Assembly: GCF_029961185.1 (NCBI RefSeq)
Contig: NZ_JASBQQ010000010.1
Location: 1-64,000 of the forward strand
Source: Albidovulum aestuarii
Lineage (GTDB): Bacteria > Pseudomonadota > Alphaproteobacteria > Rhodobacterales > Rhodobacteraceae
Length of the DNA: 64,000 nucleotides
Direction: 5' to 3'
Positions 1-64,000 of the stretch are shown one piece after another. The position numbers were made by a program, and so were the translations under genes. Positions within the stretch are counted from its first letter, which is position 1. Each line of letters starts with the position of its first letter. Below the pieces are notes generated by a model. It searched no databases and was not told the origin of the DNA. It saw only the letters and a program-made list of their open reading frames with translations.

Positions 1-87
1 GACGGCGACCAAAAACGCCTCAAAGCCCGCATCACACCCTTCCCGCACTTCGACCCAACAAAAGAACGAGTCAAAGGGAATTACTGA
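1..87 (+). CDS. 3' end of an unidentified gene (partial)
   Basis: The first 28 codons of frame 1 are open and end in TGA at 85-87. Third positions are mostly C, G or A, which fits coding sequence, and the frame converges on map on the other strand. The visible C-terminus is basic and ends in KGNY. I do not recognise the family from so short a tail. It could also be a chance open frame, because only 87 bases are visible. Confidence 0.4.
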   Translation, partial: DGDQKRLKARITPFPHFDPTKERVKGNY

Positions 88-113
88 AAATAATTCGAGC
101 GGTTTGCGTGGCT

Positions 114-941
114 TTACCTGGTCGGGTGGAACCGCCCGGCTGGCGAGGGCGTGAAGATCTCGCAGCCATCGGCTGTCACGCCGACCGAATGTTCGAACTG
201 CGCCGAAAGCGACTTGTCGCGCGTCACGGCGGTCCAGTCATCGGCGAGAACCTTGGTCTCGGGACGACCGAGATTGACCATCGGTTCGATGGTGAAGAAC
301 ATGCCCTCTTCCAGACGCGGACCGGTACCGGCGCGGCCGTAATGCAGGACATTCGGCGGCGCGTGGAAAACGCGGCCGAGCCCATGGCCGCAGAAATCGC
401 GCACGACTGACATGCGTTGCGCCTCAACATAGGACTGGATGGCAAAGCCGATATCGCCGAAGGTATTTCCCGGTCTGACCGCCTCGATCCCCAGCATCAG
501 CGCGTCATGGGTGACCTGTATCAGCCGCTCGGCTTTGCGGGAGAGCTGACCCGCCACATACATCCGGCTGGTATCGCCGTACCAACCATCAACGATCACG
601 GTGACGTCGATATTCAGGATATCGCCATCCTTCAGCACCTTCGGCCCCGGAATGCCGTGACAGACGACATGATTGACCGAAATGCAGGAGGCATGCTGAT
701 AGCCGCGATAGCCGATCGTCGCGGACCGCGCGCCCGCCGTCTCCACGCGATTGCGGATGAAGTCATCGAGAGCCTCGGTCGTCACACCGGGCTCCACAAG
801 TGCCGCCACCTCGTCGAGAATCTCGGCCGCGAGCCGACCGGCCGCGTGCATCCCGGCGAAATCGCCGGGCTCATAAAGTCTGATCCCGTCCTTGGTCAGA
901 CGGCCGCGGGGATCGTCCACGGGGCTCTCCTTCTGTCTCAT
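114..941 (-). CDS. map: type I methionine aminopeptidase
   Basis: Cytoplasmic metallopeptidase that removes the initiator methionine from nascent proteins. The 275-residue protein is a pita-bread-fold single domain of usual length. All five metal ligands of the family are visible: D112 and D123 (in IDVTVIVDGWYGDTS), H186 (in FCGHGLG), E219 (in FTIEP) and E250 (in QFEHS). Their spacing is identical to that of the E. coli enzyme, shifted by 15 residues. H91-H95 around HVVCHGIPG forms the usual substrate-side loop. The ATG at 941 is the first good start. The gene is divergent from the CinA-like gene at 1041, so the short gap between them must carry both promoters. Confidence 0.95.
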   Translation of the reverse strand: MRQKESPVDDPRGRLTKDGIRLYEPGDFAGMHAAGRLAAEILDEVAALVEPGVTTEALDDFIRNRVETAGARSATIGYRGYQHASCISVNHVVCHGIPGPKVLKDGDILNIDVTVIVDGWYGDTSRMYVAGQLSRKAERLIQVTHDALMLGIEAVRPGNTFGDIGFAIQSYVEAQRMSVVRDFCGHGLGRVFHAPPNVLHYGRAGTGPRLEEGMFFTIEPMVNLGRPETKVLADDWTAVTRDKSLSAQFEHSVGVTADGCEIFTPSPAGRFHPTR

Positions 942-1040
942 GCCGGTCTAGATAGTCAACAAAAGCCGCGATGGCCAGAGGCCGGGTCTTTCCCCCGCCC
1001 CGCCCCTTGCGTAAAGCTTTTGCCAAACGAGGTAACGCCC

Positions 1041-1772
1041 ATGCCCAATCCCAGCGCCGCCATCCTGATCATCGGGGATGAAATCCTTTCTGGCCGCACC
1101 CGCGACGCCAATATGCATTATCTTGCGGGCGAACTGACGCGGATCGGGATTGATCTGAAGGAGGTGCGGGTTGTCAGCGACGACCGCGCTGCCATCGTGG
1201 CGGCGGTGAACGCGCTTCGTGCTGCCTATGACCACCTTTTCACCTCCGGCGGGATCGGGCCGACGCATGACGATATCACCGCCGACGCGGTGGCCGAGGC
1301 CTTTGGCATGGTGCTTGGCATCCGCGAGGATGCCCGCGCGCTTCTTGCCGCGCATTACGAACGCTCGGGTCTGGAGTTCAACGCCGCCCGTCAGCGTATG
1401 GCGCGGATCCCCGAGGGCGCTGTTCTGATCGACAACCCGATCTCCGCCGCGCCGGGATTTTCGCTGGAAAATGTCCATGTCATGGCCGGCGTCCCGAACA
1501 TCTTTCAGGCCATGGTCGCCTCGCTCCTGCCGCGCCTGACCGGTGGCCATCCGCTTCTGAGCCAGACCTTGCGGATCGATCAGGGCGAGGGCGTGATCGC
1601 CGCGCCGCTGGCCGAACTTGCGGCAGAGTTCGATGACCTCTCCTTCGGTTCCTACCCGTTCATCCAGAATGGCGCCTATGGGTCGAACATCGTCATCCGC
1701 GGCACCGACCCCGCACGGATCGACGCTGCTATGGCGCGGCTGGCGGCGCTTTTCCCGCGAGGCGGCGCATGA
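1041..1772 (+). CDS. molybdopterin-binding (MoaB/Mog/CinA N-terminal type) protein
   Basis: A 243-residue protein with the MoCF-biosynthesis (MoaB/Mog) fold found at the N-terminus of CinA. The start region IIGDEILSGRTRDAN and the motif GGIGPTHDD near residues 75-85 are the hallmark molybdopterin-type nucleotide-binding loops. The C-terminal nicotinamide-nucleotide amidase domain of full-length CinA is absent. A role in nucleotide or cofactor clean-up is therefore only inferred. The open frame extends upstream to 417, but that part is antisense to map; the ATG at 1041 gives the normal N-terminus. The stop overlaps the next start (ATGA at 1769-1772), so the two are probably translationally coupled. 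Confidence 0.85.
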   Translation: MPNPSAAILIIGDEILSGRTRDANMHYLAGELTRIGIDLKEVRVVSDDRAAIVAAVNALRAAYDHLFTSGGIGPTHDDITADAVAEAFGMVLGIREDARALLAAHYERSGLEFNAARQRMARIPEGAVLIDNPISAAPGFSLENVHVMAGVPNIFQAMVASLLPRLTGGHPLLSQTLRIDQGEGVIAAPLAELAAEFDDLSFGSYPFIQNGAYGSNIVIRGTDPARIDAAMARLAALFPRGGA

Positions 1773-2476
1773 GCGACCTTTTCGCCGTCACCGAGGCGAC
1801 CTGGCCCGCCGCCGCCTTTCATGAGGTCGGACCCTTCCTTGTGCGCGAGGGCAAGGGCGGCGGACAGCGCGTATCCGCCGCGACGGCTGAGGACGACTGG
1901 ACCGGGACCGATATCGTCGCGGTCGAGGCGGCGCAAAAGGGGCTGGGCCAGCATCCACTGTTCATGATCCGGCCGGAAGATACAGCGCTGGATGCGGCGC
2001 TTGCCGCACGGGGCTATGCGATCAAGGACCCGGTCAACCTCTATGAGGCCCCCGTCAGCGCGCTTCTGGGAGAGGTCAAGCGCCTCTCGGCCTTCACCAT
2101 CTGGCCGCCCCTCGCCATCATGCGCGACATCTGGGCCGAGGGCGGGATCGGGCCGGACCGCATCGCGGTGATGGAGCGCGCGGAGGAGCCGAAAACGACC
2201 GTCCTCGGGCGTGTCAACGACCGTGCGTCAGGTGCGGCCTATATCGCGATTCACGGGAAAACCGCTATGTTGCACGCTTTGCACATTGTCCCGGATCAGC
2301 GTCGGCAAGGATCCGCCGTCAATATGATGCGAGAAGCCGCCAGATGGGCGCAAGATCATGGGGCGGAACGGTTTTCTGTGTTGGTTGTGCAATCAAACAA
2401 CGCGGCGATTGCGCTCTATACTTCCCTGAACATGCAACTTGTGGGACACTATCACTACCGCTCATATAAGCCGTAA
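1769..2476 (+). CDS. GNAT family N-acetyltransferase
   Basis: A 235-residue protein whose C-terminal half carries GNAT features: the acetyl-CoA-binding stretch LHIVPDQRRQGSAVNMM (about residues 169-186; the R/Q-x-x-G-x-A motif) and a final strand VQSNNAAIALYTSLNM typical of motif B. The N-terminal half resembles the non-catalytic half of double-GNAT proteins. The substrate cannot be read from sequence. It overlaps the preceding gene by 4 nt and is followed closely by the AhpD-like gene, so 1041-3994 is probably one operon. Confidence 0.85.
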   Translation: MSDLFAVTEATWPAAAFHEVGPFLVREGKGGGQRVSAATAEDDWTGTDIVAVEAAQKGLGQHPLFMIRPEDTALDAALAARGYAIKDPVNLYEAPVSALLGEVKRLSAFTIWPPLAIMRDIWAEGGIGPDRIAVMERAEEPKTTVLGRVNDRASGAAYIAIHGKTAMLHALHIVPDQRRQGSAVNMMREAARWAQDHGAERFSVLVVQSNNAAIALYTSLNMQLVGHYHYRSYKP

Positions 2477-2492
2477 GAGGCAAGGGGAGCAG

Positions 2493-3068
2493 TTGAAAGA
2501 TATAGGCCACACCCCCACGGCCCTCGACCTGCCCATGGTCGAGCCCCTTCCGGACGCAACCCGGAAGTACTTTGACATCTGCGCCGAAAAGCTGGGTCTC
2601 ATTCCCAACGTCCTGAAGGCCTATGCCTTCGACATCGACAAGCTGAACGCCTTCACCACGATCTACAACGACCTGATGCTGGCCGAGAGCGGCCTGACCA
2701 AGCTTGAACGCGAGATGATCGCGGTTGCGGTGTCGTCCATCAATCGCTGCTGGTATTGTCAGGTTGCCCATGGCGCCGCGGTGCGGGAGCTTTCGGGCGA
2801 CCCGGTTCTAGGCGAGGCTTTGGTGATGAACTGGCGGGTGGCGCCCCTGTCGCCGAAACAGCGCGCGATGCTGGAATTTGCCGAGAAGCTGACGGTCGCC
2901 TCGTCGAAGATCGAGGAACCGGATCGTCAGGCTTTGCGTGATGCAGGGTTCAGCGACCGCGATATCTGGGACATCGCATCGGTCACCGGTTTCTTCAACA
3001 TGACGAACCGTATCGCCTCGGCCACCGCAATGGAGCCGAACGCGGATTATCATGGAGCGCACAGATGA
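2493..3068 (+). CDS. peroxidase-related AhpD/CMD-family protein
   Basis: A 191-residue carboxymuconolactone decarboxylase/AhpD-fold protein. The redox motif C86-W-Y-C89-x3-H93 is intact. This is the thiol pair plus proton-relay His used by AhpD-type alkylhydroperoxidases, which suggests a small cytoplasmic peroxide-reducing enzyme. The open frame reaches 2439, inside the acetyltransferase gene. The start chosen is the TTG at 2493 because AAGGGGAG at 2482-2489 is a strong ribosome-binding site at the right distance. The gene ends 4 nt inside the next start (ATGA). Confidence 0.85.
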   Translation: MKDIGHTPTALDLPMVEPLPDATRKYFDICAEKLGLIPNVLKAYAFDIDKLNAFTTIYNDLMLAESGLTKLEREMIAVAVSSINRCWYCQVAHGAAVRELSGDPVLGEALVMNWRVAPLSPKQRAMLEFAEKLTVASSKIEEPDRQALRDAGFSDRDIWDIASVTGFFNMTNRIASATAMEPNADYHGAHR

Positions 3069-3994
3069 AACGTCTCGCGATTGCGCTTCTGCTTGCCGCC
3101 CCGGCCGCCCATGCCGCGCCCACATTGTCGCTGCCACCCTCGGCGGCGCGGACCGTTGAGGATTCGACCCGGATGGGCAGCTATGCCCTGCCGATCGGTC
3201 CCTGGGAGAACGGAAAGATCGAGACCGTAGCGACGGAAGGCGAGGTGACCCAGACCGCATGGCGCATCCGCGAGGGCGATCTTTCGACCATGGCCGTCTT
3301 GAAGCATCTGCGCGAGCAGTTGCGCGGCGAAGGGTTCGAGGTGCTTTTTGAATGCGATACCGATGCCTGCGGCGGCTTCGATTTCCGCTTTGGGACACCG
3401 GTTCTGCCGGAACCCGAAATGCATGTCGATCTCGGCGACTTCCGCTTCCTTTCGGCCCGTCGGGTCGCGGGACCCGAGCCGGACTATGTCAGCCTTATGG
3501 TCAGCCGGTCGGCCGATAGCGGCTTTGTCCAGATGGTCCGCGTCGGGGCCGCGCTCTCCGAACCCGTTCCGATCGCCAAGGCCAACTTTACCGCCCGCAC
3601 GGCGGCACCGGGCCCGAACGCTGTCGACGACGAACTGACAACTGCTGGCAAGGTCGTGCTGGACGATCTGGATTTCGGCTCGGGTTCAACCGATCTTGGC
3701 GAGGGACGCTTTGCATCACTTGCCGCCCTTGCCGCGTTCCTGAAGGCCAATCCCGACAAGACCGTCGCGCTGGTCGGCCATACCGATGCCGAAGGCTCGC
3801 TTGCCGGGAATGTGGCGCTGTCGCGCAAACGCGCGCAATCGGTGCTGGAACGGCTGGTCGCCCTTCACGGCGTCGACCCGAACCAGCTTTCAGCCGATGG
3901 CGTCGGTTTCCTCAGCCCGATTGCATCCAACCTCACGCCCGAAGGCCGGACCCAAAACAGAAGGGTCGAGGCGATGATCACCTCGACCCAATGA
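3065..3994 (+). CDS. OmpA-family envelope protein
   Basis: A 309-residue exported protein. Residues 1-17 form a Sec signal peptide (MKRLAIALLLAAPAAHA), followed by a roughly 170-residue unique region with one Cys pair (CDTDAC). The C-terminus is an OmpA-like peptidoglycan-binding domain (about 190-305) with the usual pattern LVGHTDAEG...LSRKRA...NRRVE. The N-terminal half shows no OmpA barrel, so it is more likely a periplasmic peptidoglycan-bound protein than a porin. Its start overlaps the AhpD-like gene. The convergent LysR gene begins 32 nt downstream. Confidence 0.88.
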   Translation: MKRLAIALLLAAPAAHAAPTLSLPPSAARTVEDSTRMGSYALPIGPWENGKIETVATEGEVTQTAWRIREGDLSTMAVLKHLREQLRGEGFEVLFECDTDACGGFDFRFGTPVLPEPEMHVDLGDFRFLSARRVAGPEPDYVSLMVSRSADSGFVQMVRVGAALSEPVPIAKANFTARTAAPGPNAVDDELTTAGKVVLDDLDFGSGSTDLGEGRFASLAALAAFLKANPDKTVALVGHTDAEGSLAGNVALSRKRAQSVLERLVALHGVDPNQLSADGVGFLSPIASNLTPEGRTQNRRVEAMITSTQ

Positions 3995-4026
3995 GTGGTT
4001 GACGTCACTCTGCTCCGTACCCGGTT

Positions 4027-4932
4027 TTACCAGGCGTCCGGACCCTTCTCCGCGAAGGACTGCGCCAGGAAGTCGATGAAGGCGCGGACCTTGGGCTGGG
4101 TGAACCGGCCCGGCGGATAAACAGCGTAGATCCCCAGGGTTTCGACCGGCAGATCGGGAATGGCCTCTTCCACCAGACCCTGACGCATCGCATCAGCGTA
4201 GAGGAAGGTCGGAAGATAGGCGATGCCGAGGCCGGAGACGGCCGCGTTCAGAAGCGACTGGCCATCATTGACGGTCAGCCAGCCGGCGGTCCGCACCTGG
4301 CGCTTTTCACCTGACGGGGCGGTGATCTTCCAGACATTGCCAGCGGACTGGTTGGAATAATGCAGGAGCTTGTGTTCGTTCAGATCGTCGATCTTCTGCG
4401 GGCGGCCGAATTTCTGGAAATAGCTCGGCGAACCGACCATGCGGCGACCGGTTTCGGTCAGCTTGCGGGCCCGCAGGGTCGAATCTTCCAGCTCTCCGAC
4501 CCGGATGGCCATGTCGAAGCCTTCCGAGATCAGTTCGACATACCGGTTGTTCAGCACCATGTTGACCGTGATGTCGGGGAACTCCAGCAGGAAGTCCCCA
4601 AGGATCGGCGACAGCAGATTCACGCCGAAATCGGTGGCGACCGATATGCGCAGCAGGCCCGAGGGCGCCGACTGCATCGAGGTCACCAGTGCATCGGCCT
4701 CTCCGGCATCATTGAGCACGCGGCGGGCGCGATCATAATAGGCCAGTCCGATTTCTGTCGGCGATACGCGCCGTGTCGTGCGATTCAGAAGCCGCGCCCC
4801 GAGGCGTGCTTCCAGCGAAGAAACATGTTTGGAGACGGCGGATTTCGAAATCCCCATCTTCTTGGCCGCATCAGTAAACCCCCCCTGGTCTACCACTGTG
4901 GCAAAGGCCTCCATTTCCGTCAGACGATCCAT
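4027..4932 (-). CDS. LysR-family transcriptional regulator (CrgA-like group)
   Basis: A 301-residue LTTR. Residues 1-60 form the winged helix-turn-helix (MEAFATVVDQGGFTDAAKKMG..SAVSKHVSSLE), followed by the linker helix and a periplasmic-binding-protein-like effector domain. The start at 4932 (MDRLTEME) matches the family N-terminus; the frame also extends 12 codons upstream. The nearest possible target is the flavin oxidoreductase at 5084, which ends toward it on the same strand, so divergent control is not indicated. The effector is unknown. Confidence 0.9.
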   Translation of the reverse strand: MDRLTEMEAFATVVDQGGFTDAAKKMGISKSAVSKHVSSLEARLGARLLNRTTRRVSPTEIGLAYYDRARRVLNDAGEADALVTSMQSAPSGLLRISVATDFGVNLLSPILGDFLLEFPDITVNMVLNNRYVELISEGFDMAIRVGELEDSTLRARKLTETGRRMVGSPSYFQKFGRPQKIDDLNEHKLLHYSNQSAGNVWKITAPSGEKRQVRTAGWLTVNDGQSLLNAAVSGLGIAYLPTFLYADAMRQGLVEEAIPDLPVETLGIYAVYPPGRFTQPKVRAFIDFLAQSFAEKGPDAW

Positions 4933-5083
4933 TATGCACCCGTACTCTGTATTGCCCGCCGAGGACATGTATCAGGGGCAATTCGGGCAACATTGCGGAG
5001 CTTGGCGGACAAAGGTTGGGTAATGTCGGGAACCAGTGTGGCAAGATTCCGCCTATATGTTCCAATTCCCTAACGACACAGGG

Positions 5084-7102
5084 TCAGATTGTGGCCGCAA
5101 GGCGAACACCCTGGTCAATCGCGCGCTTTGCATCGAGTTCAGCAGCAAGATCGGCGCCACCGATGATATGGACAGTCTTTCCCACCTTAGTGAGCGGTGC
5201 CGCAAGATCGCGCAGGCTTTCCTGACCGGTGCAAAGCACAACCGTATCGACCTCGATCAGCCTCGGATCGGACCGGTCGGGACCGGAACTGACGTGAATT
5301 CCTTTTGAATCAATACGCTCATAGTTGAGCCCACCGATCATGGCGACGCCCTTTGCCTGCAGGGTTGCCCGATGGATCCAGCCGGTGGTCCTGCCAAGGT
5401 TGCGTCCGGGCTTTTCAGGTTTGCGCTGCATGAGCGTGACCTGACGCGCCGGGGCCTCGGGTTTCGGCTGGGTCAGGCCGCCCCGCGCCAAGGACGGGTC
5501 CGCGATCCCCCATTCGGCCAGCCAGTCGGGCAGATGAAGCGTCGGACTGTCGCCGGCCTGCGTGAGGTACTCTGCCACGTCAAAGCCGATGCCCCCGGCA
5601 CCGACGACCGCGACTCTCGGACCGACCGGCGCGCCGCGCAGCACATCTATATAGGAGAGCACATTGTCGCCGTCCTGCCCCTCGATCTTCGGATCACGCG
5701 GGACGACGCCGGTCGCGAGGATCACCTCATCGAACCCCCGAAGGGTGTCGACGCTTGCCGAGGTCCCGAGACGCAGGTCGATCCGGCTTTTGCCGACTCG
5801 GGTGCGGAACCAGTCGACAAGACCGTGGAACTCCTCCTTGCCCGGGACCTGACGGGCGAGGTTCAACTGGCCGCCGATCGCCTCGGCCATGTCGAAGAGG
5901 GTGACGTCATGGCCGCGTTCGTCAAGCGCCAGCGCGGCCGAAAGCCCGGCCGGGCCGGCACCGACCACCGCTACATGCTTTCGCTGTTCGGTCGGGCGCA
6001 GCACCAGTTCGGTTTCAAAACAGGCGCGCGGATTGACGAGACAGGACGAAATCTTGCCGTTGAACGTGTGATCGAGGCAGGCCTGATTACAGGCGATGCA
6101 GGGCGCGATCTCATTGGCCCGGCCTGCGGCGGCCTTTGCGACGAACTCCGGATCGGCAAGGAAGGGTCGCGCCATGGAGACCATGTCGGCACAGCCCTCG
6201 GCCAGAACCGCTTCGGCCACATCCGGCATATTGATCCGGTTCGAAGTGATTATCGGAATTCCGACCTCGCCCATCAGTTTCTTCGTCACCCAGGCAAAGG
6301 CGCGGCGCGGGACCGAGGTGGCGATCGTCGGCACACGCGCCTCGTGCCAGCCAATCCCGGTATTCAGGATCGACGCGCCCGCGGCCTCGATCGCCTTTGC
6401 GAGTGTCACGACCTCGTCCCAGCTTTGGCCGTTCGGAATGAGGTCGATGAGCGAAATCCGGTAGATCAGGATGAAATCGGGGCCGACGGCCGCGCGTACC
6501 CGACGCACGACCTCGATAGGCAGACGCATCCGGTTTTCCGGGCTGCCGCCCCAGCGGTCGGTGCGTTTGTTCGTATGGGTGACAAGAAACTGGTTGAGGA
6601 AATAGCCCTCGGACCCCATCACCTCGACCCCGTCGTAACCGGCCTCACGAGCGCGGGCGGCGGCAGTGACAATGTCGGCGATCTGCTTTTCGATCCCCGC
6701 CTCGTCCAGTTCCGTCGGTCGGTAGGGCGAGATCGGCGCCTTGATCGCCGAGGGGGCGACGCAGGCCTCGCCATAGGCATAGCGCCCGGCATGGAGAATC
6801 TGCATGGCGATGCGCCCGCCCGCTTGGTGAACCCGGTCCGTGACGATGCGGTGGTTGGCAATGTCTTGCGGCGTGAAGAGGCCCGCCGCGCCCGGAAAGA
6901 CCCCGCCTTCGCGGTTCGGCGCCATGCCCCCCGTCACCATCAGCCCGACCCCGCCCCGCGCCCGGGTCGCATAGAACTCCGCAACCCGGTTCCAGTCCCT
7001 GGTTTCTTCCAGGTTGGTATGCATCGACCCCATCAGCACCCGGTTCGGCAGGGTCACATGGCCGAGATCGAGCGGCGAAAGAAGATGGGGGTACTGCGTC
7101 AT
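5084..7102 (-). CDS. NADH:flavin oxidoreductase, 2,4-dienoyl-CoA reductase (FadH) type
   Basis: A 672-residue three-part flavoenzyme. Residues 1-340 are an old-yellow-enzyme TIM barrel binding FMN. A 4Fe-4S cluster motif C-x2-C-x3-C-x11-C follows (CIACNQACLD...SSCLVN). The C-terminal half binds FAD and NAD(P)H, with dinucleotide loops VVGAGPAGLSAA and VVGAGGIGFDVA. This architecture is shared by 2,4-dienoyl-CoA reductase, trimethylamine dehydrogenase and dimethylamine dehydrogenase. FadH is favoured by the overall pattern, and an unsaturated fatty-acid substrate is inferred. Length is normal. Long open frames on the opposite strand are shadows. Confidence 0.85.
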   Translation of the reverse strand: MTQYPHLLSPLDLGHVTLPNRVLMGSMHTNLEETRDWNRVAEFYATRARGGVGLMVTGGMAPNREGGVFPGAAGLFTPQDIANHRIVTDRVHQAGGRIAMQILHAGRYAYGEACVAPSAIKAPISPYRPTELDEAGIEKQIADIVTAAARAREAGYDGVEVMGSEGYFLNQFLVTHTNKRTDRWGGSPENRMRLPIEVVRRVRAAVGPDFILIYRISLIDLIPNGQSWDEVVTLAKAIEAAGASILNTGIGWHEARVPTIATSVPRRAFAWVTKKLMGEVGIPIITSNRINMPDVAEAVLAEGCADMVSMARPFLADPEFVAKAAAGRANEIAPCIACNQACLDHTFNGKISSCLVNPRACFETELVLRPTEQRKHVAVVGAGPAGLSAALALDERGHDVTLFDMAEAIGGQLNLARQVPGKEEFHGLVDWFRTRVGKSRIDLRLGTSASVDTLRGFDEVILATGVVPRDPKIEGQDGDNVLSYIDVLRGAPVGPRVAVVGAGGIGFDVAEYLTQAGDSPTLHLPDWLAEWGIADPSLARGGLTQPKPEAPARQVTLMQRKPEKPGRNLGRTTGWIHRATLQAKGVAMIGGLNYERIDSKGIHVSSGPDRSDPRLIEVDTVVLCTGQESLRDLAAPLTKVGKTVHIIGGADLAAELDAKRAIDQGVRLAATI

Positions 7103-7180
7103 ATCCGGCCTCCAGAAACTGGCGGCACGATGGCGCAGAAGTGAAGCGGGGTCACGCCGAACGCTGCGTCAGGGTCGGGC

Positions 7181-7292
7181 GTAGGGAAGAGTTTTCGTGA
7201 AAACTCTGCGGAAAACCCGAAAATCCTTCATGAAGGATTTTCTTCCGGCCGGTCGGCCGACGGAAAAATCTTGTCCCAAGATTTTTCCCTAC
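7181..7292. repeat. intergenic element of three perfect palindromes inside an outer inverted repeat
   Basis: Three hairpin-forming palindromes lie head to tail: 7188-7207 (9-bp arms, GT in the middle), 7219-7242 (perfect 24-nt palindrome around TTCATGAA) and 7262-7288 (12-bp arms, TCC loop). The whole block is bounded by GTAGGGAA (7181-7188) and its reverse complement TTCCCTAC (7285-7292). It lies between the start of the FadH-type gene and the 3' end of the gene ending at 7289, whose stop codon falls within it. It could act as a terminator, a RIP/REP-like mobile repeat or a protein-binding cluster. Confidence 0.75.
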
Positions 7293-7666
7293 GAACCGGC
7301 GCTGTCCAGACAGTGACGGCGGAACGCCTTTTTCAGCAGATCAAGCTCGGCACGCAAGAGATCCAGTTCGGCCCGGATGTCATCTTCCAAGGGCGCGCCG
7401 GTGACGATGGTGAACTGACCGAGAGGGGTATCGCTTGCGGCGTCCTTCACCAGAAAGGTCTGAACCCCCTCCGACAGAAGCACGGCGGGGATCGGTGCCG
7501 AGACCGGCCAGGTGCCCCGGGCCGAGCGCGCGCCGACCTTCACACCGTCGAGCTTCTTTTCCAGATGCCAGATTTCGACCGCAGGCGGTTTCTCCCCGGG
7601 CGCAGACAATTCCGCCTCCCACAGCCCTGCGCGAATACGTCCGCCCGCCAATGCCGGTTCGTTCAT
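7289..7666 (-). CDS. conserved hypothetical protein, 125 aa
   Basis: A short soluble protein that I cannot assign to a named family. The N-terminal two thirds has a beta-rich look (GLWEAELSA, VEIWHLEKKLDGV). The C-terminus is a helical, heptad-like stretch containing the repeated unit RAELDLL twice in a row, which may form a coiled coil. The start at 7666 (MNEPALAGG) was preferred over the longer frame. It follows the DUF6478-like gene by 11 nt on the same strand, so the two are probably cotranscribed. Confidence 0.65.
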   Translation of the reverse strand: MNEPALAGGRIRAGLWEAELSAPGEKPPAVEIWHLEKKLDGVKVGARSARGTWPVSAPIPAVLLSEGVQTFLVKDAASDTPLGQFTIVTGAPLEDDIRAELDLLRAELDLLKKAFRRHCLDSAGS

Positions 7667-7677
7667 CACGTCGTCCT

Positions 7678-8451
7678 CTATAGCTCTGCCCGCGGGCGGC
7701 GGCTGAATGTCACATCGCGCAGGATGATCTGGTTCATCTCGGGCCCTTCGAAGATGAGGTCGATCCATGCACGCTCCACGCGTTTTTCGTTCATCTTCGT
7801 ATAGGCGAGATCGAATTCCACCATCACCTCGTCGGATTGCAGCGGCAGTTCCCGCACCAATTGCTCGGTGTTCGGCCCATGGCGCACGTTGAGCCGGGCA
7901 AAGATTTCCAGCGGCCGCTCCATCTCGACCGCTGCCTCCATCCGTATCACATGGGTCAGGGTCAGACCGGTCACGGCCTCGGCCGGAAGGTCGATGACAA
8001 GCGACAGGAAGGAACCGCTGAACCGGAAGACGTCCATCCGGACTCCGAACGGCGCCAAATCGCGTTCGCGCGTATTGCGGATCTGCCGAAGGGTCAGCTC
8101 ACTCCGTTCGCAATCGTGAAAAACTGTCGCCTCGGCCCCGAACGTAGCGCGGTTTTCCACTGCAGCCAGCCCGGGCGGGCTGACCGGTCCTCGCCAGAGC
8201 TCGGGCCGCCACGACCAGTCGGACATCAGCGGCTTGCGGATCACATCGGAGCCGATTGCGGGCAGCGACAACCGCCCATCCACCACATGCAGCAAGCGGT
8301 CGATCTCGCGTCTTGTCTGGCGGGCGGATCCCCGCATCGCCCTGAGCGTTGCAAGGTCCACCCTTTCGGCCCCGGCCGCAACCGCGCGCCAACGCCGGAG
8401 CGCGTGCCGCATCAGCAGGCGATCGAACAGTCCGCCGATTTTCAGACTCAT
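7678..8451 (-). CDS. conserved hypothetical protein, probably DUF6478 family
   Basis: A 257-residue protein with no signal peptide. A basic N-terminal helical region (LLMRHALRRWRAVA) is followed by a beta-rich domain with conserved-looking segments RFSGSFLSLVIDLP, RPLEIFARLNVRHGP and VMVEFDLAY. From memory this matches a family restricted to Rhodobacterales and labelled DUF6478; that assignment should be treated as provisional. The ATG at 8451 has GAAGG upstream. An in-frame TTG at 8496 with GGGTAAGA upstream is the alternative. Function unknown. Confidence 0.7.
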   Translation of the reverse strand: MSLKIGGLFDRLLMRHALRRWRAVAAGAERVDLATLRAMRGSARQTRREIDRLLHVVDGRLSLPAIGSDVIRKPLMSDWSWRPELWRGPVSPPGLAAVENRATFGAEATVFHDCERSELTLRQIRNTRERDLAPFGVRMDVFRFSGSFLSLVIDLPAEAVTGLTLTHVIRMEAAVEMERPLEIFARLNVRHGPNTEQLVRELPLQSDEVMVEFDLAYTKMNEKRVERAWIDLIFEGPEMNQIILRDVTFSRRPRAEL

Positions 8452-8533
8452 TTTGCCGCTGCCTTCATTGTCCTGCGACTGCAGGAAACCAGCCAAGTCT
8501 TACCCATTCCTTTCGCGGTGACGCAAGGCCGGT

Positions 8534-9229
8534 TCAGTCAGCGGTGCTGCCCTTGTTCGCCGCCCGCATTGCCCGGACCAGGGCTTCGAGCGCGCGGAAC
8601 CGGTCCGTCGCCGCCACCGGCTGTTCGCTGGGGCTGAGGGCGGTCAGCGTCACGATATGCCCCTCCACGCGCAGGATCGCGCGCCAGTATTCCGGTTCCA
8701 CCGGCCGGTCAGAGGCATCGGACCTGTCACGCACCCTGAGAAACATCACATCGCCTTTGATCCGGGTGTCCTCTACCGACACCGATTCGGCATCGCCGGA
8801 GCGGCTGAGGGCCGCGCGGCCCGGCACGGACCGCATGAACGAGGCAAGCGCCGGCAGGCTCTCGGCAAAGGTTTCACCATCCGGCGCACCAGAGGAAACG
8901 GATACCGTCAGGAGTGCCGGAGAGGCGGGCTGACCGGCCGCACGCGATCCCGACAAAGCCGCGCAGGTGCCGAAGAGAACGAAGGCGCCATCCGGTTTGT
9001 CCCGGCTGACCGCGCGGTCGATACAGTAGCCCGGCGGGCCCGCAACCACGACCGACCCGCCCGAGACCGCCATGGCGCGGGTAACCGTGGCGGGACCGCC
9101 CGTCACGCAGGCGGACAGCAAAACCGCGAGGAAAGCAAAGCTGACCAATGGTCGCCGCCCTGCTCCGCGACGATGAGGGCCGCGCGGCGAAAGGTCCGGC
9201 AGGACAGGATTGTGGATGCTGCGGTTCAT
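8534..9229 (-). CDS. putative lipoprotein
   Basis: A 231-residue protein with a lipobox LLSAC, Cys at about residue 41, after a hydrophobic stretch VSFAFLAVLL. This predicts a lipid-anchored periplasmic protein. The segment before the hydrophobic core is long and arginine-rich, so the true start may be the in-frame TTG at residue 28. The mature part is beta-rich with two Cys (PGYCID, GTCAAL) that could form a disulfide. I do not recognise the family. It is divergent from the CPBP protease across a 144-nt gap in which I see no other gene. Confidence 0.7.
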   Translation of the reverse strand: MNRSIHNPVLPDLSPRGPHRRGAGRRPLVSFAFLAVLLSACVTGGPATVTRAMAVSGGSVVVAGPPGYCIDRAVSRDKPDGAFVLFGTCAALSGSRAAGQPASPALLTVSVSSGAPDGETFAESLPALASFMRSVPGRAALSRSGDAESVSVEDTRIKGDVMFLRVRDRSDASDRPVEPEYWRAILRVEGHIVTLTALSPSEQPVAATDRFRALEALVRAMRAANKGSTAD

Positions 9230-9373
9230 CTGCTCCCCAGGCTCGGATTCGCCCCTGCATTAGGCGAGGCGCGACGCCGAGACAAGCAACTGGCCCGCAG
9301 TTGGCGCTGCGTGGCCGGGTCCTGCCGATCGGCGATTGCGGATGCCCGGGCCCGACGCTAGGGTCTGGACGCC

Positions 9374-10273
9374 ATGCCTCTGCCGCCCTCGTATTCCGTC
9401 TATGAAGTACTGATCGCGCCCGCCCGGCAGCGGTCGGAACTGTGGCGTCTAGTGCCGGCAGCCATCCTGATCGCCTGCGCCTATACGCTACCGCTTTTGG
9501 TGCTGTCGGCCTTTCTGACGGCGGAATATGGCAGCCTGATCACCGCCGCACTGATCGAGCGGATGGTTCGCGGCGATACGCCGGGGGGCATGCTTCTGCT
9601 GCTTTGGACGTTTCTCGGCCTTGCGCTTGGCCCGATGGCGGCTGTCAGGATGATTCATGGACGCGGGGCGGGGACGCTCTTTGGCCCGTCGATGTCGGTG
9701 ACGCTTAGCGCATTCACCCGAGTTTTCCTCGCGGTTCTGGCACTGCAGGTCGTCCTTATGCCGCTGACCCTCAGCGGTGCAGATTTGCAGCCGGGGATCG
9801 GCCTTGCCGCCCTGCTTGGTTATCTTCCCTTCGCGCTCACCGGCATCCTGATCCAGACCGGCGCCGAGGAGGTGCTGTTTCGCGGCTACCTGCAAAGCCA
9901 GCTTGCCGCCCGCTTCCGCTCGCCCCTGATCTGGATCGGAATTCCCTCTGCGCTGTTCGCCTGGGGGCATTATCTGCCCGAGGAATATGGGGCGAATGCC
10001 GGGATGATCGCACTCTGGGCCGCTGTCTTTGGCGTGCTGGCGGCTGATCTGACCGCGCGCAGCGGCAGCCTCGGCGCGGCGCTTGGTTTTCACATGGCCA
10101 ACAATGTCGTGGCGCTGCTGATCGTCGGCGTCGGCGGCACGCTCGACGGTCTGGCGCTTTGGTCGCTGCCCATTGATCTGACCGATCCGGCAGTCGCGCG
10201 CCCTGCTCTCATCGTCGATTTCGCCACCATGATCGTGTCGTGGCTGCTCGCGCGGCTCGCGCTTCGCGTCTGA
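9374..10273 (+). CDS. CPBP-family intramembrane glutamic endopeptidase
   Basis: A 299-residue polytopic membrane protein with about seven to eight hydrophobic segments. It has the CPBP/Abi (Rce1-like) motifs: motif 1 is E165-E-x3-R170 (GAEEVLFRGYLQ), motif 2 is F-x3-H near 195-199 (ALFAWGHY) and motif 3 is H-x3-N near 241 (HMANN). These are the catalytic Glu and His positions of this protease family. Substrates of bacterial members are mostly unknown. It sits alone, followed by accD. Confidence 0.9.
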   Translation: MPLPPSYSVYEVLIAPARQRSELWRLVPAAILIACAYTLPLLVLSAFLTAEYGSLITAALIERMVRGDTPGGMLLLLWTFLGLALGPMAAVRMIHGRGAGTLFGPSMSVTLSAFTRVFLAVLALQVVLMPLTLSGADLQPGIGLAALLGYLPFALTGILIQTGAEEVLFRGYLQSQLAARFRSPLIWIGIPSALFAWGHYLPEEYGANAGMIALWAAVFGVLAADLTARSGSLGAALGFHMANNVVALLIVGVGGTLDGLALWSLPIDLTDPAVARPALIVDFATMIVSWLLARLALRV

Positions 10274-10337
10274 TTGCATTTCCAGCCCGCCCGGACTATC
10301 TCAGGAAGCTGACGCAAAGACGCGAAGGCAGGCCCCG

Positions 10338-11255
10338 ATGAACTGGATCACCAACTACGTCCGGCCCACGATCAATTCGATCTTCTCGCGGCGCGAGGTC
10401 CCGGACAATCTCTGGTCCAAATGCCCCGAATGCGGGACGATGCTGTTTCACCGGGAGGTGAGCGAAAACCTCAACGTCTGCACGAATTGCGACCATCACC
10501 TCGCGATCACCCCGCGCGACCGGTTCGCGACGCTCTTCGATGGCGGCGTCTTCGCCGAGGTGAAGGTGCCCGAACCCATCGCCGACCCGCTGCATTTCCG
10601 CGACCAGAAGAAATATCCAGACCGGATGAAGGCCGCGCAGAAGGCCACAGGTGAAAAAGAAGCGATGCTCGTTGCCGAGGGCGAGATCAACCGCACGCCC
10701 ATCGTCGCCGCCGCGCAGAACTTCGCCTTCATGGGCGGGTCGATGTCGATGTATGTCGGCAACGCGATCATCGCGGGTGCGGAACGGGCGGTGAAGCTGA
10801 AGCGGCCCTTCGTGCTTTTCTCCGCCGCCGGAGGCGCGCGGATGCAGGAGGGCATCCTCGGCCTGATGCAGATGCCGCGCACCACGATCGCGGTCGAGAT
10901 GCTGAAGGATGCGGGTCTGCCTTACATCGTTGTCCTGACCCATCCGACCACGGGCGGCGTTACAGCCTCTTACGCGATGCTGGGCGATGTGCAGCTTGCC
11001 GAACCGAATGCGCTGATCGGCTTTGCCGGGGCCCGCGTCATCGAACAGACGATCCGCGAGAAATTGCCCGAAGGCTTCCAGCGGTCGGAATACCTGCTCG
11101 ATCACGGCATGCTTGACCGGGTGACCCACCGCAAGGCGCTGAAGGACGAACTGACGACGATCCTGCGCATGCTGAGCGGCCAGCCCCCGGCGGTGAAGGG
11201 CGACCTGCCGAAACCCGAGGCGAAGCCCGCAGAGGGCACGAAGCCCGCGACCTGA
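10338..11255 (+). CDS. accD: acetyl-CoA carboxylase, carboxyltransferase subunit beta
   Basis: Catalyses transfer of the carboxyl group from biotin to acetyl-CoA together with AccA, the first step of fatty-acid synthesis. The 305-residue protein has the N-terminal four-Cys zinc finger (C29, C32, C48, C51 in CPECG...CTNC). A crotonase-like carboxyltransferase domain follows, with the oxyanion-hole regions GGARMQEG and PTTGGVTASYAMLGD. The C-terminal tail is Pro/Lys/Ala-rich and low-complexity. It is followed by the intergenic repeat copy at 11258 and then folC, the usual partner in proteobacteria. Confidence 0.96.
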   Translation: MNWITNYVRPTINSIFSRREVPDNLWSKCPECGTMLFHREVSENLNVCTNCDHHLAITPRDRFATLFDGGVFAEVKVPEPIADPLHFRDQKKYPDRMKAAQKATGEKEAMLVAEGEINRTPIVAAAQNFAFMGGSMSMYVGNAIIAGAERAVKLKRPFVLFSAAGGARMQEGILGLMQMPRTTIAVEMLKDAGLPYIVVLTHPTTGGVTASYAMLGDVQLAEPNALIGFAGARVIEQTIREKLPEGFQRSEYLLDHGMLDRVTHRKALKDELTTILRMLSGQPPAVKGDLPKPEAKPAEGTKPAT

Positions 11256-11257
11256 TC

Positions 11258-11313
11258 TTCACTTTCTGTCTGAAAATACTCTCGGGGGGTCCGGGGGGCA
11301 GACGGCCCCCCGG
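11258..11313 (+). repeat. intergenic repeat, copy A, with GC-rich hairpin
   Basis: This begins directly behind the accD stop codon. A 31-33 nt core (TTCACTTTCTGTC...ATACTCTCGGGGG) is followed by a hairpin with arms CCGGGGGGC (11291-11299) and GCCCCCCGG (11305-11313). The core recurs at 12663-12693 and 61422-61451 in reverse orientation. The hairpin could terminate transcription, though no T-run follows. Confidence 0.8.
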
Positions 11314-11341
11314 CCTTTCCGGCAAGCAAACCGGATAGGCC

Positions 11342-12619
11342 ATGGCGATGAATGACGGCTCCGATCTGATCCTTTCGCGCATGATGGCGCTGCATCCGAA
11401 GATCATCGACCTGACGCTCGACCGGGTCTGGCGGCTTCTGGCCGCACTCGGCCATCCCGAACGCGACCTGCCGCCGGTGATCCATCTGGCGGGCACCAAT
11501 GGCAAGGGTTCGACGCAGGCGATGATCCGCGCCGGGCTGGAGGCGATGGGCAAATCCGTCCACGCATACACTTCACCCCACCTTGCCCGCTTTCACGAAC
11601 GCATCCGGCTGGCGGGGGACCTTATCTCGGAAGACTACCTCAGCGAGGTCCTCGCCGAATGCGAAACCGCCAATGGCGGCATCCCGATCACCTATTTCGA
11701 GATCACCACCTGCGCGGCCCTTCTGGCATTCGCGCGGACGAAGGCGGATTACACGCTACTGGAGGTCGGTCTTGGCGGCAGGCTCGATGCGACCAATGTG
11801 GTCGATCAGCCCTGCCTGACGATCCTCACCCCCATCTCCCTCGACCACCAGCAATATCTGGGCGAGACATTGCCCGAGATCGCGGGCGAAAAGGCCGGGA
11901 TCATCAAACGCGGCGTGCCTTGCGTGGTCGGCCCGCAGGACGAACCGGCGATGGAGGTGATCGAGGCGCGGGCGGCAAAACTCAGTGCGCCGCTTCTGGC
12001 GCAGGGTCAGCACTGGCAGGTCTGGGAAGAACGCGGGCGGCTGATCTTCCAGGATGAGAACGGTCTTCTCGACCTGCCGCTGCCGAACCTGCCCGGTCCG
12101 CACCAGATCGACAATGCCGGGGCGGCGCTCGCCGCGCTACGCCATCTTGGTGCCGATGAGGCGGCCTGCGAGGCGGCGGTGACCAAGGCCTACTGGCCCG
12201 CGCGGATGCAGCGTCTGACCCATGGGCCTTTGGTCGAGGCAGCAGGGAACTGTGAGCTGTGGCTCGACGGCGGCCACAACCCGGCGGGCGGTATCGCGGT
12301 CGCGGCGACGCTGGCGCGTCTGCCCGCGAAACCCACGCATCTGATCCTCGGTATGCTCAACACCAAGGATATCGCGGGCTATCTGCGCCCGGTCGCGGCG
12401 GCGGCCAAGACGCTGACCGCCGTCTCGATCCCGGGCGAGGCCAACACGCTGACAGCCGAGGACACTCAGGCCGCGGCGGCGAAAGCTGGGATCGAGGCCG
12501 GGATGGCGGAGAGTGTGCTGGCCGCGGTCAAAAGCATCGCCGCGCGGGACCCCGGCGCGCGCATTCTGATCTGCGGATCGCTCTACCTTGCGGGTGGCGT
12601 GCTGAGGGAAAACGGGTAG
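11342..12619 (+). CDS. folC: bifunctional folylpolyglutamate synthase/dihydrofolate synthase
   Basis: Adds glutamate to dihydropteroate and to folates in the cytoplasm, using ATP. The 425-residue protein is a Mur-ligase-type enzyme: P-loop GTNGKGST at 51-58, the Mur-type motif GLGGRLDATNV near 141-151, ISLDHQQYLG, and the C-terminal domain with the DGGHNP motif near 309. Length is normal. It probably shares a transcription unit with accD upstream. Inverted copies of the same intergenic repeat lie on both sides. Confidence 0.95.
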   Translation: MAMNDGSDLILSRMMALHPKIIDLTLDRVWRLLAALGHPERDLPPVIHLAGTNGKGSTQAMIRAGLEAMGKSVHAYTSPHLARFHERIRLAGDLISEDYLSEVLAECETANGGIPITYFEITTCAALLAFARTKADYTLLEVGLGGRLDATNVVDQPCLTILTPISLDHQQYLGETLPEIAGEKAGIIKRGVPCVVGPQDEPAMEVIEARAAKLSAPLLAQGQHWQVWEERGRLIFQDENGLLDLPLPNLPGPHQIDNAGAALAALRHLGADEAACEAAVTKAYWPARMQRLTHGPLVEAAGNCELWLDGGHNPAGGIAVAATLARLPAKPTHLILGMLNTKDIAGYLRPVAAAAKTLTAVSIPGEANTLTAEDTQAAAAKAGIEAGMAESVLAAVKSIAARDPGARILICGSLYLAGGVLRENG

Positions 12620-12638
12620 GGGCCCTCTGCCCCCTCTG

Positions 12639-12693
12639 CCCCGGACAGGTCCGGGGCATTCACCCCCGAGAGTATTTCCGGACAGAAAGTGAA
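12639..12693 (-). repeat. intergenic repeat, copy B (inverted relative to A)
   Basis: Read on the minus strand, 12693-12663 gives the core TTCACTTTCTGTCCGG followed by AAATACTCTCGGGGG. It matches copy A at all but about two positions. Next to it lies a perfect hairpin CCCCGGAC-AG-GTCCGGGG at 12639-12656, just behind the folC stop. The pair A/B flanks folC as an inverted repeat about 1.4 kb apart. Confidence 0.78.
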
Positions 12694-12783
12694 ACAGCCT
12701 GTGCCCCTGCGCACAGGGTGCCTTCCAACATGCCTCTTTCGTCGCAACCGCACTCTCACGTAAACGAGGCAAGATAACAAAAC

Positions 12784-13818
12784 ATGAGGCCGCAGATGGC
12801 GCTGGAAATGGCGCTCGATACATTCGGGGATGTGACGTTCGGCCCGGACGGGACGCTCAAGCCGCAGGATCAGGTGATCCGCGATGTGGTCGAACAGGCA
12901 GTGCTGGCCGATCAGGTCGGGGTCGATTTCATCGGGCTCGGCGAGCATCACCGCGACGATTTCGCGATTTCGGCGCCCGAGACGGTCCTGGCCGCGATCG
13001 CCGCGAAGACAAGCCGCATCCGGCTTGGTACGGCCGTCACGGTCCTTTCCTCGGACGATCCGATCCGGGTCTTCCAGCGATTTTCGACGCTGAACGCGCT
13101 GTCGGAAGGGCGGGCGGAAGTGATTCTGGGACGGGGGTCCTTCACTGAAAGCTTTCCGCTCTTCGGTTTCGACCTGTCGGATTACGAGACGCTGTTCAAT
13201 GAAAAGCTGGACCTTTTCACCCGGCTTCTGCGCGAAGCGCGTGTCACCTGGTCGGGAAGCATCCGGCCGCCGCTGAGAAATCAGCCGGTCTATCCATCGC
13301 TGTCGCAGCCGCTGAAGGCGTGGATCGGCGTCGGCGGCACCCCGGAATCCGTGGCGCGCGCGGTGCATTACAACCTCGCCGTCATCTTCGCCATCATCGG
13401 CGGCGCGCCGTCGCGCTTCCGCCCCTTTGTCGACCTCTACCACCGCGCCTGCGACCAGTTGGGGCGCGATCCGCAGCCCATCGCCGTGCACTCGCCCGGC
13501 CATGTCGCCGCTACGGACGAAGCCGCGCGGGAAGAGATCTGGCCGGGCTACAAGGCGCTGCATGACCGCATCGGCCGCGAGCGTGGCTGGCCTCCGACCG
13601 ACCGCGCGCATTTCGATCGCGAAATAAGCCATGGATCGCTTTATGTCGGCAGCCCCGAGACGGTTGCCCGCAAGATCGCGGACACCGTCAAAGCCCTTGG
13701 GCTTGGCCGCTTCGAGATGAAATATTCCTCAGGCCCTATGCCCCATGACGCGCAGATGCGGTCCATCGAGCTTTACGGGACACGTGTCATGCCGATGGTG
13801 CGGGACATGCTCAGCTGA
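12784..13818 (+). CDS. LLM-class flavin-dependent oxidoreductase (Atu2307-like)
   Basis: A 344-residue luciferase-like TIM-barrel protein expected to use reduced FMN. Typical features are GVDFIGLGEHHRDDFAISAP near the N-terminus, the LGTAVTVLSSDDPIRVFQRF strand-loop, and WIGVGGTPES near the C-terminal half, which contributes to flavin phosphate binding. The pattern fits the Atu2307/2I7G-like subgroup annotated only as probable monooxygenases; no substrate is established. Its 3' end overlaps the convergent bestrophin gene by 8 nt. Confidence 0.85.
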   Translation: MRPQMALEMALDTFGDVTFGPDGTLKPQDQVIRDVVEQAVLADQVGVDFIGLGEHHRDDFAISAPETVLAAIAAKTSRIRLGTAVTVLSSDDPIRVFQRFSTLNALSEGRAEVILGRGSFTESFPLFGFDLSDYETLFNEKLDLFTRLLREARVTWSGSIRPPLRNQPVYPSLSQPLKAWIGVGGTPESVARAVHYNLAVIFAIIGGAPSRFRPFVDLYHRACDQLGRDPQPIAVHSPGHVAATDEAAREEIWPGYKALHDRIGRERGWPPTDRAHFDREISHGSLYVGSPETVARKIADTVKALGLGRFEMKYSSGPMPHDAQMRSIELYGTRVMPMVRDMLS

Positions 13819-14710
13819 GCACCCCGTCCACCGGCTGAAGGGGTTGTGGCGGTTCGCGGCCCAGCGCCTCGGCCACCGATATCTCGATCACCCGGCACAT
13901 CGCATCGAGCGGCAGTCCGTTCGCGGCATCGCGGAACGGGTGTTCCAACTCGTCGCTGACCGCGTTCAGACCGAAGAAGACATAGGCGACGATGGCGGCC
14001 ACAACCGGGGCGAAGGCGCCCGCAGTGTCGATCAGCGCAAAGGGCAGGATCAGGCAGTAAAGATGGCTCGTCCTCAGGACGAGCAGTGAATAGACGAAGG
14101 GAATGGGCGCCGAGGCGAGCCGCTCGCAACCTGCCTGCGCCAGCGCGACCGATCCGAGCCGCTCTGCCAGCGCCCGCTGGCCCATATCGCTGAGCCGCCC
14201 GCTTTCGGCCTCTTCCCGCAGCACCCCGGCCATGGCCCTGAGCGCGGCATCTGGCGGGTTGCGGTGTCCGGCATGATCCATGGCCCGCCCGTCCCATGCG
14301 GCGGCGCCTTCGGTCGCGGTCACACCCCTCAGCCAGCCGCGATGCAGATGCGCAAACCCGGCCATCCCGGTCATGATCCGATCCCGCGCCGGTCCCGCCC
14401 CGAGAAAAATCAGCGTCTCACGCCCCAGACTGCGGGTGTCGGCAATCATCTGCCCCCAGAGCTTGCGCGCCTCCCACCAGCGGTCATAGGCGGCATTGTT
14501 GCGAAACCCGAGGAAGAGCGACAGCGCAATGCCGAAGACCCCCATCGCAGCGATGGAGACATGCGGCAGGGCAAGGATATGGCGGTCGATGAGCAGCACC
14601 GCCAGCGCGAACCCGGCAAAGGCAAGGATGCGGCCGAGGATCTTCGGCACGATGGAGCCCTGCATCACGAGGACGAGTTGCAGGAGGTTTGGTGTTTCGC
14701 GGACGATCAT
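13811..14710 (-). CDS. bestrophin-family ion channel protein
   Basis: A 299-residue membrane protein of the bacterial bestrophin (UPF0187/YneE) family. Conserved features are the N-terminal amphipathic stretch with an early hydrophobic helix pair, the motif FLGFRNNAAYDRWWEARKLWG near residues 70-90, and a late hydrophobic pair around SLLVLRTSHLYCLILPFALIDTAG. The C-terminal NELEHPF-like segment is present as DELEHPFRDAANGLP. Prokaryotic relatives form cation-permeable pentamers in the inner membrane. The start at 14710 (MIVRETPN) matches the family; the longer frame upstream is unlikely. Confidence 0.88.
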   Translation of the reverse strand: MIVRETPNLLQLVLVMQGSIVPKILGRILAFAGFALAVLLIDRHILALPHVSIAAMGVFGIALSLFLGFRNNAAYDRWWEARKLWGQMIADTRSLGRETLIFLGAGPARDRIMTGMAGFAHLHRGWLRGVTATEGAAAWDGRAMDHAGHRNPPDAALRAMAGVLREEAESGRLSDMGQRALAERLGSVALAQAGCERLASAPIPFVYSLLVLRTSHLYCLILPFALIDTAGAFAPVVAAIVAYVFFGLNAVSDELEHPFRDAANGLPLDAMCRVIEISVAEALGREPPQPLQPVDGVLS

Positions 14711-14825
14711 GGGGCACGGGATGGCTGGAACGGCTGCCTTCTCCTGCCCTGTTCGCGGCGTCCTCACCAGCGCAAAGGCGACATTTACCCCGCCGCATCC
14801 GCCACGGGCTGCGGATCGGTGCCGG

Positions 14826-15143
14826 TCAGAACGCGTCCATCACCTCGTACATCACCGGTTCGAACCGCGAGCAGAGCGTGGCAAGGCGGCGGTTTCTTTC
14901 GCGCATTTCGGGCGTGCGCAGCATCGCCTGAAAATCCTTGCGGTCGCGCCACTGGCTGTAATTGGCGATGCGGGTCTGGGCGTCGTTCATATGGAGCCCT
15001 GCGCCGATGAAGCCCGGCTGGTGGCGGATGAACGTGTCATAGGCATCGCGCAGCTCGTCCATCAGGTCCTGCGCCGTGCCGGGCGTCATCTCGAATGTGG
15101 TGATGACGGTCTGGCCGCTGAAATCCTTGGCAATCGTCGGCAT
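14826..15143 (-). CDS. antibiotic-biosynthesis-monooxygenase (ABM) domain protein
   Basis: A 105-residue single-domain protein with the ferredoxin-like ABM fold: an early beta strand TVITTFEM, a helix with PGTAQDLMDELRDAYDTF, then PGFIGAGLHMNDAQTRIANYSQW, the usual xxNYxxW signature near the middle. Members dimerise and act as cofactor-free oxygenases or heme-related enzymes, but many are uncharacterised. No heme-binding His or Asn can be assigned with confidence. Confidence 0.8.
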   Translation of the reverse strand: MPTIAKDFSGQTVITTFEMTPGTAQDLMDELRDAYDTFIRHQPGFIGAGLHMNDAQTRIANYSQWRDRKDFQAMLRTPEMRERNRRLATLCSRFEPVMYEVMDAF

Positions 15144-15211
15144 GGGCTCACTCCGTTCCGGGCGCGTTCAGCTTGACTATCGCGCCCGGGGGGCGGCCTG
15201 TAAACCGGTGA

Positions 15212-15511
15212 TCAGAAGTCGAAGAGCTCCGACAGGAAGCTCTCGCGTTTTTTCCTGCGATAGCGGCGGTCATCGTCATCGTCATCATCGTCACGGTCCC
15301 GGCGGCGGTCATCGCGGCGCGGTGCGGGGCGCGTGTCACGCTCGGGCTCTTTCAGCGCCACAGGTGGGGCGGCATCGGCGAGGCTGCGGTCGACAATCTT
15401 GTCGAGCTCGCCCCGGTCCAGCCAGACACCCCGGCAGCTTGGGCAATAGTCGATCTCCACGCCGTTTCTTTGGGTCATCACCAGCGTCGTATGGTCGACA
15501 GGGCATTTCAT
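15212..15511 (-). CDS. zinc-ribbon (zf-TFIIB type) protein with Asp/Arg-rich tail
   Basis: A 99-residue protein. Residues 1-45 carry a zinc-ribbon: CP at positions 3-4, then C-x2-C in DYCPSCRGVWLDRGELDKI, which is the zf-TFIIB family signature. The second half is disordered and strongly charged, including eight consecutive Asp encoded by a GTC/ATC trinucleotide tract near 15269-15293, then RRKKRESFLSELFDF. The start at 15511 (MKCPVDHTTL) is the normal family N-terminus. Function of the family is unknown. Confidence 0.85.
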   Translation of the reverse strand: MKCPVDHTTLVMTQRNGVEIDYCPSCRGVWLDRGELDKIVDRSLADAAPPVALKEPERDTRPAPRRDDRRRDRDDDDDDDDRRYRRKKRESFLSELFDF

Positions 15512-15573
15512 CGGTCGGGTTTCTCCTTTCAAGGGTTCCCGTCCGATATGGGGTCGGCTTGCGACCGTGCAAG

Positions 15574-16206
15574 TCACTCGGCAAGAAGCCGCAGGACCTC
15601 ATCCGTCAGCGCCCCGACCTCTGCCGTCGCGGCGCTCTTGCCCGCCTCGATGGCGCCAAGACCCTGTCCCAGCGTTTCGGCATAGACGACGCGGTTGGCC
15701 AGACGCGCGTCAGTGACGCCCGCCGTCAGTTCGGCAGCGGCGCGGGCGACATCGTCGCCAAGCCGTGTTCCCGCCCGGGCGCGGTTCATCACGAGCCAAG
15801 TGCGCTTGCTTTCACGGGCGGCGAGGTCAAGCACGCCTTCCGTCGCCCAGAGGTCGACATGCGAGGAGGCGACGGGCACCAGCACCAGATCTGCCTCGCG
15901 AAGTGCGGGCCGCAGATCGGCATCGACCTTGGGCGGCGTGTCGACGATCACCAGATCGGCCTCACGCTTCAGCTTTTCGCATTCGTATGACACACCCCAG
16001 GCCGAGGATGTGGAAAATTCCAGCCCCGCCTCGCCCAGCCTTTCGCGCCGTGTCATGAACCATCGGCCAAGCGAGCCCTGCGGGTCGGTGTCGAGGAGCG
16101 CTACGCTCATGCCGCGCCGGATCGCGGCGACGGCGATGTTGACGGCAAGCGTCGTCTTGCCCGATCCGCCCTTCTGTTGGACGACCGCGATGACCTTGCC
16201 CGACAT
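15574..16206 (-). CDS. ParA-family ATPase (orphan)
   Basis: A 210-residue cytoplasmic deviant-Walker ATPase: KGGSGKTT at 12-19 with the signature Lys12, switch/Walker A' region LLDTDPQGS near 38-46, and VIVDTPPK near 85-92. Family members position plasmids, chromosomes or protein complexes. The length is at the short end, and no parB or parS is visible nearby, so cargo cannot be assigned. It does not look like the main chromosomal ParA, which is larger and next to parB. Confidence 0.88.
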   Translation of the reverse strand: MSGKVIAVVQQKGGSGKTTLAVNIAVAAIRRGMSVALLDTDPQGSLGRWFMTRRERLGEAGLEFSTSSAWGVSYECEKLKREADLVIVDTPPKVDADLRPALREADLVLVPVASSHVDLWATEGVLDLAARESKRTWLVMNRARAGTRLGDDVARAAAELTAGVTDARLANRVVYAETLGQGLGAIEAGKSAATAEVGALTDEVLRLLAE

Positions 16207-16293
16207 GATGCCCCCGATGCTGCGTCACGTTTTGCTGCGCCGCAGCATAGGGCGATTCCCCCAGGAAAGCACGGGCGAAATGTCGCAGGACCG

Positions 16294-16989
16294 CTATTGC
16301 CCTAGATAGGCGGCAAGAACCGGAGGCGGATTGTCCAAAAGGGCCGTCGTCGGGTGCGGCGGATGCGCGGTCCCCTCGGCGACAAGAATGGTCTCGGGCG
16401 CGAAACGGCGTGCATCCTCGGGGGCGTGACTGACCATCAGAACGGTCGCGCCGGTCTCATCGGTGATCTCGGCCACGAGGTCCAGCATCTCGGCTTTCAG
16501 CGCGGGGCCAAGCGCGGCGAAGGGTTCGTCGAGCAACATCAGGGGCCGCGCCCGGAGTAGCGCACGGGTCAGCGCCACCCGGCCCTGCTGACCGCCCGAA
16601 AGCGTCGCGGGCTTGCGCGCCTCCATGCCCTGAAGGCCGGTACGGGTCAGTGCACGGCTCACGGCCTCATGGTCGGCGGGGCTCAGCCTTAGGTCGGGCC
16701 GCAGCCCGAGGCCGACATTCTGGGCGATGGTCAGATGCGGGAAGAGGTTCTGGTCCTGAAAGAGGATCGACAGAGGCCGTTTGCCGGGCTGGATATGGGT
16801 GATGTCGGTGCCGTCCCAGAGGATGCGCCCCGACTCTGCCGGGTAGAAGCCCGCGATCACCGACAGAAGCGTCGATTTCCCCGCGCCCGAGGGGCCGATC
16901 ACCGCGACGCGTGCGCTTTTTGCGACGACAAAATCGGCGCTGAGGCGGAAGGCACCCTGCGTGATGGTGACATCCTGAAGCTCAAGCAT
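16294..16989 (-). CDS. thiQ: thiamine ABC transporter, ATP-binding protein
   Basis: A 231-residue ABC ATPase that energises thiamine/TPP uptake through ThiP. Walker A is GPSGAGKST (about 31-39), the Q-loop is FQDQNLFPHLT, the signature is LSGGQQGR near 129, and Walker B is LMLLDEPFAAL followed by the H-loop VSHAPED. The start at 16989 (MLELQDV) was preferred over the longer frame. It overlaps thiP by 8 nt and is last in thiBPQ. Confidence 0.93.
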   Translation of the reverse strand: MLELQDVTITQGAFRLSADFVVAKSARVAVIGPSGAGKSTLLSVIAGFYPAESGRILWDGTDITHIQPGKRPLSILFQDQNLFPHLTIAQNVGLGLRPDLRLSPADHEAVSRALTRTGLQGMEARKPATLSGGQQGRVALTRALLRARPLMLLDEPFAALGPALKAEMLDLVAEITDETGATVLMVSHAPEDARRFAPETILVAEGTAHPPHPTTALLDNPPPVLAAYLGQ

Positions 16990-18550
16990 CGGCGCGTCCT
17001 CCCCTGTCAAGCGCCCAGAAAAGCGCGAGGCTGAGGGCCAAGAGCAGCACCGCCGCCCCGGCCGCATCCTGCATACGGTAAGCACCCATCAGACGGTAGA
17101 GTTGCAGGGGCAGCGTCGCGCTGTCCTCATCGGCGAAAAGCGCGATGACGCCGAGATCGCCCATGGAAAGCGCAGCCGTCAATCCGGCGGCGAAGCCCAA
17201 GGGACGGCGGAGGCGCGGCAGGGTCAGGAGGCGCAGCCGCGCAAGGCCGGTCAGGTTGAGGCTTTGGGCAAGGCGACCGTAATCCGCTTCCAGTTCCCGC
17301 GCGGCGGGCAGGAGGGCGCGGAGGCAGAATGGCAAAGCCATCGCCGCATTGACCGCGACAGTGACGGCAAGCGCGATATCGCCGGGATTGGCGAGGGGGC
17401 GCAGCAGCAGGAACAAACCGGTACCGGTGACCAGCGATGAGGTGGCGAGCGGCAGCATGCCGATGGTCTCCAATCCCCGCCGCCCGGACCGCGCGGCGCT
17501 GGCGAGCGCCAGCGGCAGGGCCATGGCGATTGCAGCAAGGGTCGAAACGCCCGCAACGGCGAGCGAGCGCAGGGCAGCCTGCCAGACCGGGGCGGGCAGG
17601 CTGCCCAGTCGCGGCAGACCCGCCGTGATCACGGCCAGGAGCGGCGCGAGCAGGAAGAGGCTCGTGAGGATCAGCACGGCAATATCTTGCGTCCGCAGGA
17701 AGGGGCCGTTCGCATCCCAACGCGCCACGGGGCGGTCAAGCCCGGTGCCAAAGCCCGATGGCAGAGTGAAGCGGGCGGCAAGAAGCGCCGCCGTGGCGCA
17801 AAGCCCAAGCTGGATCGCCGCCAGCATCGCCGCGCGGCCAAGGTCGAAATCGTAGCGGAAGGACTGATAGATCGCGAGTTCCACCGTCGTCGCCTTCGGC
17901 CCGCCGCCGAGCGTCAGAGCCACAGCAAAGCTCGTCAGACAGATCAGGAAGATTGCGACGAAGACGCCCGGCGTGCGGGCCCGCAGCATCGGATATTCCA
18001 GATGCCGGGCGATGTCGCCGGGACCGAAACCAAGCGCAGCGGCCAGGCGGAAGCGTTCGGCGGGAATATCGAGCCAGCCCTGCAGCAGAAGCCGGACAGC
18101 GAGCGGCAGATTGAAGAAGACATGAGCCAGCACGACACCGGCGAAACCGTAGATCGAGACACGGGCAAACCCGAGCGCGGCGAGCCCGTCATTGAGAAAC
18201 CCCGAGCGGCCAAAGACCGCCAGAAGGCCCATCACCGCGACGATGACCGGCAGGATGAAGGGCGCGCCAAGGAGCGTGATCAGCACCCCGCGCCCCGGAA
18301 ACCGGCGGCGGGCCAGCGCGCGGGCGGCGGGAATGGCCAGAAGTAGGCTCAGCGCCGCCGACACCGCCGCCTGCGTCACCGTAAAGCGCAGCGCCGACCA
18401 GTCGGCAGCGCCAAGCCCGGCGAAACCCTCGGCGCGGGTCAGGACCGCGCCGAGGGTGCCCAGTGTCAAGGTAAGGACCAGCGCGGCGGCCAATGCCGCG
18501 CCGGTTTTGAGCGCCCGGCTCATCGGTCGCGCCGGGGCTTGCATCGTCAC
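16982..18550 (-). CDS. thiP: thiamine ABC transporter, permease
   Basis: A 522-residue inner-membrane permease made of two fused, homologous transporter halves, each with about six hydrophobic segments. It has EAA-type loops (for example AAALGFGPGDIARHLEYPMLR in the first half and LAQSLNLTGLARLRLLTLPRLR in the second) that contact ThiQ. This fused architecture is characteristic of ThiP. It overlaps thiB at the start (4 nt) and thiQ at the end. Confidence 0.93.
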   Translation of the reverse strand: MTMQAPARPMSRALKTGAALAAALVLTLTLGTLGAVLTRAEGFAGLGAADWSALRFTVTQAAVSAALSLLLAIPAARALARRRFPGRGVLITLLGAPFILPVIVAVMGLLAVFGRSGFLNDGLAALGFARVSIYGFAGVVLAHVFFNLPLAVRLLLQGWLDIPAERFRLAAALGFGPGDIARHLEYPMLRARTPGVFVAIFLICLTSFAVALTLGGGPKATTVELAIYQSFRYDFDLGRAAMLAAIQLGLCATAALLAARFTLPSGFGTGLDRPVARWDANGPFLRTQDIAVLILTSLFLLAPLLAVITAGLPRLGSLPAPVWQAALRSLAVAGVSTLAAIAMALPLALASAARSGRRGLETIGMLPLATSSLVTGTGLFLLLRPLANPGDIALAVTVAVNAAMALPFCLRALLPAARELEADYGRLAQSLNLTGLARLRLLTLPRLRRPLGFAAGLTAALSMGDLGVIALFADEDSATLPLQLYRLMGAYRMQDAAGAAVLLLALSLALFWALDRGGRADA

Positions 18551-19542
18551 TCGCTCATCACCTTCAGCCAGGTGGCGATGGCCGGTTCGCGCCGCGCCTC
18601 GGCCTCAGCTTCAGGCAGGAAGAGCGTCTTGTCCGGGCGGGGAAGGCTCGCGAATACCGCAGGCAGCGCGCCCTCGAATTCACGGGCCGGATAGGACCAG
18701 TTGGCGGTCGCGATCATGCCCTGGAAATCGTCCGACAACACGTAGTCGAGGAAAGCGTCCGCGAGGTCCGGCTGATCGGTTGCCCCGATCTTCGCGACCA
18801 GTTCGGTCATGAAGTAGTGCCCCTCGGGGAAGATCGCGGCGACCTTCGTCTCATCTTCTTCGGCGATGATGTGATAGGCGGGCGAGGTGGTGAACGACAG
18901 AACCATGTCGGCCTCGCCCGATGTGAAGAGGCCGTAAGCCTCCGACCAGCCGGGGGTGACGGTCAGGATCTTCGGCTTCAGCTTGCGCCACGCCTCTTCG
19001 GTCCCGTCGCCGAACACCTCCGACATCCAGAGGACAAGCGCGAGGCCGGAAACCGAGCTGCGCGGGTCCTGAATGACGATCTTCACGTCATCGGACATGT
19101 CGAGCAGGGCGGCGAAGCTCGCGGGCGGTTCGGCAAGGCGGGTCTTGTCATAGACAAAGGCGGTTTCGCCCCAGTTGAAGGGCACGAAGGTGTCATCGTC
19201 CCATGCGACGGGCAGGGTCAGGCCCGACAGGTCCTTGCCATGCGCAGCGAAAAGGCCCGTGGCGCGGGCGGCGGCCGTCTGGTCGGTCGTCAGGCCGATG
19301 ACCGCATCGGCTTCGGTCCCCTCGCCTTCCAGCTTCAGCCGCGACATCACATCGCCAGTGACGAATTTCAGGTCGCAGGCGCATAGCGCCTCGAATCCCG
19401 CCTCGATCGCCGGGCCCGGGCCCCATTCCGATCCGAAATAATCCGGCGCATAGACGATCAGTTCGGGTGTGTCGGCAGCCAGCACATTGCTGGAAGCTAG
19501 ACATCCCGCGATCATCAGGGCCGGAGACAGTGTTTTCTTCAT
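18547..19542 (-). CDS. thiB: thiamine ABC transporter, periplasmic substrate-binding protein
   Basis: A 331-residue periplasmic binding protein with a Sec signal peptide (residues 1-22, ending NVLA) and the ThiB-type fold. Visible features include LIVYAPDYFGSEWGPGP, DVMSRLKLEG, and the FNWGETAFVYDKTRL region that in characterised ThiB lines the thiamine pocket. The frame extends far upstream, but the part beyond 19542 lies in the TPP riboswitch leader, so the ATG at 19542 is the true start. First gene of thiBPQ. Confidence 0.93.
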   Translation of the reverse strand: MKKTLSPALMIAGCLASSNVLAADTPELIVYAPDYFGSEWGPGPAIEAGFEALCACDLKFVTGDVMSRLKLEGEGTEADAVIGLTTDQTAAARATGLFAAHGKDLSGLTLPVAWDDDTFVPFNWGETAFVYDKTRLAEPPASFAALLDMSDDVKIVIQDPRSSVSGLALVLWMSEVFGDGTEEAWRKLKPKILTVTPGWSEAYGLFTSGEADMVLSFTTSPAYHIIAEEDETKVAAIFPEGHYFMTELVAKIGATDQPDLADAFLDYVLSDDFQGMIATANWSYPAREFEGALPAVFASLPRPDKTLFLPEAEAEARREPAIATWLKVMSE

Positions 19543-19591
19543 CTCTCGTCCTCCAATGGTCAGGCGGGCGGAGATGGTGTGGCAGGATCGC

Positions 19592-19690
19592 CTTACCTTC
19601 CCTCCGCCGGTTCTAACCGGTTCAGGTTCAACGGGTCCGCTTTCGCATCTCAGTCCCGGATCAGATCCGGGACACCCCGAGGTGAGGCGG
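19592..19690 (-). promoter_or_regulatory. TPP riboswitch (THI element) upstream of thiBPQ
   Basis: Read on the minus strand, the sequence has the conserved THI-box elements in order: CGGGGTG (about 19683-19675), a short P3 hairpin, CTGAGATG (about 19651-19644), GACCCGTTGAACCTGA (19638-19623) and the late ACCGG...GGAGGGAAGG block (19612-19597). This binds thiamine pyrophosphate. About 50 nt separate it from the thiB ATG, which suggests control of translation or early termination. It confirms the thiamine assignment of the ABC transporter. Confidence 0.92.
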
Positions 19691-19795
19691 AACCTACAGA
19701 TCAGAACCGCTGTTCGCAAGATGACTTGTTGATGTAACATCGGTCTCAATCGGACGGTCGCCCGAACGGACGACTGACGCGCTATGGGGGCGAAC

Positions 19796-20266
19796 ATGCG
19801 CAGTGACATCGACTATCTGCGACTTGCGGTGGAAATCGCAGCAACGAGCCGCGCCAGCGGCAATCATCCGTTTGGCGCGCTTCTTGTCGGACCGAACGGG
19901 GACGTTCTGCTGTCCTCGGGCAATACCTATTCGGACGATCGGGGCGTGGGCCATGCCGAAACCAACGTGGCGCGCGCGGCGGCCCGGACCTACGAGCCCG
20001 GCTTTTTGGAGAAATGCACGCTCGTAACCTCGGTTGAGCCGTGCTGCATGTGCGCCGGGGCCTGCTATTGGGCCGGCATCGGGGCCGTGGTCTACGGGCT
20101 TACGGAGAAACGACTGGCGGAACTGACCGGCGACAACCCCGAAAACCTAACTCTGGACCTGAGCTGCCATCAGGTTTTCGCCGCCGGTCAACGCCCGGTG
20201 ACGGTGCGCGGCCCGTTTCCCGAGATCGAAGACGAGATCGTCAAGGACCATCTGGGCTTCTGGTAG
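19796..20266 (+). CDS. nucleoside/nucleobase deaminase, CMP/dCMP-deaminase fold
   Basis: A 156-residue cytidine-deaminase-like zinc hydrolase. Zinc and catalytic residues are H53-A-E55 and P82-C83-x2-C86 ([10 protein letters not shown]). The pattern resembles guanine deaminase/TadA-related small deaminases. [13 protein letters not shown] is the substrate-loop motif shared with guanine deaminases. TadA itself is less likely because the sequence lacks its typical tRNA-binding tail. The ATG at 19796 has GGGGGCG upstream; an in-frame ATG lies 12 nt earlier. The substrate is inferred only. Confidence 0.82.
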
Positions 20267-20391
20267 CGGGGGCGGCCGTTGCGCCGAAACCCTGCCAACC
20301 GACAATCGGCCGCAACGCAGGGCGGGACCTCCAAGAATGCTTGAGCGCGGGCGCGGGCTTCGCTAGACCGCAGGGGCAAAGGAGCGCGTCC

Positions 20392-21495
20392 ATGAGCCTG
20401 AACACCTACGGTCACCTTTTCCGCGTCACGACCTGGGGCGAAAGCCACGGGCCCGCGCTTGGCGCGACGGTCGATGGCTGCCCGCCGGGTGTGGCGCTGG
20501 AAGAGGCGATGTTGCAGCACTGGCTCGATCGCCGCAAACCCGGGCAGAACAAGTATACGACGCAGCGGCGGGAGCCGGATGCGGTCCGCATCCTGTCCGG
20601 CGTCTATGAGGGGCGCACAACGGGGACGCCCATCCAGCTGATGATCGAGAACACCGATCAGCGGTCGAAAGATTACGGCGATATCGCCCAGAAGTTCCGC
20701 CCCGGCCATGCCGACATCACCTATCACCAGAAATACGGGCTGCGCGATCCGCGCGGCGGTGGCCGCTCCTCCGCCCGCGAAACGGCGGCACGGGTGGCGG
20801 CGGGTGGTGTCGCCCGCGAGGCACTGAAGCTGCTGGCGCCCGACGTCCGGATCACCGGCTATATGGTGCAGATGGGGCGACTGAAGGCCGACCGCGACCG
20901 CTTCGATATGGCGGAGGTGGAGCAGAACCCCTTCTGGTGCCCCGATGCGACGGCTGCGGCGATCTGGGCCGAACATCTGGACGAGTTGCGCAAATCCGGC
21001 AACTCGGTGGGTGCCGTGGTGGAGGTCGTGGCCTCCGGCGTTCCCGCAGGCCTTGGCGCGCCGATCTATGGTAAGCTCGACACCGACCTCGCCGCCGCGA
21101 TGATGTCGATCAACGCGGTCAAGGGGGTGGAGATCGGCGCGGGCATGGCGGCGGCGGAACTGACCGGCGTCGAGAATGCCGATGAGATCTTCATGGGCAA
21201 TGACGGGCGCCCGAGCTTCAGCTCCAACCATGCGGGCGGCATCCTTGGCGGCATTTCGACCGGGCAGGATGTGGTCGTGCGCTTCGCCGTCAAGCCGACC
21301 TCCTCGATCCTGACGCCTCGCAAGACGATCACCGTCGCGGGCGAGGAGGCCGAGATCATCACCAAGGGCCGCCACGATCCCTGCGTCGGCATCCGCGCTG
21401 TGCCCGTAGGCGAGGCGATGATGGCCTCTGTGATCCTTGATCACCTGCTCCTCGATCGGGGCCAGACCGGCGGCCAGCGCGGCCGGATTGGCTGA
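20392..21495 (+). CDS. aroC: chorismate synthase
   Basis: Catalyses the FMN-dependent trans-elimination of EPSP to chorismate, the last shared step of aromatic amino-acid synthesis. The 367-residue protein has the three family signatures: [18 protein letters not shown] at the N-terminus, the central [13 protein letters not shown]...[17 protein letters not shown], and [20 protein letters not shown] near the C-terminus. The start at 20392 is preceded by AAAGGAG. The open frame extends upstream to 20041 in the shadow of the deaminase gene and was trimmed. Confidence 0.97.
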
Positions 21496-21534
21496 ACGCT
21501 CCGGACTGAAATGCCGATGTCAGAAAGGGGAGAG

Positions 21535-22020
21535 ATGGCCGAACTTCTCATCGTCTATCATTCCCGGACCGGCGGCAGCCGGCAGATGGCCGAAGCCGCC
21601 GCCGAAGCCGCCCGGGGTGAGGCGCCGACGGTTCTGAAAACTGCCGATGAGGCCGGACCGGAGGACCTCCTGCGCGCGGATGGCTATATCTTCTGCGCGC
21701 CCGAGAACCTTGCTGCGATTTCCGGCGTGATGAAGGACTTCTTCGACCGGTGCTATTACCCGGTTCTGGGCCGCATCGAGGGGCGCCCCTATGCCCAGAT
21801 GATCTGCGCAGGGTCAGATGGTGAGAATGCCGCGCGCCAGACCGCGCGGATCGCCACGGGATGGCGGTTGAAACAGGTGCAGCCGCCGCTGATCCTCTGC
21901 ACCCATGCCCAGACGCCCGAGGCGATCCTCGCCGAAAAGCACATTCCGGACGCCGAACTCGACCGCTGCCGCGAGCTTGGTGCGGCTCTTGCGGCGGGGC
22001 TCAGCTTGGGCGTTTTCTGA
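21535..22020 (+). CDS. flavodoxin-like / NAD(P)H-dependent FMN oxidoreductase-like protein
   Basis: A 161-residue alpha/beta protein with a flavodoxin-type phosphate loop at the N-terminus (VYHSRTGGSRQMA) and a later FMN-loop region (FCAPENLAAISGVMKDFFDRCYYP). The start at 21535 is set by the strong AAGGGGAGAG site directly upstream. It may transfer electrons or bind FMN. It lies 39 nt behind aroC, whose enzyme needs reduced FMN; a link is attractive but unproven. Confidence 0.78.
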   Translation: MAELLIVYHSRTGGSRQMAEAAAEAARGEAPTVLKTADEAGPEDLLRADGYIFCAPENLAAISGVMKDFFDRCYYPVLGRIEGRPYAQMICAGSDGENAARQTARIATGWRLKQVQPPLILCTHAQTPEAILAEKHIPDAELDRCRELGAALAAGLSLGVF

Positions 22021-22036
22021 GGCGTCCGGAACGCCT
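22020..22036. terminator. small bidirectional hairpin between convergent genes
   Basis: A 6-bp inverted repeat AGGCGT-CCGGA-ACGCCT lies across the two stop codons of the convergent genes ending at 22020 and 22035. It has no T-run, so it is a weak terminator candidate. Confidence 0.35.
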
Positions 22037-22994
22037 ATTGCAGGCTGCGGTAAACCGCCTTTACGAACCACTTCCGCGCCACACCGTACCGCTGCCACGA
22101 AACAGGCCAGTCATGCGCGGGATATGTCAGGATGATCAGCTTCTGCGACAGGCCAAGCCCCTTGCGAAAGGCGACGGCATTGCGGACCCCGGCAAGGCGG
22201 TCACGGGTTTCAGCCAGCCGCGCCATGTCGCCCGCGGGCCCATGTCCGGGCGCGATAACGGTCTCATCGTCTGCCATCGCGATGAGCAGCCCCATCCCAG
22301 CCAGATAGCCGTCGATCGAGCGTCCCATGTCGGTGGCGATATAGGGCAGACCTTCATTGATAAAGAGATCGCCCGCAGCGATCACGTTCGCTTCGACGAA
22401 CCGTACGACGGCGTCGCCTTCGCTATGCGCATCGGGGATCTCGGTGATCTCGACCGTATGAGGGCCGAAGGTCATCCGGTAGCTGTCGTCAAAAACGGTA
22501 TCGGGAACCGTACCTGAGGGCGGCGGCCCGTTCCGGCCGTTCGCTGCGTCGTCCTCACGGATACGCGCGGCGGCCGACCGCGTCGCGATGACCTGCGCTC
22601 CGTCCCGTGCGAAGAACGCGTTGCCGCCGATATGGTCGCCATGCGGATGAGTGTTGATGATATAGCGCACAGGCAGGTCCGTGAGAGTATCGAGGGCAGC
22701 CTGCACCCGCTCCAGTTCCGGCGGCTCGTTGCTGTCAACCAGAAGGACGCCGTCCGTGCCGATCACTGCAACCACGTTCTTTCCAGACGCCCCGATCAGG
22801 AAAATCCCGTCCCGCAGTGGTGTGATATGCGCGGGCCCCGTCAGCCCGTCGGGAATGCCCTTCCCCTCACGGTTGGCCAGCACGTCATCCAAGTCGTAAA
22901 GCCAGTATGAAACGCCAAGATGCGCAATTACCAGCACTGCAAGAACCACCACGGCCCGGATCAGTTTGCGTGGCGATGTCGCGGATCGGGACAT
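22035..22994 (-). CDS. metallo-beta-lactamase-fold hydrolase, membrane-anchored
   Basis: A 319-residue protein. An N-terminal hydrophobic helix (about 14-34, AVVVLAVLVIAHLGVSYWL) acts as a signal anchor. The MBL domain follows with the zinc motif INTHPHGDHIGG (HxHxDH), a later EIPDAHSEGD His, the AGDLF Asp and APGHGP. This places it among secreted or periplasmic quinoprotein relay/SoxH-like MBL hydrolases. The substrate is unknown. The start at 22994 (MSRSAT) leaves a normal N-terminus. Confidence 0.85.
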   Translation of the reverse strand: MSRSATSPRKLIRAVVVLAVLVIAHLGVSYWLYDLDDVLANREGKGIPDGLTGPAHITPLRDGIFLIGASGKNVVAVIGTDGVLLVDSNEPPELERVQAALDTLTDLPVRYIINTHPHGDHIGGNAFFARDGAQVIATRSAAARIREDDAANGRNGPPPSGTVPDTVFDDSYRMTFGPHTVEITEIPDAHSEGDAVVRFVEANVIAAGDLFINEGLPYIATDMGRSIDGYLAGMGLLIAMADDETVIAPGHGPAGDMARLAETRDRLAGVRNAVAFRKGLGLSQKLIILTYPAHDWPVSWQRYGVARKWFVKAVYRSLQ

Positions 22995-23148
22995 GATGGT
23001 GGAACCTCGTTCTGGCCGGTATAGCCGTCGGACCAAAGGTATGGGCGCGCCGCGCCGAGCGGTCAAAGCATTTTCCCGACCCATGGCATCAAGCAACACG
23101 ATTTACCGAATCCCCGGCAAATGTACACGACCCGGGGTCAGGACGGGC

Positions 23149-24024
23149 CTATCCTGTCGTCGCCCCGGCCTTGGAAAGCTGCACAGCCAGAATGCCCGCC
23201 GCGACGATCACGACTCCGATGATATCGGCCAGACCAATCCGTTCGCTTAGCAAAACCGCCGCAACGGCCACACCGAAGAACGGGTTGAGGAAGTGATAGG
23301 TCGCGGCACGCACCGCGCCGATCCGCTCTACAAGGCGGAACCACACCCATGTCGCGATCAGGCCCGGCACCAAGGTCGTATAGACGAACGCAAGACCAAG
23401 GCGCGGGGTCCAGTTGACCTGCCAGCTTTCGGTCAGCATCGCGGCGATCGCCAGAATGCCCGCGCCGACGAACATCTGCAGCCCGACGATCATCAGCACA
23501 TTGCCCTTCGACGACGCCCCCCGCACCGTCAGCGTAGCCACCGCCAGCGCCAGCGCGCCGATGCCGCAGAAGATGAGGCCGGGAATGCTGACCCCGCCGG
23601 AAAAGCGCGACCCCATGATGATCGCCACCCCGATCACACCCGCAATAAGTCCTCCGATGCCTAGGGGTCGCACCTTCTGCCCCATGAATAGCCAACCGAG
23701 GAGTGCGACCAGCAACGGCATGGTGGAGGCGATGATCGCGGCCAGCGAGGCCTCGATCCACTGCATGGCAACAAAATTCAGGCCCAGATAGAGCGCGTTC
23801 TGGCAAAGGCCGAAGATCGCGACCGACCGCCACTGCGCCCGGCTGAGCCTCCAGCTTTGACCCATCGTCCGGGCAATAGCGACGCCGATCAGGCCCGAGA
23901 TCAGGAACCGCAAGCTGAGCGCGGTCAGGGGTGGCGCGTCGACCACGATCATCCGCGCCGAGGTGAAGGCCGAGGACCACATGAAGGCAAAGGCGAGCCC
24001 CATGAAGATCGATCGGATATCCAT
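23149..24024 (-). CDS. EamA/DMT-family transporter
   Basis: A 291-residue inner-membrane protein with ten hydrophobic segments arranged as two EamA repeats, the drug/metabolite transporter design. RFLISGLIGVAIAR and the second-repeat end LNPFFGVAVAAVLLSERIGLADIIGVVIVAAGI are typical. Family members export amino acids, nucleosides or other metabolites. The substrate is not evident. It lies 21 nt downstream of ilvD on the same strand. Confidence 0.88.
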   Translation of the reverse strand: MDIRSIFMGLAFAFMWSSAFTSARMIVVDAPPLTALSLRFLISGLIGVAIARTMGQSWRLSRAQWRSVAIFGLCQNALYLGLNFVAMQWIEASLAAIIASTMPLLVALLGWLFMGQKVRPLGIGGLIAGVIGVAIIMGSRFSGGVSIPGLIFCGIGALALAVATLTVRGASSKGNVLMIVGLQMFVGAGILAIAAMLTESWQVNWTPRLGLAFVYTTLVPGLIATWVWFRLVERIGAVRAATYHFLNPFFGVAVAAVLLSERIGLADIIGVVIVAAGILAVQLSKAGATTG

Positions 24025-24045
24025 GGGGTACCCCTGCCTTTGGTG

Positions 24046-25875
24046 TCAGATGTTGCGGACAGCACCCTTCGATGCGCTGGTCGTCAGCGCAGCATAGGCA
24101 CGAAGCGCGGTCGAAACCTTGCGCTTGCGCGGCGCGTCGGGCTGCCAGCCCTTGGCATCCCGCGCCTTGCGGCGTTCGGCCAGCACGGCGTCGTCAACGG
24201 CCAGATGAATGCGGCGGTTCGGGATGTCGATTTCAATCGTGTCGCCCTGTTCGACCAGACCGATCGTTCCACCCTCGGCCGCCTCGGGCGAAACATGGCC
24301 GATGCAAAGCCCCGATGACCCGCCCGAGAAACGCCCGTCCGTCACAAGGGCGCAGACCTTCCCGAGCCCTTTCGATTTCAGATACGAGGTCGGGTAGAGC
24401 ATTTCCTGCATCCCCGGCCCACCGCGCGGGCCTTCGTAGCGGATCAGCACGACCTCGCCCGGCTTTACCTTGCCGTTGAGGATGCCGAGCACGGCGTCAT
24501 CCTGGCTTTCGAAGATATGGGCGGTGCCGGTGAATTTCAGGATCGATTCGTCGACGCCAGCCGTCTTCACGATGCAGCCTTCCTCGGCGATGTTGCCGTA
24601 AAGCACGGCCAGCCCGCCATCCTTGGAAAACGCATGGTCCGCCGCGCGGATCACACCGGCCTTGCGGTCGCGGTCGAGTTCCTTGTAGCGGTTCTGGGTC
24701 GAAAAGGCCTGCGTCGTGCGCACACCGCCCGGCGCCGCGCGATAGAACGTATCGACCGCATCGTCATTAGCGGTAACCACGTCCCATTTGCGGATCGCCT
24801 CGCCAAGGGTTTCAGTATGGACCGTGCTGACGCCGGTATGCAGCAGCCCTGCGCGCTCCATCTCGCCCAAAATACCCATGATGCCGCCCGCGCGGTGGAC
24901 ATCCTCCATATGCACATCCTGCTTGGCGGGTGCCACCTTGCAGAGGACCGGCACCTTGCGGCTGAGGCGGTCGATATCCTCCATGGTGAAATTCACCCCG
25001 CCTTCATGGGCGATGGCCAGAAGATGCAGAACGGTGTTGGTCGACCCGCCCATGGCGATGTCAAGGCTCATCGCATTCTCGAACGCCTCAAAGGTCGCGA
25101 TATCGCGCGGCAGCAGACCCTTGTCCTCCACCTCGTAATGCCGCCGCGCCACCTCGACGATGGTGCGCCCGGCCTGCAGGAACAAAGCCTTGCGGTCGGC
25201 ATGGGTGGCGAGCATCGACCCGTTGCCCGGCAGCGCCAGACCCAGTGCCTCGGCCAGACAGTTCATCGAATTGGCGGTGAACATCCCCGAGCATGACCCG
25301 CAGGTCGGGCAGGCGGCCTTTTCGATCTCAAGCACCTGTTCGTCGGTATAGCTGTCATCGGCGGCCACGATCATCGCATCGACAAGATCGAGGTCATGGT
25401 CGATCACGTCGGGGCTGATCTTGCCCGCCTCCATCGGCCCGCCGGAAACGAAGATCGCCGGGATATTCAGCCGCATCGCCGCCATCAGCATACCCGGCGT
25501 GATCTTGTCGCAGTTGGAGATGCAGACCATCGCATCGGCGCAATGGGCGTTGACCATGTATTCGACGCTGTCGGCGATCACCTCGCGCGAGGGCAGCGAA
25601 TAGAGCATACCATCATGGCCCATCGCGATGCCGTCATCGACAGCGATTGTATTGAACTCCTTGGCGACACCGCCCGCGGCTTCCACCTCGCGCGCCACCA
25701 TCTGACCAAGGTCCTTCAGATGCACATGGCCGGGCACGAACTGGGTAAACGAGTTCACGATGGCGATGATCGGCTTGTTCCAGTCGCTGTCGGTCATCCC
25801 GGTCGCGCGCCAAAGGCCGCGCGCGCCAGCCATGTTGCGTCCGTGGGTGGTTGTGCGAGAGCGATATGCGGGCAT
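24046..25875 (-). CDS. ilvD: dihydroxy-acid dehydratase
   Basis: Fe-S dehydratase of valine, leucine and isoleucine synthesis. The 609-residue protein has the cluster-ligand regions [12 protein letters not shown] and [18 protein letters not shown], and the C-terminal signature [23 protein letters not shown]. The N-terminus [19 protein letters not shown] is the usual start. Length is normal. A reduced-iron-sulfur leader or attenuator was not seen upstream. Confidence 0.97.
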
Positions 25876-26007
25876 GAGCGTTCCTCCGTGAAGCGGCGCG
25901 ACACTAGCGGAGGTTCCGCCCGTGTTCCATGCAGAAACGTGTGGTCCAACGCGGCGAGACCGAGAATCTGCAAGTTTTCAACGGCCGCGATGCCGCTGGG
26001 AACGACA

Positions 26008-26031
26008 AAGGCCGCCCCTTGGGGCGGCCTT
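26008..26031 (-). terminator. intrinsic terminator behind the HU gene
   Basis: A hairpin with 11-bp arms AAGGCCGCCCC / GGGGCGGCCTT and a 2-nt loop lies 24 nt behind the HU stop on the minus strand. It is followed in that direction by TTTGTCG. The strong GC stem makes it a likely terminator. Confidence 0.75.
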
Positions 26032-26055
26032 GCGATTCCTGACCGGTGAAAGGCG

Positions 26056-26343
26056 TCAGCCGTTCACGCTGTCCTTCAGCGCCTTGGCGATGGAAACCTT
26101 CACGACCTTGTCGGCGGCTTTCATCATCGTCTCGCCCGTGGCCGGGTTGCGAACCTGGCGCTCGGGACGGGCGCGGCACTGGACCTTGCCGATGCCCGGC
26201 AGGGTGACGGCGCCACCGCCAGCGACTTCGCGCGTGACAACGGCCGAGATTGCGTCGAGAGCCGCCGAGGCGGTTTTCTTGTCCGAGCCCATTTCTTCGG
26301 CCAGAGCGGCGACGAGCTGGGTCTTGGTCATCGGTTTGGACAT
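26056..26343 (-). CDS. HU-family DNA-binding protein
   Basis: A 95-residue small basic DNA-bending protein of the HU/IHF family. The beta-arm region is present (VTLPGIGKVQCRARPERQVRNPATGETMMKAADKVVKVSI), with the family signature around GKVQ..R.....NP.TGE in the arm. The Cys in the arm is unusual for HU but not exceptional. The start at 26343 (MSKPMTKTQ) fits the family, with AGGAGACAG upstream. It organises the nucleoid. The Rhodobacterales copy here is the short version without IHF-type extensions. Confidence 0.93.
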   Translation of the reverse strand: MSKPMTKTQLVAALAEEMGSDKKTASAALDAISAVVTREVAGGGAVTLPGIGKVQCRARPERQVRNPATGETMMKAADKVVKVSIAKALKDSVNG

Positions 26344-26484
26344 ATCTGTCTCCTCACTGTGCCCCGTCGGTTGGGGTAATCCTGCGCCATTTAGCGTCAT
26401 GTAGTGTTGCTACACAATCTTTTGTGGCCTCTGGCAAGCGTTTTCCGCTTGTTTGTGGCGTTTTTTTGCCCTTTCCGTCGGGTC

Positions 26485-27966
26485 TCAGAGGAAAGCGGTC
26501 TCTTCAAAGCTGCGCAACTTGCGGCTGTGGATACGTTCAAGCGGCATTTCGCGCAAGCGCTCCATCGCCCGAATCCCGATCAGAAGGTGGCGACTGACCT
26601 GGGTACGGTAGAAATCCGTGGCCATGCCGGGCAGCTTCAGCTCGCCATGCAGAGGCTTGTCTGAGACACAAAGAAGCGTGCCATAGGGCACACGGAACCG
26701 GAATCCATTGGCCGCGATCGTCGCACTTTCCATGTCCAGCGCGATGGCGCGGGACTGGCTGAGGCGTTGAACCGGACCGGTCTGGTCGCGCAGTTCCCAG
26801 TTGCGGTTGTCAACCGTGGCGACGGTGCCCGTGCGCATGATGCGCTTCAGCTCAAACCCGTCGATTTCCGAAACCTCGGCGACGGCTTCCTGCAGCGCGA
26901 TCTGAATCTCGGCCAAGGCGGGTACCGGCACCCAGACCGGCAGGTCGTCGTCCAGCACCTTGTCCTCGCGCAGATAGGCATGGGCGAGCACGAAATCGCC
27001 AAGCGACTGGCTGTTCCTCAGCCCCGCGCAATGGCCGACCATCAGCCAGGCATGGGGGCGCAGGACCGCGATATGGTCGGTCGCGGTCTTGGCGTTCGAT
27101 GGCCCCACGCCGATATTCACAAGCGTGATCCCCTGCCCGCCGCGCCGCTTCAGGTGATAGGTCGGCATCTGCGGCAGTTTCGGCAGTTGCGGGATGTCGC
27201 CATCCTCGGCGGTGATCTCGTGATTTCCGGGCGCGACGAAGGCGGTGTAGCCTGAGGCCGGATCGCCCAGCGCCTTGCGGGCGAAGGCCTCGAACTCATC
27301 CACGTAGAACTGGTAGTTGGTGAAGAGGACGTGGTTCTGGAAATGCACCGGATCGGTCGCGGTGTAATGCGCGAGACGCGCCAGTGAATAATCCACCCGT
27401 TGCGCCGTAAAGGGCGCCAGATGCCCCGACCCATCGGCATTCGGCCCGGCAGTGCCGTTGACGATATCGTCGTTGGTCGTGGCCAGATCCGGCACGTCGA
27501 AGACATCGCGCAGCGGGAAGTCCAGCACGCCTTCCTGCGGGACCGAGACGGCTGGATTGGAGGCCACCGCAAAATGGATCGGGATCGGCGTGGCGCTGGG
27601 GCCAACAATGACCGGTACGCCGTGGTTCTCGATCAGAAGGCCCAACTGTTGAACAAGGTAGTTCCGGAACAGGTCCGGCCGGGTGACCGTCGCGGCATAG
27701 GTGCCCGGTATGGCGACATGGCCGAAGCTCAGGCGGCTGTCGGCCTTGGCATGGCTCGTGGTCGTCACACGGACTTCGGGATAGAAGGCGCGGACCCTTG
27801 TCTTGGGGCGCACGCCCGCGACGGTCTCGCTGAACTTATCAAACAGGAACCGTGTGGCTTGGGTGTAAAGCGCCTCCAGCCGCGATACCGCCGCCTCGGC
27901 ATCGGTAAAGGCCTCGGGTGCTGCGACCTGCGGCATCAGGACCGGTAATTCGCCTTGTGCGTTCAT
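26485..27966 (-). CDS. amn: AMP nucleosidase
   Basis: Hydrolyses AMP to adenine and ribose 5-phosphate. The 493-residue protein has the N-terminal Amn-specific domain (to about 180) and the C-terminal PNP/UDP-type phosphorylase domain, with VNIGVGPSNAKTATDHIAVLRPHAWLMVGHCAGLRNSQSLGDFVLAHAY and ALDMESATIAANGFRF, the Glu-containing catalytic MES motif. The start at 27966 (MNAQGE) is the family start; the longer frame lacks support. It stands alone between HU and the sulfotransferase operon. Confidence 0.94.
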   Translation of the reverse strand: MNAQGELPVLMPQVAAPEAFTDAEAAVSRLEALYTQATRFLFDKFSETVAGVRPKTRVRAFYPEVRVTTTSHAKADSRLSFGHVAIPGTYAATVTRPDLFRNYLVQQLGLLIENHGVPVIVGPSATPIPIHFAVASNPAVSVPQEGVLDFPLRDVFDVPDLATTNDDIVNGTAGPNADGSGHLAPFTAQRVDYSLARLAHYTATDPVHFQNHVLFTNYQFYVDEFEAFARKALGDPASGYTAFVAPGNHEITAEDGDIPQLPKLPQMPTYHLKRRGGQGITLVNIGVGPSNAKTATDHIAVLRPHAWLMVGHCAGLRNSQSLGDFVLAHAYLREDKVLDDDLPVWVPVPALAEIQIALQEAVAEVSEIDGFELKRIMRTGTVATVDNRNWELRDQTGPVQRLSQSRAIALDMESATIAANGFRFRVPYGTLLCVSDKPLHGELKLPGMATDFYRTQVSRHLLIGIRAMERLREMPLERIHSRKLRSFEETAFL

Positions 27967-28126
27967 GCGTAAAGCTCCGCTGAGATCCGGTGCGACGGGT
28001 CGGGATAAGGGATGTGGGGCTGGCTTCGGTCGGACATGCCGAAATCTGGCAGATCGGCCCAGCGCCCGCAAGGCGGGACCGTTACGGCGGGTAGATTGAA
28101 ACTATCCTTGCCGGAAGGATCGGCTT

Positions 28127-29155
28127 CTACTCACCAAGTCCGAGTGCAGCAAAGCCGCGGTCGGAAAGACGCGCATGCAGCGCCTCGGCCTCAGCAGCCA
28201 GATCCGCATCATGCGCCTCCGGCGCGCGGTCGGCGACCGGGCGCAATTGCTGCGGCATGTCGGGCGTGACGCCTATCCGCGTCGCAACGGCCTGCCAGAC
28301 GGCAGGATCCGCGCTCAGCGCCTCATACGGTACGAAAGTCACGTTCTCGGCGGCGGCTTCAACCGGGTCGAGTGCCGAATAGGCCGCGATCCAGACGCGC
28401 AACCAGTAATCCATGCTGCCCGGATCACCCTCTGGCCGACCGCTGAACATGAAGGGCCTATGGGTCGCGCCGAACTCGTGATGTCCGAGCCAAGTCATGT
28501 AGTCACGGATGAACGGGTCGGCATCGAGAAAGCGCTGATGTTGCCCCAGAAGGCTCGCCGCATGGTCGAGCGGACGGCGAAGCGGCACGAGAAATTCAGC
28601 CTTCGGCATGGCCTTGGCCAGCGTGCTGAGCCGCAGGATATTGTTGTTGTTCTTCGAGACGTAGCGGGCCTTGCCGGTCTTCTTCAGCACCAGACGGATC
28701 AGGTCACGGTATCCGGCGATCAGATCGGCATCGGGCTTGTGCACCTTCAGCCCGTCCGCGCCGATATAGCTTTTCCCATCGAATATGCGCCAATAGACCT
28801 CGTCGAGCGCCTCGGGGCTTTGGGTATCCACCTCAATCCCGTCACCGTGGGCGCGTTCGGCCTTCACACCAGGCTTCTGTCCCTTGCGGCTGAGCTTCGC
28901 CCAAAGGTTCGGGGCCAGCACGAATGGCATGTCGGCATAGGTGAGCGAGCCGAATTCCCCGGTGCGGTGGATCTCGCGCATCAGGATCGTCGTGCCCGCG
29001 CGGGCAAGGCCGGTGACGAAGACATGGCACCCGGTATCCTCAGGGGTAGTCTTCAGATGCATTCCCCGTTCGATGTCATGCATCATCTCGGCAGTCGCGG
29101 GCGAGGCCAGCGCCAGCCTGTGCAGCATCCGGTCGAGCGCCGAGTAATCAGCCAC
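28127..29155 (-). CDS. PAPS-type sulfotransferase family protein
   Basis: A 342-residue cytoplasmic P-loop-fold protein. The 5'-phosphosulfate-binding loop is GLARAGTT (about 49-56), and the 3'-phosphate-binding segment is KNNNNILRLSTLAKAMPKAEFLVPLRRPLDHA near 169-200, whose RRP motif and Ser/Lys fit PAPS sulfotransferases. The catalytic base has not been assigned. It begins with GTG at 29155, overlapping the preceding membrane-protein gene by 8 nt. It is last in a four-gene operon, so it probably sulfates the same product as its partners. Confidence 0.8.
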   Translation of the reverse strand: MADYSALDRMLHRLALASPATAEMMHDIERGMHLKTTPEDTGCHVFVTGLARAGTTILMREIHRTGEFGSLTYADMPFVLAPNLWAKLSRKGQKPGVKAERAHGDGIEVDTQSPEALDEVYWRIFDGKSYIGADGLKVHKPDADLIAGYRDLIRLVLKKTGKARYVSKNNNNILRLSTLAKAMPKAEFLVPLRRPLDHAASLLGQHQRFLDADPFIRDYMTWLGHHEFGATHRPFMFSGRPEGDPGSMDYWLRVWIAAYSALDPVEAAAENVTFVPYEALSADPAVWQAVATRIGVTPDMPQQLRPVADRAPEAHDADLAAEAEALHARLSDRGFAALGLGE

Positions 29156-29519
29156 GCGTCACCTTGAGCCGGAGCCAGATGTAAAGGATCGAGACCACGC
29201 ACAATGCCCCGATCACGGCAGGTCGGAGAAGCGCCTCAACCCAAACGGCAAAACCACCGGGAAAGACCAGTCCCAGAAGCAGCACAGGCGTGAGTGCCAG
29301 CATCAGCATGACGAAAAACTGGATCGACCCCTTGCCGATCGTCCAGGAATAGGACGGCAGGATCTTTTCCTTCCAGTGATCCGAGATACGTTTGCTTTTC
29401 AGCACCCGCCCGGATTTCTGCGCCGTCGCCGTAACCTTGCGGATCACCGGTAGAAGCGGCAGGCGCAAAAAAGCCTCGCTGGCGAGTACGCCGGCGAGCA
29501 GGACAAAGATCCAGACCAT
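29148..29519 (-). CDS. small three-helix membrane protein of sulfo-operon
   Basis: A 123-residue protein with three hydrophobic segments (about 2-16, 66-91 and 97-115) and a Lys/Arg-rich cytoplasmic loop between the first and second (RKVTATAQKSGRVLKSKRISDHWK). I do not recognise a family. It starts 2 nt behind the YIGPG protein stop and overlaps the sulfotransferase start, so it is expected to be a partner or subunit of a membrane complex. Confidence 0.75.
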   Translation of the reverse strand: MVWIFVLLAGVLASEAFLRLPLLPVIRKVTATAQKSGRVLKSKRISDHWKEKILPSYSWTIGKGSIQFFVMLMLALTPVLLLGLVFPGGFAVWVEALLRPAVIGALCVVSILYIWLRLKVTRG

Positions 29520-29520
29520 T

Positions 29521-29760
29521 TTATTCTGCGGGCTCGCCGTCGCCCGATCCCTTGGCCACCTTTGACTTGCGACCCTTCAGCATCCGTTTGATCGGATAAT
29601 AAAGCACAGCGACAATCGCGAGGAAGATTGACCCTATCACGCCGAGAACGGCCGCAATCGCCCCCGCGCCGACACCCGGGCCGATATAGGCCATTGCCAT
29701 CTGAGGCGACATCAAGATCGCCGCGGCAAGTGTTACGATCAGAACTTCGCGCTTAACCAT
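29521..29760 (-). CDS. small YIGPG-motif membrane protein of sulfo-operon
   Basis: A 79-residue protein. An N-terminal hydrophobic signal-like helix ends near AMA (about residue 24). It is followed by the distinctive YIGPGVGAGAIAAVLG turn, a second helix (about 34-56) and a basic, charged tail (KRMLKGRKSKVAKG). From memory, similar YIGPG proteins occur beside envelope glycan and sulfation genes. No function is established. Its ATG overlaps the arylsulfotransferase stop by 8 nt. Confidence 0.78.
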   Translation of the reverse strand: MVKREVLIVTLAAAILMSPQMAMAYIGPGVGAGAIAAVLGVIGSIFLAIVAVLYYPIKRMLKGRKSKVAKGSGDGEPAE

Positions 29761-31105
29761 TGCAGTTTACCTTCTCAAGCACCTTGACCAATGCGTCGCC
29801 AACGGACGGCTCAATGTAGCGGGTCCACGCCATTGCGTAAACTTGCCCGTCGCCAGCACGGTTGAGATATTGCTGGACGATATTCCCGTCTTTGTCGAAA
29901 ATCAGCAATCTTCCGCCAAAAGTCTCCTCGACCATGAGGTTCCCGCCGGGAAGCACCTCCGAGAGTCCCGCAAAGGTCGTTTCGACATCATACTTCAGGA
30001 ATGCGTCCCGCCAGGGCCTCGTAACTTCACCCGTGGAGAAGTCGTATATCATTACATCGACCACCTCTTCGACACGGGTGCCCTTGCCGTAATCCCTTAC
30101 ATTGTTGCTGAAAACCGAGATGCGATGATCGTCGAGTATGTCGACATCGTGCTGTTTCAACCACGGTCCTTCCTTCATCCAGATGATTTCATTCGTTGAA
30201 GGGCGATAGAGCATAACCATGGACGGCCCGCGCAGATTGACGAAAAGATCGCCTTTCTTCCAAAAGGGACCATCTTCGAGGACCGGCTGAATGTCGTTCA
30301 GGTGCAGAGGGTCGTCATAATATGTCAGGATCGGAAACAATTTCCCCAAAAGGTCGTGATCGGTGAAAACCTTGGTCAGAGAAATGCTTTCGACACGCTT
30401 TCCGTCCAGCGTAACGCGATCAAGCGAATCGTTGGCGTAGGATGCGGGCCAACGGCTGTCCGGTTCTTGCGGAGGATGAGCAGGTACCCAGAAATCACCA
30501 TTCGCGTCGACCTCGGTCGAATGCGAATAGATGCGGTCCGCAAGTAGCCACATCGGATGCGAACAGGCATCTGTCCGAACCATAGGGCTGTAATTATCCT
30601 TGAGGATCAGACCGCCATCGGCATTCACGAAGGGGTGGAGTGTCTGGAAATGCGACAGCGTCCATCTTTCGTTCTCTGAGCGTTGCGGGATCGGGTCCAC
30701 ATCGGCCATGAGCTCGTTGACGTCCGGCAACCACGTGTAGTGGGTTTTCATGTCACTGAGGCTGACAAGTTCAATAGACTGACGCTGCAGATCACCGTCG
30801 ATCCGGCTAAGAAGCACATAACCGTCCAATCCGGGCGCCCCGGCATCGCCGAACGACCAGCCGCTCGGAATCGCGTCGAACCGTTTGGCGTAGTGATTTA
30901 TCCTGGAATCGGGATCGCGCAGCCGTTTGAAGACCAGCGGAAGTTCAGCCAGCGCGTGAGCGGCAGCACCAACGCCTCCCGCAAATGAGGACCCGCGTTC
31001 GCGCAATAGGACGAGCCCGCCGAACGCGATCAGCCCCAAAAGTCCGATCAGGGCAAACACGCACAACACCCAGGCTTCGATACGCGCGAACAGAAATCTC
31101 TTCAT
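29753..31105 (-). CDS. arylsulfotransferase (ASST-like) family protein, membrane-anchored
   Basis: A 450-residue protein with one N-terminal membrane helix (about 10-34) and a large periplasmic beta-propeller-like domain. Motifs typical of the family are HLNDIQPV, KQHDVDILDDHRISVFSNN and the repeated GDLFVNLRG/GNLMVEETFGGRLLIFD propeller blades. Classical ASST is PAPS-independent and periplasmic with a catalytic His. I see candidate His residues but cannot fix the catalytic one. Base composition is clearly AT-richer than in the neighbouring genes. First gene of the operon. Confidence 0.78.
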   Translation of the reverse strand: MKRFLFARIEAWVLCVFALIGLLGLIAFGGLVLLRERGSSFAGGVGAAAHALAELPLVFKRLRDPDSRINHYAKRFDAIPSGWSFGDAGAPGLDGYVLLSRIDGDLQRQSIELVSLSDMKTHYTWLPDVNELMADVDPIPQRSENERWTLSHFQTLHPFVNADGGLILKDNYSPMVRTDACSHPMWLLADRIYSHSTEVDANGDFWVPAHPPQEPDSRWPASYANDSLDRVTLDGKRVESISLTKVFTDHDLLGKLFPILTYYDDPLHLNDIQPVLEDGPFWKKGDLFVNLRGPSMVMLYRPSTNEIIWMKEGPWLKQHDVDILDDHRISVFSNNVRDYGKGTRVEEVVDVMIYDFSTGEVTRPWRDAFLKYDVETTFAGLSEVLPGGNLMVEETFGGRLLIFDKDGNIVQQYLNRAGDGQVYAMAWTRYIEPSVGDALVKVLEKVNCNG

Positions 31106-31257
31106 AAAACCGGACCACACTTTGCAGGAAGGCTGCTACAACGATTGCGGCCATGGAAAGTAGAAATTTACTTGGCGTCAATAGCAGCGGACTTTTTCCG
31201 GGTAGAATCAGGGTTCCCGACAGAAGCCGCTGAACGAAACCTGGACGGAGGAATGAA

Positions 31258-31548
31258 TTGTCAACGGTGAAAGCCCGAATTTCAATCACCTACTGCACCG
31301 GTTGCAACTGGCTCTTGCGGTCCGGCTGGATGGCGCAGGAGCTTTTGTCGACCTTTGGCACCGATATCGGCGGCGTGACGCTGATCCCCGGCACCGGCGG
31401 CACCTTTGAAATCCGGGTCGGGGATGAGCTGGTTTGGGACCGCAAGCGCGACGGCGGCTTTCCGGACGTCAAGGCGCTTAAGCAGATGGTCCGCGACCGG
31501 ATCGACCCGGACCGTGATCTGGGTCATATCGACCGCGCGAAGGGCTGA
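31258..31548 (+). CDS. SelT/SelW/SelH-type (Rdx) thioredoxin-like protein, Cys version
   Basis: A 96-residue thioredoxin-fold protein with the redox motif C-x2-C in ITYCTGCNW, the site of selenocysteine in mammalian SelW, here Cys. The rest has the SelW pattern (LIPGTGGTFEIRVGDELVWDRKRDGGFPDVKALKQMVRD). It starts with TTG at 31258, supported by GGAGGAA at 31246-31252; no ATG in frame fits. Role in redox homeostasis is inferred. It is divergent from the arylsulfotransferase. Confidence 0.83.
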   Translation: MSTVKARISITYCTGCNWLLRSGWMAQELLSTFGTDIGGVTLIPGTGGTFEIRVGDELVWDRKRDGGFPDVKALKQMVRDRIDPDRDLGHIDRAKG

Positions 31549-31568
31549 TCAACAGCTCGTTCGCGTCA

Positions 31569-32228
31569 TCACGTCCTGATCTTTCGCGCCACAATGAACC
31601 GGCGGGGCGGCTGGGCGGGGTGGTTGCCGGTCTCGATGATCTCAAACCCGGCCTTCATGACCGCCGCTTCAAGTTCCGCGATATGCCCGATCCGCACGAA
31701 CGGCGCCTTGCCGACCAGTTGCATCAGCGGCAGGACACCCATCATAAAGGTGAGAAACATTCGTTCGCGCGTCCAGCCCGATCCCGCAACGGGGCGGCAG
31801 ATGGTCTTGGAAATAAAGAGGCCGCCAGGTTTCAGAAGATGGTTCACCCGGTCCAGCGCCTTCGGCAGATCGGTCAGAAGGTGCAGCATGTTGAAGGCAA
31901 GGACGGCGTCATAGGGTCCGTCGTCCAACGCCGCGTCGTGAACATCGGCCGCAACAAAACGGATGTTCTTCACACCTTCGGCCCCGGCCTTGCGCTGCCC
32001 GACCGCGATCATTCCGGGCGAGACATCGCTCGCCGTAATCTCGCCCACACCCGGTGCGAGCAGGAGCGCAGTCGATCCGCTGCCGCAGCCCAGTTCCAGC
32101 ACCCTGTCCTTCCCGGACAGGTGAGACCGGGTCCGCTCCAGAGTATAGGTATAGGCGTCCATGTCCTTGATGGGCGATTTGGCATATTTCTCGGCGATGC
32201 CGTCCCAGAATTTTGCTGTGTCTTGCAT
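31569..32228 (-). CDS. class I SAM-dependent methyltransferase
   Basis: A 219-residue Rossmann-fold methyltransferase. Motif I is VLELGCGSGS near 41-50, motif II is around EITASDVSPGMI, and motif IV is AVLAFNMLHLL. The C-terminus has ISKTICRP. This resembles small ubiquinone/phospholipid-type or general methyltransferases; the substrate is not evident. It is divergent from the LysR gene at 32314, which probably regulates it. Confidence 0.85.
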   Translation of the reverse strand: MQDTAKFWDGIAEKYAKSPIKDMDAYTYTLERTRSHLSGKDRVLELGCGSGSTALLLAPGVGEITASDVSPGMIAVGQRKAGAEGVKNIRFVAADVHDAALDDGPYDAVLAFNMLHLLTDLPKALDRVNHLLKPGGLFISKTICRPVAGSGWTRERMFLTFMMGVLPLMQLVGKAPFVRIGHIAELEAAVMKAGFEIIETGNHPAQPPRRFIVARKIRT

Positions 32229-32313
32229 GATGTGTCTCCTTTGATCACGGAGATACTCATGCGATTTTCATAAATAAATTGCCGAAATACGTTGTTTGAA
32301 TATACAAATATGC
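32229..32313. promoter_or_regulatory. divergent intergenic region, methyltransferase/LysR
   Basis: 85 nt of AT-rich sequence between two divergent starts, consistent with shared control by the LysR product. It contains T-N11-A-like spacing, but no single clear dyad stands out by eye. Confidence 0.45.
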
Positions 32314-33225
32314 ATGGATAAGCGCCCCGGCAGCTTTGACTGGAACCATGTCCGCGCCTTTCTCGCCACCGCCGAGAAAGGCTCACTTTCCGCCGCTGCG
32401 CGGGTGCTGGGCCTCACCCAGCCGACGCTGGGCCGACAGGTCGCGGCACTGGAGCAGGACCTCGGCATCCTTCTCTTCGAACGGGTCGGCCGCACGTTGC
32501 ACCTGACTGAAGCCGGGCGCGACCTCTTGGGCCATGTCCGGGCGATGGGAGCCGCGGCGGACCGCGTTGCACTCGCGGCCAACGGCCAGTCCCAGTCGAT
32601 CGAGGGCATGGTCCGGATCACGGCGAGCGAGGGGCTCTCCGCCCATATCCTGCCCGCCGCACTGAAACGGATCAGAGAGGTCGCCCCCCGGCTGGAGATC
32701 GACATCGTCGCCGCCAATGATATCCGCGACCTGATGCGGCGGGAGGCCGATATCGCCATCCGCCATGTCCGCCCCGAACAGCCCGACCTCATCGCCCGTC
32801 TGGTGCGCGAGGCAAGGGCGTATTTCTATGCCTCACCCGGCTATCTTGCGGCACGGGGCCGCCCAAGGACCCTCGCCGACCTCGCCCGGCACGATTTCAT
32901 CGGCTTCGGTGACAACCGGCGCATGCTCGACTACCTCCAGCCCCTCGGAATGCCGGTGACCGAGGCGAATTTCCGCATCGGCTCGGCCAATGGCATCGTC
33001 GCCTGGGAACTGGCGCGGCAGGGCTTCGGCATCGCGCCGATGTGGGACGATCTGGCGCGCCTCAACCCGGAAATGGAACGCATCCTGCCCGACCTGAAGC
33101 CGATCACCTTCCCGATCTGGCTGACGACCCACCGCGAGCTGCATACCAGCCGGCGCATCCGGCTGGTCTTCGATCTGCTTGCGGAGTTCCTCTCGCGCGA
33201 GCCGCTGGCGGGGATCAGCCCCTGA
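32314..33225 (+). CDS. LysR-family transcriptional regulator
   Basis: A 303-residue LTTR with an N-terminal HTH (FLATAEKGSLSAAARVLGLTQPTLGRQVAALEQ, about 14-46) and an effector domain with HVRPEQPDLIARLVREARAYFYASP. Effector-binding residues are not identifiable. It is divergent from the methyltransferase, the probable target. The ATG at 32314 (MDKRPGS) is chosen; the frame starts with TTG 18 nt earlier. Its 3' end overlaps the convergent pheT by 11 nt. Confidence 0.88.
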   Translation: MDKRPGSFDWNHVRAFLATAEKGSLSAAARVLGLTQPTLGRQVAALEQDLGILLFERVGRTLHLTEAGRDLLGHVRAMGAAADRVALAANGQSQSIEGMVRITASEGLSAHILPAALKRIREVAPRLEIDIVAANDIRDLMRREADIAIRHVRPEQPDLIARLVREARAYFYASPGYLAARGRPRTLADLARHDFIGFGDNRRMLDYLQPLGMPVTEANFRIGSANGIVAWELARQGFGIAPMWDDLARLNPEMERILPDLKPITFPIWLTTHRELHTSRRIRLVFDLLAEFLSREPLAGISP

Positions 33226-35623
33226 GGACGCCGCCCGTGGCCTTCGCGACCTTCTCGACGATCTTGGCCGAAACCGCCTCGATTTCCTCGTCGGTCAGGG
33301 TCTTGTCGCGCGGTTGCAGGCGGACGGAAATGGCGAGTGACTTCTTGCCCGTGCCCATCTGCGCCTCGGCCTTCTCGCCGGTGAACTGATCGAAGACGGC
33401 AACGCTTTCGATCAGCGCCTTGTCAGCGCCCTGTGCGGCGTTCACAAGCGTCAGCGCCTCGACCTCTTTGCCTACGACAAAGGCAAAGTCGCGCTCGACC
33501 GCCTGAAGGTCGGACCGGCCGAGGGCGGCGCGGGTTGTGGTTTTCGATTTCGGGAAGGGCACGGCCTCAACCCTTACTGTGAAGGCAACCGCAGGCCCCT
33601 TCACATCCATCGCCTTCAACACCTTCGGATGCACGTCACCGAAAGTGGCGATCACGTTCGGCCCCAGACCCATCACGCCCGACCGGCCCGGATGCCACCA
33701 GGCATCGGCCCTGCGGCTGATCTGCACCTTCTGGGGAGCACCCAAAGCGGCCAGCACCGCCTCGGCATCGGCCTTGGCGTCGTAAAGATCGGCCATGCGG
33801 CGCGAGCCATAGGGGTCGCGCGGCGCGGTCGCACCGATCAGAAGGCCCGTGGCCATCAGCGCCTGTTCGCCGGGCTCGCCGCCATGGAAGGCGGGGCCGA
33901 CTTCGAACAGCGCGAGGTCCATGAAGCCGCGCGCCTGATTGCGGGCGGCGGCCTGCAAGAGACCCGGCAGCAGGTCGGGCCGCATATGGGTCATTTCCGA
34001 CGAGATCGGATTTTCCAGCCGCGTCGCCTCACCCCCGCCGCCGAACATCGCAGCGGACGCGCCGTCGATGAACGAATAGGTCACGCATTCATTGTAACCC
34101 AAAGCCGCCAGCACCCGCCGCGCCGCCTTCTCGCGCATCTGCATCGGCGTCAGGATCGGTTTCGGCACGCCCGGTTTCGCCCGCCGCATCGGCTTGCCTT
34201 CCAGCTTCGTCAGCGACGCGATGCGCGCCACTTCCTCGACCAGATCGGCCTCACCCAGAATATCGGGCCGCCAGGAGGGCGGATGGGCCATATCGCCCTT
34301 CAGGGCGAAGCCCAGGGCCTCCAACGTCGCCCGCTGGTCGCCCTCGGCGATGTTCATGCCGACGAGGCTCACGACCTTCTTCGCATCGAACCGATAGGCC
34401 CGGTCGCTGACCGGCACCGCGCCATCCATCACGACCTCAGAGGCCTCGCCGCCACAGAGGTCAAGGATCATCCGCGTCGCCAGTTCCAGCCCCGGCAGGG
34501 TGAAGTCCGGGTCCACGCCGCGTTCAAAGCGGTAGCGGGCATCGGAATTGATCTTCAGCGCCCGGCCCGTCGTGGCAATCGTGATCGGGTCCCAATAGGC
34601 GCTTTCAAGGAAGACATCGGTCGTTTCCTCGGTGCAGCCGGAAACCGCGCCGCCCATCACACCGGCGATGCTTTCGGGGCCCTGATCATCCGAAATCACC
34701 ATCATACCGGGGCGGAACGTATAGGTCTTCTCATCCAGCGCCTCGATGGTTTCGCCGCCCGCCGCCGGATGGATGCGCAGATCGCCCTTCACCTTGCTCG
34801 CGTCGAAGACATGCAGGGGCCGGTTCTGATCGAAGGTGAAGAAGTTGGTGATATCGACCAGCGCCGAGATCGGGCGCAGGCCAATGGCCTTCAGCCGCGC
34901 CTGCAACCAGGCCGGGCTCGGCCCGTTCTTCACACCGCGGATCAGGCGGCCGGTGAAGAGGGGGCAACCCTTTTCCTTCAGGACCTCGTCGATCACCACC
35001 TTGATCGGGCTCTCAAACCCGCCCTTGACCGGCTCGACATTCAGCGGCTTGAGCCGCCCGAGGCCCCGCGCCGCCAGATCGCGGGCAAGGCCGCGCACGC
35101 CCAAAGCATCGGGGCGGTTCGGGGTGATCTTGATATAGATCATCGGATCGACCGCGCCGGGGCGGTTCTTCGCCAGCCAGTCCACGAACCGCTCGCCGAC
35201 CTCGCCCGACGGGAGTTCGATGATGCCGTCATGTTCGTCGGAAAGTTCAAGTTCCCGTTCCGAGGCCATCATGCCATGGCTCTCGACCCCCCGGATCTTG
35301 CCGACGCCAAGGGTCACGTCGATGCCGGGCACATAATCGCCGGGCTTGCAGAGGACGACCGTGATGCCTTCCCGCGCGTTCGGCGCGCCGCAGACGATCT
35401 GCTTTTCGCCCTCATCGGTCAGCACCCGGCAGACCCTGAGCTTGTCGGCATCGGGATGCTGTTCGGCATGGAGCACCTTGGCGAGGGTGAAGGCAGAGAG
35501 CCGTGCTGCGCGGTCCTCGACCTCTTCGACCTCAAGGCCAAGATCGGTCAGCGCATAGAGGATCTCGTCGAGCGTGGCTTGCGTTTCGAGATGGTCTTTC
35601 AGCCAGGAGAGGGTGAATTTCAT
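33215..35623 (-). CDS. pheT: phenylalanine-tRNA ligase beta subunit
   Basis: The beta subunit of the alpha2-beta2 enzyme, which charges tRNA-Phe and edits Tyr-tRNA. The 802-residue protein has the N-terminal tRNA-binding/OB domain (residues about 40-150, HPDADKLRVCRV and GVESHGMMASERELELSDEHDG), the central B3/B4 editing region, B5 (KINSDARYRFERGVDP around 390) and the C-terminal ferredoxin-like anticodon-binding domain (RSDLQAVERDFAFVV to the end). The start at 35623 (MKFTLSWL) is the usual one. pheS is upstream with one extra gene between. Confidence 0.96.
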   Translation of the reverse strand: MKFTLSWLKDHLETQATLDEILYALTDLGLEVEEVEDRAARLSAFTLAKVLHAEQHPDADKLRVCRVLTDEGEKQIVCGAPNAREGITVVLCKPGDYVPGIDVTLGVGKIRGVESHGMMASERELELSDEHDGIIELPSGEVGERFVDWLAKNRPGAVDPMIYIKITPNRPDALGVRGLARDLAARGLGRLKPLNVEPVKGGFESPIKVVIDEVLKEKGCPLFTGRLIRGVKNGPSPAWLQARLKAIGLRPISALVDITNFFTFDQNRPLHVFDASKVKGDLRIHPAAGGETIEALDEKTYTFRPGMMVISDDQGPESIAGVMGGAVSGCTEETTDVFLESAYWDPITIATTGRALKINSDARYRFERGVDPDFTLPGLELATRMILDLCGGEASEVVMDGAVPVSDRAYRFDAKKVVSLVGMNIAEGDQRATLEALGFALKGDMAHPPSWRPDILGEADLVEEVARIASLTKLEGKPMRRAKPGVPKPILTPMQMREKAARRVLAALGYNECVTYSFIDGASAAMFGGGGEATRLENPISSEMTHMRPDLLPGLLQAAARNQARGFMDLALFEVGPAFHGGEPGEQALMATGLLIGATAPRDPYGSRRMADLYDAKADAEAVLAALGAPQKVQISRRADAWWHPGRSGVMGLGPNVIATFGDVHPKVLKAMDVKGPAVAFTVRVEAVPFPKSKTTTRAALGRSDLQAVERDFAFVVGKEVEALTLVNAAQGADKALIESVAVFDQFTGEKAEAQMGTGKKSLAISVRLQPRDKTLTDEEIEAVSAKIVEKVAKATGGVLRG

Positions 35624-35625
35624 TG

Positions 35626-36195
35626 TCATATCCTGCCGATGGTTAGCTGCAGCACCAGATAGATCGTTCCGACGAGCCCCGCGATCATTAGGTACCCAAT
35701 GAGTAGATTGATTGGCCAAGAAAACTGTCTTGTAGCCATGAAGCGAACGGTTTTCGAAAGCGCATCCGGGCAGTTAACAGAAAGCAATCTTGGCCCTCTG
35801 GCGTCGATATCGATCATGTCGACTATTACGAGTTCGCCCGGAGCGATTGAGGGGACATGGATAACGAAATGCCCATTCTCTAGTAGCTTCGGAGTGTGGT
35901 CGCGGGGGGGCCAGAGATTGAAGCTAGTCAAATGCTCACTGAACACAATCTCAACGTTGGAGGCGGCCTTCTTGCCAGTATTCTGCACGAAGAACTTTTC
36001 GGTCCAGATGGAGATCTTTTCGCCATCTTCCCGCAATTTGAACTGGTGATAGTTAGAACTCGTGGAGCCCCAGATAAGCTTTACTCTGGCTCGAAGCAGC
36101 CAAAGCAAAAAGGCAGTCACCAGCGCAAGGGCGATGGAAATTATGAAGTCGTGAGCAGGATCAAGTTTGTCCCATAGCTTGCTGGCAAGTTCCAT
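35626..36195 (-). CDS. membrane protein of unknown function inserted between pheS and pheT
   Basis: A 189-residue protein with two predicted membrane helices, near 17-37 (IISIALALVTAFLLWLLRA) and near 163-185 (INLLIGYLMIAGLVGTIYLVLQLTI), and a roughly 120-residue soluble loop between them. I do not recognise the domain. Base composition is much less GC-rich than pheS and pheT. The start overlaps the pheS stop (TGATG), and it ends 2 nt before the pheT ATG, so it is inside the operon. This is unusual; the pheS-pheT junction normally carries no third gene. Confidence 0.75.
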   Translation of the reverse strand: MELASKLWDKLDPAHDFIISIALALVTAFLLWLLRARVKLIWGSTSSNYHQFKLREDGEKISIWTEKFFVQNTGKKAASNVEIVFSEHLTSFNLWPPRDHTPKLLENGHFVIHVPSIAPGELVIVDMIDIDARGPRLLSVNCPDALSKTVRFMATRQFSWPINLLIGYLMIAGLVGTIYLVLQLTIGRI

Positions 36196-37277
36196 CACCT
36201 GCTCAGCCCCCCGGCCACCGTCGGCATGTCGAGGCTGGTAAACCCGTAATGCCTCAGCCATCGCAGGTCGCTTTCGAAGAACGCGCGCAGGTCGGGGATG
36301 CCGTATTTCAGCATCGCCAGCCGGTCGATGCCCATCCCGAAGGCAAAGCCCTGCCATTCGTCGGGATCGACACCGCCTGCGCGCAGCACATGCGGGTGGA
36401 CCATGCCGCTGCCCAGGATTTCCATCCAGCCATCGCCCTCGCCGATCTTCAGCTGGCCCTTGTCCCAGGAACAGCGGATATCGACCTCGGCCGAGGGTTC
36501 GGTGAAGGGGAAATGCGAGGCGCGGAAGCGCAGTTCGACATCGTCAACCTCGAAGAAGGCGCGGCAGAACTCCTCCAGCACCCATTTGAGGTTGGCCATG
36601 GAGATGTCGCGGTCGATGGCCAGCCCCTCGATCTGGTGGAACATCGGCGCATGGGTCTGGTCCATGTCCATGCGGTAGACGCGGCCCGGCGCGATGACGC
36701 GGATCGGCGCGCCATGGGTCTGCATCGCGCGGATCTGCACGGGGCTGGTGTGGGTGCGCAGGACATGCGGCGGGCGGTTGTCGCCTGTCGCGCGGTGCAT
36801 GAAGAAGGTGTCATGCTCCTGCCGGGCGGGGTGTTCGGGCGCGATGTTGAGCGCGTCGAAATTGTACCAGTCGGACTCAATCTGCGGGCCTTCGGCCACG
36901 GCAAACCCCATATCGGCGAAGATCGCGGTGATTTCCTCGGTGACCTGGCTGACGGGATGGATCGTGCCCTGACGGCGCGGACGGCCCGGCAAAGTGACGT
37001 CGAGCCATTCGGATTTCAGCCGCTCATCAAGGGCGGCATCGGCCAGCGCGGATTTCTTCGCCTTCAAAGCGGCGTCGATCTCATCCTTGAGCCGGTTCAG
37101 CGCCTGCCCGGCTTCCTGCCGCTGGGCGGGGTCCATCTGGCCAAGTTCGCGCATCTTCAGCGAAATCTCGCCCTTCTTGCCAAGGGCCGCCACGCGCAGC
37201 TCCTCCAGCGCGGCCTCATCCCCCGCCCCGGAAATCCCTTCCAGATACTTGCCCTTCAGCGCGTCCAATCCGTCCAT
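36195..37277 (-). CDS. pheS: phenylalanine-tRNA ligase alpha subunit
   Basis: The catalytic subunit with a class II aminoacyl-tRNA synthetase core. The 360-residue protein has a coiled-coil N-terminus and then the motif 2 region around [24 protein letters not shown] and motif 3 [22 protein letters not shown] near the C-terminus. The region [10 protein letters not shown] is typical of PheS. The start at 37277 (MDGLDALK) is one of two nearby Met codons. Order rplT-pheS-X-pheT on the same strand suggests a long operon with rpmI. Confidence 0.96.
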
Positions 37278-37342
37278 CGGTCCCTCCGGCATCACCGGCC
37301 TTCTGCTATCACACGGCACCCTGAATTCAAGCTGCCCAAAGA

Positions 37343-37382
37343 AAAACCCCGCGGAGGCCTTTCACGGCCACTCGCGGGGTTT
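37343..37382 (-). terminator. intrinsic terminator between rplT and pheS
   Basis: On the minus strand AAACCCCGCG pairs with CGCGGGGTTT, enclosing a nested inner hairpin around GGCC. A TTTTTC run follows the stem. It lies 25 nt behind the rplT stop, so it terminates or attenuates before pheS. Confidence 0.85.
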
Positions 37383-37406
37383 CAACTGTCCCTCGGTGAA
37401 GAGGAG

Positions 37407-37769
37407 TTACGCGAGCGCGGCCTTCGCCTTTTCGACGATGGCCCCAAACGCCGCCGGCTCATGCACGGCGAGATCGGCGAGCACCTTGCGGTCCACCTCG
37501 ATCCCGGCAAGGCCGAGCGCGTTGATGAAGCGCGAATAGGTCATGTCGGCGTCCACCGCACGCACCGCCGCGTTGATCCGCTGGATCCACAGGGCGCGGA
37601 AGTTGCGCTTGCGGGCCTTGCGGTCGCGGGTGGCGTATTGGTTCGCCTTGTCCACGGCCTGCGTGGCAGTGCGGAAGTTGGTCGAACGCGCGGCGTAGTA
37701 GCCTTTCGCCTTCTTGATGACCTTGCGGTGACGGGCGTGCGTGACGACGCCGGATTTAACGCGAGCCAT
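37407..37769 (-). CDS. rplT: 50S ribosomal protein L20
   Basis: A 120-residue basic protein with the L20 N-terminal extension [29 protein letters not shown] and the C-terminal signature region [48 protein letters not shown]. Needed for early assembly of the 50S subunit. Encoded 12 nt behind rpmI, as usual. Confidence 0.98.
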
Positions 37770-37781
37770 GTGTCTGTCTCC

Positions 37782-37982
37782 TCAGCGGTCGTAGGGCATG
37801 TATTTCTTGACGATCTTCGTATCCGCATCCGACAGCAGCATGGTGCCGGTGGCTTTGCGGATAAAGTCCGTCGATCGCTTGATCATGCCGTGACGCTTGC
37901 CGGCGACACCAGCCTTGACGCGGCCCGAGGCCGTCATCTTGAACCGCTTCTTGGCGGCCGATTTGGTCTTCATCTTGGGCAT
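37782..37982 (-). CDS. rpmI: 50S ribosomal protein L35
   Basis: A 66-residue basic ribosomal protein ([20 protein letters not shown], then [20 protein letters not shown]). Two overlapping starts exist: an ATG at 37988 directly touching the AGGAG site, and the ATG at 37982 with normal spacing to it. The latter is chosen because it gives the standard MPKMKTK N-terminus. infC is not visible immediately upstream; pyk is instead. Confidence 0.96.
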
Positions 37983-38088
37983 TTTCATCTCCTGTGTCAG
38001 ACGTGAACGCGCGACTCGGCAATGCCACTTGGCCGGAAGCGCGGGGTATTCGAGAGGCGGCGTATAGACGCGATGGGCGGGTTTGGCA

Positions 38089-38111
38089 AGTACCGCATCC
38101 GCCTTGCGGTA

Positions 38112-38113
<2 letters not shown>
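38089..38113 (-). terminator. hairpin overlapping the pyk stop codon
   Basis: Arms AGTACCGCA (38089-38097) and TGCGGTACT (38105-38113) with a 7-nt loop, overlapping the TAG at 38112. There is no T-run behind it. It may be a terminator or a 3'-end stabiliser for pyk mRNA. Confidence 0.5.
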
Positions 38114-39566
<1,453 letters not shown>

Positions 39567-39668
39567 GGCATCTCTTCCGTTTGCGCTATCATCGAAATCC
39601 GCCCCTCTATGGCCGAAAAGCCGCGCCACGGCAACTGGCGCTTTGCCGTCCGCCGGGGTAAGGGACGG

Positions 39669-40436
39669 ATGACATTCCAAGATGACGGTGAGATGACGAC
39701 ACAACCTTTCGAGATCGTCGGCGCTGAACGCCCCTCGCGCTGGCTTGTGACCTGCGATCATGCGACCAACCGGGTGCCCGACTGCATCGGCGGCGGCAGC
39801 CTCGGCATTTCTCCCGGCGATATGGAACGCCATATCGCCTATGATATCGGCGCGGCGGGGGTAACGCGGCGACTGGCCGAGCGGCTGAACGCGCCTGCGA
39901 TCCTCTCGGACTTCTCGCGGCTCGTCATCGACCCCAACCGGGGTGAGGACGACCCGACGCTGGTGATGAAGCTTTACGACTCGACGATCATCCCGGTGAA
40001 CCGCGATGTCGATGGCGACGAAACCGAGCGCCGCCTGAACGCCTTCCACCGGCCCTATCACGACGCGCTGGAAGGGCTCGCGATCCGCCGCAGCGATACC
40101 GTCATCTGCGCGGTCCACAGCTTCACGCCCCGGCTTTTCGGGCGCGGCGACAGGCCCTGGCAGGTGGGAATCCTCTATTCCCACCTCGACCCGAAACTGT
40201 CGCTCGCCATTCTTGACCGGCTGCGCGCCGAGCCCGACCTGAACGTGGGCGAAAACGAACCTTACGGCGGCCATCTCGACGGCGATTCCATCGACCGGCA
40301 TGCGCTGAAGAAGGGCCGCCCCAATGTGCTGATCGAGATCCGCCACGACCTGATCCGCACCGAGGACGGCCAGATCGCCTGGGCCGACCGGCTGGCGCCG
40401 ATCCTTGAAGCCGCGCTGGCGGATATCAATCTCTGA
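39669..40436 (+). CDS. N-formylglutamate amidohydrolase family protein
   Basis: A 255-residue metal-dependent hydrolase of the family that includes HutG-type N-formylglutamate amidohydrolase. Motifs are VTCDHATNRVPD near 29-40, SDFSRLVIDPNRGEDDPTL, AVHSFTPRL, and HDLIRTEDGQIAWADRL at the end. It could act in histidine breakdown or on related formyl amino acids. No other hut gene is nearby, so the substrate is inferred. The start at 39669 has AAGGGACGG upstream; an in-frame ATG at 39693 is the alternative. Confidence 0.84.
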   Translation: MTFQDDGEMTTQPFEIVGAERPSRWLVTCDHATNRVPDCIGGGSLGISPGDMERHIAYDIGAAGVTRRLAERLNAPAILSDFSRLVIDPNRGEDDPTLVMKLYDSTIIPVNRDVDGDETERRLNAFHRPYHDALEGLAIRRSDTVICAVHSFTPRLFGRGDRPWQVGILYSHLDPKLSLAILDRLRAEPDLNVGENEPYGGHLDGDSIDRHALKKGRPNVLIEIRHDLIRTEDGQIAWADRLAPILEAALADINL

Positions 40437-40451
40437 GTCGAGGAGAAGATC

Positions 40452-40772
40452 ATGGACGACCAGACCCGCATCGAGATCGAAGCCGCCGCCTTCCGGACGC
40501 TCCGCCATCATCTGATGGAAAAACGCGCCGATGTGCAGAATATCGACCTGATGAACCTCGCCGGTTTCTGCCGCAACTGCCTTGCCCGCTGGTATCAGGA
40601 GGCCGCCGCCGAACGCGGCATCGAGATGACCAAGGACGAGGCGCGCGAAGTCTATTACGGCATGCCCTACGAGGACTGGTGCGCGGCGAACCAGACCGAA
40701 GCCGATGCCGCCAAGCAGGAGGTTTTCAAAAAAGTCTTTGCCGAGAACGTCGGCGATCCTACGAAACCCTGA
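40452..40772 (+). CDS. DUF1244 domain protein
   Basis: A 106-residue small acidic protein that matches the DUF1244 family, conserved in alphaproteobacteria. It has a Cys pair in AGFCRNCLARWYQEAAAERGIEM and the region ARE VYYGMPYEDWCA. Function is not established. It follows the amidohydrolase by 15 nt with AGGAG upstream, so the two are likely cotranscribed. Its last codons overlap the convergent LysR gene by 14 nt. Confidence 0.85.
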   Translation: MDDQTRIEIEAAAFRTLRHHLMEKRADVQNIDLMNLAGFCRNCLARWYQEAAAERGIEMTKDEAREVYYGMPYEDWCAANQTEADAAKQEVFKKVFAENVGDPTKP

Positions 40773-41643
40773 CGGCCGCTTCCCGCAGATGCGCCACAAC
40801 AGCCCGCAGCAACGTGCGCCGCGCGATCGCGCTTGGCCAGACCATCACATAGTCGCGTGACATCGGCAGTGAATGCGGCTCCACCACCAGCAGCCGTTCC
40901 GACCGGATATCGTCCCCGGCAATGCGCTCGGGCACCAGCGCGACCCCCAGACCGGCACGGGCAAGCGCGGCTGCGACCGCGATCATCCCGACCTTCAGCC
41001 CGGCACCCGGATCGGGCCGCCGATCACTCAACCGGTCGGCAAACCACGCGTTCCACGCCGGTTGGGTCGCGAAGGCCGGTCCCCAGTCGGTGTGGATGAA
41101 GGCGCTGTCTGGGAGCGCCTCCACCCCGCCCTCGGGCATTGTGAAACCGGGGGCGGCGACCGCCACGATCCGGTCCCGGAACAGCACCTCCGTCACATGG
41201 TCGGCATAATAATCCGCGCCATAGGTGATCCTCAGGTCCACGCCATCGCGGGCGAAGGCGACGGGGTCATCCTCCACCCGTATTTCCACCTTTCCGTCTG
41301 AGGCAAAGCCCACCATGGCCGGGGCGAGCCACAACTCAGCCACGCTCGGCAAAACCGAGACGACCAGCCGCGCCCGGTTGCGCCCTTCGGCCAGTTCGTC
41401 GGCGACCGAGGCGAGATCGGTCAGCGCCTGCTCGATTCGTGGATAGATCGCGCGCCCCGCATCGGTCAGCGTGATCCGGTTGCCCTGCCTCAGGAACAGG
41501 TGCTTTCCAAGATGCTGTTCCAGCGCCCGAACCTGCTGGCTGACAGCAGCCGAGGTCACGCCAAGCTCTACCCCCGCCTGCACGAAACTGCCGGTTCTGG
41601 CGGCGACCTCAAAAGCCCGCATTGCGTTCAGCGGCGGAAGCAT
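40759..41643 (-). CDS. LysR-family (GcvA-like) transcriptional regulator
   Basis: A 294-residue LTTR with the GcvA-type N-terminus MLPPLNAMRAFEVAARTGSF and the HTH AGVELGVTSAAVSQQVRALE. The effector domain begins at RLVVSVLPS. It is divergent from the 2OG-Fe(II) oxygenase at 41746, its likely target. GcvA-like regulators often govern amino-acid catabolism; the effector is unknown here. Confidence 0.88.
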   Translation of the reverse strand: MLPPLNAMRAFEVAARTGSFVQAGVELGVTSAAVSQQVRALEQHLGKHLFLRQGNRITLTDAGRAIYPRIEQALTDLASVADELAEGRNRARLVVSVLPSVAELWLAPAMVGFASDGKVEIRVEDDPVAFARDGVDLRITYGADYYADHVTEVLFRDRIVAVAAPGFTMPEGGVEALPDSAFIHTDWGPAFATQPAWNAWFADRLSDRRPDPGAGLKVGMIAVAAALARAGLGVALVPERIAGDDIRSERLLVVEPHSLPMSRDYVMVWPSAIARRTLLRAVVAHLREAAVRVS

Positions 41644-41745
41644 TGCCCTATCTCTCGAAAGTTTTTCTTATGCTCCGGGAAATTTTCTCCCGTTGCAAGG
41701 TGACCCTTCCGTTGCCACCCTCGCCGCAATCCAAGGGAGGCCCCG
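41644..41745. promoter_or_regulatory. divergent control region, LysR/2OG oxygenase
   Basis: 102 nt, AT-rich between 41650 and 41700, with A- and T-tracts and the pseudo-dyad GGGA-AATTTTC-TCCC near 41679-41693. This is the expected binding region for the divergent LysR product. Confidence 0.45.
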
Positions 41746-42531
41746 ATGCACCATATCCTCGATCTCGACCGCTACACGCTCCACCGCCCCGGCAGTCCGG
41801 AATGGCAGGCACTGGTGACGCAGGCCCGCGCCGACCTTGCGGCGAACGGCATGTTCAACCTCGAAGGGTTCATGCGACCGGAGGTGATCGCGTCCGTCGT
41901 GGCCGATCTTGCGCCGAAATTCGACACCGAGAGCTTCACCCATGCCCGGCGCCACAACATCTATTTCAAGAAGGATATCCCCGGCCTCGCCCCCGATCAC
42001 CCCGCCCTGCGCCAGTTCGAGACGTGCAACCGCACCCTCTGCGGCGACCAGATCCAAGGCCCGCTGACCGAGATGTACCGCTGGCCGGAACTGGCCAGTT
42101 TCATCGCCGCGACGATGGAAAAGCCGCAGCTTCATCCGATGGCCGACCCCCTCGCCTGCGTCAACCTCATGTCCTATAACGAGGGTCAGGCGCTGAACTG
42201 GCATTTCGACCGGTCGGAATTCACCACGACCCTTCTCTTGCAAGCCCCCGAAGCAGGCGGCGAGTTCGAATACCGCTCGGACTTGAGGAGCGACGACGAC
42301 CCGAACTACGACGGCGTCGCGAAACTTCTGGCCGGTGAAGACCCGATGCTCCACCGGCTCTCCGTGACGCCGGGCACACTCAACGTCTTCAAGGGCAAGA
42401 ACACCGCCCACCGGGTCACGCCCGTGAAGGGCGGCCGCGCGCGGATCATCACAGTCCTGACATATTACGAACGCCCGGGTGTTCGCTTCACCGACGAGGA
42501 AAACATCGGATTTTACGGGCGCGCGGCATGA
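41746..42531 (+). CDS. 2-oxoglutarate/Fe(II)-dependent oxygenase-like protein
   Basis: A 261-residue cupin-fold protein. The iron facial triad is visible as H153-x-D155 (NWHFDRSEF) and H222 (NTAHRVTP), and R233 (RARIITVL) fits the 2OG-carboxylate contact. Because position 155 is Asp, a hydroxylase or related oxygenase is expected rather than a halogenase, which has Gly there. The overall pattern recalls the HalD/BesD-type free-amino-acid enzymes. The substrate is unknown. It is expressed divergently from a GcvA-like LysR. Confidence 0.78.
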   Translation: MHHILDLDRYTLHRPGSPEWQALVTQARADLAANGMFNLEGFMRPEVIASVVADLAPKFDTESFTHARRHNIYFKKDIPGLAPDHPALRQFETCNRTLCGDQIQGPLTEMYRWPELASFIAATMEKPQLHPMADPLACVNLMSYNEGQALNWHFDRSEFTTTLLLQAPEAGGEFEYRSDLRSDDDPNYDGVAKLLAGEDPMLHRLSVTPGTLNVFKGKNTAHRVTPVKGGRARIITVLTYYERPGVRFTDEENIGFYGRAA

Positions 42532-42577
42532 ACCGTGATGTCTTCGCAGCCGAAAAGATGGCCCGCGACTTCTAGGA

Positions 42578-44107
42578 TCACTCTTCGGCTTCGGCGACAA
42601 GCGACAGCGGCGCCACGCCCTTCGGCAGGTCGGCGGTGGTCAGCGGCTCGGCCGGTCGGGCAAGGCGGTTCCTGACAACCCAGTGCAGCCGCGTCTCGGC
42701 CCGCGTGATCGCGACATAGGCAAGGCGCTTCCACAAGGGAATCCCCGCCTCCATTCGCCCCACCTTCGCGGCGACGAAAAGGTCGGGCGCAAAGACCTGA
42801 ACGTCAGGCCATTGCGAGCCTTGCGCCTTGTGGATCGTCACCGCCGAGCCATGCAGAAAAGCCGCGCCCATATGGGCTGCGGAGGGGATGAAGGGCTCCT
42901 CCTCATCCGGCAGTTCGATCTTGATGATCGAGGCAGCGGAAACCTGCGGGTCCTCGGCGCCGATCACATGCAGCTTCGCGAACCCCGCCTTCTTGCCGGG
43001 GCCGAGATAGATGACCTGCGCGCCCTTGATCAGCCCCCGCGCCTCCAGATCAATGCGCTTCTTGCGGTGCTTCAGGGGCAGTTCGATCCCGTCGCAGATC
43101 AGGGGCTCACCGGGCAGAAGATCGTCCGGCGGTGCGCCATAGGCCGCCCGGAACGCCTGTATCAGCCGGATACGGGTCTGATTGCGCCAGACCAGAACCG
43201 GCGACCGCGCCATCAGACCGGCATCCACCCGCTCGGCCCATTGGATGCGCTCATCCTTGCGCGCGGCGGCCTCAACCATCCGCTCGAACCCCTCAAACGT
43301 CAGGTCGGGATCGGCCAGCGCATGGGCAAGATCGAGGATCGGGTTGTCCTCTTCCTGCCGGTGGATGCGGTGCAGCACCAGCTTGCGGCTCTCGGACAGC
43401 CGGTCGAACACCATCTCGCCTGACTGACCCACCGGGGCCAACTGCGCCGGATCGCCGAACAGGACAAGCGTCGGGAAGATTTCCTTCAGGTCGTCCATCT
43501 GGCGTTCATCCAGCATCGACGCCTCATCGACAAAGCCGATATCCAGCGGGTCCTCGCGCCGTTTCCAGCCCTTGATGAAATCCGAGCCCCTAAGGCCAGC
43601 GGCGGCCAGCGCGCCGGGGATCGACTTAACCTGATCGTAAAAGGCCTTGGCACGGTCGAGCGCGATTTCGGTCAGCCCCTCGACCGTCGGCCGGTCGCCA
43701 TTTCCCGCCAGCCATTCGGCGATCTTTTCGTATTCCGGGTCATAGACCGGGGTATAGAGGATGCGGTGGATCGTCGTCGCGGGCACGCCGCGCCCGCGCA
43801 AGACGCTCGCCGCCTTGTTGGTGGGCGCAAGCACCGCCAATGTGCGCCGGTCCTTGCGCCGCTTGCCTTCATAATCGCCCGAGATCGTGTCGACCCCGGC
43901 GGCATCCAGCGCCTTGGTCAGTTCGGCCAAGAGCATCGTCTTGCCCGATCCGGCCTTGCCAATCACTGCCAGAACGCTCGCCCGGCCCGTCGCGGCGGGC
44001 ATCAGCGTTCCGCCCAGCAGATCGACGCCCGCGCTGCCCAGAACATCGGCGACGCGGTCCCAGGCCTCGGCCTGGTCTTCGGAAAAGGTAAGGGCGGACC
44101 CGGACAT
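42578..44107 (-). CDS. RecD-like ATP-dependent DNA helicase (UvrD/Pif1-like superfamily 1)
   Basis: A 509-residue SF1 helicase. Walker A is GKAGSGKTMLL near 50-59, then motif Ia VLAPTNKAASVLRGRGV, Walker B IGFVDEASMLDERQMDDL near 190-207, motif III TLVLFGDPAQLAPVG, and C-terminal motif V/VI (GSAVTIHKAQGSQWPDV, AYVAITRAETRLHWV). It is not RecD itself, because no RecB or RecC is nearby. Short helicases of this type are common but poorly studied. It overlaps no neighbour; the AHL synthase gene begins behind it on the same strand. Confidence 0.9.
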   Translation of the reverse strand: MSGSALTFSEDQAEAWDRVADVLGSAGVDLLGGTLMPAATGRASVLAVIGKAGSGKTMLLAELTKALDAAGVDTISGDYEGKRRKDRRTLAVLAPTNKAASVLRGRGVPATTIHRILYTPVYDPEYEKIAEWLAGNGDRPTVEGLTEIALDRAKAFYDQVKSIPGALAAAGLRGSDFIKGWKRREDPLDIGFVDEASMLDERQMDDLKEIFPTLVLFGDPAQLAPVGQSGEMVFDRLSESRKLVLHRIHRQEEDNPILDLAHALADPDLTFEGFERMVEAAARKDERIQWAERVDAGLMARSPVLVWRNQTRIRLIQAFRAAYGAPPDDLLPGEPLICDGIELPLKHRKKRIDLEARGLIKGAQVIYLGPGKKAGFAKLHVIGAEDPQVSAASIIKIELPDEEEPFIPSAAHMGAAFLHGSAVTIHKAQGSQWPDVQVFAPDLFVAAKVGRMEAGIPLWKRLAYVAITRAETRLHWVVRNRLARPAEPLTTADLPKGVAPLSLVAEAEE

Positions 44108-44149
44108 GGGCGCGACCCTATAGGCCGCGCCCGGGGGATGCCAGCCGGT

Positions 44150-44782
44150 TTAGCCGGCCGCCGGCAGGTCCGTGCGATCGCCAAAAGCGCGGTTAAACCA
44201 GAGCTGCGACACCTCGGGCGAAATGCCCGCCTTGCGCGCCATCTTGCGCCGGATTTCCTCGGAAAACTCCCAGATGCCAAGGCTGACCGCATCAGCCCCC
44301 TGTCCCTCGGTGCCCAGCACGGTCGGTTGCCAACCCAGCAGCCGGTAGATCCGCACCATGCGCGCATCGAACACCCCGACCGCCCGCGCCAGCCCGAAGC
44401 CGACACCAAGCTGCGCGCCGCCCAGCATCAGCGCAGCCGACGTCGTCGGCGGGGTATGTTCGGCAAGACAGAACCGGGTGCATTCCCAGACCTTCGGATG
44501 GGCGAACCTGCGCCCGGCCGCCAGCGATGAGAAGTGGTCGTTGACCATGGTCGGTCCCAGCGTCGGCAGGAACCGCATCGATCCGCCATGGCGCCCGTCC
44601 GGCATCTGCCAGATCACATAGGTCGGGTTCAACGCATCATATTCGTCGCGCTCCCACCCGTTACGGTCCACGCTGACCGCCCAGCCCAGCCTTTCGCGGA
44701 ACTGCGTCGCGCGGTCGGCAAACATCGTGTCCCGCAACAGCGGGTAATGGCCGAGTTCTTCGGCCGTCAGAAATCGCAGCAT
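44150..44782 (-). CDS. acyl-homoserine-lactone synthase, LuxI family
   Basis: A 210-residue enzyme that makes an AHL from SAM and acyl-ACP. The invariant residues are present: R24, F28, W34, D46 and D49 (ERDEYDALNP), R70 and F71 (GSMRFLPT), E100 and R103 (WECTRF). The start at 44782 (MLRFLT) matches the family; the frame begins 4 codons earlier. It follows luxR on the same strand (72-nt gap). The acyl chain cannot be predicted. Confidence 0.93.
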   Translation of the reverse strand: MLRFLTAEELGHYPLLRDTMFADRATQFRERLGWAVSVDRNGWERDEYDALNPTYVIWQMPDGRHGGSMRFLPTLGPTMVNDHFSSLAAGRRFAHPKVWECTRFCLAEHTPPTTSAALMLGGAQLGVGFGLARAVGVFDARMVRIYRLLGWQPTVLGTEGQGADAVSLGIWEFSEEIRRKMARKAGISPEVSQLWFNRAFGDRTDLPAAG

Positions 44783-44853
44783 CGTGCCCTCCATCAGGAT
44801 GACGGAAGGGCTTAGCGAAACTTGGTTAATTCGCGGCTAGGGCAGCGTTAAGG

Positions 44854-45567
44854 TTAAAGCAACACAAGACCTTCGGCGATGGCACGGGCCACGGCCTGCG
44901 TCGTGTTGCTGGCGCCCAGCTTGAAGCGGGCGCTTTCGACATAGGCGCGGAGCGTATGTTCGGAAATGGCCAGACTGTCGGCGGCCTGTGCCCGGTTCAG
45001 CCCCATCGCGAGCATGGTCAGAACATCGACCTCGCGCGGAGAAAGGTTCTGCATCGCGTAGAAATCGGTTCCCCGCTCGATCTCCAGCGCCTTCTGGTTG
45101 ACAAAATGTGAAACAAGGATCAGGTCACCCATATATTCGCCGGTAAACTTCTCCCACCGCGTATCACTCATGTGATCAGAGATGGTGAACATGGCGAACT
45201 GGCCGTTCGGGCCACGGATCGGCACCGAATATCCCTGATTGCCCACCCCCGCGTCGAGGGCCTCGCCCAGAAAGTTTCGCGACAGCCGCCCCGACCAGTC
45301 CAGACGTTTCCAGTCAACCGGGTGAAAGCGACGGAAGCATCCCTGCACGACCGGGTCGATCCGTGCGAAGTCTTCATCGACGTAACGTTCGACCCAGGCC
45401 GGGTCGTAGGTCAGGACGGCGTATTGCTGGCCGGTTGAGTTGACGGAGTGATAGACCAGATGTTCGACCGGGAAGTGATCCCTGAGCCCAAGGATCACCG
45501 ATTGAAGATCATCAAGCGTTTTCGCCCGCTGAAGTCGATCTATGAACTCCGCCAGTCTTGCCTGCAT
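44854..45567 (-). CDS. LuxR-family AHL-responsive regulator
   Basis: A 237-residue quorum-sensing regulator. The autoinducer-binding domain carries W58, Y62, D71, P72 and W86 (DPAWVERYVDEDFARIDPVV, DWKRLDW) and a Gly at GYSVPI. The C-terminal HTH (about 172-235, LSPREVDVLTMLAMGLNRAQAADSLAISEHTLRAYVESARFKL) is intact. It lies beside its cognate LuxI. The start at 45567 has GGAGG about 9 nt upstream and overlaps the 71-aa gene by 56 nt. Confidence 0.93.
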   Translation of the reverse strand: MQARLAEFIDRLQRAKTLDDLQSVILGLRDHFPVEHLVYHSVNSTGQQYAVLTYDPAWVERYVDEDFARIDPVVQGCFRRFHPVDWKRLDWSGRLSRNFLGEALDAGVGNQGYSVPIRGPNGQFAMFTISDHMSDTRWEKFTGEYMGDLILVSHFVNQKALEIERGTDFYAMQNLSPREVDVLTMLAMGLNRAQAADSLAISEHTLRAYVESARFKLGASNTTQAVARAIAEGLVLL

Positions 45568-45727
45568 TCGCGGCGAAACCTCCGGCCATCACCCCCGCCA
45601 CCTGAGCGATCTCGCCTGCTGCCACCAGCGATGTGTCGTCAAGCTGCTCTGCCAACGACGACAATCCGTTCGCCTGTGCAAACGCCTTGAGATCGGTCAG
45701 CACATCTAGGATCCATTCGTATTGCAT
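45512..45727 (-). CDS. small conserved protein upstream of luxR, 71 aa
   Basis: A short protein with MQYEWILDVLTDLKAFAQANGLSSL in its first part and a Gly/Ala/Ser-rich tail. Similar starts (YEWILDVL.DL..FA..NG) occur before luxR in related Rhodobacteraceae, to my recollection. It overlaps luxR by 56 nt in another frame, so both are probably read from one message. It has no membrane segment. No function is known; an antiactivator or regulator partner is only a guess. Confidence 0.65.
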   Translation of the reverse strand: MQYEWILDVLTDLKAFAQANGLSSLAEQLDDTSLVAAGEIAQVAGVMAGGFAANAGKTGGVHRSTSAGENA

Positions 45728-46067
45728 CTTTACTCTCGTGAAAAGTGGTTTGGCGAGCCTACTACAACCCCAGCATGTAAAATGTTCCTTAGCGGACCTA
45801 TTCGATCAACTCCCCGATTATGATGGGGGTGAACTTTATAACATATTGATTTTATTTGATTCGTGAGTGAGTTTCGTTATCATTTCGAAAATCCAGGGTA
45901 ATTAAATGGCCCCGAAAGACTGAACGCGGAGCGGTTTTTAGTATCTTGGCCACCGCGATTGCCGCCAGAACTCTGTCGCACATATTGACGCCAGTGCCGC
46001 ACAATATGCGGCACTGGTTCCCATTCCGTATTTCCAGCCGTCCGAAATGACGCCGCCAGTCGCGTGA
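45728..46067. promoter_or_regulatory. 340-nt intergenic region between the luxR operon and ccr
   Basis: No gene is visible. The first half (45728-45910) is much AT-richer than the rest of the window, as expected for a promoter of the luxR operon reading left; TATAA at about 45836-45840 could be part of a -10. The second half contains the hairpin at 45991-46017. The lux-box type dyad expected for a LuxR target is not clear by eye. Confidence 0.5.
45991..46017 (-). terminator. hairpin behind ccr
   Basis: A perfect stem of 11 bp, CCAGTGCCGCA / TGCGGCACTGG, with loop CAATA. It lies about 50 nt downstream of the ccr stop on the minus strand. No T-run follows, so it is a terminator candidate or a 3' stabiliser. 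Confidence 0.5.
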
Positions 46068-47360
46068 TCAGCCCCGCCGACCCGCCTCCAAAGCGTCCTC
46101 GAAGGTCCGGAGCCCGGTACGCGGCGCCTGCACCAGCACCGCCATATTGCCCGGCTTGTGCTCGTTCCGGCGCATCTTCATATGCGCGGCCGGAATTTCA
46201 TCCCAGGGGAAGACCTCGGACATGCAGGGATCGAGACGGCGCTCCAGCATCAGCTTGTTCGCGGCCGAGGCCTGCGCGAGATGCGCGAAATGCGAGCCCT
46301 GGAGGCGCTTCTGATGCATCCACATGTAGCGCACGTCGAAGGTGCAGTTGAAACCCGAGGTACCGGCGCAGATCACGACCATGCCGCCCTTCTTGCAGAC
46401 CAGAGACGAGACCGGGAAGGTCGCCTCGCCGGGATGCTCAAAGACCATGTCAACATTGACGCCCTTGCCGGTGATGTCCCAGATCGCCTTGCCGAACTTG
46501 CGCGCCTCTTTCAGCCATGCGTTGTATTCGGGGCTGTTGACCTTGGGCAGTTGTCCCCAGCACTTGAAATCGTTGCGGTTGATCACGCCCTTGGCGCCCA
46601 GCCCCATGACGAAGTCGCGCTTGCTCTCGTCGCTGATCACCCCGATCGCGTTGCCGCCCGCCGTATTGATGAGCTGAATCGCGTAAGAGCCGAGACCGCC
46701 CGACGCGCCCCAGACCAGCACGTTCTGGCCCGGCTGAAGGTCATGCGGCGCGTGGCCGAAGAGCATCCGGTAGGCTGTGGCCAGCGTCAGCGTGTAGCAG
46801 GCGGATTCTTCCCAGGTCAGGTGCTTGGGACGCGGCATCAACTGCTGCGCCTGCACGCGGGTGAACTGCGAAAACGATCCGTCGCCGGTCTCATAGCCCC
46901 AGATCCGCTGGCTTGGCGAAAACATCGGGTCGCCGCCATTGCAGTGTTCGTCGTCGCCATCATCCTGGTTGCAGTGGATGACGACCTCGTCGCCGACCTT
47001 CCAGCGCTTGACCTTCTCGCCCACGGCCCAGACGATGCCCGAGGCATCGGACCCGGCGATGTGATAATCCTGCTTGTGCACATCGAAGGGGCTGATCGGC
47101 TCACCCCGGCTGGCCCAGACGCCGTTGTAGTTGACGCCCGCCGCCATCACCAGAACCAGCACCTCGTTGCTGTCCAGCTTCCAGGTATCGACGACCTCGA
47201 CCTGCATCGCGGTTTCGGGCTCGCCATGGCGCTCGCGCCGGATCGCCCAGGCATACATCTGCTTCGGCACATGGCCCAAAGGCGGCATCTCGCCGATCTC
47301 GTAGAGGTCTTTTTCGGGCGCGTCGTAGGGCGCGATTTCGGTTTGCGTATCCAAGGCCAT
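46068..47360 (-). CDS. ccrA: crotonyl-CoA carboxylase/reductase
   Basis: Reductively carboxylates crotonyl-CoA to (2S)-ethylmalonyl-CoA with NADPH and CO2, the key step of the ethylmalonyl-CoA pathway of acetyl-CoA assimilation. The 430-residue MDR-family protein has a GroES-like N-terminal domain and a Rossmann domain with VLVWGASGGLGSYAIQLINTAGGNAIGVIS. Ccr-specific segments include GVNYNGVWASRGEPISPFDVHKQDYHIAGSDASG and FEHPGEATFPVSSLVCKKGGMVVICAGT. The partner ecm is about 2.5 kb away on the other strand. Confidence 0.96.
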   Translation of the reverse strand: MALDTQTEIAPYDAPEKDLYEIGEMPPLGHVPKQMYAWAIRRERHGEPETAMQVEVVDTWKLDSNEVLVLVMAAGVNYNGVWASRGEPISPFDVHKQDYHIAGSDASGIVWAVGEKVKRWKVGDEVVIHCNQDDGDDEHCNGGDPMFSPSQRIWGYETGDGSFSQFTRVQAQQLMPRPKHLTWEESACYTLTLATAYRMLFGHAPHDLQPGQNVLVWGASGGLGSYAIQLINTAGGNAIGVISDESKRDFVMGLGAKGVINRNDFKCWGQLPKVNSPEYNAWLKEARKFGKAIWDITGKGVNVDMVFEHPGEATFPVSSLVCKKGGMVVICAGTSGFNCTFDVRYMWMHQKRLQGSHFAHLAQASAANKLMLERRLDPCMSEVFPWDEIPAAHMKMRRNEHKPGNMAVLVQAPRTGLRTFEDALEAGRRG

Positions 47361-47456
47361 CTACCTCTCCTGACATCTTCGCCGCATCGCAGAATCAACG
47401 CGGGCTCAAGGCATGGAATAGGATCGGCGCGGTAACATTGCAATAGGTTGCGGTAG

Positions 47457-48896
47457 TTATTTTGTAATTTTATGTCCCGCCGGATGACGAACGTTGCGTT
47501 TCGGCGGGATTTTCCCGGTTTTTGATGCCGCAGGTGCAGCAAGATGCTGCTCTACGGCGGCGGCATAGAACCCGATCAGCGCCCGGTCCTTCGGCGGCAC
47601 GGTGATCCGCCCGCCCTCGCGCCGCACGATCTTGCGCAAGGTCAGGATGTCCAGCGCCCGCTTGACCGCCTTGTCCACCGACCCGTCCGGCAGTTCAAGA
47701 TACGCACCCGCCGCGCCAAGGCGCTCCGCCAGCGCCTCCACCCGCTTGGTCAACGCATCCATCGGCAGATCCGTATCCTCGCCTATGGCGGCCGAAATCA
47801 GCGGCACCGGCAGGACCGAGACATTGCGGGCGATGCGCGCCATCATCTCGTCGGCCAGCTCGGCGGTCACATCCTCATGCGGAACGCGCAGGAACTCGGC
47901 CAGCGACAAAGGCGCGCCGAAACTGACCGAGGCCACGCCGAATTTCTCGAACCGCCCGCTCAGCACGCGGCGTACCTGCCGCCCGACGAATTTAAGGATC
48001 GACCAGAAAGAGGCGCGGAACCGCCGGACTCCCATCGCATGGGCCGCGACCAGAACCCGGTCCTCGATGATCCGGTCATAGGACAGCGAGACCGGCACGA
48101 AGACGACATCCCGCCCGCCCTCGCGGTAGCCATCGACGATATAGGACAGGATCCCAAGCTTCGGCGTGCCGACCCGGCCATCGAGGCTCAGCCCCCCTTC
48201 GGGAAAGATCGCCTGTGTCACGCCCTCTTCAGTGGCCATCTGTACATAACGCGCCAGCACCCGGCGATAGAGTTGGTTGCCGGACTTGCGCCGGATGAAA
48301 TAGGCCCCCGCCGAGCGGATCAGCCACGACAAAGGCCAGACCCGCGCCCATTCTCCAACCGCGTAGGACAGGGCAGAGCGGCTGGCGGCAAGATAGGTCA
48401 CCAGCACGTAATCCATGTTCGACCGGTGGTTCATGACGAAAACCACCGTGTCGCCCTTGTCGATCCCGGCAATCGCCTCCGCATCGAACTGCCCGACCCG
48501 GACGCGGTAGATCAGACGCGCCAGCCATTTCGCCGCCCGCGCAGCAAAGCCGAAATACACCGAAGCCGAAAAGCCCGGCACGATCTCGCGCGCATAGCGC
48601 CGCGCGCGTTCAAGATGCACGGTTTCGGGAATGCCCGTCTCGGCCGCCTCTGCCGCGATTGCCTCGGCCACTTTCGGGTCATGGGCCAGCCGGATGATCA
48701 TGTCGGGCCGCTTCATCAGCTTAAAGGGCTGGATCGGCCGTTCCAACCGCGTGTTCAGCTTGGCCACAACCCGCTCCATCCGGTGGCGAAAGAACCAGCG
48801 CACCGACGGAAACAGGAAATGCGATGCGAACGTCACCCCGGCGAAGACGAGGATCAGCACGAAAAGCCAAAGGGGCAGCGTCACCGGTTGCAGCAT
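47457..48896 (-). CDS. glycerol-3-phosphate/1-acylglycerol-3-phosphate acyltransferase-like protein
   Basis: A 479-residue inner-membrane-associated acyltransferase. One N-terminal membrane helix (about 7-27) is followed by the PlsC/PlsB-type core with the HX4D motif N-H-R-S-N-M-D (about 156-162) and the FPEGGLSLDGR motif (about 226-236). The length is larger than PlsC and resembles a PlsB-like short acyltransferase. Whether it acts first or second in phospholipid synthesis cannot be decided here. Confidence 0.85.
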   Translation of the reverse strand: MLQPVTLPLWLFVLILVFAGVTFASHFLFPSVRWFFRHRMERVVAKLNTRLERPIQPFKLMKRPDMIIRLAHDPKVAEAIAAEAAETGIPETVHLERARRYAREIVPGFSASVYFGFAARAAKWLARLIYRVRVGQFDAEAIAGIDKGDTVVFVMNHRSNMDYVLVTYLAASRSALSYAVGEWARVWPLSWLIRSAGAYFIRRKSGNQLYRRVLARYVQMATEEGVTQAIFPEGGLSLDGRVGTPKLGILSYIVDGYREGGRDVVFVPVSLSYDRIIEDRVLVAAHAMGVRRFRASFWSILKFVGRQVRRVLSGRFEKFGVASVSFGAPLSLAEFLRVPHEDVTAELADEMMARIARNVSVLPVPLISAAIGEDTDLPMDALTKRVEALAERLGAAGAYLELPDGSVDKAVKRALDILTLRKIVRREGGRITVPPKDRALIGFYAAAVEQHLAAPAASKTGKIPPKRNVRHPAGHKITK

Positions 48897-49064
48897 CGTG
48901 AGGAAAACTGGCAGGAAATCCGCGTCACGTAAATCGCGGACATCAGACCACGGGAAATCCGCAAAGTTTCACAGGGCCAGTGCAACCTTTGAGACTGTCC
49001 ATACCCGCTCAGTCCGCTACCATCTCCCTTTCAAAAAAGTAACAGCAACAGGGAGGCACTCGAT

Positions 49065-49691
49065 ATGACGATGCGCATCATTCTGGCCGCCGCGATGGCA
49101 CTCGGGGCAAGCACCGCAACCGCGCAGGATGCAGGGATGAGCTTCTTCATCACCAGCGAAAACCCCGGCACTGGCGGCAATTTTGGCGGGATCGAAGGTG
49201 CGGATGCTCATTGCGCCGCGCTTGCCGAGGCGGCGGGTGTCTCTGGCAAGTCATGGCACGCTTACCTCTCGACCAGCAGTGAGAATGCCCGCGACCGGAT
49301 CGGTGCCGGGCCGTGGATGAACGCCGCAGGCGTCACCATCGCCGAAAGCGTGGACCAGTTGCACAGCGCCGACAACAACCTGACCAAAGAAACCGGCCTG
49401 AATGAGAAGGGTGAGGTCGTGAACGGGCGCGGCGACAGCCCGAACCGCCACGATATCCTGACCGGGTCTCTGCCGGACGGCACAGTGGCCGAGGGCGCGA
49501 CTTGCGAGGATTGGACCTCGGATGCCGAGACCACCGCTGGCATGGTTGGCCATCACGACCGGATGGGCCTCGACGAATCGGACGCCGCGAAATCGTGGAA
49601 CTCCTCGCATTCCTCGCGCGGCGGATGCGGGCTGGAGGCCTTGCGCGGCACCGGTGGTGACGGGCTCCTGTACTGTTTCGCCTCGAACTGA
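49065..49691 (+). CDS. exported lectin-like protein (DUF1554/C-type-lectin-like fold)
   Basis: A 208-residue protein. A signal peptide ends near TATAQ (about residue 21). The mature part shows an early segment FFITSENPGTGGNFGGIEGADAHC and further Cys residues in EGATCED, RGGCGLEA and YCFASN, with conserved WMNAAGV, as seen in exported proteins commonly annotated lectin or DUF1554. It has no membrane anchor. The ligand is not known. It starts at 49065 with GGGAGG upstream. Confidence 0.75.
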   Translation: MTMRIILAAAMALGASTATAQDAGMSFFITSENPGTGGNFGGIEGADAHCAALAEAAGVSGKSWHAYLSTSSENARDRIGAGPWMNAAGVTIAESVDQLHSADNNLTKETGLNEKGEVVNGRGDSPNRHDILTGSLPDGTVAEGATCEDWTSDAETTAGMVGHHDRMGLDESDAAKSWNSSHSSRGGCGLEALRGTGGDGLLYCFASN

Positions 49692-49709
49692 CCGTTTCGA
49701 AAGCCTTGG

Positions 49710-49746
49710 TGCTGCGGTGCGGCTCTGAATTTTTTGCACCGCAGCA
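49710..49746 (+). promoter_or_regulatory. inverted repeat between the lectin-like gene and ecm
   Basis: Perfect 11-bp arms TGCTGCGGTGC (49710-49720) and GCACCGCAGCA (49736-49746) with a 15-nt loop containing a T-run. It could be a factor-binding dyad in the ecm leader or a terminator of the upstream gene. T-rich loop rather than tail argues against a simple terminator. Confidence 0.5.
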
Positions 49747-49814
49747 TCTGGACGCGCAACATTCTTCCGTCTAGGTTCGCCACCAAGGAATTATGTTGCC
49801 GCGAGGTTTTGCCA

Positions 49815-51785
49815 ATGACCGTCCAGAACGAGCGTGATCGCCCCTGGCTGTTCCGCACCTATGCGGGCCATTCGACGGCAGAAAAGTCGAACGCGCTCTA
49901 CCGCGCGAACCTCGCCAAGGGGCAGACAGGCTTGTCGGTCGCCTTCGACCTGCCGACCCAGACCGGCTATGACAGCGACCATGAGCTTGCCAAGGGCGAG
50001 GTCGGCAAGGTCGGTGTACCGGTCTGCCATCTCGGCGACATGCGGACCCTGTTCAAGGACATTCCCCTTGAGCAGATGAACACCTCGATGACGATCAACG
50101 CGACCGCGCCGTGGCTTCTGGCGCTCTACATCGCGGTGGCCGAGGAACAGGGGGCCGATGTCGCGGCCCTGCAAGGCACCGTGCAGAACGATCTGGTGAA
50201 GGAATACCTCAGCCGAGGCACCTATATCTGCCCGCCGAAACCCTCCCTGAAGATGATCACCGATGTCGCGGCCTATACGGCGGAACACCTGCCGAAATGG
50301 AACCCGATGAATGTCTGTTCCTATCATCTGCAAGAGGCAGGCGCGACACCGGAACAGGAACTGGCCTTCGCCTTGGCCACCGGTATCGCGGTTCTTGACG
50401 GCCTCAAGGGCAAGGTCCCGGCCGAAGGCTTCCCCGCCATGGTCGGCCGCATTTCCTTTTTCGTGAACGCCGGCATCCGCTTTGTCACCGAGCTTTGCAA
50501 GATGCGCGCCTTCACCGAGCTCTGGGACGAGATCTGCCTTGAACGCTACGGGATCGAGGAAGAAAAATACCGCCGCTTCCGCTACGGCGTGCAGGTGAAC
50601 TCCCTCGGCCTGACCGAACAACAGCCCGAAAACAACGTCTACCGCATCCTGCTGGAAATGCTCGCGGTGACGCTCTCCAAAAACGCCCGCGCCCGGGCAG
50701 TTCAGCTTCCCGCCTGGAACGAGGCCCTTGGTCTGCCCCGCCCGTGGGACCAGCAATGGTCGCTCAGGATGCAGCAGATCCTTGCCTATGAAACCGACCT
50801 TCTGGAATATGGCGACCTTTTCGACGGCAACCCGGCGATCACCGCCAAGGTCGAGGCGCTGAAGGAAGGCGCGCGGGACGAGCTGAAGACGCTCGACGCC
50901 ATGGGCGGCGCCATCGCCGCAATCGACTACATGAAGGGGCGGCTCGTAGAGTCCAACTCCGAGCGTATCGCCCGGATCGAGGCGGGCGAGACCACCGTCG
51001 TCGGCGTGAACAAGTGGACAGAGGCCGAGCCTTCGCCCCTGACCGCGGGCGACGGATCGATCCTGACCGTCGATCCGGCGGTGGAGGTCGATCAGGTCGC
51101 GCGCCTCAACGACTGGCGCGGGGCCCGCGATCAGGGCACAGTCGATGCCGCACTCGCCGATCTGCGGGCCGCTGCCTCGGCGGGCCAGAATGTCATGCCC
51201 GCCTCCGTCGCCTGCGCCAAGGCGGGTGTCACCACCGGCGAATGGGCGGGCGTCATGCGCCAGGTCCATGGCCAGTACCGGGGGCCGACCGGCGTGTCGA
51301 AAAACCCCTCAAACCGCACCGAAGGGCTCGACGATATCCGCGATGCGGTGGATCAGGTCTCCACCCGGCTTGGCCGTCGCCTGTCGTTCCTCATGGGCAA
51401 GCCCGGCCTTGACGGCCATTCCAACGGCGCCGAACAGATCGCCGCCCGCGCCCGCGACTGCGGGATGGAGATCAACTACGAAGGCATCCGCCTGACACCC
51501 TCCGAGATTGTCGCGGCAGCGGGAGAGGCGGACGCCCATGTCGTCGGCCTCTCGATCCTGTCGGGCAGCCACCTGCCCCTGATTGCCGAGGTGATGGAGC
51601 GGATGCGCGAGGCGGGCCTTGGCCACATCCCCGTCGTCGTCGGCGGCATCATCCCCGACGAAGACGCCGCAAGGCTGCGCGAAATGGGCGTCGCCCGTGT
51701 CTATACGCCAAAGGATTTCGAACTGAACCGGATCATGTTCGACATCGTGGCGCTCGCCGAACCAAAAGCTGTAGCGGCAGAGTAA
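49815..51785 (+). CDS. ecm: ethylmalonyl-CoA mutase
   Basis: Adenosylcobalamin-dependent isomerase that converts ethylmalonyl-CoA to methylsuccinyl-CoA in the ethylmalonyl-CoA pathway (also called meaA). The 656-residue protein has the mutase barrel domain (GLSVAFDLPTQTGYDSDH near 42-59, ATAPWLLALYIAVAEEQG) and the C-terminal B12-binding domain with the D-x-H-x2-G motif in GLDGHSNG near 530, then VVGLSILSGSH. The subtype (Ecm rather than methylmalonyl-CoA mutase) is inferred from the MeaA-like length and N-terminus together with linked ccr. The start at 49815 (MTVQNERD) fits. Confidence 0.95.
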   Translation: MTVQNERDRPWLFRTYAGHSTAEKSNALYRANLAKGQTGLSVAFDLPTQTGYDSDHELAKGEVGKVGVPVCHLGDMRTLFKDIPLEQMNTSMTINATAPWLLALYIAVAEEQGADVAALQGTVQNDLVKEYLSRGTYICPPKPSLKMITDVAAYTAEHLPKWNPMNVCSYHLQEAGATPEQELAFALATGIAVLDGLKGKVPAEGFPAMVGRISFFVNAGIRFVTELCKMRAFTELWDEICLERYGIEEEKYRRFRYGVQVNSLGLTEQQPENNVYRILLEMLAVTLSKNARARAVQLPAWNEALGLPRPWDQQWSLRMQQILAYETDLLEYGDLFDGNPAITAKVEALKEGARDELKTLDAMGGAIAAIDYMKGRLVESNSERIARIEAGETTVVGVNKWTEAEPSPLTAGDGSILTVDPAVEVDQVARLNDWRGARDQGTVDAALADLRAAASAGQNVMPASVACAKAGVTTGEWAGVMRQVHGQYRGPTGVSKNPSNRTEGLDDIRDAVDQVSTRLGRRLSFLMGKPGLDGHSNGAEQIAARARDCGMEINYEGIRLTPSEIVAAAGEADAHVVGLSILSGSHLPLIAEVMERMREAGLGHIPVVVGGIIPDEDAARLREMGVARVYTPKDFELNRIMFDIVALAEPKAVAAE

Positions 51786-51800
51786 CGAGAGGGACACGCG

Positions 51801-52286
51801 GTGAAGCCCCGGGTATTTGCGGATGCGAACGAATCCCTTCTGACCGCCTATGAGGAAGAGGTTTCGGGCGAGGCCTATTTCGCCGCGCTTGCCGAACAGC
51901 ATGACGGCCGCGCCAGCGAAGCGCTGATGCTGATCGCCGAAATGGAGGTCGTGACCGCGCGCCTGTTCCGGCCCGTGCTCGACGCGGCGGGGCTGCATCC
52001 GCGCAGCGCCGAAGAGCTTGTGCGCGAAGGGCGCGACGACGCCGAAGCGTTGCGCGGCAGCAGCTGGACCGAATTTCTGACCAGCATGCGGGACGGCTAC
52101 GACGCCTATGTGACGGAGTTCAAAGGGATCCGCGCCGCCGTCAATCCCGACTTCCGCCCCCATGCCGACCTTCTGATCGCGCATGAAGTCGCGATCATCG
52201 ACTTCGCCCGGGCCGAACTGGCAGGCGACGGGAACAGCCTGTCCTACCTGCACCGCTATCTGGAAGAGGCGCGGTCTTTCGCGTGA
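51801..52286 (+). CDS. ferritin-like helical protein of unknown function
   Basis: A 161-residue, all-helical acidic protein. Glu-rich positions in EEEVSGEAYF, LIAEMEVVTARLF and HEVAIIDFARAE resemble the Glu/His ligands of ferritin-like four-helix proteins, but I cannot prove metal binding. The start is GTG at 51801 with GAGAGGG upstream, 15 nt behind ecm, so it is probably cotranscribed with it. Confidence 0.65.
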   Translation: MKPRVFADANESLLTAYEEEVSGEAYFAALAEQHDGRASEALMLIAEMEVVTARLFRPVLDAAGLHPRSAEELVREGRDDAEALRGSSWTEFLTSMRDGYDAYVTEFKGIRAAVNPDFRPHADLLIAHEVAIIDFARAELAGDGNSLSYLHRYLEEARSFA

Positions 52287-52384
52287 CCTTCATTAGGGTC
52301 GGCCCGTCACCGCGCCCGACACGTTGCCATACGTTTTGCCGACAGTTTGCCGACGCTTCGCCGATCGCGGATTTCCCGGTCCGG

Positions 52385-53194
52385 TCACGGGCTTCTTCCC
52401 CCGGTCGTCGCTGTAACCTCGTCGGCGGCGGCCCGCACCATTTCGCCGATCTCTCCGGTTCGCTCCAGCGGCAGACGGAAGGCAGGGCCCGAGACCGACA
52501 GCCCCGCCACCGGCTCGCCATAAGCATTGAAGATCGGGGCAGCGACGCAGCGCATCCCTTCTGCCCGCTCCTCGTCATCCAGCGCATATCCCCGCGCGCG
52601 GGTTGCGGCAAGGTCGGCCAGCAGGTCCTCAACCTCGCCCACGGACCGTTCGGTAAAACGCGGCAAGCCATTCTTTGCAATGGATAAAATCCGCGCCTCT
52701 GGATACCAGGCCAGAAGCGCCTTGCCGATGCCCGAGACATGCATCGGCCCCAGCGTGCCGGGCGGGAAGAAGGCGCGGATCGTCTCATGCGTCTCGACCT
52801 GGCTCAGGAACAGGACCTGATCGCGCATCTCGACACCCAGATTGGCCGTCTCGCCGGTCGCCCGCATCAGCCGGTCCATCACCGGCCGCGCCCGCTCAGC
52901 CACCTTGGTCCGGCGCAGAAAGGCCGACCCCACCCGAAACGCCCCGCCCCCCACATGCCAAAGCTGCCCGGGCTCCTCCATCTCGGCGAAACCATGGGTC
53001 TGGAACGTGGTCAGCACCCGGTAAACGGTCGGCGCCGACTGCCCCGTCCGGCTGGCGAGTTCCGACAGCGTCAGCCCGCCCGCCTCGCTGACCGAGGTCA
53101 GGATCATCAGTGCGCGGTCAAGCGACTGGATCGTATTGTCGGCCGTCTTGTCATGGAAACTTTTCGGGCGGCCCCGGGGGCGGGATTCGGCCAT
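52385..53194 (-). CDS. bhcR: IclR-family regulator of the beta-hydroxyaspartate cycle
   Basis: A 269-residue regulator with an N-terminal winged HTH (IQSLDRALMILTSVSEAGGLTLSELASRTGQSAPTVYRVLTTF, about 24-65) and a GAF-like IclR effector domain. It is divergent from bhcABCD, the arrangement described for BhcR in Paracoccus denitrificans, where it responds to glyoxylate. Assignment rests on the cluster context. The start at 53194 (MAESRPRGR) is preferred, with AAAGGG upstream; the frame extends 14 codons further. Confidence 0.9.
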   Translation of the reverse strand: MAESRPRGRPKSFHDKTADNTIQSLDRALMILTSVSEAGGLTLSELASRTGQSAPTVYRVLTTFQTHGFAEMEEPGQLWHVGGGAFRVGSAFLRRTKVAERARPVMDRLMRATGETANLGVEMRDQVLFLSQVETHETIRAFFPPGTLGPMHVSGIGKALLAWYPEARILSIAKNGLPRFTERSVGEVEDLLADLAATRARGYALDDEERAEGMRCVAAPIFNAYGEPVAGLSVSGPAFRLPLERTGEIGEMVRAAADEVTATTGGRSP

Positions 53195-53368
53195 TCTGGG
53201 CCCTTTCTTTGCATGATCGAAAAACGATTTCGACACATGAAAAACAAATTTTTCTTATTTTTCAATACGGAAAGTATATTTTTCACATTGCGAAAAATGT
53301 TTTCGAAAAAATTGCGCTCCGAGACGGCAAGAGTCTAAATTTGCAGCATCCCTGCAAAGAGGCACGCC
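53195..53368. promoter_or_regulatory. bhcR-bhcA intergenic region with several dyads
   Basis: A strikingly AT-rich block. Candidate operator dyads: CGAAA-N5-TTTCG at 53218-53232; ATTTTTC-N7-GAAAAAT at 53278-53298; CGAAAA-ATG-TTTTCG at 53291-53305, which overlaps TTTTCGAAAA at 53300-53309; and TTTGCAG-N5-CTGCAAA at 53340-53358 just before bhcA. These sit between the divergent start codons and are the natural sites for BhcR. The bhcA ATG at 53369 is preceded by AGAGG. Confidence 0.7.
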
Positions 53369-54556
53369 ATGTCCTTCCAGAACCCGGTCTTCATTCCCGG
53401 CCCGACGAATATCCCCGAGGCGATCCGCAAAGCTTGCGACATGCCGACGATCGACCACCGCTCGCCGCTCTTTGGCGAGATGCTGCACCCCGCGCGGGCC
53501 AATGTGCGACAGGTGCTACGGTCGGACTCGGCCGAGATCTTTCTCTTCCCCTCCACCGGCACCGGCGGCTGGGAAACCGCTTTGACCAACACGCTCTCGG
53601 CGGGCGACAAGGTCCTTGCCGCCCGGAATGGCATGTTCTCCCACCGCTGGATCGACATGTGCCGCCGCCATGGGCTGGAGGTCGAGGTGGTCGAAACGCC
53701 TTGGGGCGAGGGCATCCCCGCCGCCCGTTTCGAGGCGATCCTGACAGCCGACAAAGGCCATCAAATCAAGGCGGTTTTGGCGACGCATAATGAAACCGCG
53801 ACCGGTGTCCGCTCTGACATTGCCGCCGTCCGCCGGGCGATGGACAGCGCCAAGCACCCCGCGATGCTCTTCGTCGATGGCGTGTCCTCCATCGGCTCGA
53901 TGGAATTCCGCATGGACGACTGGGGTGTCGATATCGCCGTGACCGGCAGCCAGAAGGGCTTCATGCTGCCCGCAGGCCTCGCCATCCTCGGTTTTTCGGC
54001 CAAGGCAATGGCGGCGGGCAAGTCGGCCACCCTGCCCCGCACCTTCTTCGACATCCGCGACATGGAGAAAAGCTACGCCGCGAATGGCTATCCCTATACG
54101 CCCGCTGTCGGCCTTCTGAACGGGTTGAAGCTGGCCAGCGACATGCTTCTGGCTGAAGGGCTCGACAATGTCTTCGCCCGCCACCACCGCATCGCCGAAG
54201 GCGTGCGCCGCGCCGTCAATGCCTGGGGTCTGAAGCTTTGCGCTGCATCGCCCGACCTCTATTCCGATACGGTCAGCGCCATCCGCACGCCGGAGGGCTT
54301 CAACGCCACCGATATCGTCGCACGCGCCGCAAAGGAGTATGGTGTAGCTTTCGGAACGGGGCTCGGCGAGGTCGCGGGCAAGGTCTTCCGCATCGGGCAT
54401 CTCGGTTCGATGACCGATGTGATGGCCCTTTCCGGCATCGCCGCTGCCGAAATGGTCATGGCCGACCTTGGCCTGCCGATCCGACTCGGCTCTGGTGTCG
54501 CCGCCGCGCAGGATTGGTACCGCCACGGCGCGCCCGCAAAAAAGGCCGCTGCATGA
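53369..54556 (+). CDS. bhcA: aspartate-glyoxylate aminotransferase
   Basis: Transfers the amino group of aspartate to glyoxylate, giving glycine and oxaloacetate; the first step of the beta-hydroxyaspartate cycle. The 395-residue fold-type I PLP enzyme resembles serine-glyoxylate aminotransferase. Lys196 in TGSQKGFMLPAG is the PLP Schiff-base lysine, with LFVDGVSSIGS (PLP-ring Asp) upstream of it. The beginning PVFIPGPTNIPEAI is characteristic. It overlaps bhcB by 4 nt (ATGA). Specificity is inferred from the operon. Confidence 0.93.
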   Translation: MSFQNPVFIPGPTNIPEAIRKACDMPTIDHRSPLFGEMLHPARANVRQVLRSDSAEIFLFPSTGTGGWETALTNTLSAGDKVLAARNGMFSHRWIDMCRRHGLEVEVVETPWGEGIPAARFEAILTADKGHQIKAVLATHNETATGVRSDIAAVRRAMDSAKHPAMLFVDGVSSIGSMEFRMDDWGVDIAVTGSQKGFMLPAGLAILGFSAKAMAAGKSATLPRTFFDIRDMEKSYAANGYPYTPAVGLLNGLKLASDMLLAEGLDNVFARHHRIAEGVRRAVNAWGLKLCAASPDLYSDTVSAIRTPEGFNATDIVARAAKEYGVAFGTGLGEVAGKVFRIGHLGSMTDVMALSGIAAAEMVMADLGLPIRLGSGVAAAQDWYRHGAPAKKAAA

Positions 54557-55521
54557 AGGACTTGGACATGTATATCCCTTCCTATCAGGACATGCTGGAC
54601 GCGCATGAGCGTATCAAGCCGCATATCCGCCGCACGCCGGTCCGGACCTCGGACTACCTGAATGAGCTGACAGGCTGCCAACTCTTCTTCAAATGCGAAA
54701 ACTTTCAGGAACCGGGCGCTTTCAAGGTGCGGGGCGCGACCAACGCGGTCTTTGGCCTTTCCGACGAACAGGCCAAGGCCGGGGTGGCAACCCATTCATC
54801 CGGCAACCATGCCTCCTGCCTTTCCTATGCGGCGATGCTGCGCGGCATTCCCTGCAACGTGGTGATGCCGCGCACCGCGCCGCAGGCAAAGAAAGACACC
54901 GTGCGCCGCTACGGCGGGCGGATCACCGAATGTGAACCCTCCACCTCATCGCGCGAGGAGACCTTCGCCAAGGTGCAGGCCGAGACCGGGGGCGATTTCG
55001 TCCATCCCTACAACGACCCCCGCGTGATCGCCGGGCAAGGGACCTGCTCAAAGGAGCTGGTCGAGCAGACCAACGGCCTCGATTTCGTCGTCGCCCCCAT
55101 CGGCGGTGGCGGCATGATCTCGGGCACCTGCCTGACGCTCTCGACGCTCGCGCCCGAGACGAAGGTCATCGCCGCCGAACCGGAGCAGGCCGATGACGCC
55201 TACAGGAGCTTCAAGGCCGGTCACATCATCGCCGATGACGCGCCGAAGACTATTGCCGACGGGCTTCTGGTGCCTCTGAAAGACCTGACCTGGCATTTCG
55301 TGAAGACCCATGTCAGCGACATCTTCACCGCCTCCGACCCCGAGATCATTGATGCGATGAAGCTGATCTGGAAGCACCTGCGGGTGGTGATGGAGCCGTC
55401 CTCGGCCGTGCCGCTCGCCACCATCCTGAAAAACAAGGACCATTTCCGCGGCAAGCGCGTCGGGGTGATCATCACCGGCGGCAATGTCGATCTGGACAAA
55501 CTGCCCTGGATGCAGGGCTAA
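54553..55521 (+). CDS. bhcB: beta-hydroxyaspartate dehydratase
   Basis: Eliminates water from (2R,3S)-beta-hydroxyaspartate to give iminosuccinate. The 322-residue fold-type II PLP enzyme resembles serine racemase/threonine dehydratase. PLP Lys58 is in EPGAFKVRGA. The Gly-rich phosphate loop is IGGGGMISG near residue 182. The open frame upstream of 54553 lies inside bhcA and was removed; the ATG overlaps the bhcA stop. Third positions and operon position support the assignment. Confidence 0.93.
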   Translation: MKDLDMYIPSYQDMLDAHERIKPHIRRTPVRTSDYLNELTGCQLFFKCENFQEPGAFKVRGATNAVFGLSDEQAKAGVATHSSGNHASCLSYAAMLRGIPCNVVMPRTAPQAKKDTVRRYGGRITECEPSTSSREETFAKVQAETGGDFVHPYNDPRVIAGQGTCSKELVEQTNGLDFVVAPIGGGGMISGTCLTLSTLAPETKVIAAEPEQADDAYRSFKAGHIIADDAPKTIADGLLVPLKDLTWHFVKTHVSDIFTASDPEIIDAMKLIWKHLRVVMEPSSAVPLATILKNKDHFRGKRVGVIITGGNVDLDKLPWMQG

Positions 55522-55531
55522 GGAGAAGAAA

Positions 55532-56695
55532 ATGAACGCTCAGGACCGTTACGCAGATTTCGAAGTCGGCTACGACATTCCCGCCAAGCCCGGCATGGAT
55601 GAGGCCGATATCCAGACGCCCTGCCTGATCCTCGACCTCGACGCTTTGGAGCGCAATGTGAAGAAGATGGGCGACTATGCCAAGGCCCACGGGATGCGCC
55701 ACCGCAGCCACGGCAAGATGCACAAATCGGTCGATGTGCAGAAGCTTCAGGAAAGCCTCGGCGGCGCGATAGGTGTGTGTTGTCAGAAGGTTAGCGAGGC
55801 GGAAGTTTTTGTCCGCGGCGGCATCAAGGATGTGCTCGTCTCCAATCAGGTGCGCGATCCGGCCAAGATCGACCGGCTGGCGCGGCTGCCGAAACTGGGC
55901 TCCCGGATCATCGTCTGTGTCGACGATCTGGACAACGTGGCCGACCTGTCGGCGGCAGCTCAGAAACATGGCACCGAACTGGAGGTCTTTATCGAGATCG
56001 ACTGTGGCGCGGGGCGCTGCGGCGTGACAACGACGCAGGATGTGGTCGCCATCGCCAAGGCGGTCGATGCAGCTCCGGGGCTGAAGTTCACCGGCATTCA
56101 GGCCTATCAGGGCGCGATGCAGCACATGGACAAATACGAGGACCGCAAGGCGAAACTCGATACCGCCGTCGCCATGGTCAAGGATGCGGTTCAGGGGCTG
56201 AAGGCCAACGGGCTGGAACCGGAGCTGGTCTCCGGCGGTGGCACCGGCAGCTATTATTTTGAGTCGAATTCCGGCGTTTACAACGAACTTCAATGCGGTT
56301 CCTACGCCTTCATGGATGCCGATTACGGTCGCATCCTCGACAAGGATGGCAAGCGCATTGATCAGGGCGAATGGGAAAACGCGCTCTTCATCCTGACCAG
56401 CGTGATGAGCCATGCCAAGGCCGACAAGGCCATTGTGGATGCGGGTCTCAAAGCGCAGTCGGTCGATAGCGGCCTGCCCTTCGTCTATGGCCGGGATGAC
56501 GTGAAATACATCAAATGCTCGGACGAACATGGCGTGGTCGAGGACCCGAATGGGGCCCTGAAGGTCAATGACAAGCTGAAACTGGTGCCTGGCCATTGCG
56601 ACCCGACCTGCAATGTCCACGACTGGTACGTGGGCGTACGGAACGGCAAGGTCGAAACCGTCTGGCCGGTCTCGGCCCGTGGCAAGGCTTACTGA
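55532..56695 (+). CDS. bhcC: beta-hydroxyaspartate aldolase
   Basis: Condenses glycine and glyoxylate to (2R,3S)-beta-hydroxyaspartate. The 387-residue protein is a D-threonine-aldolase/alanine-racemase-type fold-III PLP enzyme. The PLP Lys is K62 in RSHGKMHKS, matching the RPHAKTHK site of D-threonine aldolases. The C-terminal metal-binding His/Cys region PGHCDPTCNVHDW is present. The start at 55532 has AAGGAGAAG upstream. A strong intrinsic terminator follows it. Confidence 0.93.
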   Translation: MNAQDRYADFEVGYDIPAKPGMDEADIQTPCLILDLDALERNVKKMGDYAKAHGMRHRSHGKMHKSVDVQKLQESLGGAIGVCCQKVSEAEVFVRGGIKDVLVSNQVRDPAKIDRLARLPKLGSRIIVCVDDLDNVADLSAAAQKHGTELEVFIEIDCGAGRCGVTTTQDVVAIAKAVDAAPGLKFTGIQAYQGAMQHMDKYEDRKAKLDTAVAMVKDAVQGLKANGLEPELVSGGGTGSYYFESNSGVYNELQCGSYAFMDADYGRILDKDGKRIDQGEWENALFILTSVMSHAKADKAIVDAGLKAQSVDSGLPFVYGRDDVKYIKCSDEHGVVEDPNGALKVNDKLKLVPGHCDPTCNVHDWYVGVRNGKVETVWPVSARGKAY

Positions 56696-56715
56696 GAAAA
56701 CCTCCCTGAGACTGT

Positions 56716-56741
56716 GGGCCGGGTACGCCCGGCCCTCTTTT
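56716..56741 (+). terminator. intrinsic terminator between bhcC and bhcD
   Basis: The stem GGGCCGGG (56716-56723) and CCCGGCCC (56728-56735) with loop TACG is followed by TCTTTT (56736-56741). This is a full rho-independent terminator in the middle of the operon, 21 nt behind the bhcC stop. Confidence 0.88.
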
Positions 56742-56772
56742 GTTACGACACTCTATGACTGAAAGGTGCGCC

Positions 56773-57732
56773 ATGCTCATCGTCCCCGAGGCCCTGATCG
56801 CCGGGCTCGTCACCGCCGAAGACGCCTTTGGCGCCATCGAGGCCTGCTTCGCCGCCATGGCGCGGGATGAGGCCTATAACTTCCCGGTCATCCGCGAGGC
56901 CTTGGGCGAGGGGCGGCAATACGGGTTCAAGTCGGGCCTTGACCGCGCGGGCGGGGTGATGGGGGTGAAGGCCGGGGGCTATTTCCCCGGCAATGCCGCG
57001 AAGGGTTTGATCAACCACCAGTCCTCGGTCTTCCTCTTCGATCCCGAGACCGGGCGGCCCACCGCGATGGTCGGCGGCAACCTTCTGACCGCTTTGCGCA
57101 CCGCCGCCGCCTCGGCCATTTCCATCGACCGGCTGGCGCGGACGGATGCGAAGGTACTGGGCATGGTCGGCGCCGGTCATCAGGCGCAGTTCCAGCTTCG
57201 CGCCGCCGCCAAGGTGCGGGAGTTCGAGAAGGTCATCGCCTGGAACTACCACCCGGACATGCTGCCGAAGCTCGGTGAGGTCGCCGCCGAACTCGGCCTG
57301 CCGTTCGAGGCGGTCACGCTCGACCGGATGACCGAGGCCGACGTGATCGTCACCATCACCTCCTCGCCCGCCGCATCGCTGATGTCCGCCCATGTCAGCC
57401 CCGGCACGCAACTGGCCTGTATGGGAACCGACACCAAGGGAAAGCAGGAGGTGGAACCCGCCCTCCTCGCCCGCGCCCGCCTCTTCACCGACGAAGTGGC
57501 CCAATCCGTCACCATCGGCGAGGCCCAGCACGCCGTCGCCGCCGGGCTGATCCGCGCCGAAGCCATCACCCCCATCGGCGCGGTTATCGCCGGTCTGGCT
57601 GAGGGGCGGCAGTCGGACAACCAGATCACCCTCTTCGACGGCACAGGCGTCGGCCTCCAAGACCTCGCCGTCGCCAGCACAGCCGTGCGCATCGCCGAAG
57701 AGAGGGGCCTTGCCATCAAGGTCGATGTCTGA
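56773..57732 (+). CDS. bhcD: iminosuccinate reductase
   Basis: Reduces iminosuccinate to aspartate with NAD(P)H, closing the beta-hydroxyaspartate cycle. The 319-residue protein belongs to the ornithine cyclodeaminase/mu-crystallin family: a Rossmann loop GMVGAGHQAQFQLRAA near 134-149 and a conserved-type MGVKAGGYFPGN region near residues 69-81. The chosen ATG at 56773 has GAAAGG upstream; ATG at 56755 and TTG at 56740 are in-frame alternatives. It sits behind a terminator, so it may need its own promoter or readthrough. Confidence 0.92.
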   Translation: MLIVPEALIAGLVTAEDAFGAIEACFAAMARDEAYNFPVIREALGEGRQYGFKSGLDRAGGVMGVKAGGYFPGNAAKGLINHQSSVFLFDPETGRPTAMVGGNLLTALRTAAASAISIDRLARTDAKVLGMVGAGHQAQFQLRAAAKVREFEKVIAWNYHPDMLPKLGEVAAELGLPFEAVTLDRMTEADVIVTITSSPAASLMSAHVSPGTQLACMGTDTKGKQEVEPALLARARLFTDEVAQSVTIGEAQHAVAAGLIRAEAITPIGAVIAGLAEGRQSDNQITLFDGTGVGLQDLAVASTAVRIAEERGLAIKVDV

Positions 57733-57830
57733 ACGCGGACACTGCCCCCGCGTATCGGGTACAAATTCGGGGTTTCGGACGGCGCGCCTTCGTGCTTTGA
57801 GAGCATAAAGCGGGCAGTCGGAGACCATGC

Positions 57831-58817
57831 ATGACGGTTCGGGTGGCAATCAACGGCTTTGGCCGGATCGGGCGGTCGATGCTGCGCGCGGCCCTGTCCG
57901 ACCCTGCCCATGCCGATATCGACATCGTTGCGGTGAACGACATCGCGCGGCCCGAAATGGCGGCCTATCTCTTTGAATATGACAGCACCTTCGGCCCATG
58001 GGCGGGCGAGGTGCAGCTGACCGATGGGGCCCTGACGGTCAACGGGCGGCACATCCGGCTGACCGGCACCCGCGACCTGTCGACGCTCGACCTTTCCGGC
58101 ATCGATATCGTCATGGAATGCACCGGGCTCGGCGGCGAACGCTCCTTCGCCGAGGCGGGGCTTAGGGCCGGTGCCGGGCGGGTGCTGGTTTCCGGGCCCT
58201 CGAAAACGGCGGATTTCACGCTCGTGATCGGCGCGAACGAGGAGCGTTTGTCCCCCGATCACCGCATCGTCTCGAACGCGTCCTGCACCACCAATGCGCT
58301 CGCGCCCCTCGCCCGGCTGATCGAGCGGCAATGGGGTGTGGAAACCGGCTGGATGACGACGATCCACTGCTACACCGGCAGCCAGCCCACGGTTGATGCG
58401 CCCGGGGCCGAGTTCGCCCGGAGCCGCGCGGCGGCTTTGTCGATGGTGCCGACGACGACCTCGGCCCAGCGGCTTCTCGATGTGGTCCTGCCCGAAATCG
58501 CGGGCCGGATCGAGGGCGCGGCGGTCCGGGTGCCGGTCGCCTCGGTCTCGGCGGTCGATCTTTCGGTGATGACGCGGGCAAAACCGGACCGCGCCGCCGT
58601 GAATGCCGCGCTGCAAGAGGCGGGCGGGGTGATCGGCTGGACCGAAAAGCCGCTCGTCTCGTCGGATCTTCGGGCCCGGCCCGAAAGCATCGTCATGGCG
58701 CTGCCCGAAACCCATGTGACTGCGGGCGGGCTGATCAGGGTCTTCGGCTGGTACGACAACGAATGGGGCTTTTCCAACCGCATGCTCGATGCTGCGCGGC
58801 TGATGGTCAGCCTTTAA
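57831..58817 (+). CDS. glyceraldehyde-3-phosphate dehydrogenase-type enzyme (paralogue)
   Basis: A 328-residue NAD(P)-dependent dehydrogenase. It has the Rossmann loop NGFGRIGR at 8-15, the catalytic Cys152 in SNASCTTN, and His179 in TIHCYTG. C-terminal segments WYDNEWGFSNRML are typical of GAPDH/erythrose-4-phosphate dehydrogenase. It lies 98 nt behind bhcD on the same strand; its place beside C2-metabolism genes is unusual. The main GAPDH of the cell is probably elsewhere, and erythrose-4-phosphate dehydrogenase is an option. Confidence 0.87.
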   Translation: MTVRVAINGFGRIGRSMLRAALSDPAHADIDIVAVNDIARPEMAAYLFEYDSTFGPWAGEVQLTDGALTVNGRHIRLTGTRDLSTLDLSGIDIVMECTGLGGERSFAEAGLRAGAGRVLVSGPSKTADFTLVIGANEERLSPDHRIVSNASCTTNALAPLARLIERQWGVETGWMTTIHCYTGSQPTVDAPGAEFARSRAAALSMVPTTTSAQRLLDVVLPEIAGRIEGAAVRVPVASVSAVDLSVMTRAKPDRAAVNAALQEAGGVIGWTEKPLVSSDLRARPESIVMALPETHVTAGGLIRVFGWYDNEWGFSNRMLDAARLMVSL

Positions 58818-58909
58818 CGTTCCGCCGCAAAGGATTTCTCGGCCAGCCCGGTGCGGTTGCGCTAGGATGTCGGCCAAACCCGATGAGCAGAGCCTGAAAG
58901 GTGCCGCAA

Positions 58910-59449
58910 GTGACACCCCCGACCGCCACGATCGACCTCCGCATCACGCGGATCGAGTCGCTGTTCGAAACACTCGATCCCTCGCCCTTCCACGAACGGG
59001 ACCTTGACCAGAAAGCGTTCGACTACATCCTCGGCTGGGCGCGGGAATATCCGTCCGACCACCGTTTCCGCCTGCGCCTGCATCTGCCTGCGTCAGAGGC
59101 CGAGCGGGCGAATTCGGTCGATGTGGCAGCAGCGATCCGCGCGAATTTCGGTTATTGGATCGGATCGGTCCAGCGCGACCGACGCGAACAGTTCAGGCTT
59201 GGGCGGCGTTATGTCGCCATCGGCCTCAGCGTGCTTGCCCTCTGCCTTCTGGCAAAGCAGTCGCTGCCATCGCTGATGGGTGACACACCGCTGGCACGGT
59301 TCCTGGGCGAGGGTCTGTCGATCCTCGGCTGGGTCGCGAACTGGAAGCCGGCCGAGACGTTTCTCTATGAATGGTGGCCGCTCTATCGGCGTCTGGCGCT
59401 GCTGCGTCGGCTTGAGGCGGCCGAAGTGGAGATCGTGGCGACGGCCTAG
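58910..59449 (+). CDS. conserved hypothetical membrane protein
   Basis: A 179-residue protein whose residues 1-85 are soluble (TRIESLFETLDPSPFHERDLDQKAFDYILGWAREYPSDHRF). One membrane helix follows (about 104-118, YVAIGLSVLALCLLA), then GEGLSILGWVANWKPAETFLYEWWP, which could form a re-entrant segment. I do not recognise a family with certainty. GTG at 58910 is chosen because GAAAGG lies 8 nt before it; GTG at 58901 is in frame and overlaps that site. Confidence 0.7.
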   Translation: MTPPTATIDLRITRIESLFETLDPSPFHERDLDQKAFDYILGWAREYPSDHRFRLRLHLPASEAERANSVDVAAAIRANFGYWIGSVQRDRREQFRLGRRYVAIGLSVLALCLLAKQSLPSLMGDTPLARFLGEGLSILGWVANWKPAETFLYEWWPLYRRLALLRRLEAAEVEIVATA

Positions 59450-59494
59450 ATCCGCCGCCGCCACGCCAGATTGCCCTGCGGACCTGCCTTTGGA

Positions 59495-60841
59495 TCACTC
59501 CTCGATCGTCTCGGGCAGAACGAGGTTCAGGATGATCGCGATGATCGCGGTCGGCAGCAGGCCAGAGGTTATCAGGATCTGCGCCGTTTTCGGCAGGTGC
59601 TGCAACGCACCGGGTTCAAGCTGCAACCCGAAGCCGATTGAGAGCGCGATGGCAAAGATCACCATGTTGCGGCGATTCCAGACGACATCGGCCAGCATGT
59701 TGACCCCCGCCGCCGCAACCATACCGAACATCACGATCACCCCGCCGCCGAGCACATTGATCGGCACGGTCTGGATCACTGCACCGATCTTCGGGATCAG
59801 CCCGCAGACAATGAGGAAGAGCGCGCCGATGGTGACGACATGGCGGCTCATCAATCCCGTCATCGCGATCAGGCCGACATTCTGGCTGAAGGAGGTGTTC
59901 GGCAATCCGCCAAAGACACCCGCCACCGCCGTGCCAAGACCATCGGCAAAGGTCGCCCCCGCGATTTCCTTGTCGGTCGCCTCACGTCCCGCGCCGCCCT
60001 TGGTAATGCCCGACGTGTCGCCCACGGTCTCGATGGCCGAGACGACCGCCATCAGGCACATGCCGATGATGATCGCGCCATTGATCTCGAACCCCCATTT
60101 GAAGGGCAAAGGGGGTGCGAAGAGCGCCGCGCCGCCAATACGGCCGAAATTCACCTGCCCCATCATCGCCGCGACGACATAGCCCGCGACGATGCCGATC
60201 AGGACAGCAGCCACGGCCATGAAGCCGCGGGTGAAGAACTTCAGCGCCAAGGTCACGACGATCACCACGAGCGCCGGAAACCACATCGCGAGCGAGCCGT
60301 ATTCCGGCTTGCCGATCAGCGGAACGCCCCCGGCGGCGTATTGAATGCCGACCTTGATCAGCGCGAGCCCGATCATCAGGACGATGAGCCCGGTGACAAG
60401 CGGCGGCAGCGCATAGCGGATGCGGCCGATGACGAAGCCAAGGCAGAAATGAAAAAGCCCGCCGATGACCACCCCGGTCATCAGCCCGGCCAGCCCCGCC
60501 GTGCCAAGCCCAGCGACAGCCGGGATCATGATCGGCACGAAAGCAAAGCTCGTCCCCTGCACGATCGGCAGCCTTGCGCCGACCGGCCCCATGCCGATGG
60601 TCTGAAAGAGCGTGGCGATGCCGGCAAAGAGCATCGACATCTGGATCATGTAAAGCATCGGCGTCAGGTCATCCGAGCCGAAACCCACCCCCGCCGCGCC
60701 CGCGACGATGATCGCGGGTGTCACGTTGGAGACGAACATCGCCAGCACATGCTGGATGCCAAGCGGCACGGCCTTGGCCAAAGGCGGTGTATAGTCGGGA
60801 TCGCGGAGTTGCTCCGGCGTCCCGATGGAAACATCGGTCAT
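59495..60841 (-). CDS. nucleobase:cation symporter (NCS2), xanthine/urate type
   Basis: A 448-residue inner-membrane transporter with about 14 hydrophobic segments. The NCS2 signature stretch PNTSFSQNVGLIAMTG has the Gln-Asn pair that in characterised members marks xanthine/urate transporters rather than uracil transporters. FQTIGMGPVGARLPIVQGTSFAFVP is the family motif before it. Its position beside ureide-catabolic genes supports purine-derived substrates. Substrate is inferred, not proven. Confidence 0.88.
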   Translation of the reverse strand: MTDVSIGTPEQLRDPDYTPPLAKAVPLGIQHVLAMFVSNVTPAIIVAGAAGVGFGSDDLTPMLYMIQMSMLFAGIATLFQTIGMGPVGARLPIVQGTSFAFVPIMIPAVAGLGTAGLAGLMTGVVIGGLFHFCLGFVIGRIRYALPPLVTGLIVLMIGLALIKVGIQYAAGGVPLIGKPEYGSLAMWFPALVVIVVTLALKFFTRGFMAVAAVLIGIVAGYVVAAMMGQVNFGRIGGAALFAPPLPFKWGFEINGAIIIGMCLMAVVSAIETVGDTSGITKGGAGREATDKEIAGATFADGLGTAVAGVFGGLPNTSFSQNVGLIAMTGLMSRHVVTIGALFLIVCGLIPKIGAVIQTVPINVLGGGVIVMFGMVAAAGVNMLADVVWNRRNMVIFAIALSIGFGLQLEPGALQHLPKTAQILITSGLLPTAIIAIILNLVLPETIEE

Positions 60842-60888
60842 GGGTCTCTCCCTCTTTTTCGCGCGTTTCGGGCCGTTTACCGGCCTCG

Positions 60889-61383
60889 TCAGATATTGGA
60901 CGCCACGAGAAAGGGCGTCGGGAACCAGTGTTCCTGAAGATTGGGTGTATCGCCGATCCGGTCGATGACCGCGAAAAGGCCCGGTGCGTTAAGCGGTGTC
61001 AGCACGCCATGCCAGGTATTGCGGTGAAGGTTGATCCCCTGTCCCGGCGCGGTCAGAAAGGCGCGCGGGCGGCCCGGTACGCCATCCTCGTCTTCAGCAA
61101 CAATCACCAGAAACGGGTCCATCGACATCGGGATGAAGGCCTGCGAGCCCTCGGGATGCCGTTCGACCATGTCGAGCCGGTAGGGCAAAGCGCGCGGTTC
61201 GGCCTTGAAGATCGAGACCCCCGCCCGTCCGCCGGGCCCGAAATCCAGCCGCGCCCGGTCATGATACCGCCCGCAGAGCCCCTGATTGATGATCCGGTCA
61301 GGGTCGCCCGACGCATCAAGAACATCGCCGAACGGGGCGAAGGCGGTTGGCGTCAGCTTTTCGGTCAGGATCGGCTCGGTCAT
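60889..61383 (-). CDS. allA: ureidoglycolate lyase
   Basis: Splits ureidoglycolate to glyoxylate and urea, ending purine ring catabolism. The 164-residue cupin-like protein has TPTAFAPFGDV, the central HPEGSQAFIPMS, and LHRNTWHGVLTPL near the C-terminus, the family landmarks. The ATG at 61383 is the family start; the frame extends upstream through the repeat copy C. It is cotranscribed or closely linked with the ureidoglycine aminohydrolase gene across 71 nt. Confidence 0.9.
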   Translation of the reverse strand: MTEPILTEKLTPTAFAPFGDVLDASGDPDRIINQGLCGRYHDRARLDFGPGGRAGVSIFKAEPRALPYRLDMVERHPEGSQAFIPMSMDPFLVIVAEDEDGVPGRPRAFLTAPGQGINLHRNTWHGVLTPLNAPGLFAVIDRIGDTPNLQEHWFPTPFLVASNI

Positions 61384-61400
61384 CGGTTTCCTTGGCTCAG

Positions 61401-61452
61401 GCCGGGGGCGCTGCCCCCGGACCCCCGGAGTATTTCCGGACAGAAAGTGAAG
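61401..61452 (-). repeat. intergenic repeat, copy C, with GC-rich hairpin
   Basis: Core at 61422-61451 reads on the minus strand as TTCACTTTCTGTCCGG then AAATACTCCGGGGG, and matches copies A and B. A hairpin GCCGGGGGC-GCT-GCCCCCGG-type stem lies at 61401-61420. On the minus strand it begins directly behind the TGA of the gene ending at 61455, the same position as copy A behind accD. Confidence 0.78.
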
Positions 61453-61454
61453 GA

Positions 61455-62291
61455 TCAGCGCCCGAACGCGCCGGGTCCTCTGAGTTTCGCGTGGCGGTTG
61501 ACATCCTTGTAAAGGAGATAGCGGAACGGACCGGGGCCTGCGGCGTAGCAGGCCTGCGGGCAATAGGCGCGGAGCCACATGAAATCGCCCGCCTCCACCT
61601 CCACCCAGTCGCGGTTGAGCTTGTAGACGGCCTTGCCCTCTAAAACATACAGCCCGTGTTCCATGACATGGGTTTCCTCGAACGGGATCACGCCGCCCGG
61701 CTGGAAGGTGACAATATTGACATGCATGTCATGGGCGATGTCGTCGGGATCGGCAAAGCGGGTGGTCGCCCAGCGCCCGCCGGTATCGGGCATGGCCACC
61801 GGTTTCACGTCCTTGTCCGAAGTCACGAAGGCCTTGGGCGCAGCAATGCCCGGCGCATATTCATAGAGCTTGCGGACCCAGTGGAACCGCGCCGGATGAT
61901 CGGTGCCGTTATGCAGCTTCCAGTCGCAGCCGGGCGGGATATAGGCGTAGCCGCCGGTGCCGAGGTCATGCCAGGTGCCGTCGAGCGAGAGCCGCACCTC
62001 GCCATCGGTGACGAAGATCACGCCTTGGGCGACCGGATCGGGTTCGGGCAAGTCCGACCCGCCGCCGGGGCCGACCTCCATCACATACTGGCTGAAGGTT
62101 TCAGCAAAGCCTGACATCGGGCGGGCGATGAGCCAGAGCCGGGTGTTCTTCCAGCCGGGCAAGGCGCTGGTGACAATGTCGGAAAAGCATCCCTTGGGGA
62201 TCACGCAATAGGCCTCGGTAAAGACCGCGCGGCCGGTCATGAGCTGCGTCTGCGGCGGCAGGCCGCCTTCGGGGGCGTAATAGGGGCTCAT
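61455..62291 (-). CDS. (S)-ureidoglycine aminohydrolase
   Basis: Releases ammonia from ureidoglycine to give ureidoglycolate, upstream of the lyase. The 278-residue bicupin has cupin motifs in both halves: N-terminal GVIFVTDGEVRLSLDGTWHDLGTGGYAYIPPG and C-terminal VIPFEETHVMEHGLYVLEGKAVYKLNRDWVEVEAGDFMWLRAYCPQACYAAG, where E and H residues fit Mn binding. The start at 62291 (MSPYYAPEGG) overlaps the PuuE-UraD stop by 4 nt, so this is a tight operon. The symbol is left open because the naming varies (UGHY, AllE). Confidence 0.88.
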   Translation of the reverse strand: MSPYYAPEGGLPPQTQLMTGRAVFTEAYCVIPKGCFSDIVTSALPGWKNTRLWLIARPMSGFAETFSQYVMEVGPGGGSDLPEPDPVAQGVIFVTDGEVRLSLDGTWHDLGTGGYAYIPPGCDWKLHNGTDHPARFHWVRKLYEYAPGIAAPKAFVTSDKDVKPVAMPDTGGRWATTRFADPDDIAHDMHVNIVTFQPGGVIPFEETHVMEHGLYVLEGKAVYKLNRDWVEVEAGDFMWLRAYCPQACYAAGPGPFRYLLYKDVNRHAKLRGPGAFGR

Positions 62292-63703
62292 CGTGGCAGC
62301 ATGTCCTTCAGACGCCATTCGGCGATGCGTTCGACCTGACGGCAAGCCTCGTCGAACTCGGTTTCATTGTCCTGTTCCAGCCTGCGGCGGAAGGCATCGA
62401 GGATCGAGGCCTTGGTATTGTCCCGGACCGCGATGATGAAGGGGAAGCCGTGGCGCGTCGTGTAGGCGTTGTTGAGGTCGGTGAACTCGTTCCGTTCCGC
62501 GTCGGTCAGCGCGTCGAGGCCGACGCTGGCCTGTTCGGCCGTGGACTCTGCCGTCAGCCGTTTGGCGGCGGCGAGCTTGCCCGCAAGATCGGGATGCGCC
62601 GTCAGCACCCCCAGCCGTTCGGCGCGGGAGGCCGTGCGGAACATGCGGGCGAGCGCGTTATGGAGGCCGGTCGCCGTGTCGTGCGCGGGACCCAGTTCGA
62701 GCGCGAAGGCGCGTTCGGCGATCCAGGGGGAATGTTCAAAGATGCCGCCGAAGCGGGCGACGAATGTGGATTTGTCCATCCGGCTCGGCCGTTCGTACCG
62801 CTGCGGCGGATGGGTTTTCGCCCAGTGGCGGGCGATGTCGATGCGGCGGGGGAACCATACTCCCGCGTGCCCCTTGGCATAGTCGAGGAAGCGTTTCAGC
62901 CCGGCGATCTTGCCAGGCCGCCCAATCAGGCGGCAATGAAGGCCGACGCTCATCATCTTCGCAGCCCCGGCCTCACCCTCGGCATAGAGCGTATCGAAGG
63001 CGTCCTTGAGGTACTGGAAAAACTGCTCGCCCGTAATATAGCCCGGCGCGGTGGCAAACCGCATGTCATTGGCCTCAAGCGTATAGGGAATGACCAACTG
63101 ATCGCGCTCGCCAACCTCCAGCCAATAGGGCAGGTCGTCGTCATAGGTGTCGGAAATCCAGTCGAGTCCCTGCTCGGCGGTGAGGCGCACGGTGTTGACC
63201 GAACAGCGCCCGGTATACCAGCCGGTCGGGCGGCTGCCCGTCACCTCGGTATGCAACCGGATCGCCTCGGCGATCTGGCGGCGTTCCTCGTCTTCCGCCA
63301 TGTCCCGGTGTTCGACCCATTTCAACCCGTGGGACGCAATCTCCCACCCCGCGGATTTCATCGCCGCGACCTGTTCGGGCGAACGGGCGAGCGCGGTGGC
63401 GACGCCGTAGATCGTGACCGGGACATCCATGCCGGTGAAGAGACGGTGAAGCCGCCAGAACCCGGCGCGGGCGCCGTATTCGTAAATCGATTCCATGTTC
63501 CAGTGGCGCTGGCCCGACCATTGGGCGGCACCGGGAATATCCGACAGGAACGCCTCTGACGCCGCATCGCCATGCAGGATGCAGTTCTCGCCGCCCTCCT
63601 CATAGTTCAGCACGAGCGAGACGGCGATTTTCGCACCGCCGGGCCATTTGGCGTCAGGAGGGGTCGGCCCGTGGCCGGACATATCGCGAGGGTAGCGGTT
63701 CAT
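62288..63703 (-). CDS. puuE-uraD: allantoinase (PuuE) fused to OHCU decarboxylase (UraD)
   Basis: A 471-residue two-domain protein. Residues 1-305 are a polysaccharide-deacetylase-fold allantoinase of the PuuE type (WPGGAKIAVSLVLNYEEGGENC, SHGLKWVEHRDM, HCRLIGRPGKIAGLKRFLDY, and WFPRRIDIARHW). The remaining ~165 residues are UraD-like, with HPDLAGKLA near 370 and ALTDAERNEFTDLNNAYTTRHGFPFIIAVR. The fusion couples OHCU decarboxylation to S-allantoin with its hydrolysis to allantoate. The chosen start at 63703 (MNRYPRDM) fits PuuE; an in-frame start lies 5 codons upstream. Confidence 0.9.
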   Translation of the reverse strand: MNRYPRDMSGHGPTPPDAKWPGGAKIAVSLVLNYEEGGENCILHGDAASEAFLSDIPGAAQWSGQRHWNMESIYEYGARAGFWRLHRLFTGMDVPVTIYGVATALARSPEQVAAMKSAGWEIASHGLKWVEHRDMAEDEERRQIAEAIRLHTEVTGSRPTGWYTGRCSVNTVRLTAEQGLDWISDTYDDDLPYWLEVGERDQLVIPYTLEANDMRFATAPGYITGEQFFQYLKDAFDTLYAEGEAGAAKMMSVGLHCRLIGRPGKIAGLKRFLDYAKGHAGVWFPRRIDIARHWAKTHPPQRYERPSRMDKSTFVARFGGIFEHSPWIAERAFALELGPAHDTATGLHNALARMFRTASRAERLGVLTAHPDLAGKLAAAKRLTAESTAEQASVGLDALTDAERNEFTDLNNAYTTRHGFPFIIAVRDNTKASILDAFRRRLEQDNETEFDEACRQVERIAEWRLKDMLPR

Positions 63704-63849
63704 CTGCAGGATTCCCAAAACTGTCCCGACCCTAGTCTCGCAACCGCCAGAGCATTATCAATAAAAAACTGAAAGACTTATTAGGCTCTGGCAATGTCGC
63801 CTTCCGGCCGTTTCCGCGCCATGATGCGGGCCGCAACAGGGAGAGCACC
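63704..63849. promoter_or_regulatory. divergent promoter region, puuE-uraD / uraH
   Basis: 146 nt between two divergent starts. A long dyad is present: GCCAGAGC (63746-63753) and GCTCTGGC (63785-63792), 31 nt apart, enclosing AT-rich sequence with the smaller pair AATAA/TTATT. This is a plausible operator region for the purine-catabolic genes. Confidence 0.6.
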
Positions 63850-64000
63850 ATGGCCGAGGGTTATCTGACCACGCATGTTCTGGACACTGCGCGGGGCGTT
63901 CCCGCTGAGGGGATTGCCATCACGCTCTTCCGTCTGTCTGGCGAGGGGCGCGAGAAGATTGCCGAGGCGGTCACCAATGACGACGGGCGCACCGACAGCC
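63850..64000 (+). CDS. uraH: 5-hydroxyisourate hydrolase, transthyretin-like (partial, cut by window end)
   Basis: The first 50 codons encode MAEGYLTTHVLDTARG and then the DGRTDS region of the transthyretin-like HIU hydrolase family, which follows urate oxidase and precedes the OHCU decarboxylase. The N-terminal TTHVLDTA..G signature includes the catalytic His. The 3' end lies beyond the window. It is divergent from puuE-uraD, completing the urate to glyoxylate route except for the oxidase, which is not in the window. Confidence 0.93.
   Translation, partial: MAEGYLTTHVLDTARGVPAEGIAITLFRLSGEGREKIAEAVTNDDGRTDS

Follow-up and report, generated by a model that had tools for sequence, protein, structure and literature searches.

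Gene content of the locus

The window, i.e., the whole stretch of 64,000 nucleotides that was analysed, carries between positions 46068 and 63703 a run of genes bounded by the ccr end on one side and the puuE-uraD start codon on the other, in a genome whose nearest relative is Defluviimonas. Genes were called with NCBIfam models against their curated cut-offs (given below as bits/cut-off), complemented with Pfam domains. Profiles and translations confirmed ccr, ecm, bhcR, bhcABCD, allA, the ureidoglycine aminohydrolase gene, and puuE-uraD at the places assigned to them in the earlier note, which had left unnamed an acyltransferase, a DUF1554 protein, two ORFs without family, a xanthine-type permease, and a third GAPDH-family gene within the same span. 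The features are as follows (strand in parentheses).

46068–47360 (−): ccr, crotonyl-CoA carboxylase/reductase; TIGR01751 623/379
47457–48896 (−): acyltransferase of the ccr-ecm unit; PF01553, PF19277; ccr neighbour at 15 of the 17 other loci of the genus
49065–49691 (+): DUF1554 protein; PF07588 31.0/27.5
49734–51785 (+): ecm, probable ethylmalonyl-CoA mutase; PF01642, PF02310
51801–52286 (+): orf161, lacks a family match and closes the ccr-ecm unit on the right; homologues follow ecm at 4 of the 17 other loci of the genus
52385–53194 (−): bhcR, IclR-type regulator, ATG at 53194; NF045644 394/350
53218–53232 (+): palindrome CGAAAAACGATTTCG, candidate BhcR site; one of two matches in the window, 0.23 expected
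53291–53305 (+): palindrome CGAAAAATGTTTTCG, candidate BhcR site 5′ of bhcA; the other of the two matches
53369–54556 (+): bhcA, L-aspartate:glyoxylate aminotransferase; NF045640 756/650
54568–55521 (+): bhcB, beta-hydroxyaspartate dehydratase; NF045641 581/550
55532–56695 (+): bhcC, 3-hydroxy-D-aspartate aldolase; NF045642 782/690
56755–57732 (+): bhcD, iminosuccinate reductase; NF045643 542/500
57831–58817 (+): gapX, third gene of the GAPDH family, carrying a distinct signature; TIGR01534 332 bits, below the cut-off of 367
58901–59449 (+): orf182, without family match; its only other occurrence among the loci searched is in the sister species
59495–60841 (−): xanthine-type NCS2 permease; TIGR03173 409 bits, just below 414; TIGR00801 316/292
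60889–61383 (−): allA, ureidoglycolate lyase (glyoxylate-releasing); NF002952 298/260
61455–62291 (−): ughY, (S)-ureidoglycine aminohydrolase; NF008373 527/445; also NF040771, bifunctional allantoicase form, 490/350
62288–63703 (−): puuE-uraD fusion, allantoinase plus OHCU decarboxylase; TIGR03212 522/425, TIGR03164 210/96
63850–64000 (+), extending to contig base 64206: hiuH, hydroxyisourate hydrolase; called as an ORF, with the L118 homologue at TIGR02962 125.5/87

The beta-hydroxyaspartate cycle converts two glyoxylate into oxaloacetate with recycling of the amino group; it was reportedly described in a 2019 paper and has so far been studied as a glycolate route. BhcA to BhcD and BhcR all score above their curated cut-offs, and bhcR is divergent, as predicted for a cluster encoding this cycle. 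The same five genes, with divergent bhcR and a palindromic site in the promoter gap, make up bhcRABCD of Paracoccus denitrificans in the portion of the source available (PMC11323563), whereas here gapX and the ureide genes come after bhc. HiuH (judged by its L118 homologue), UraD, PuuE, the aminohydrolase, and AllA are encoded together, and the hydroxyisourate-to-glyoxylate gene set is thus present; no urate oxidase was found among the window ORFs scanned.

The third GAPDH-family gene

gapX lies between the bhc and ureide blocks of a genome that also encodes two canonical GAPDHs. Its product falls into one protein family with type I GAPDH and with E. coli erythrose-4-phosphate dehydrogenase (Epd), and its catalytic motifs are intact, but it is set apart from both by an invariant signature and by its purine/bhc context. 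It fell short of the type I GAPDH cut-off, as listed above, and reached 277 bits with the Epd model TIGR01532, whose cut-off is 531. Motif changes around the active-site stretches are common to all 55 gapX copies compared, and the Epd motif PVDTKL corresponds to PTTTSA in gapX. At E 1e-101, the gene was detected in 3 of 240 genomes of the class, all of them from the window's family and including the window genome. The literature searched, mostly at listing level, yielded no report of such a GAPDH. gapX accompanies bhc and purine genes independently of one another. Because 11 of the 25 gapX genes located <12 kb from puuE reside in genomes without BhcA above cut-off, gapX was ruled out as a bhc-only component. 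In 14 genomes, gapX sits beside bhcA with no puuE listed nearby; 3 of these do have puuE and 1 has ughY.

gapX could be an ordinary gluconeogenic GAPDH, or an Epd that raises the PLP supply for BhcA, BhcB, and BhcC. Consistently with either assignment, the catalytic Cys and His motifs are intact in 55/55 copies, and an Asp follows the conserved NAD-site Asn in 98% of them; furthermore, three copies (L257, L265, and L267) are near gcvP, which likewise encodes a PLP enzyme. However, E. coli Epd and GapA are almost equally distant from gapX (42% and 41%, respectively), the Gly of the PTSTG motif is replaced by Ser in 55/55 copies, a change absent from Epd, and the two canonical GAPDHs are already in place. 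Scores and motifs fit both enzymes poorly and neither assignment was adopted, their joint prospects being slightly short of even. Since the motif changes are common to all copies, and puuE-side copies without bhc exist along with bhc-side copies without ureide genes, we tentatively consider a further, rather doubtful reading: gapX may encode a GAPDH-fold enzyme that acts on a new substrate in the purine/glyoxylate metabolism of the family, e.g., oxidising a carboxylated aldehyde near glyoxylate, and purine genes, bhc, and gapX may form an undescribed catabolic module. gapX marks out a GAPDH subfamily that is uncharacterised and has a consistent genomic setting; at this locus it would be part of the bhc operon.

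Linkage of bhc and ureide genes and its control

Among the 66 genomes with both genes listed, 21 carry bhcA and puuE <12 kb apart, against ∼0.4 expected on one random 3.75-Mb chromosome, an estimate that ignores kinship and contig breaks. Likewise, bhcA has a ureide gene within ∼9.4 kb at 29 of 83 places in the family, at 9 of 16 in the genus, and at 51 of the 80 named loci. The pairing was seen in many related genera and in at least three gene orders. This recurrence fits the proposal that purine-derived glyoxylate feeds the beta-hydroxyaspartate cycle. No ureide gene was within reach of bhcA at the remaining 54 of 83 family places, 45 of which had adequate flanks and 9 flanks that were too short, and a deep clade of 16 BhcA rows lacks ureide genes in all 15 rows judged.

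The closeness of bhc and ureide genes could also be a functionally meaningless, inherited gene order. We assessed this on a quick BhcA tree of 100 rows (39 linked, 50 unlinked, and 11 not assessable), in which 49 of 97 inner branches have support <80. Linkage is clustered on this tree, with 21 parsimony changes versus 29.3 in shuffles, none of 500 being as low for the linked group. However, 8 of the changes are forced by well-supported branches when unjudged rows are left out, although some "unlinked" rows may have ureide genes barely beyond reach, as G205 does. Together with the variety of gene orders, these changes make simple inheritance improbable.

The core of the locus is probably a purine-to-glyoxylate-to-oxaloacetate module from which ccr-ecm is separate, with enzyme activities and flux predicted from the gene set. 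The permease would bring the purine in, HiuH, UraD, PuuE, the aminohydrolase, and AllA would convert hydroxyisourate to glyoxylate, and BhcABCD would turn two glyoxylate into one oxaloacetate while recycling the amino group. Glyoxylate carboligase, one known entry into glyoxylate assimilation, scored above cut-off in none of the 198 genomes of the family, the positive control being E. coli. The same-genus genome G010 encodes allA, ughY, puuE-uraD, hiuH, and gapX with no BhcA above cut-off; therefore, other glyoxylate routes exist. Ureide breakdown is likewise coupled to glyoxylate assimilation in the E. coli allantoin/glyoxylate regulon (AllR, gcl) and in PA1498-PA1502 of Pseudomonas aeruginosa, reportedly an allantoin-inducible glyoxylate pathway. 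Those routes yield glycerate or pyruvate, whereas the proposed sink here is the beta-hydroxyaspartate cycle, in a family sample devoid of carboligase hits. The recurrent siting of bhc among ureide genes suggests that purines are a second natural glyoxylate source for the cycle across a large aquatic family. In the part of PMC11323563 available, purines and allantoin are named as glyoxylate sources with no mention of adjacent ureide genes, and no report of bhc beside ureide genes was found in the literature searched, mostly at listing level.

The BhcR-like palindrome is specific to bhc: the pattern is present in 59 of 93 bhcR/bhcA gaps, and 87 of its 94 matches across 99 loci fall at bhcA. It was absent from all 25 puuE/hiuH gaps, which were measured short (mean, 37 bases); therefore, no shared control is visible, and a role of BhcR in regulating the ureide operon along with bhc was discarded within the scope of these short gaps. 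According to the available portion of PMC11323563, BhcR of P. denitrificans is a glyoxylate-responsive activator of bhc, and AllR is, as BhcR, an IclR-family regulator. By analogy, glyoxylate would act on BhcR to switch on bhcABCD, probably with gapX behind it, and the ureide operon would be under other control.

The adjoining ccr-ecm unit

A Ccr above the TIGR01751 cut-off, as expected for the ethylmalonyl-CoA pathway, is encoded at the left end of the span. Ecm is named by no NCBIfam model; with TIGR00641 it scores 443 bits versus 879 for the mutase on contig C12, ecm thus being the more divergent of the two CoA mutases of the genome. Translation of ecm probably starts further downstream than the TTG at 49734, the first Met being residue 28. 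No glyoxylate-releasing lyase or other ethylmalonyl-CoA pathway gene was matched in 20 further window ORFs scanned. Of the 17 other loci in the genus, 16 have ecm together with ccr, and in the genus the two form a self-standing unit. Ccr likewise has ecm one gene off in P. denitrificans (Pden_3873 and Pden_3875, in the accessible part of PMC10370305), and only the junction with bhc, found in two species, is unusual here.

This junction is rare. ccr-ecm adjoins bhc in 1 of 99 other bhcA neighbourhoods, that of the sister species, and ccr lies within ∼9.4 kb of bhcA at 0 of 83 family places, 1 of 16 genus places, and 1 of 80 named loci; weak ccr matches in L130 and L145 (22 to 26% identity) were dropped as paralogues. 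Only the genome of the window, 1 of 67, has ccr and bhcA <12 kb apart. At <60 kb, under the same random-chromosome assumption, ccr-bhcA pairs were found in 2 of 67 genomes versus 2.1 expected, and ccr-puuE pairs in 5 of 115 versus 3.7; a single ccr-puuE pair is <12 kb apart (G114), the pair in the window being 16.7 kb apart. Closeness beyond chance therefore holds for bhc with ureide genes and fails for ccr with either. The caveat of the earlier note that the arrangement might occur only by chance in this genome applies to ccr-ecm, bar one sister species, and not to the bhc-ureide pairing.

One selected island pooling acetate- and purine-derived glyoxylate, as the earlier note had envisaged, is highly improbable. 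In its favour, all three gene sets lie inside 18 kb, same-genus G216 has 49 kb between ccr and bhcA with order and orientation as in the window, the distance from ccr to puuE is 42 kb in G010 (in the window's order) and 4 kb in G114, and the P. denitrificans locus tags are Pden_3873/3875 for ccr/ecm and Pden_3922/3921 for bhcR/bhcA (available parts of PMC10370305 and PMC11323563). Against it, the pair counts given above match expectation, ccr is not recurrently near either partner, and in G205 orf161 is followed by ABC transporter genes that in the window contig sit 12 kb past puuE, bhc and the ureide genes being on a different contig. A looser, regional ccr-bhc association (49 to 51 kb in G216 and G191, plus those locus tags) was likewise dropped because its count matches chance. 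ccr is thus probably not part of the purine-to-oxaloacetate module but a neighbour, and the siting of ccr-ecm (acetate use) beside bhc looks like a recent addition. ccr-ecm would serve acetyl-CoA assimilation as a unit apart, and its right end may have landed against bhcR in an ancestor common to the window species and its sister.

Gene content of the locus

Family models confirmed ccr, ecm, the IclR-type regulator gene bhcR, the beta-hydroxyaspartate cycle genes bhcABCD, allA, the (S)-ureidoglycine aminohydrolase gene (ughY) and a puuE-uraD fusion, bearing out the genes of an earlier note on this DNA; start codons were refined. Absent from that note were an acyltransferase gene and a DUF1554 protein gene within the ccr-ecm unit, orf161 and orf182 (ORFs without a family match), a xanthine-type permease gene, hiuH directly beyond puuE, and a third GAPDH-family gene, gapX:

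57831-58817, gapX, GAPDH-family gene

The window makes up the first 64,000 bases of a contig of 138,882 bases, and its closest named relative among the matches listed is Defluviimonas sp. WL0050 (BhcA 98%). Beyond hiuH, contig bases 64001-84000 (L210) carry deoC along with genes for an aldehyde dehydrogenase and ABC transporters, a possible extension of the nucleoside-use region. Three further features lie elsewhere in the window:

44351-44435, minus strand, tRNA-Arg predicted by ARAGORN; probably a false call, because Rfam gives no tRNA at this position at gathering score; the enclosing ORF (44150-44794) is conserved across the genus
19582-19689, minus strand, TPP riboswitch scoring 64.1 bits, upstream of thiB and thiP, which encode a thiamine transporter
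26485-28071, minus strand, purine gene for AMP nucleosidase (667 bits against a cut-off of 365), at least 18 kb from the cluster

Linkage of bhc to ureide genes and the position of ccr-ecm

BhcA scored over the curated cut-off in 83 of 198 Rhodobacteraceae genomes (197 genera) and 17 of 22 genomes of the genus, the window's own included in both. The 99 other bhcA neighbourhoods, comprising 83 family places from 82 genomes (one genome has two copies) and 16 genus places, each with up to about 9.4 kb on either side of bhcA, were searched with 17 window proteins, and allA, ughY or puuE-uraD at >40% identity was counted as a ureide gene. Such a gene was found at 29 of the 83 family places and 9 of the 16 genus places, as well as beside bhcA in 51 of 80 named loci (best 80 of 582). 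These counts are lower bounds, because the ureide genes of genome G205 fall just outside the flank limit; among the 54 family places without a ureide gene, the flank was long enough to judge in 45 and too short in 9. At least three gene orders were seen: that of the window; ughY, bhcR/bhcABCD, permease, allA, puuE-uraD and hiuH, in many roseobacters; and puuE-uraD, allA, ughY, bhcR and bhcABCD, in Ruegeria pomeroyi SZCCDBG043 (L035). Paracoccus xiamenensis (L014) has allA as the sole ureide gene at bhc.

Whole-genome distances were compared with pair counts expected on one random 3.75-Mb chromosome, using the 150 places listed each for ccr and puuE and 82 gapX places in 81 genomes (threshold 52% identity, 341 bits). 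Mere presence is uninformative for Ccr and PuuE, since 180 of the 198 genomes have Ccr over cut-off and 180 have PuuE. Pairs within 12 kb numbered 21 of 66 genomes for bhcA-puuE and 25 of 70 for gapX-puuE, both among the matches listed, and 26 of 45 for bhcA-gapX, against about 0.3-0.5 expected in each case. The ccr controls within 12 kb, among the matches listed, gave one pair each: the window for ccr-bhcA (1/67) and ccr-gapX (1/64), and genome G114 for ccr-puuE (1/115). Within 60 kb, again among the matches listed, they stood at 2 versus 2.1 expected (ccr-bhcA), 5 versus 3.7 (ccr-puuE) and 2 versus 2.0 (ccr-gapX).

The earlier note had proposed a three-way glyoxylate hub. This is rejected, as ccr-ecm is a true neighbour of bhc at 1 of 99 places (L199, the same as the named sister L011) and ccr distances up to 60 kb are about as expected; the bhc and ureide parts belong together, whereas ccr-ecm is probably a neighbour through rearrangement. 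At 17 other ccr loci of the genus, ecm accompanies ccr in 16 and the acyltransferase gene does so in 15. After orf161, G205 has the ABC transporter genes found 12 kb beyond puuE on the window's contig, while its bhc and ureide genes sit on a different contig from orf161; in G216, 49 kb separates the ccr-ecm block from the bhc block, and the two keep the order seen in the window. Given these arrangements, the simplest reading is that the 98-base orf161/bhcR junction is a derived join of the lineage shared by the window and its sister, which may have arisen by insertion, deletion or rearrangement.

Several loci stood out individually. The only other close ccr-ureide pair among the matches listed, L233 (G114:C115), is a short contig on which ccr lies 4 kb away from puuE-uraD, accompanied by allA and hiuH. 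Genome G055 has two BhcA genes over cut-off (L113, L128), each with ughY upstream, one adjoining permease, allA and puuE-uraD and the other gapX. Phaeobacter sp. J2-8 (L088) shows two puuE-uraD and two hiuH matches next to bhc and gapX. A typical Rhodobacteraceae bhc locus (L085, L119) comes from a record labelled Enemella evansiae TN21-6, the name of an actinobacterium; this label looks wrong.

Inheritance of the linkage and a possible regulatory tie

On a quick tree built from 100 BhcA rows (39 linked, with a ureide gene close by; 50 unlinked; 11 left out), the state of linkage changed 21 times, and starred branches forced 8 of these changes; support was below 80 on 49 of 97 inner branches. 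None of 500 shuffles (mean 29.3 changes) clustered the linked rows as tightly; part of the pattern is therefore inherited. One deep clade of 16 rows showed linkage in 0 of 15 judged.

The window has two copies of the motif YGAAANNNNNTTTCR, each located at bhcR/bhcA (0.23 expected), and the motif is present in 59 of 93 bhcR/bhcA gaps (0.1 expected by base shuffling); across the 99 loci, 87 of 94 matches fall in two 250-base bins at the bhcA start. It was found in 0 of 25 puuE/hiuH gaps, which an extended hiuH ORF had shrunk to a mean of 37 bases. In Paracoccus denitrificans, BhcR activates bhc and responds to glyoxylate, and bhcA is preceded by a potential palindromic site (PMC11323563). More probably, then, bhc and the ureide genes are tied by glyoxylate acting as inducer rather than by an operator in common.

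None of the 198 family genomes had a glyoxylate carboligase above the cut-off, with a positive E. coli control. Ureide genes and gapX are both retained in the congeneric G010, which has no BhcA over cut-off; some other glyoxylate route must therefore serve there.

The GAPDH-family gene gapX

The literature search, which left most subscription journals outside, found no paper describing the bhc-ureide link or gapX, and both merit following. Besides gapX, the genome encodes two tandem canonical GAPDHs elsewhere. GapX scores below the cut-offs for GAPDH-I (332 versus 367 bits) and Epd (277 versus 531 bits), and is 42% identical to E. coli Epd and 41% to GapA. Across 55 copies (>40% identity, 85% coverage), the Cys and His motifs are retained, Asp or Thr in YTGxQ and Gly in PTSTG both give way to Ser (100% each), and a new stretch, DLRxRPES, has Arg residues conserved at 100% and 98%.

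Both gapX and BhcA occur in 45 of the 198 genomes, gapX only in 36, BhcA only in 38 and neither in 79, a modest co-occurrence (Fisher P 0.0013, kinship uncorrected); a class-wide sample of 240 genomes had gapX in 3, all of Rhodobacteraceae. Among the matches listed, gapX lies within 12 kb of puuE in 25 cases; 11 of these are in genomes without BhcA over cut-off, and in a further 3 bhc is located elsewhere. Conversely, 14 of the 26 gapX genes within 12 kb of bhcA had no puuE within 25 kb among the matches listed; a protein search of these found puuE in 3 (G088, G135, G145) and ughY in G002, leaving 10 of 14 without a ureide gene in reach. In 41 genomes gapX is near neither bhcA nor puuE, among the matches listed. 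Of 18 such loci fetched, 12 lacked other purine genes close by and six had them (L253, L257, L261-L264: xanthine-dehydrogenase-like genes, hiuH, allA or ughY). L253 also carries a split bhcA below cut-off, and gcvP lies near gapX in L257 and L265.
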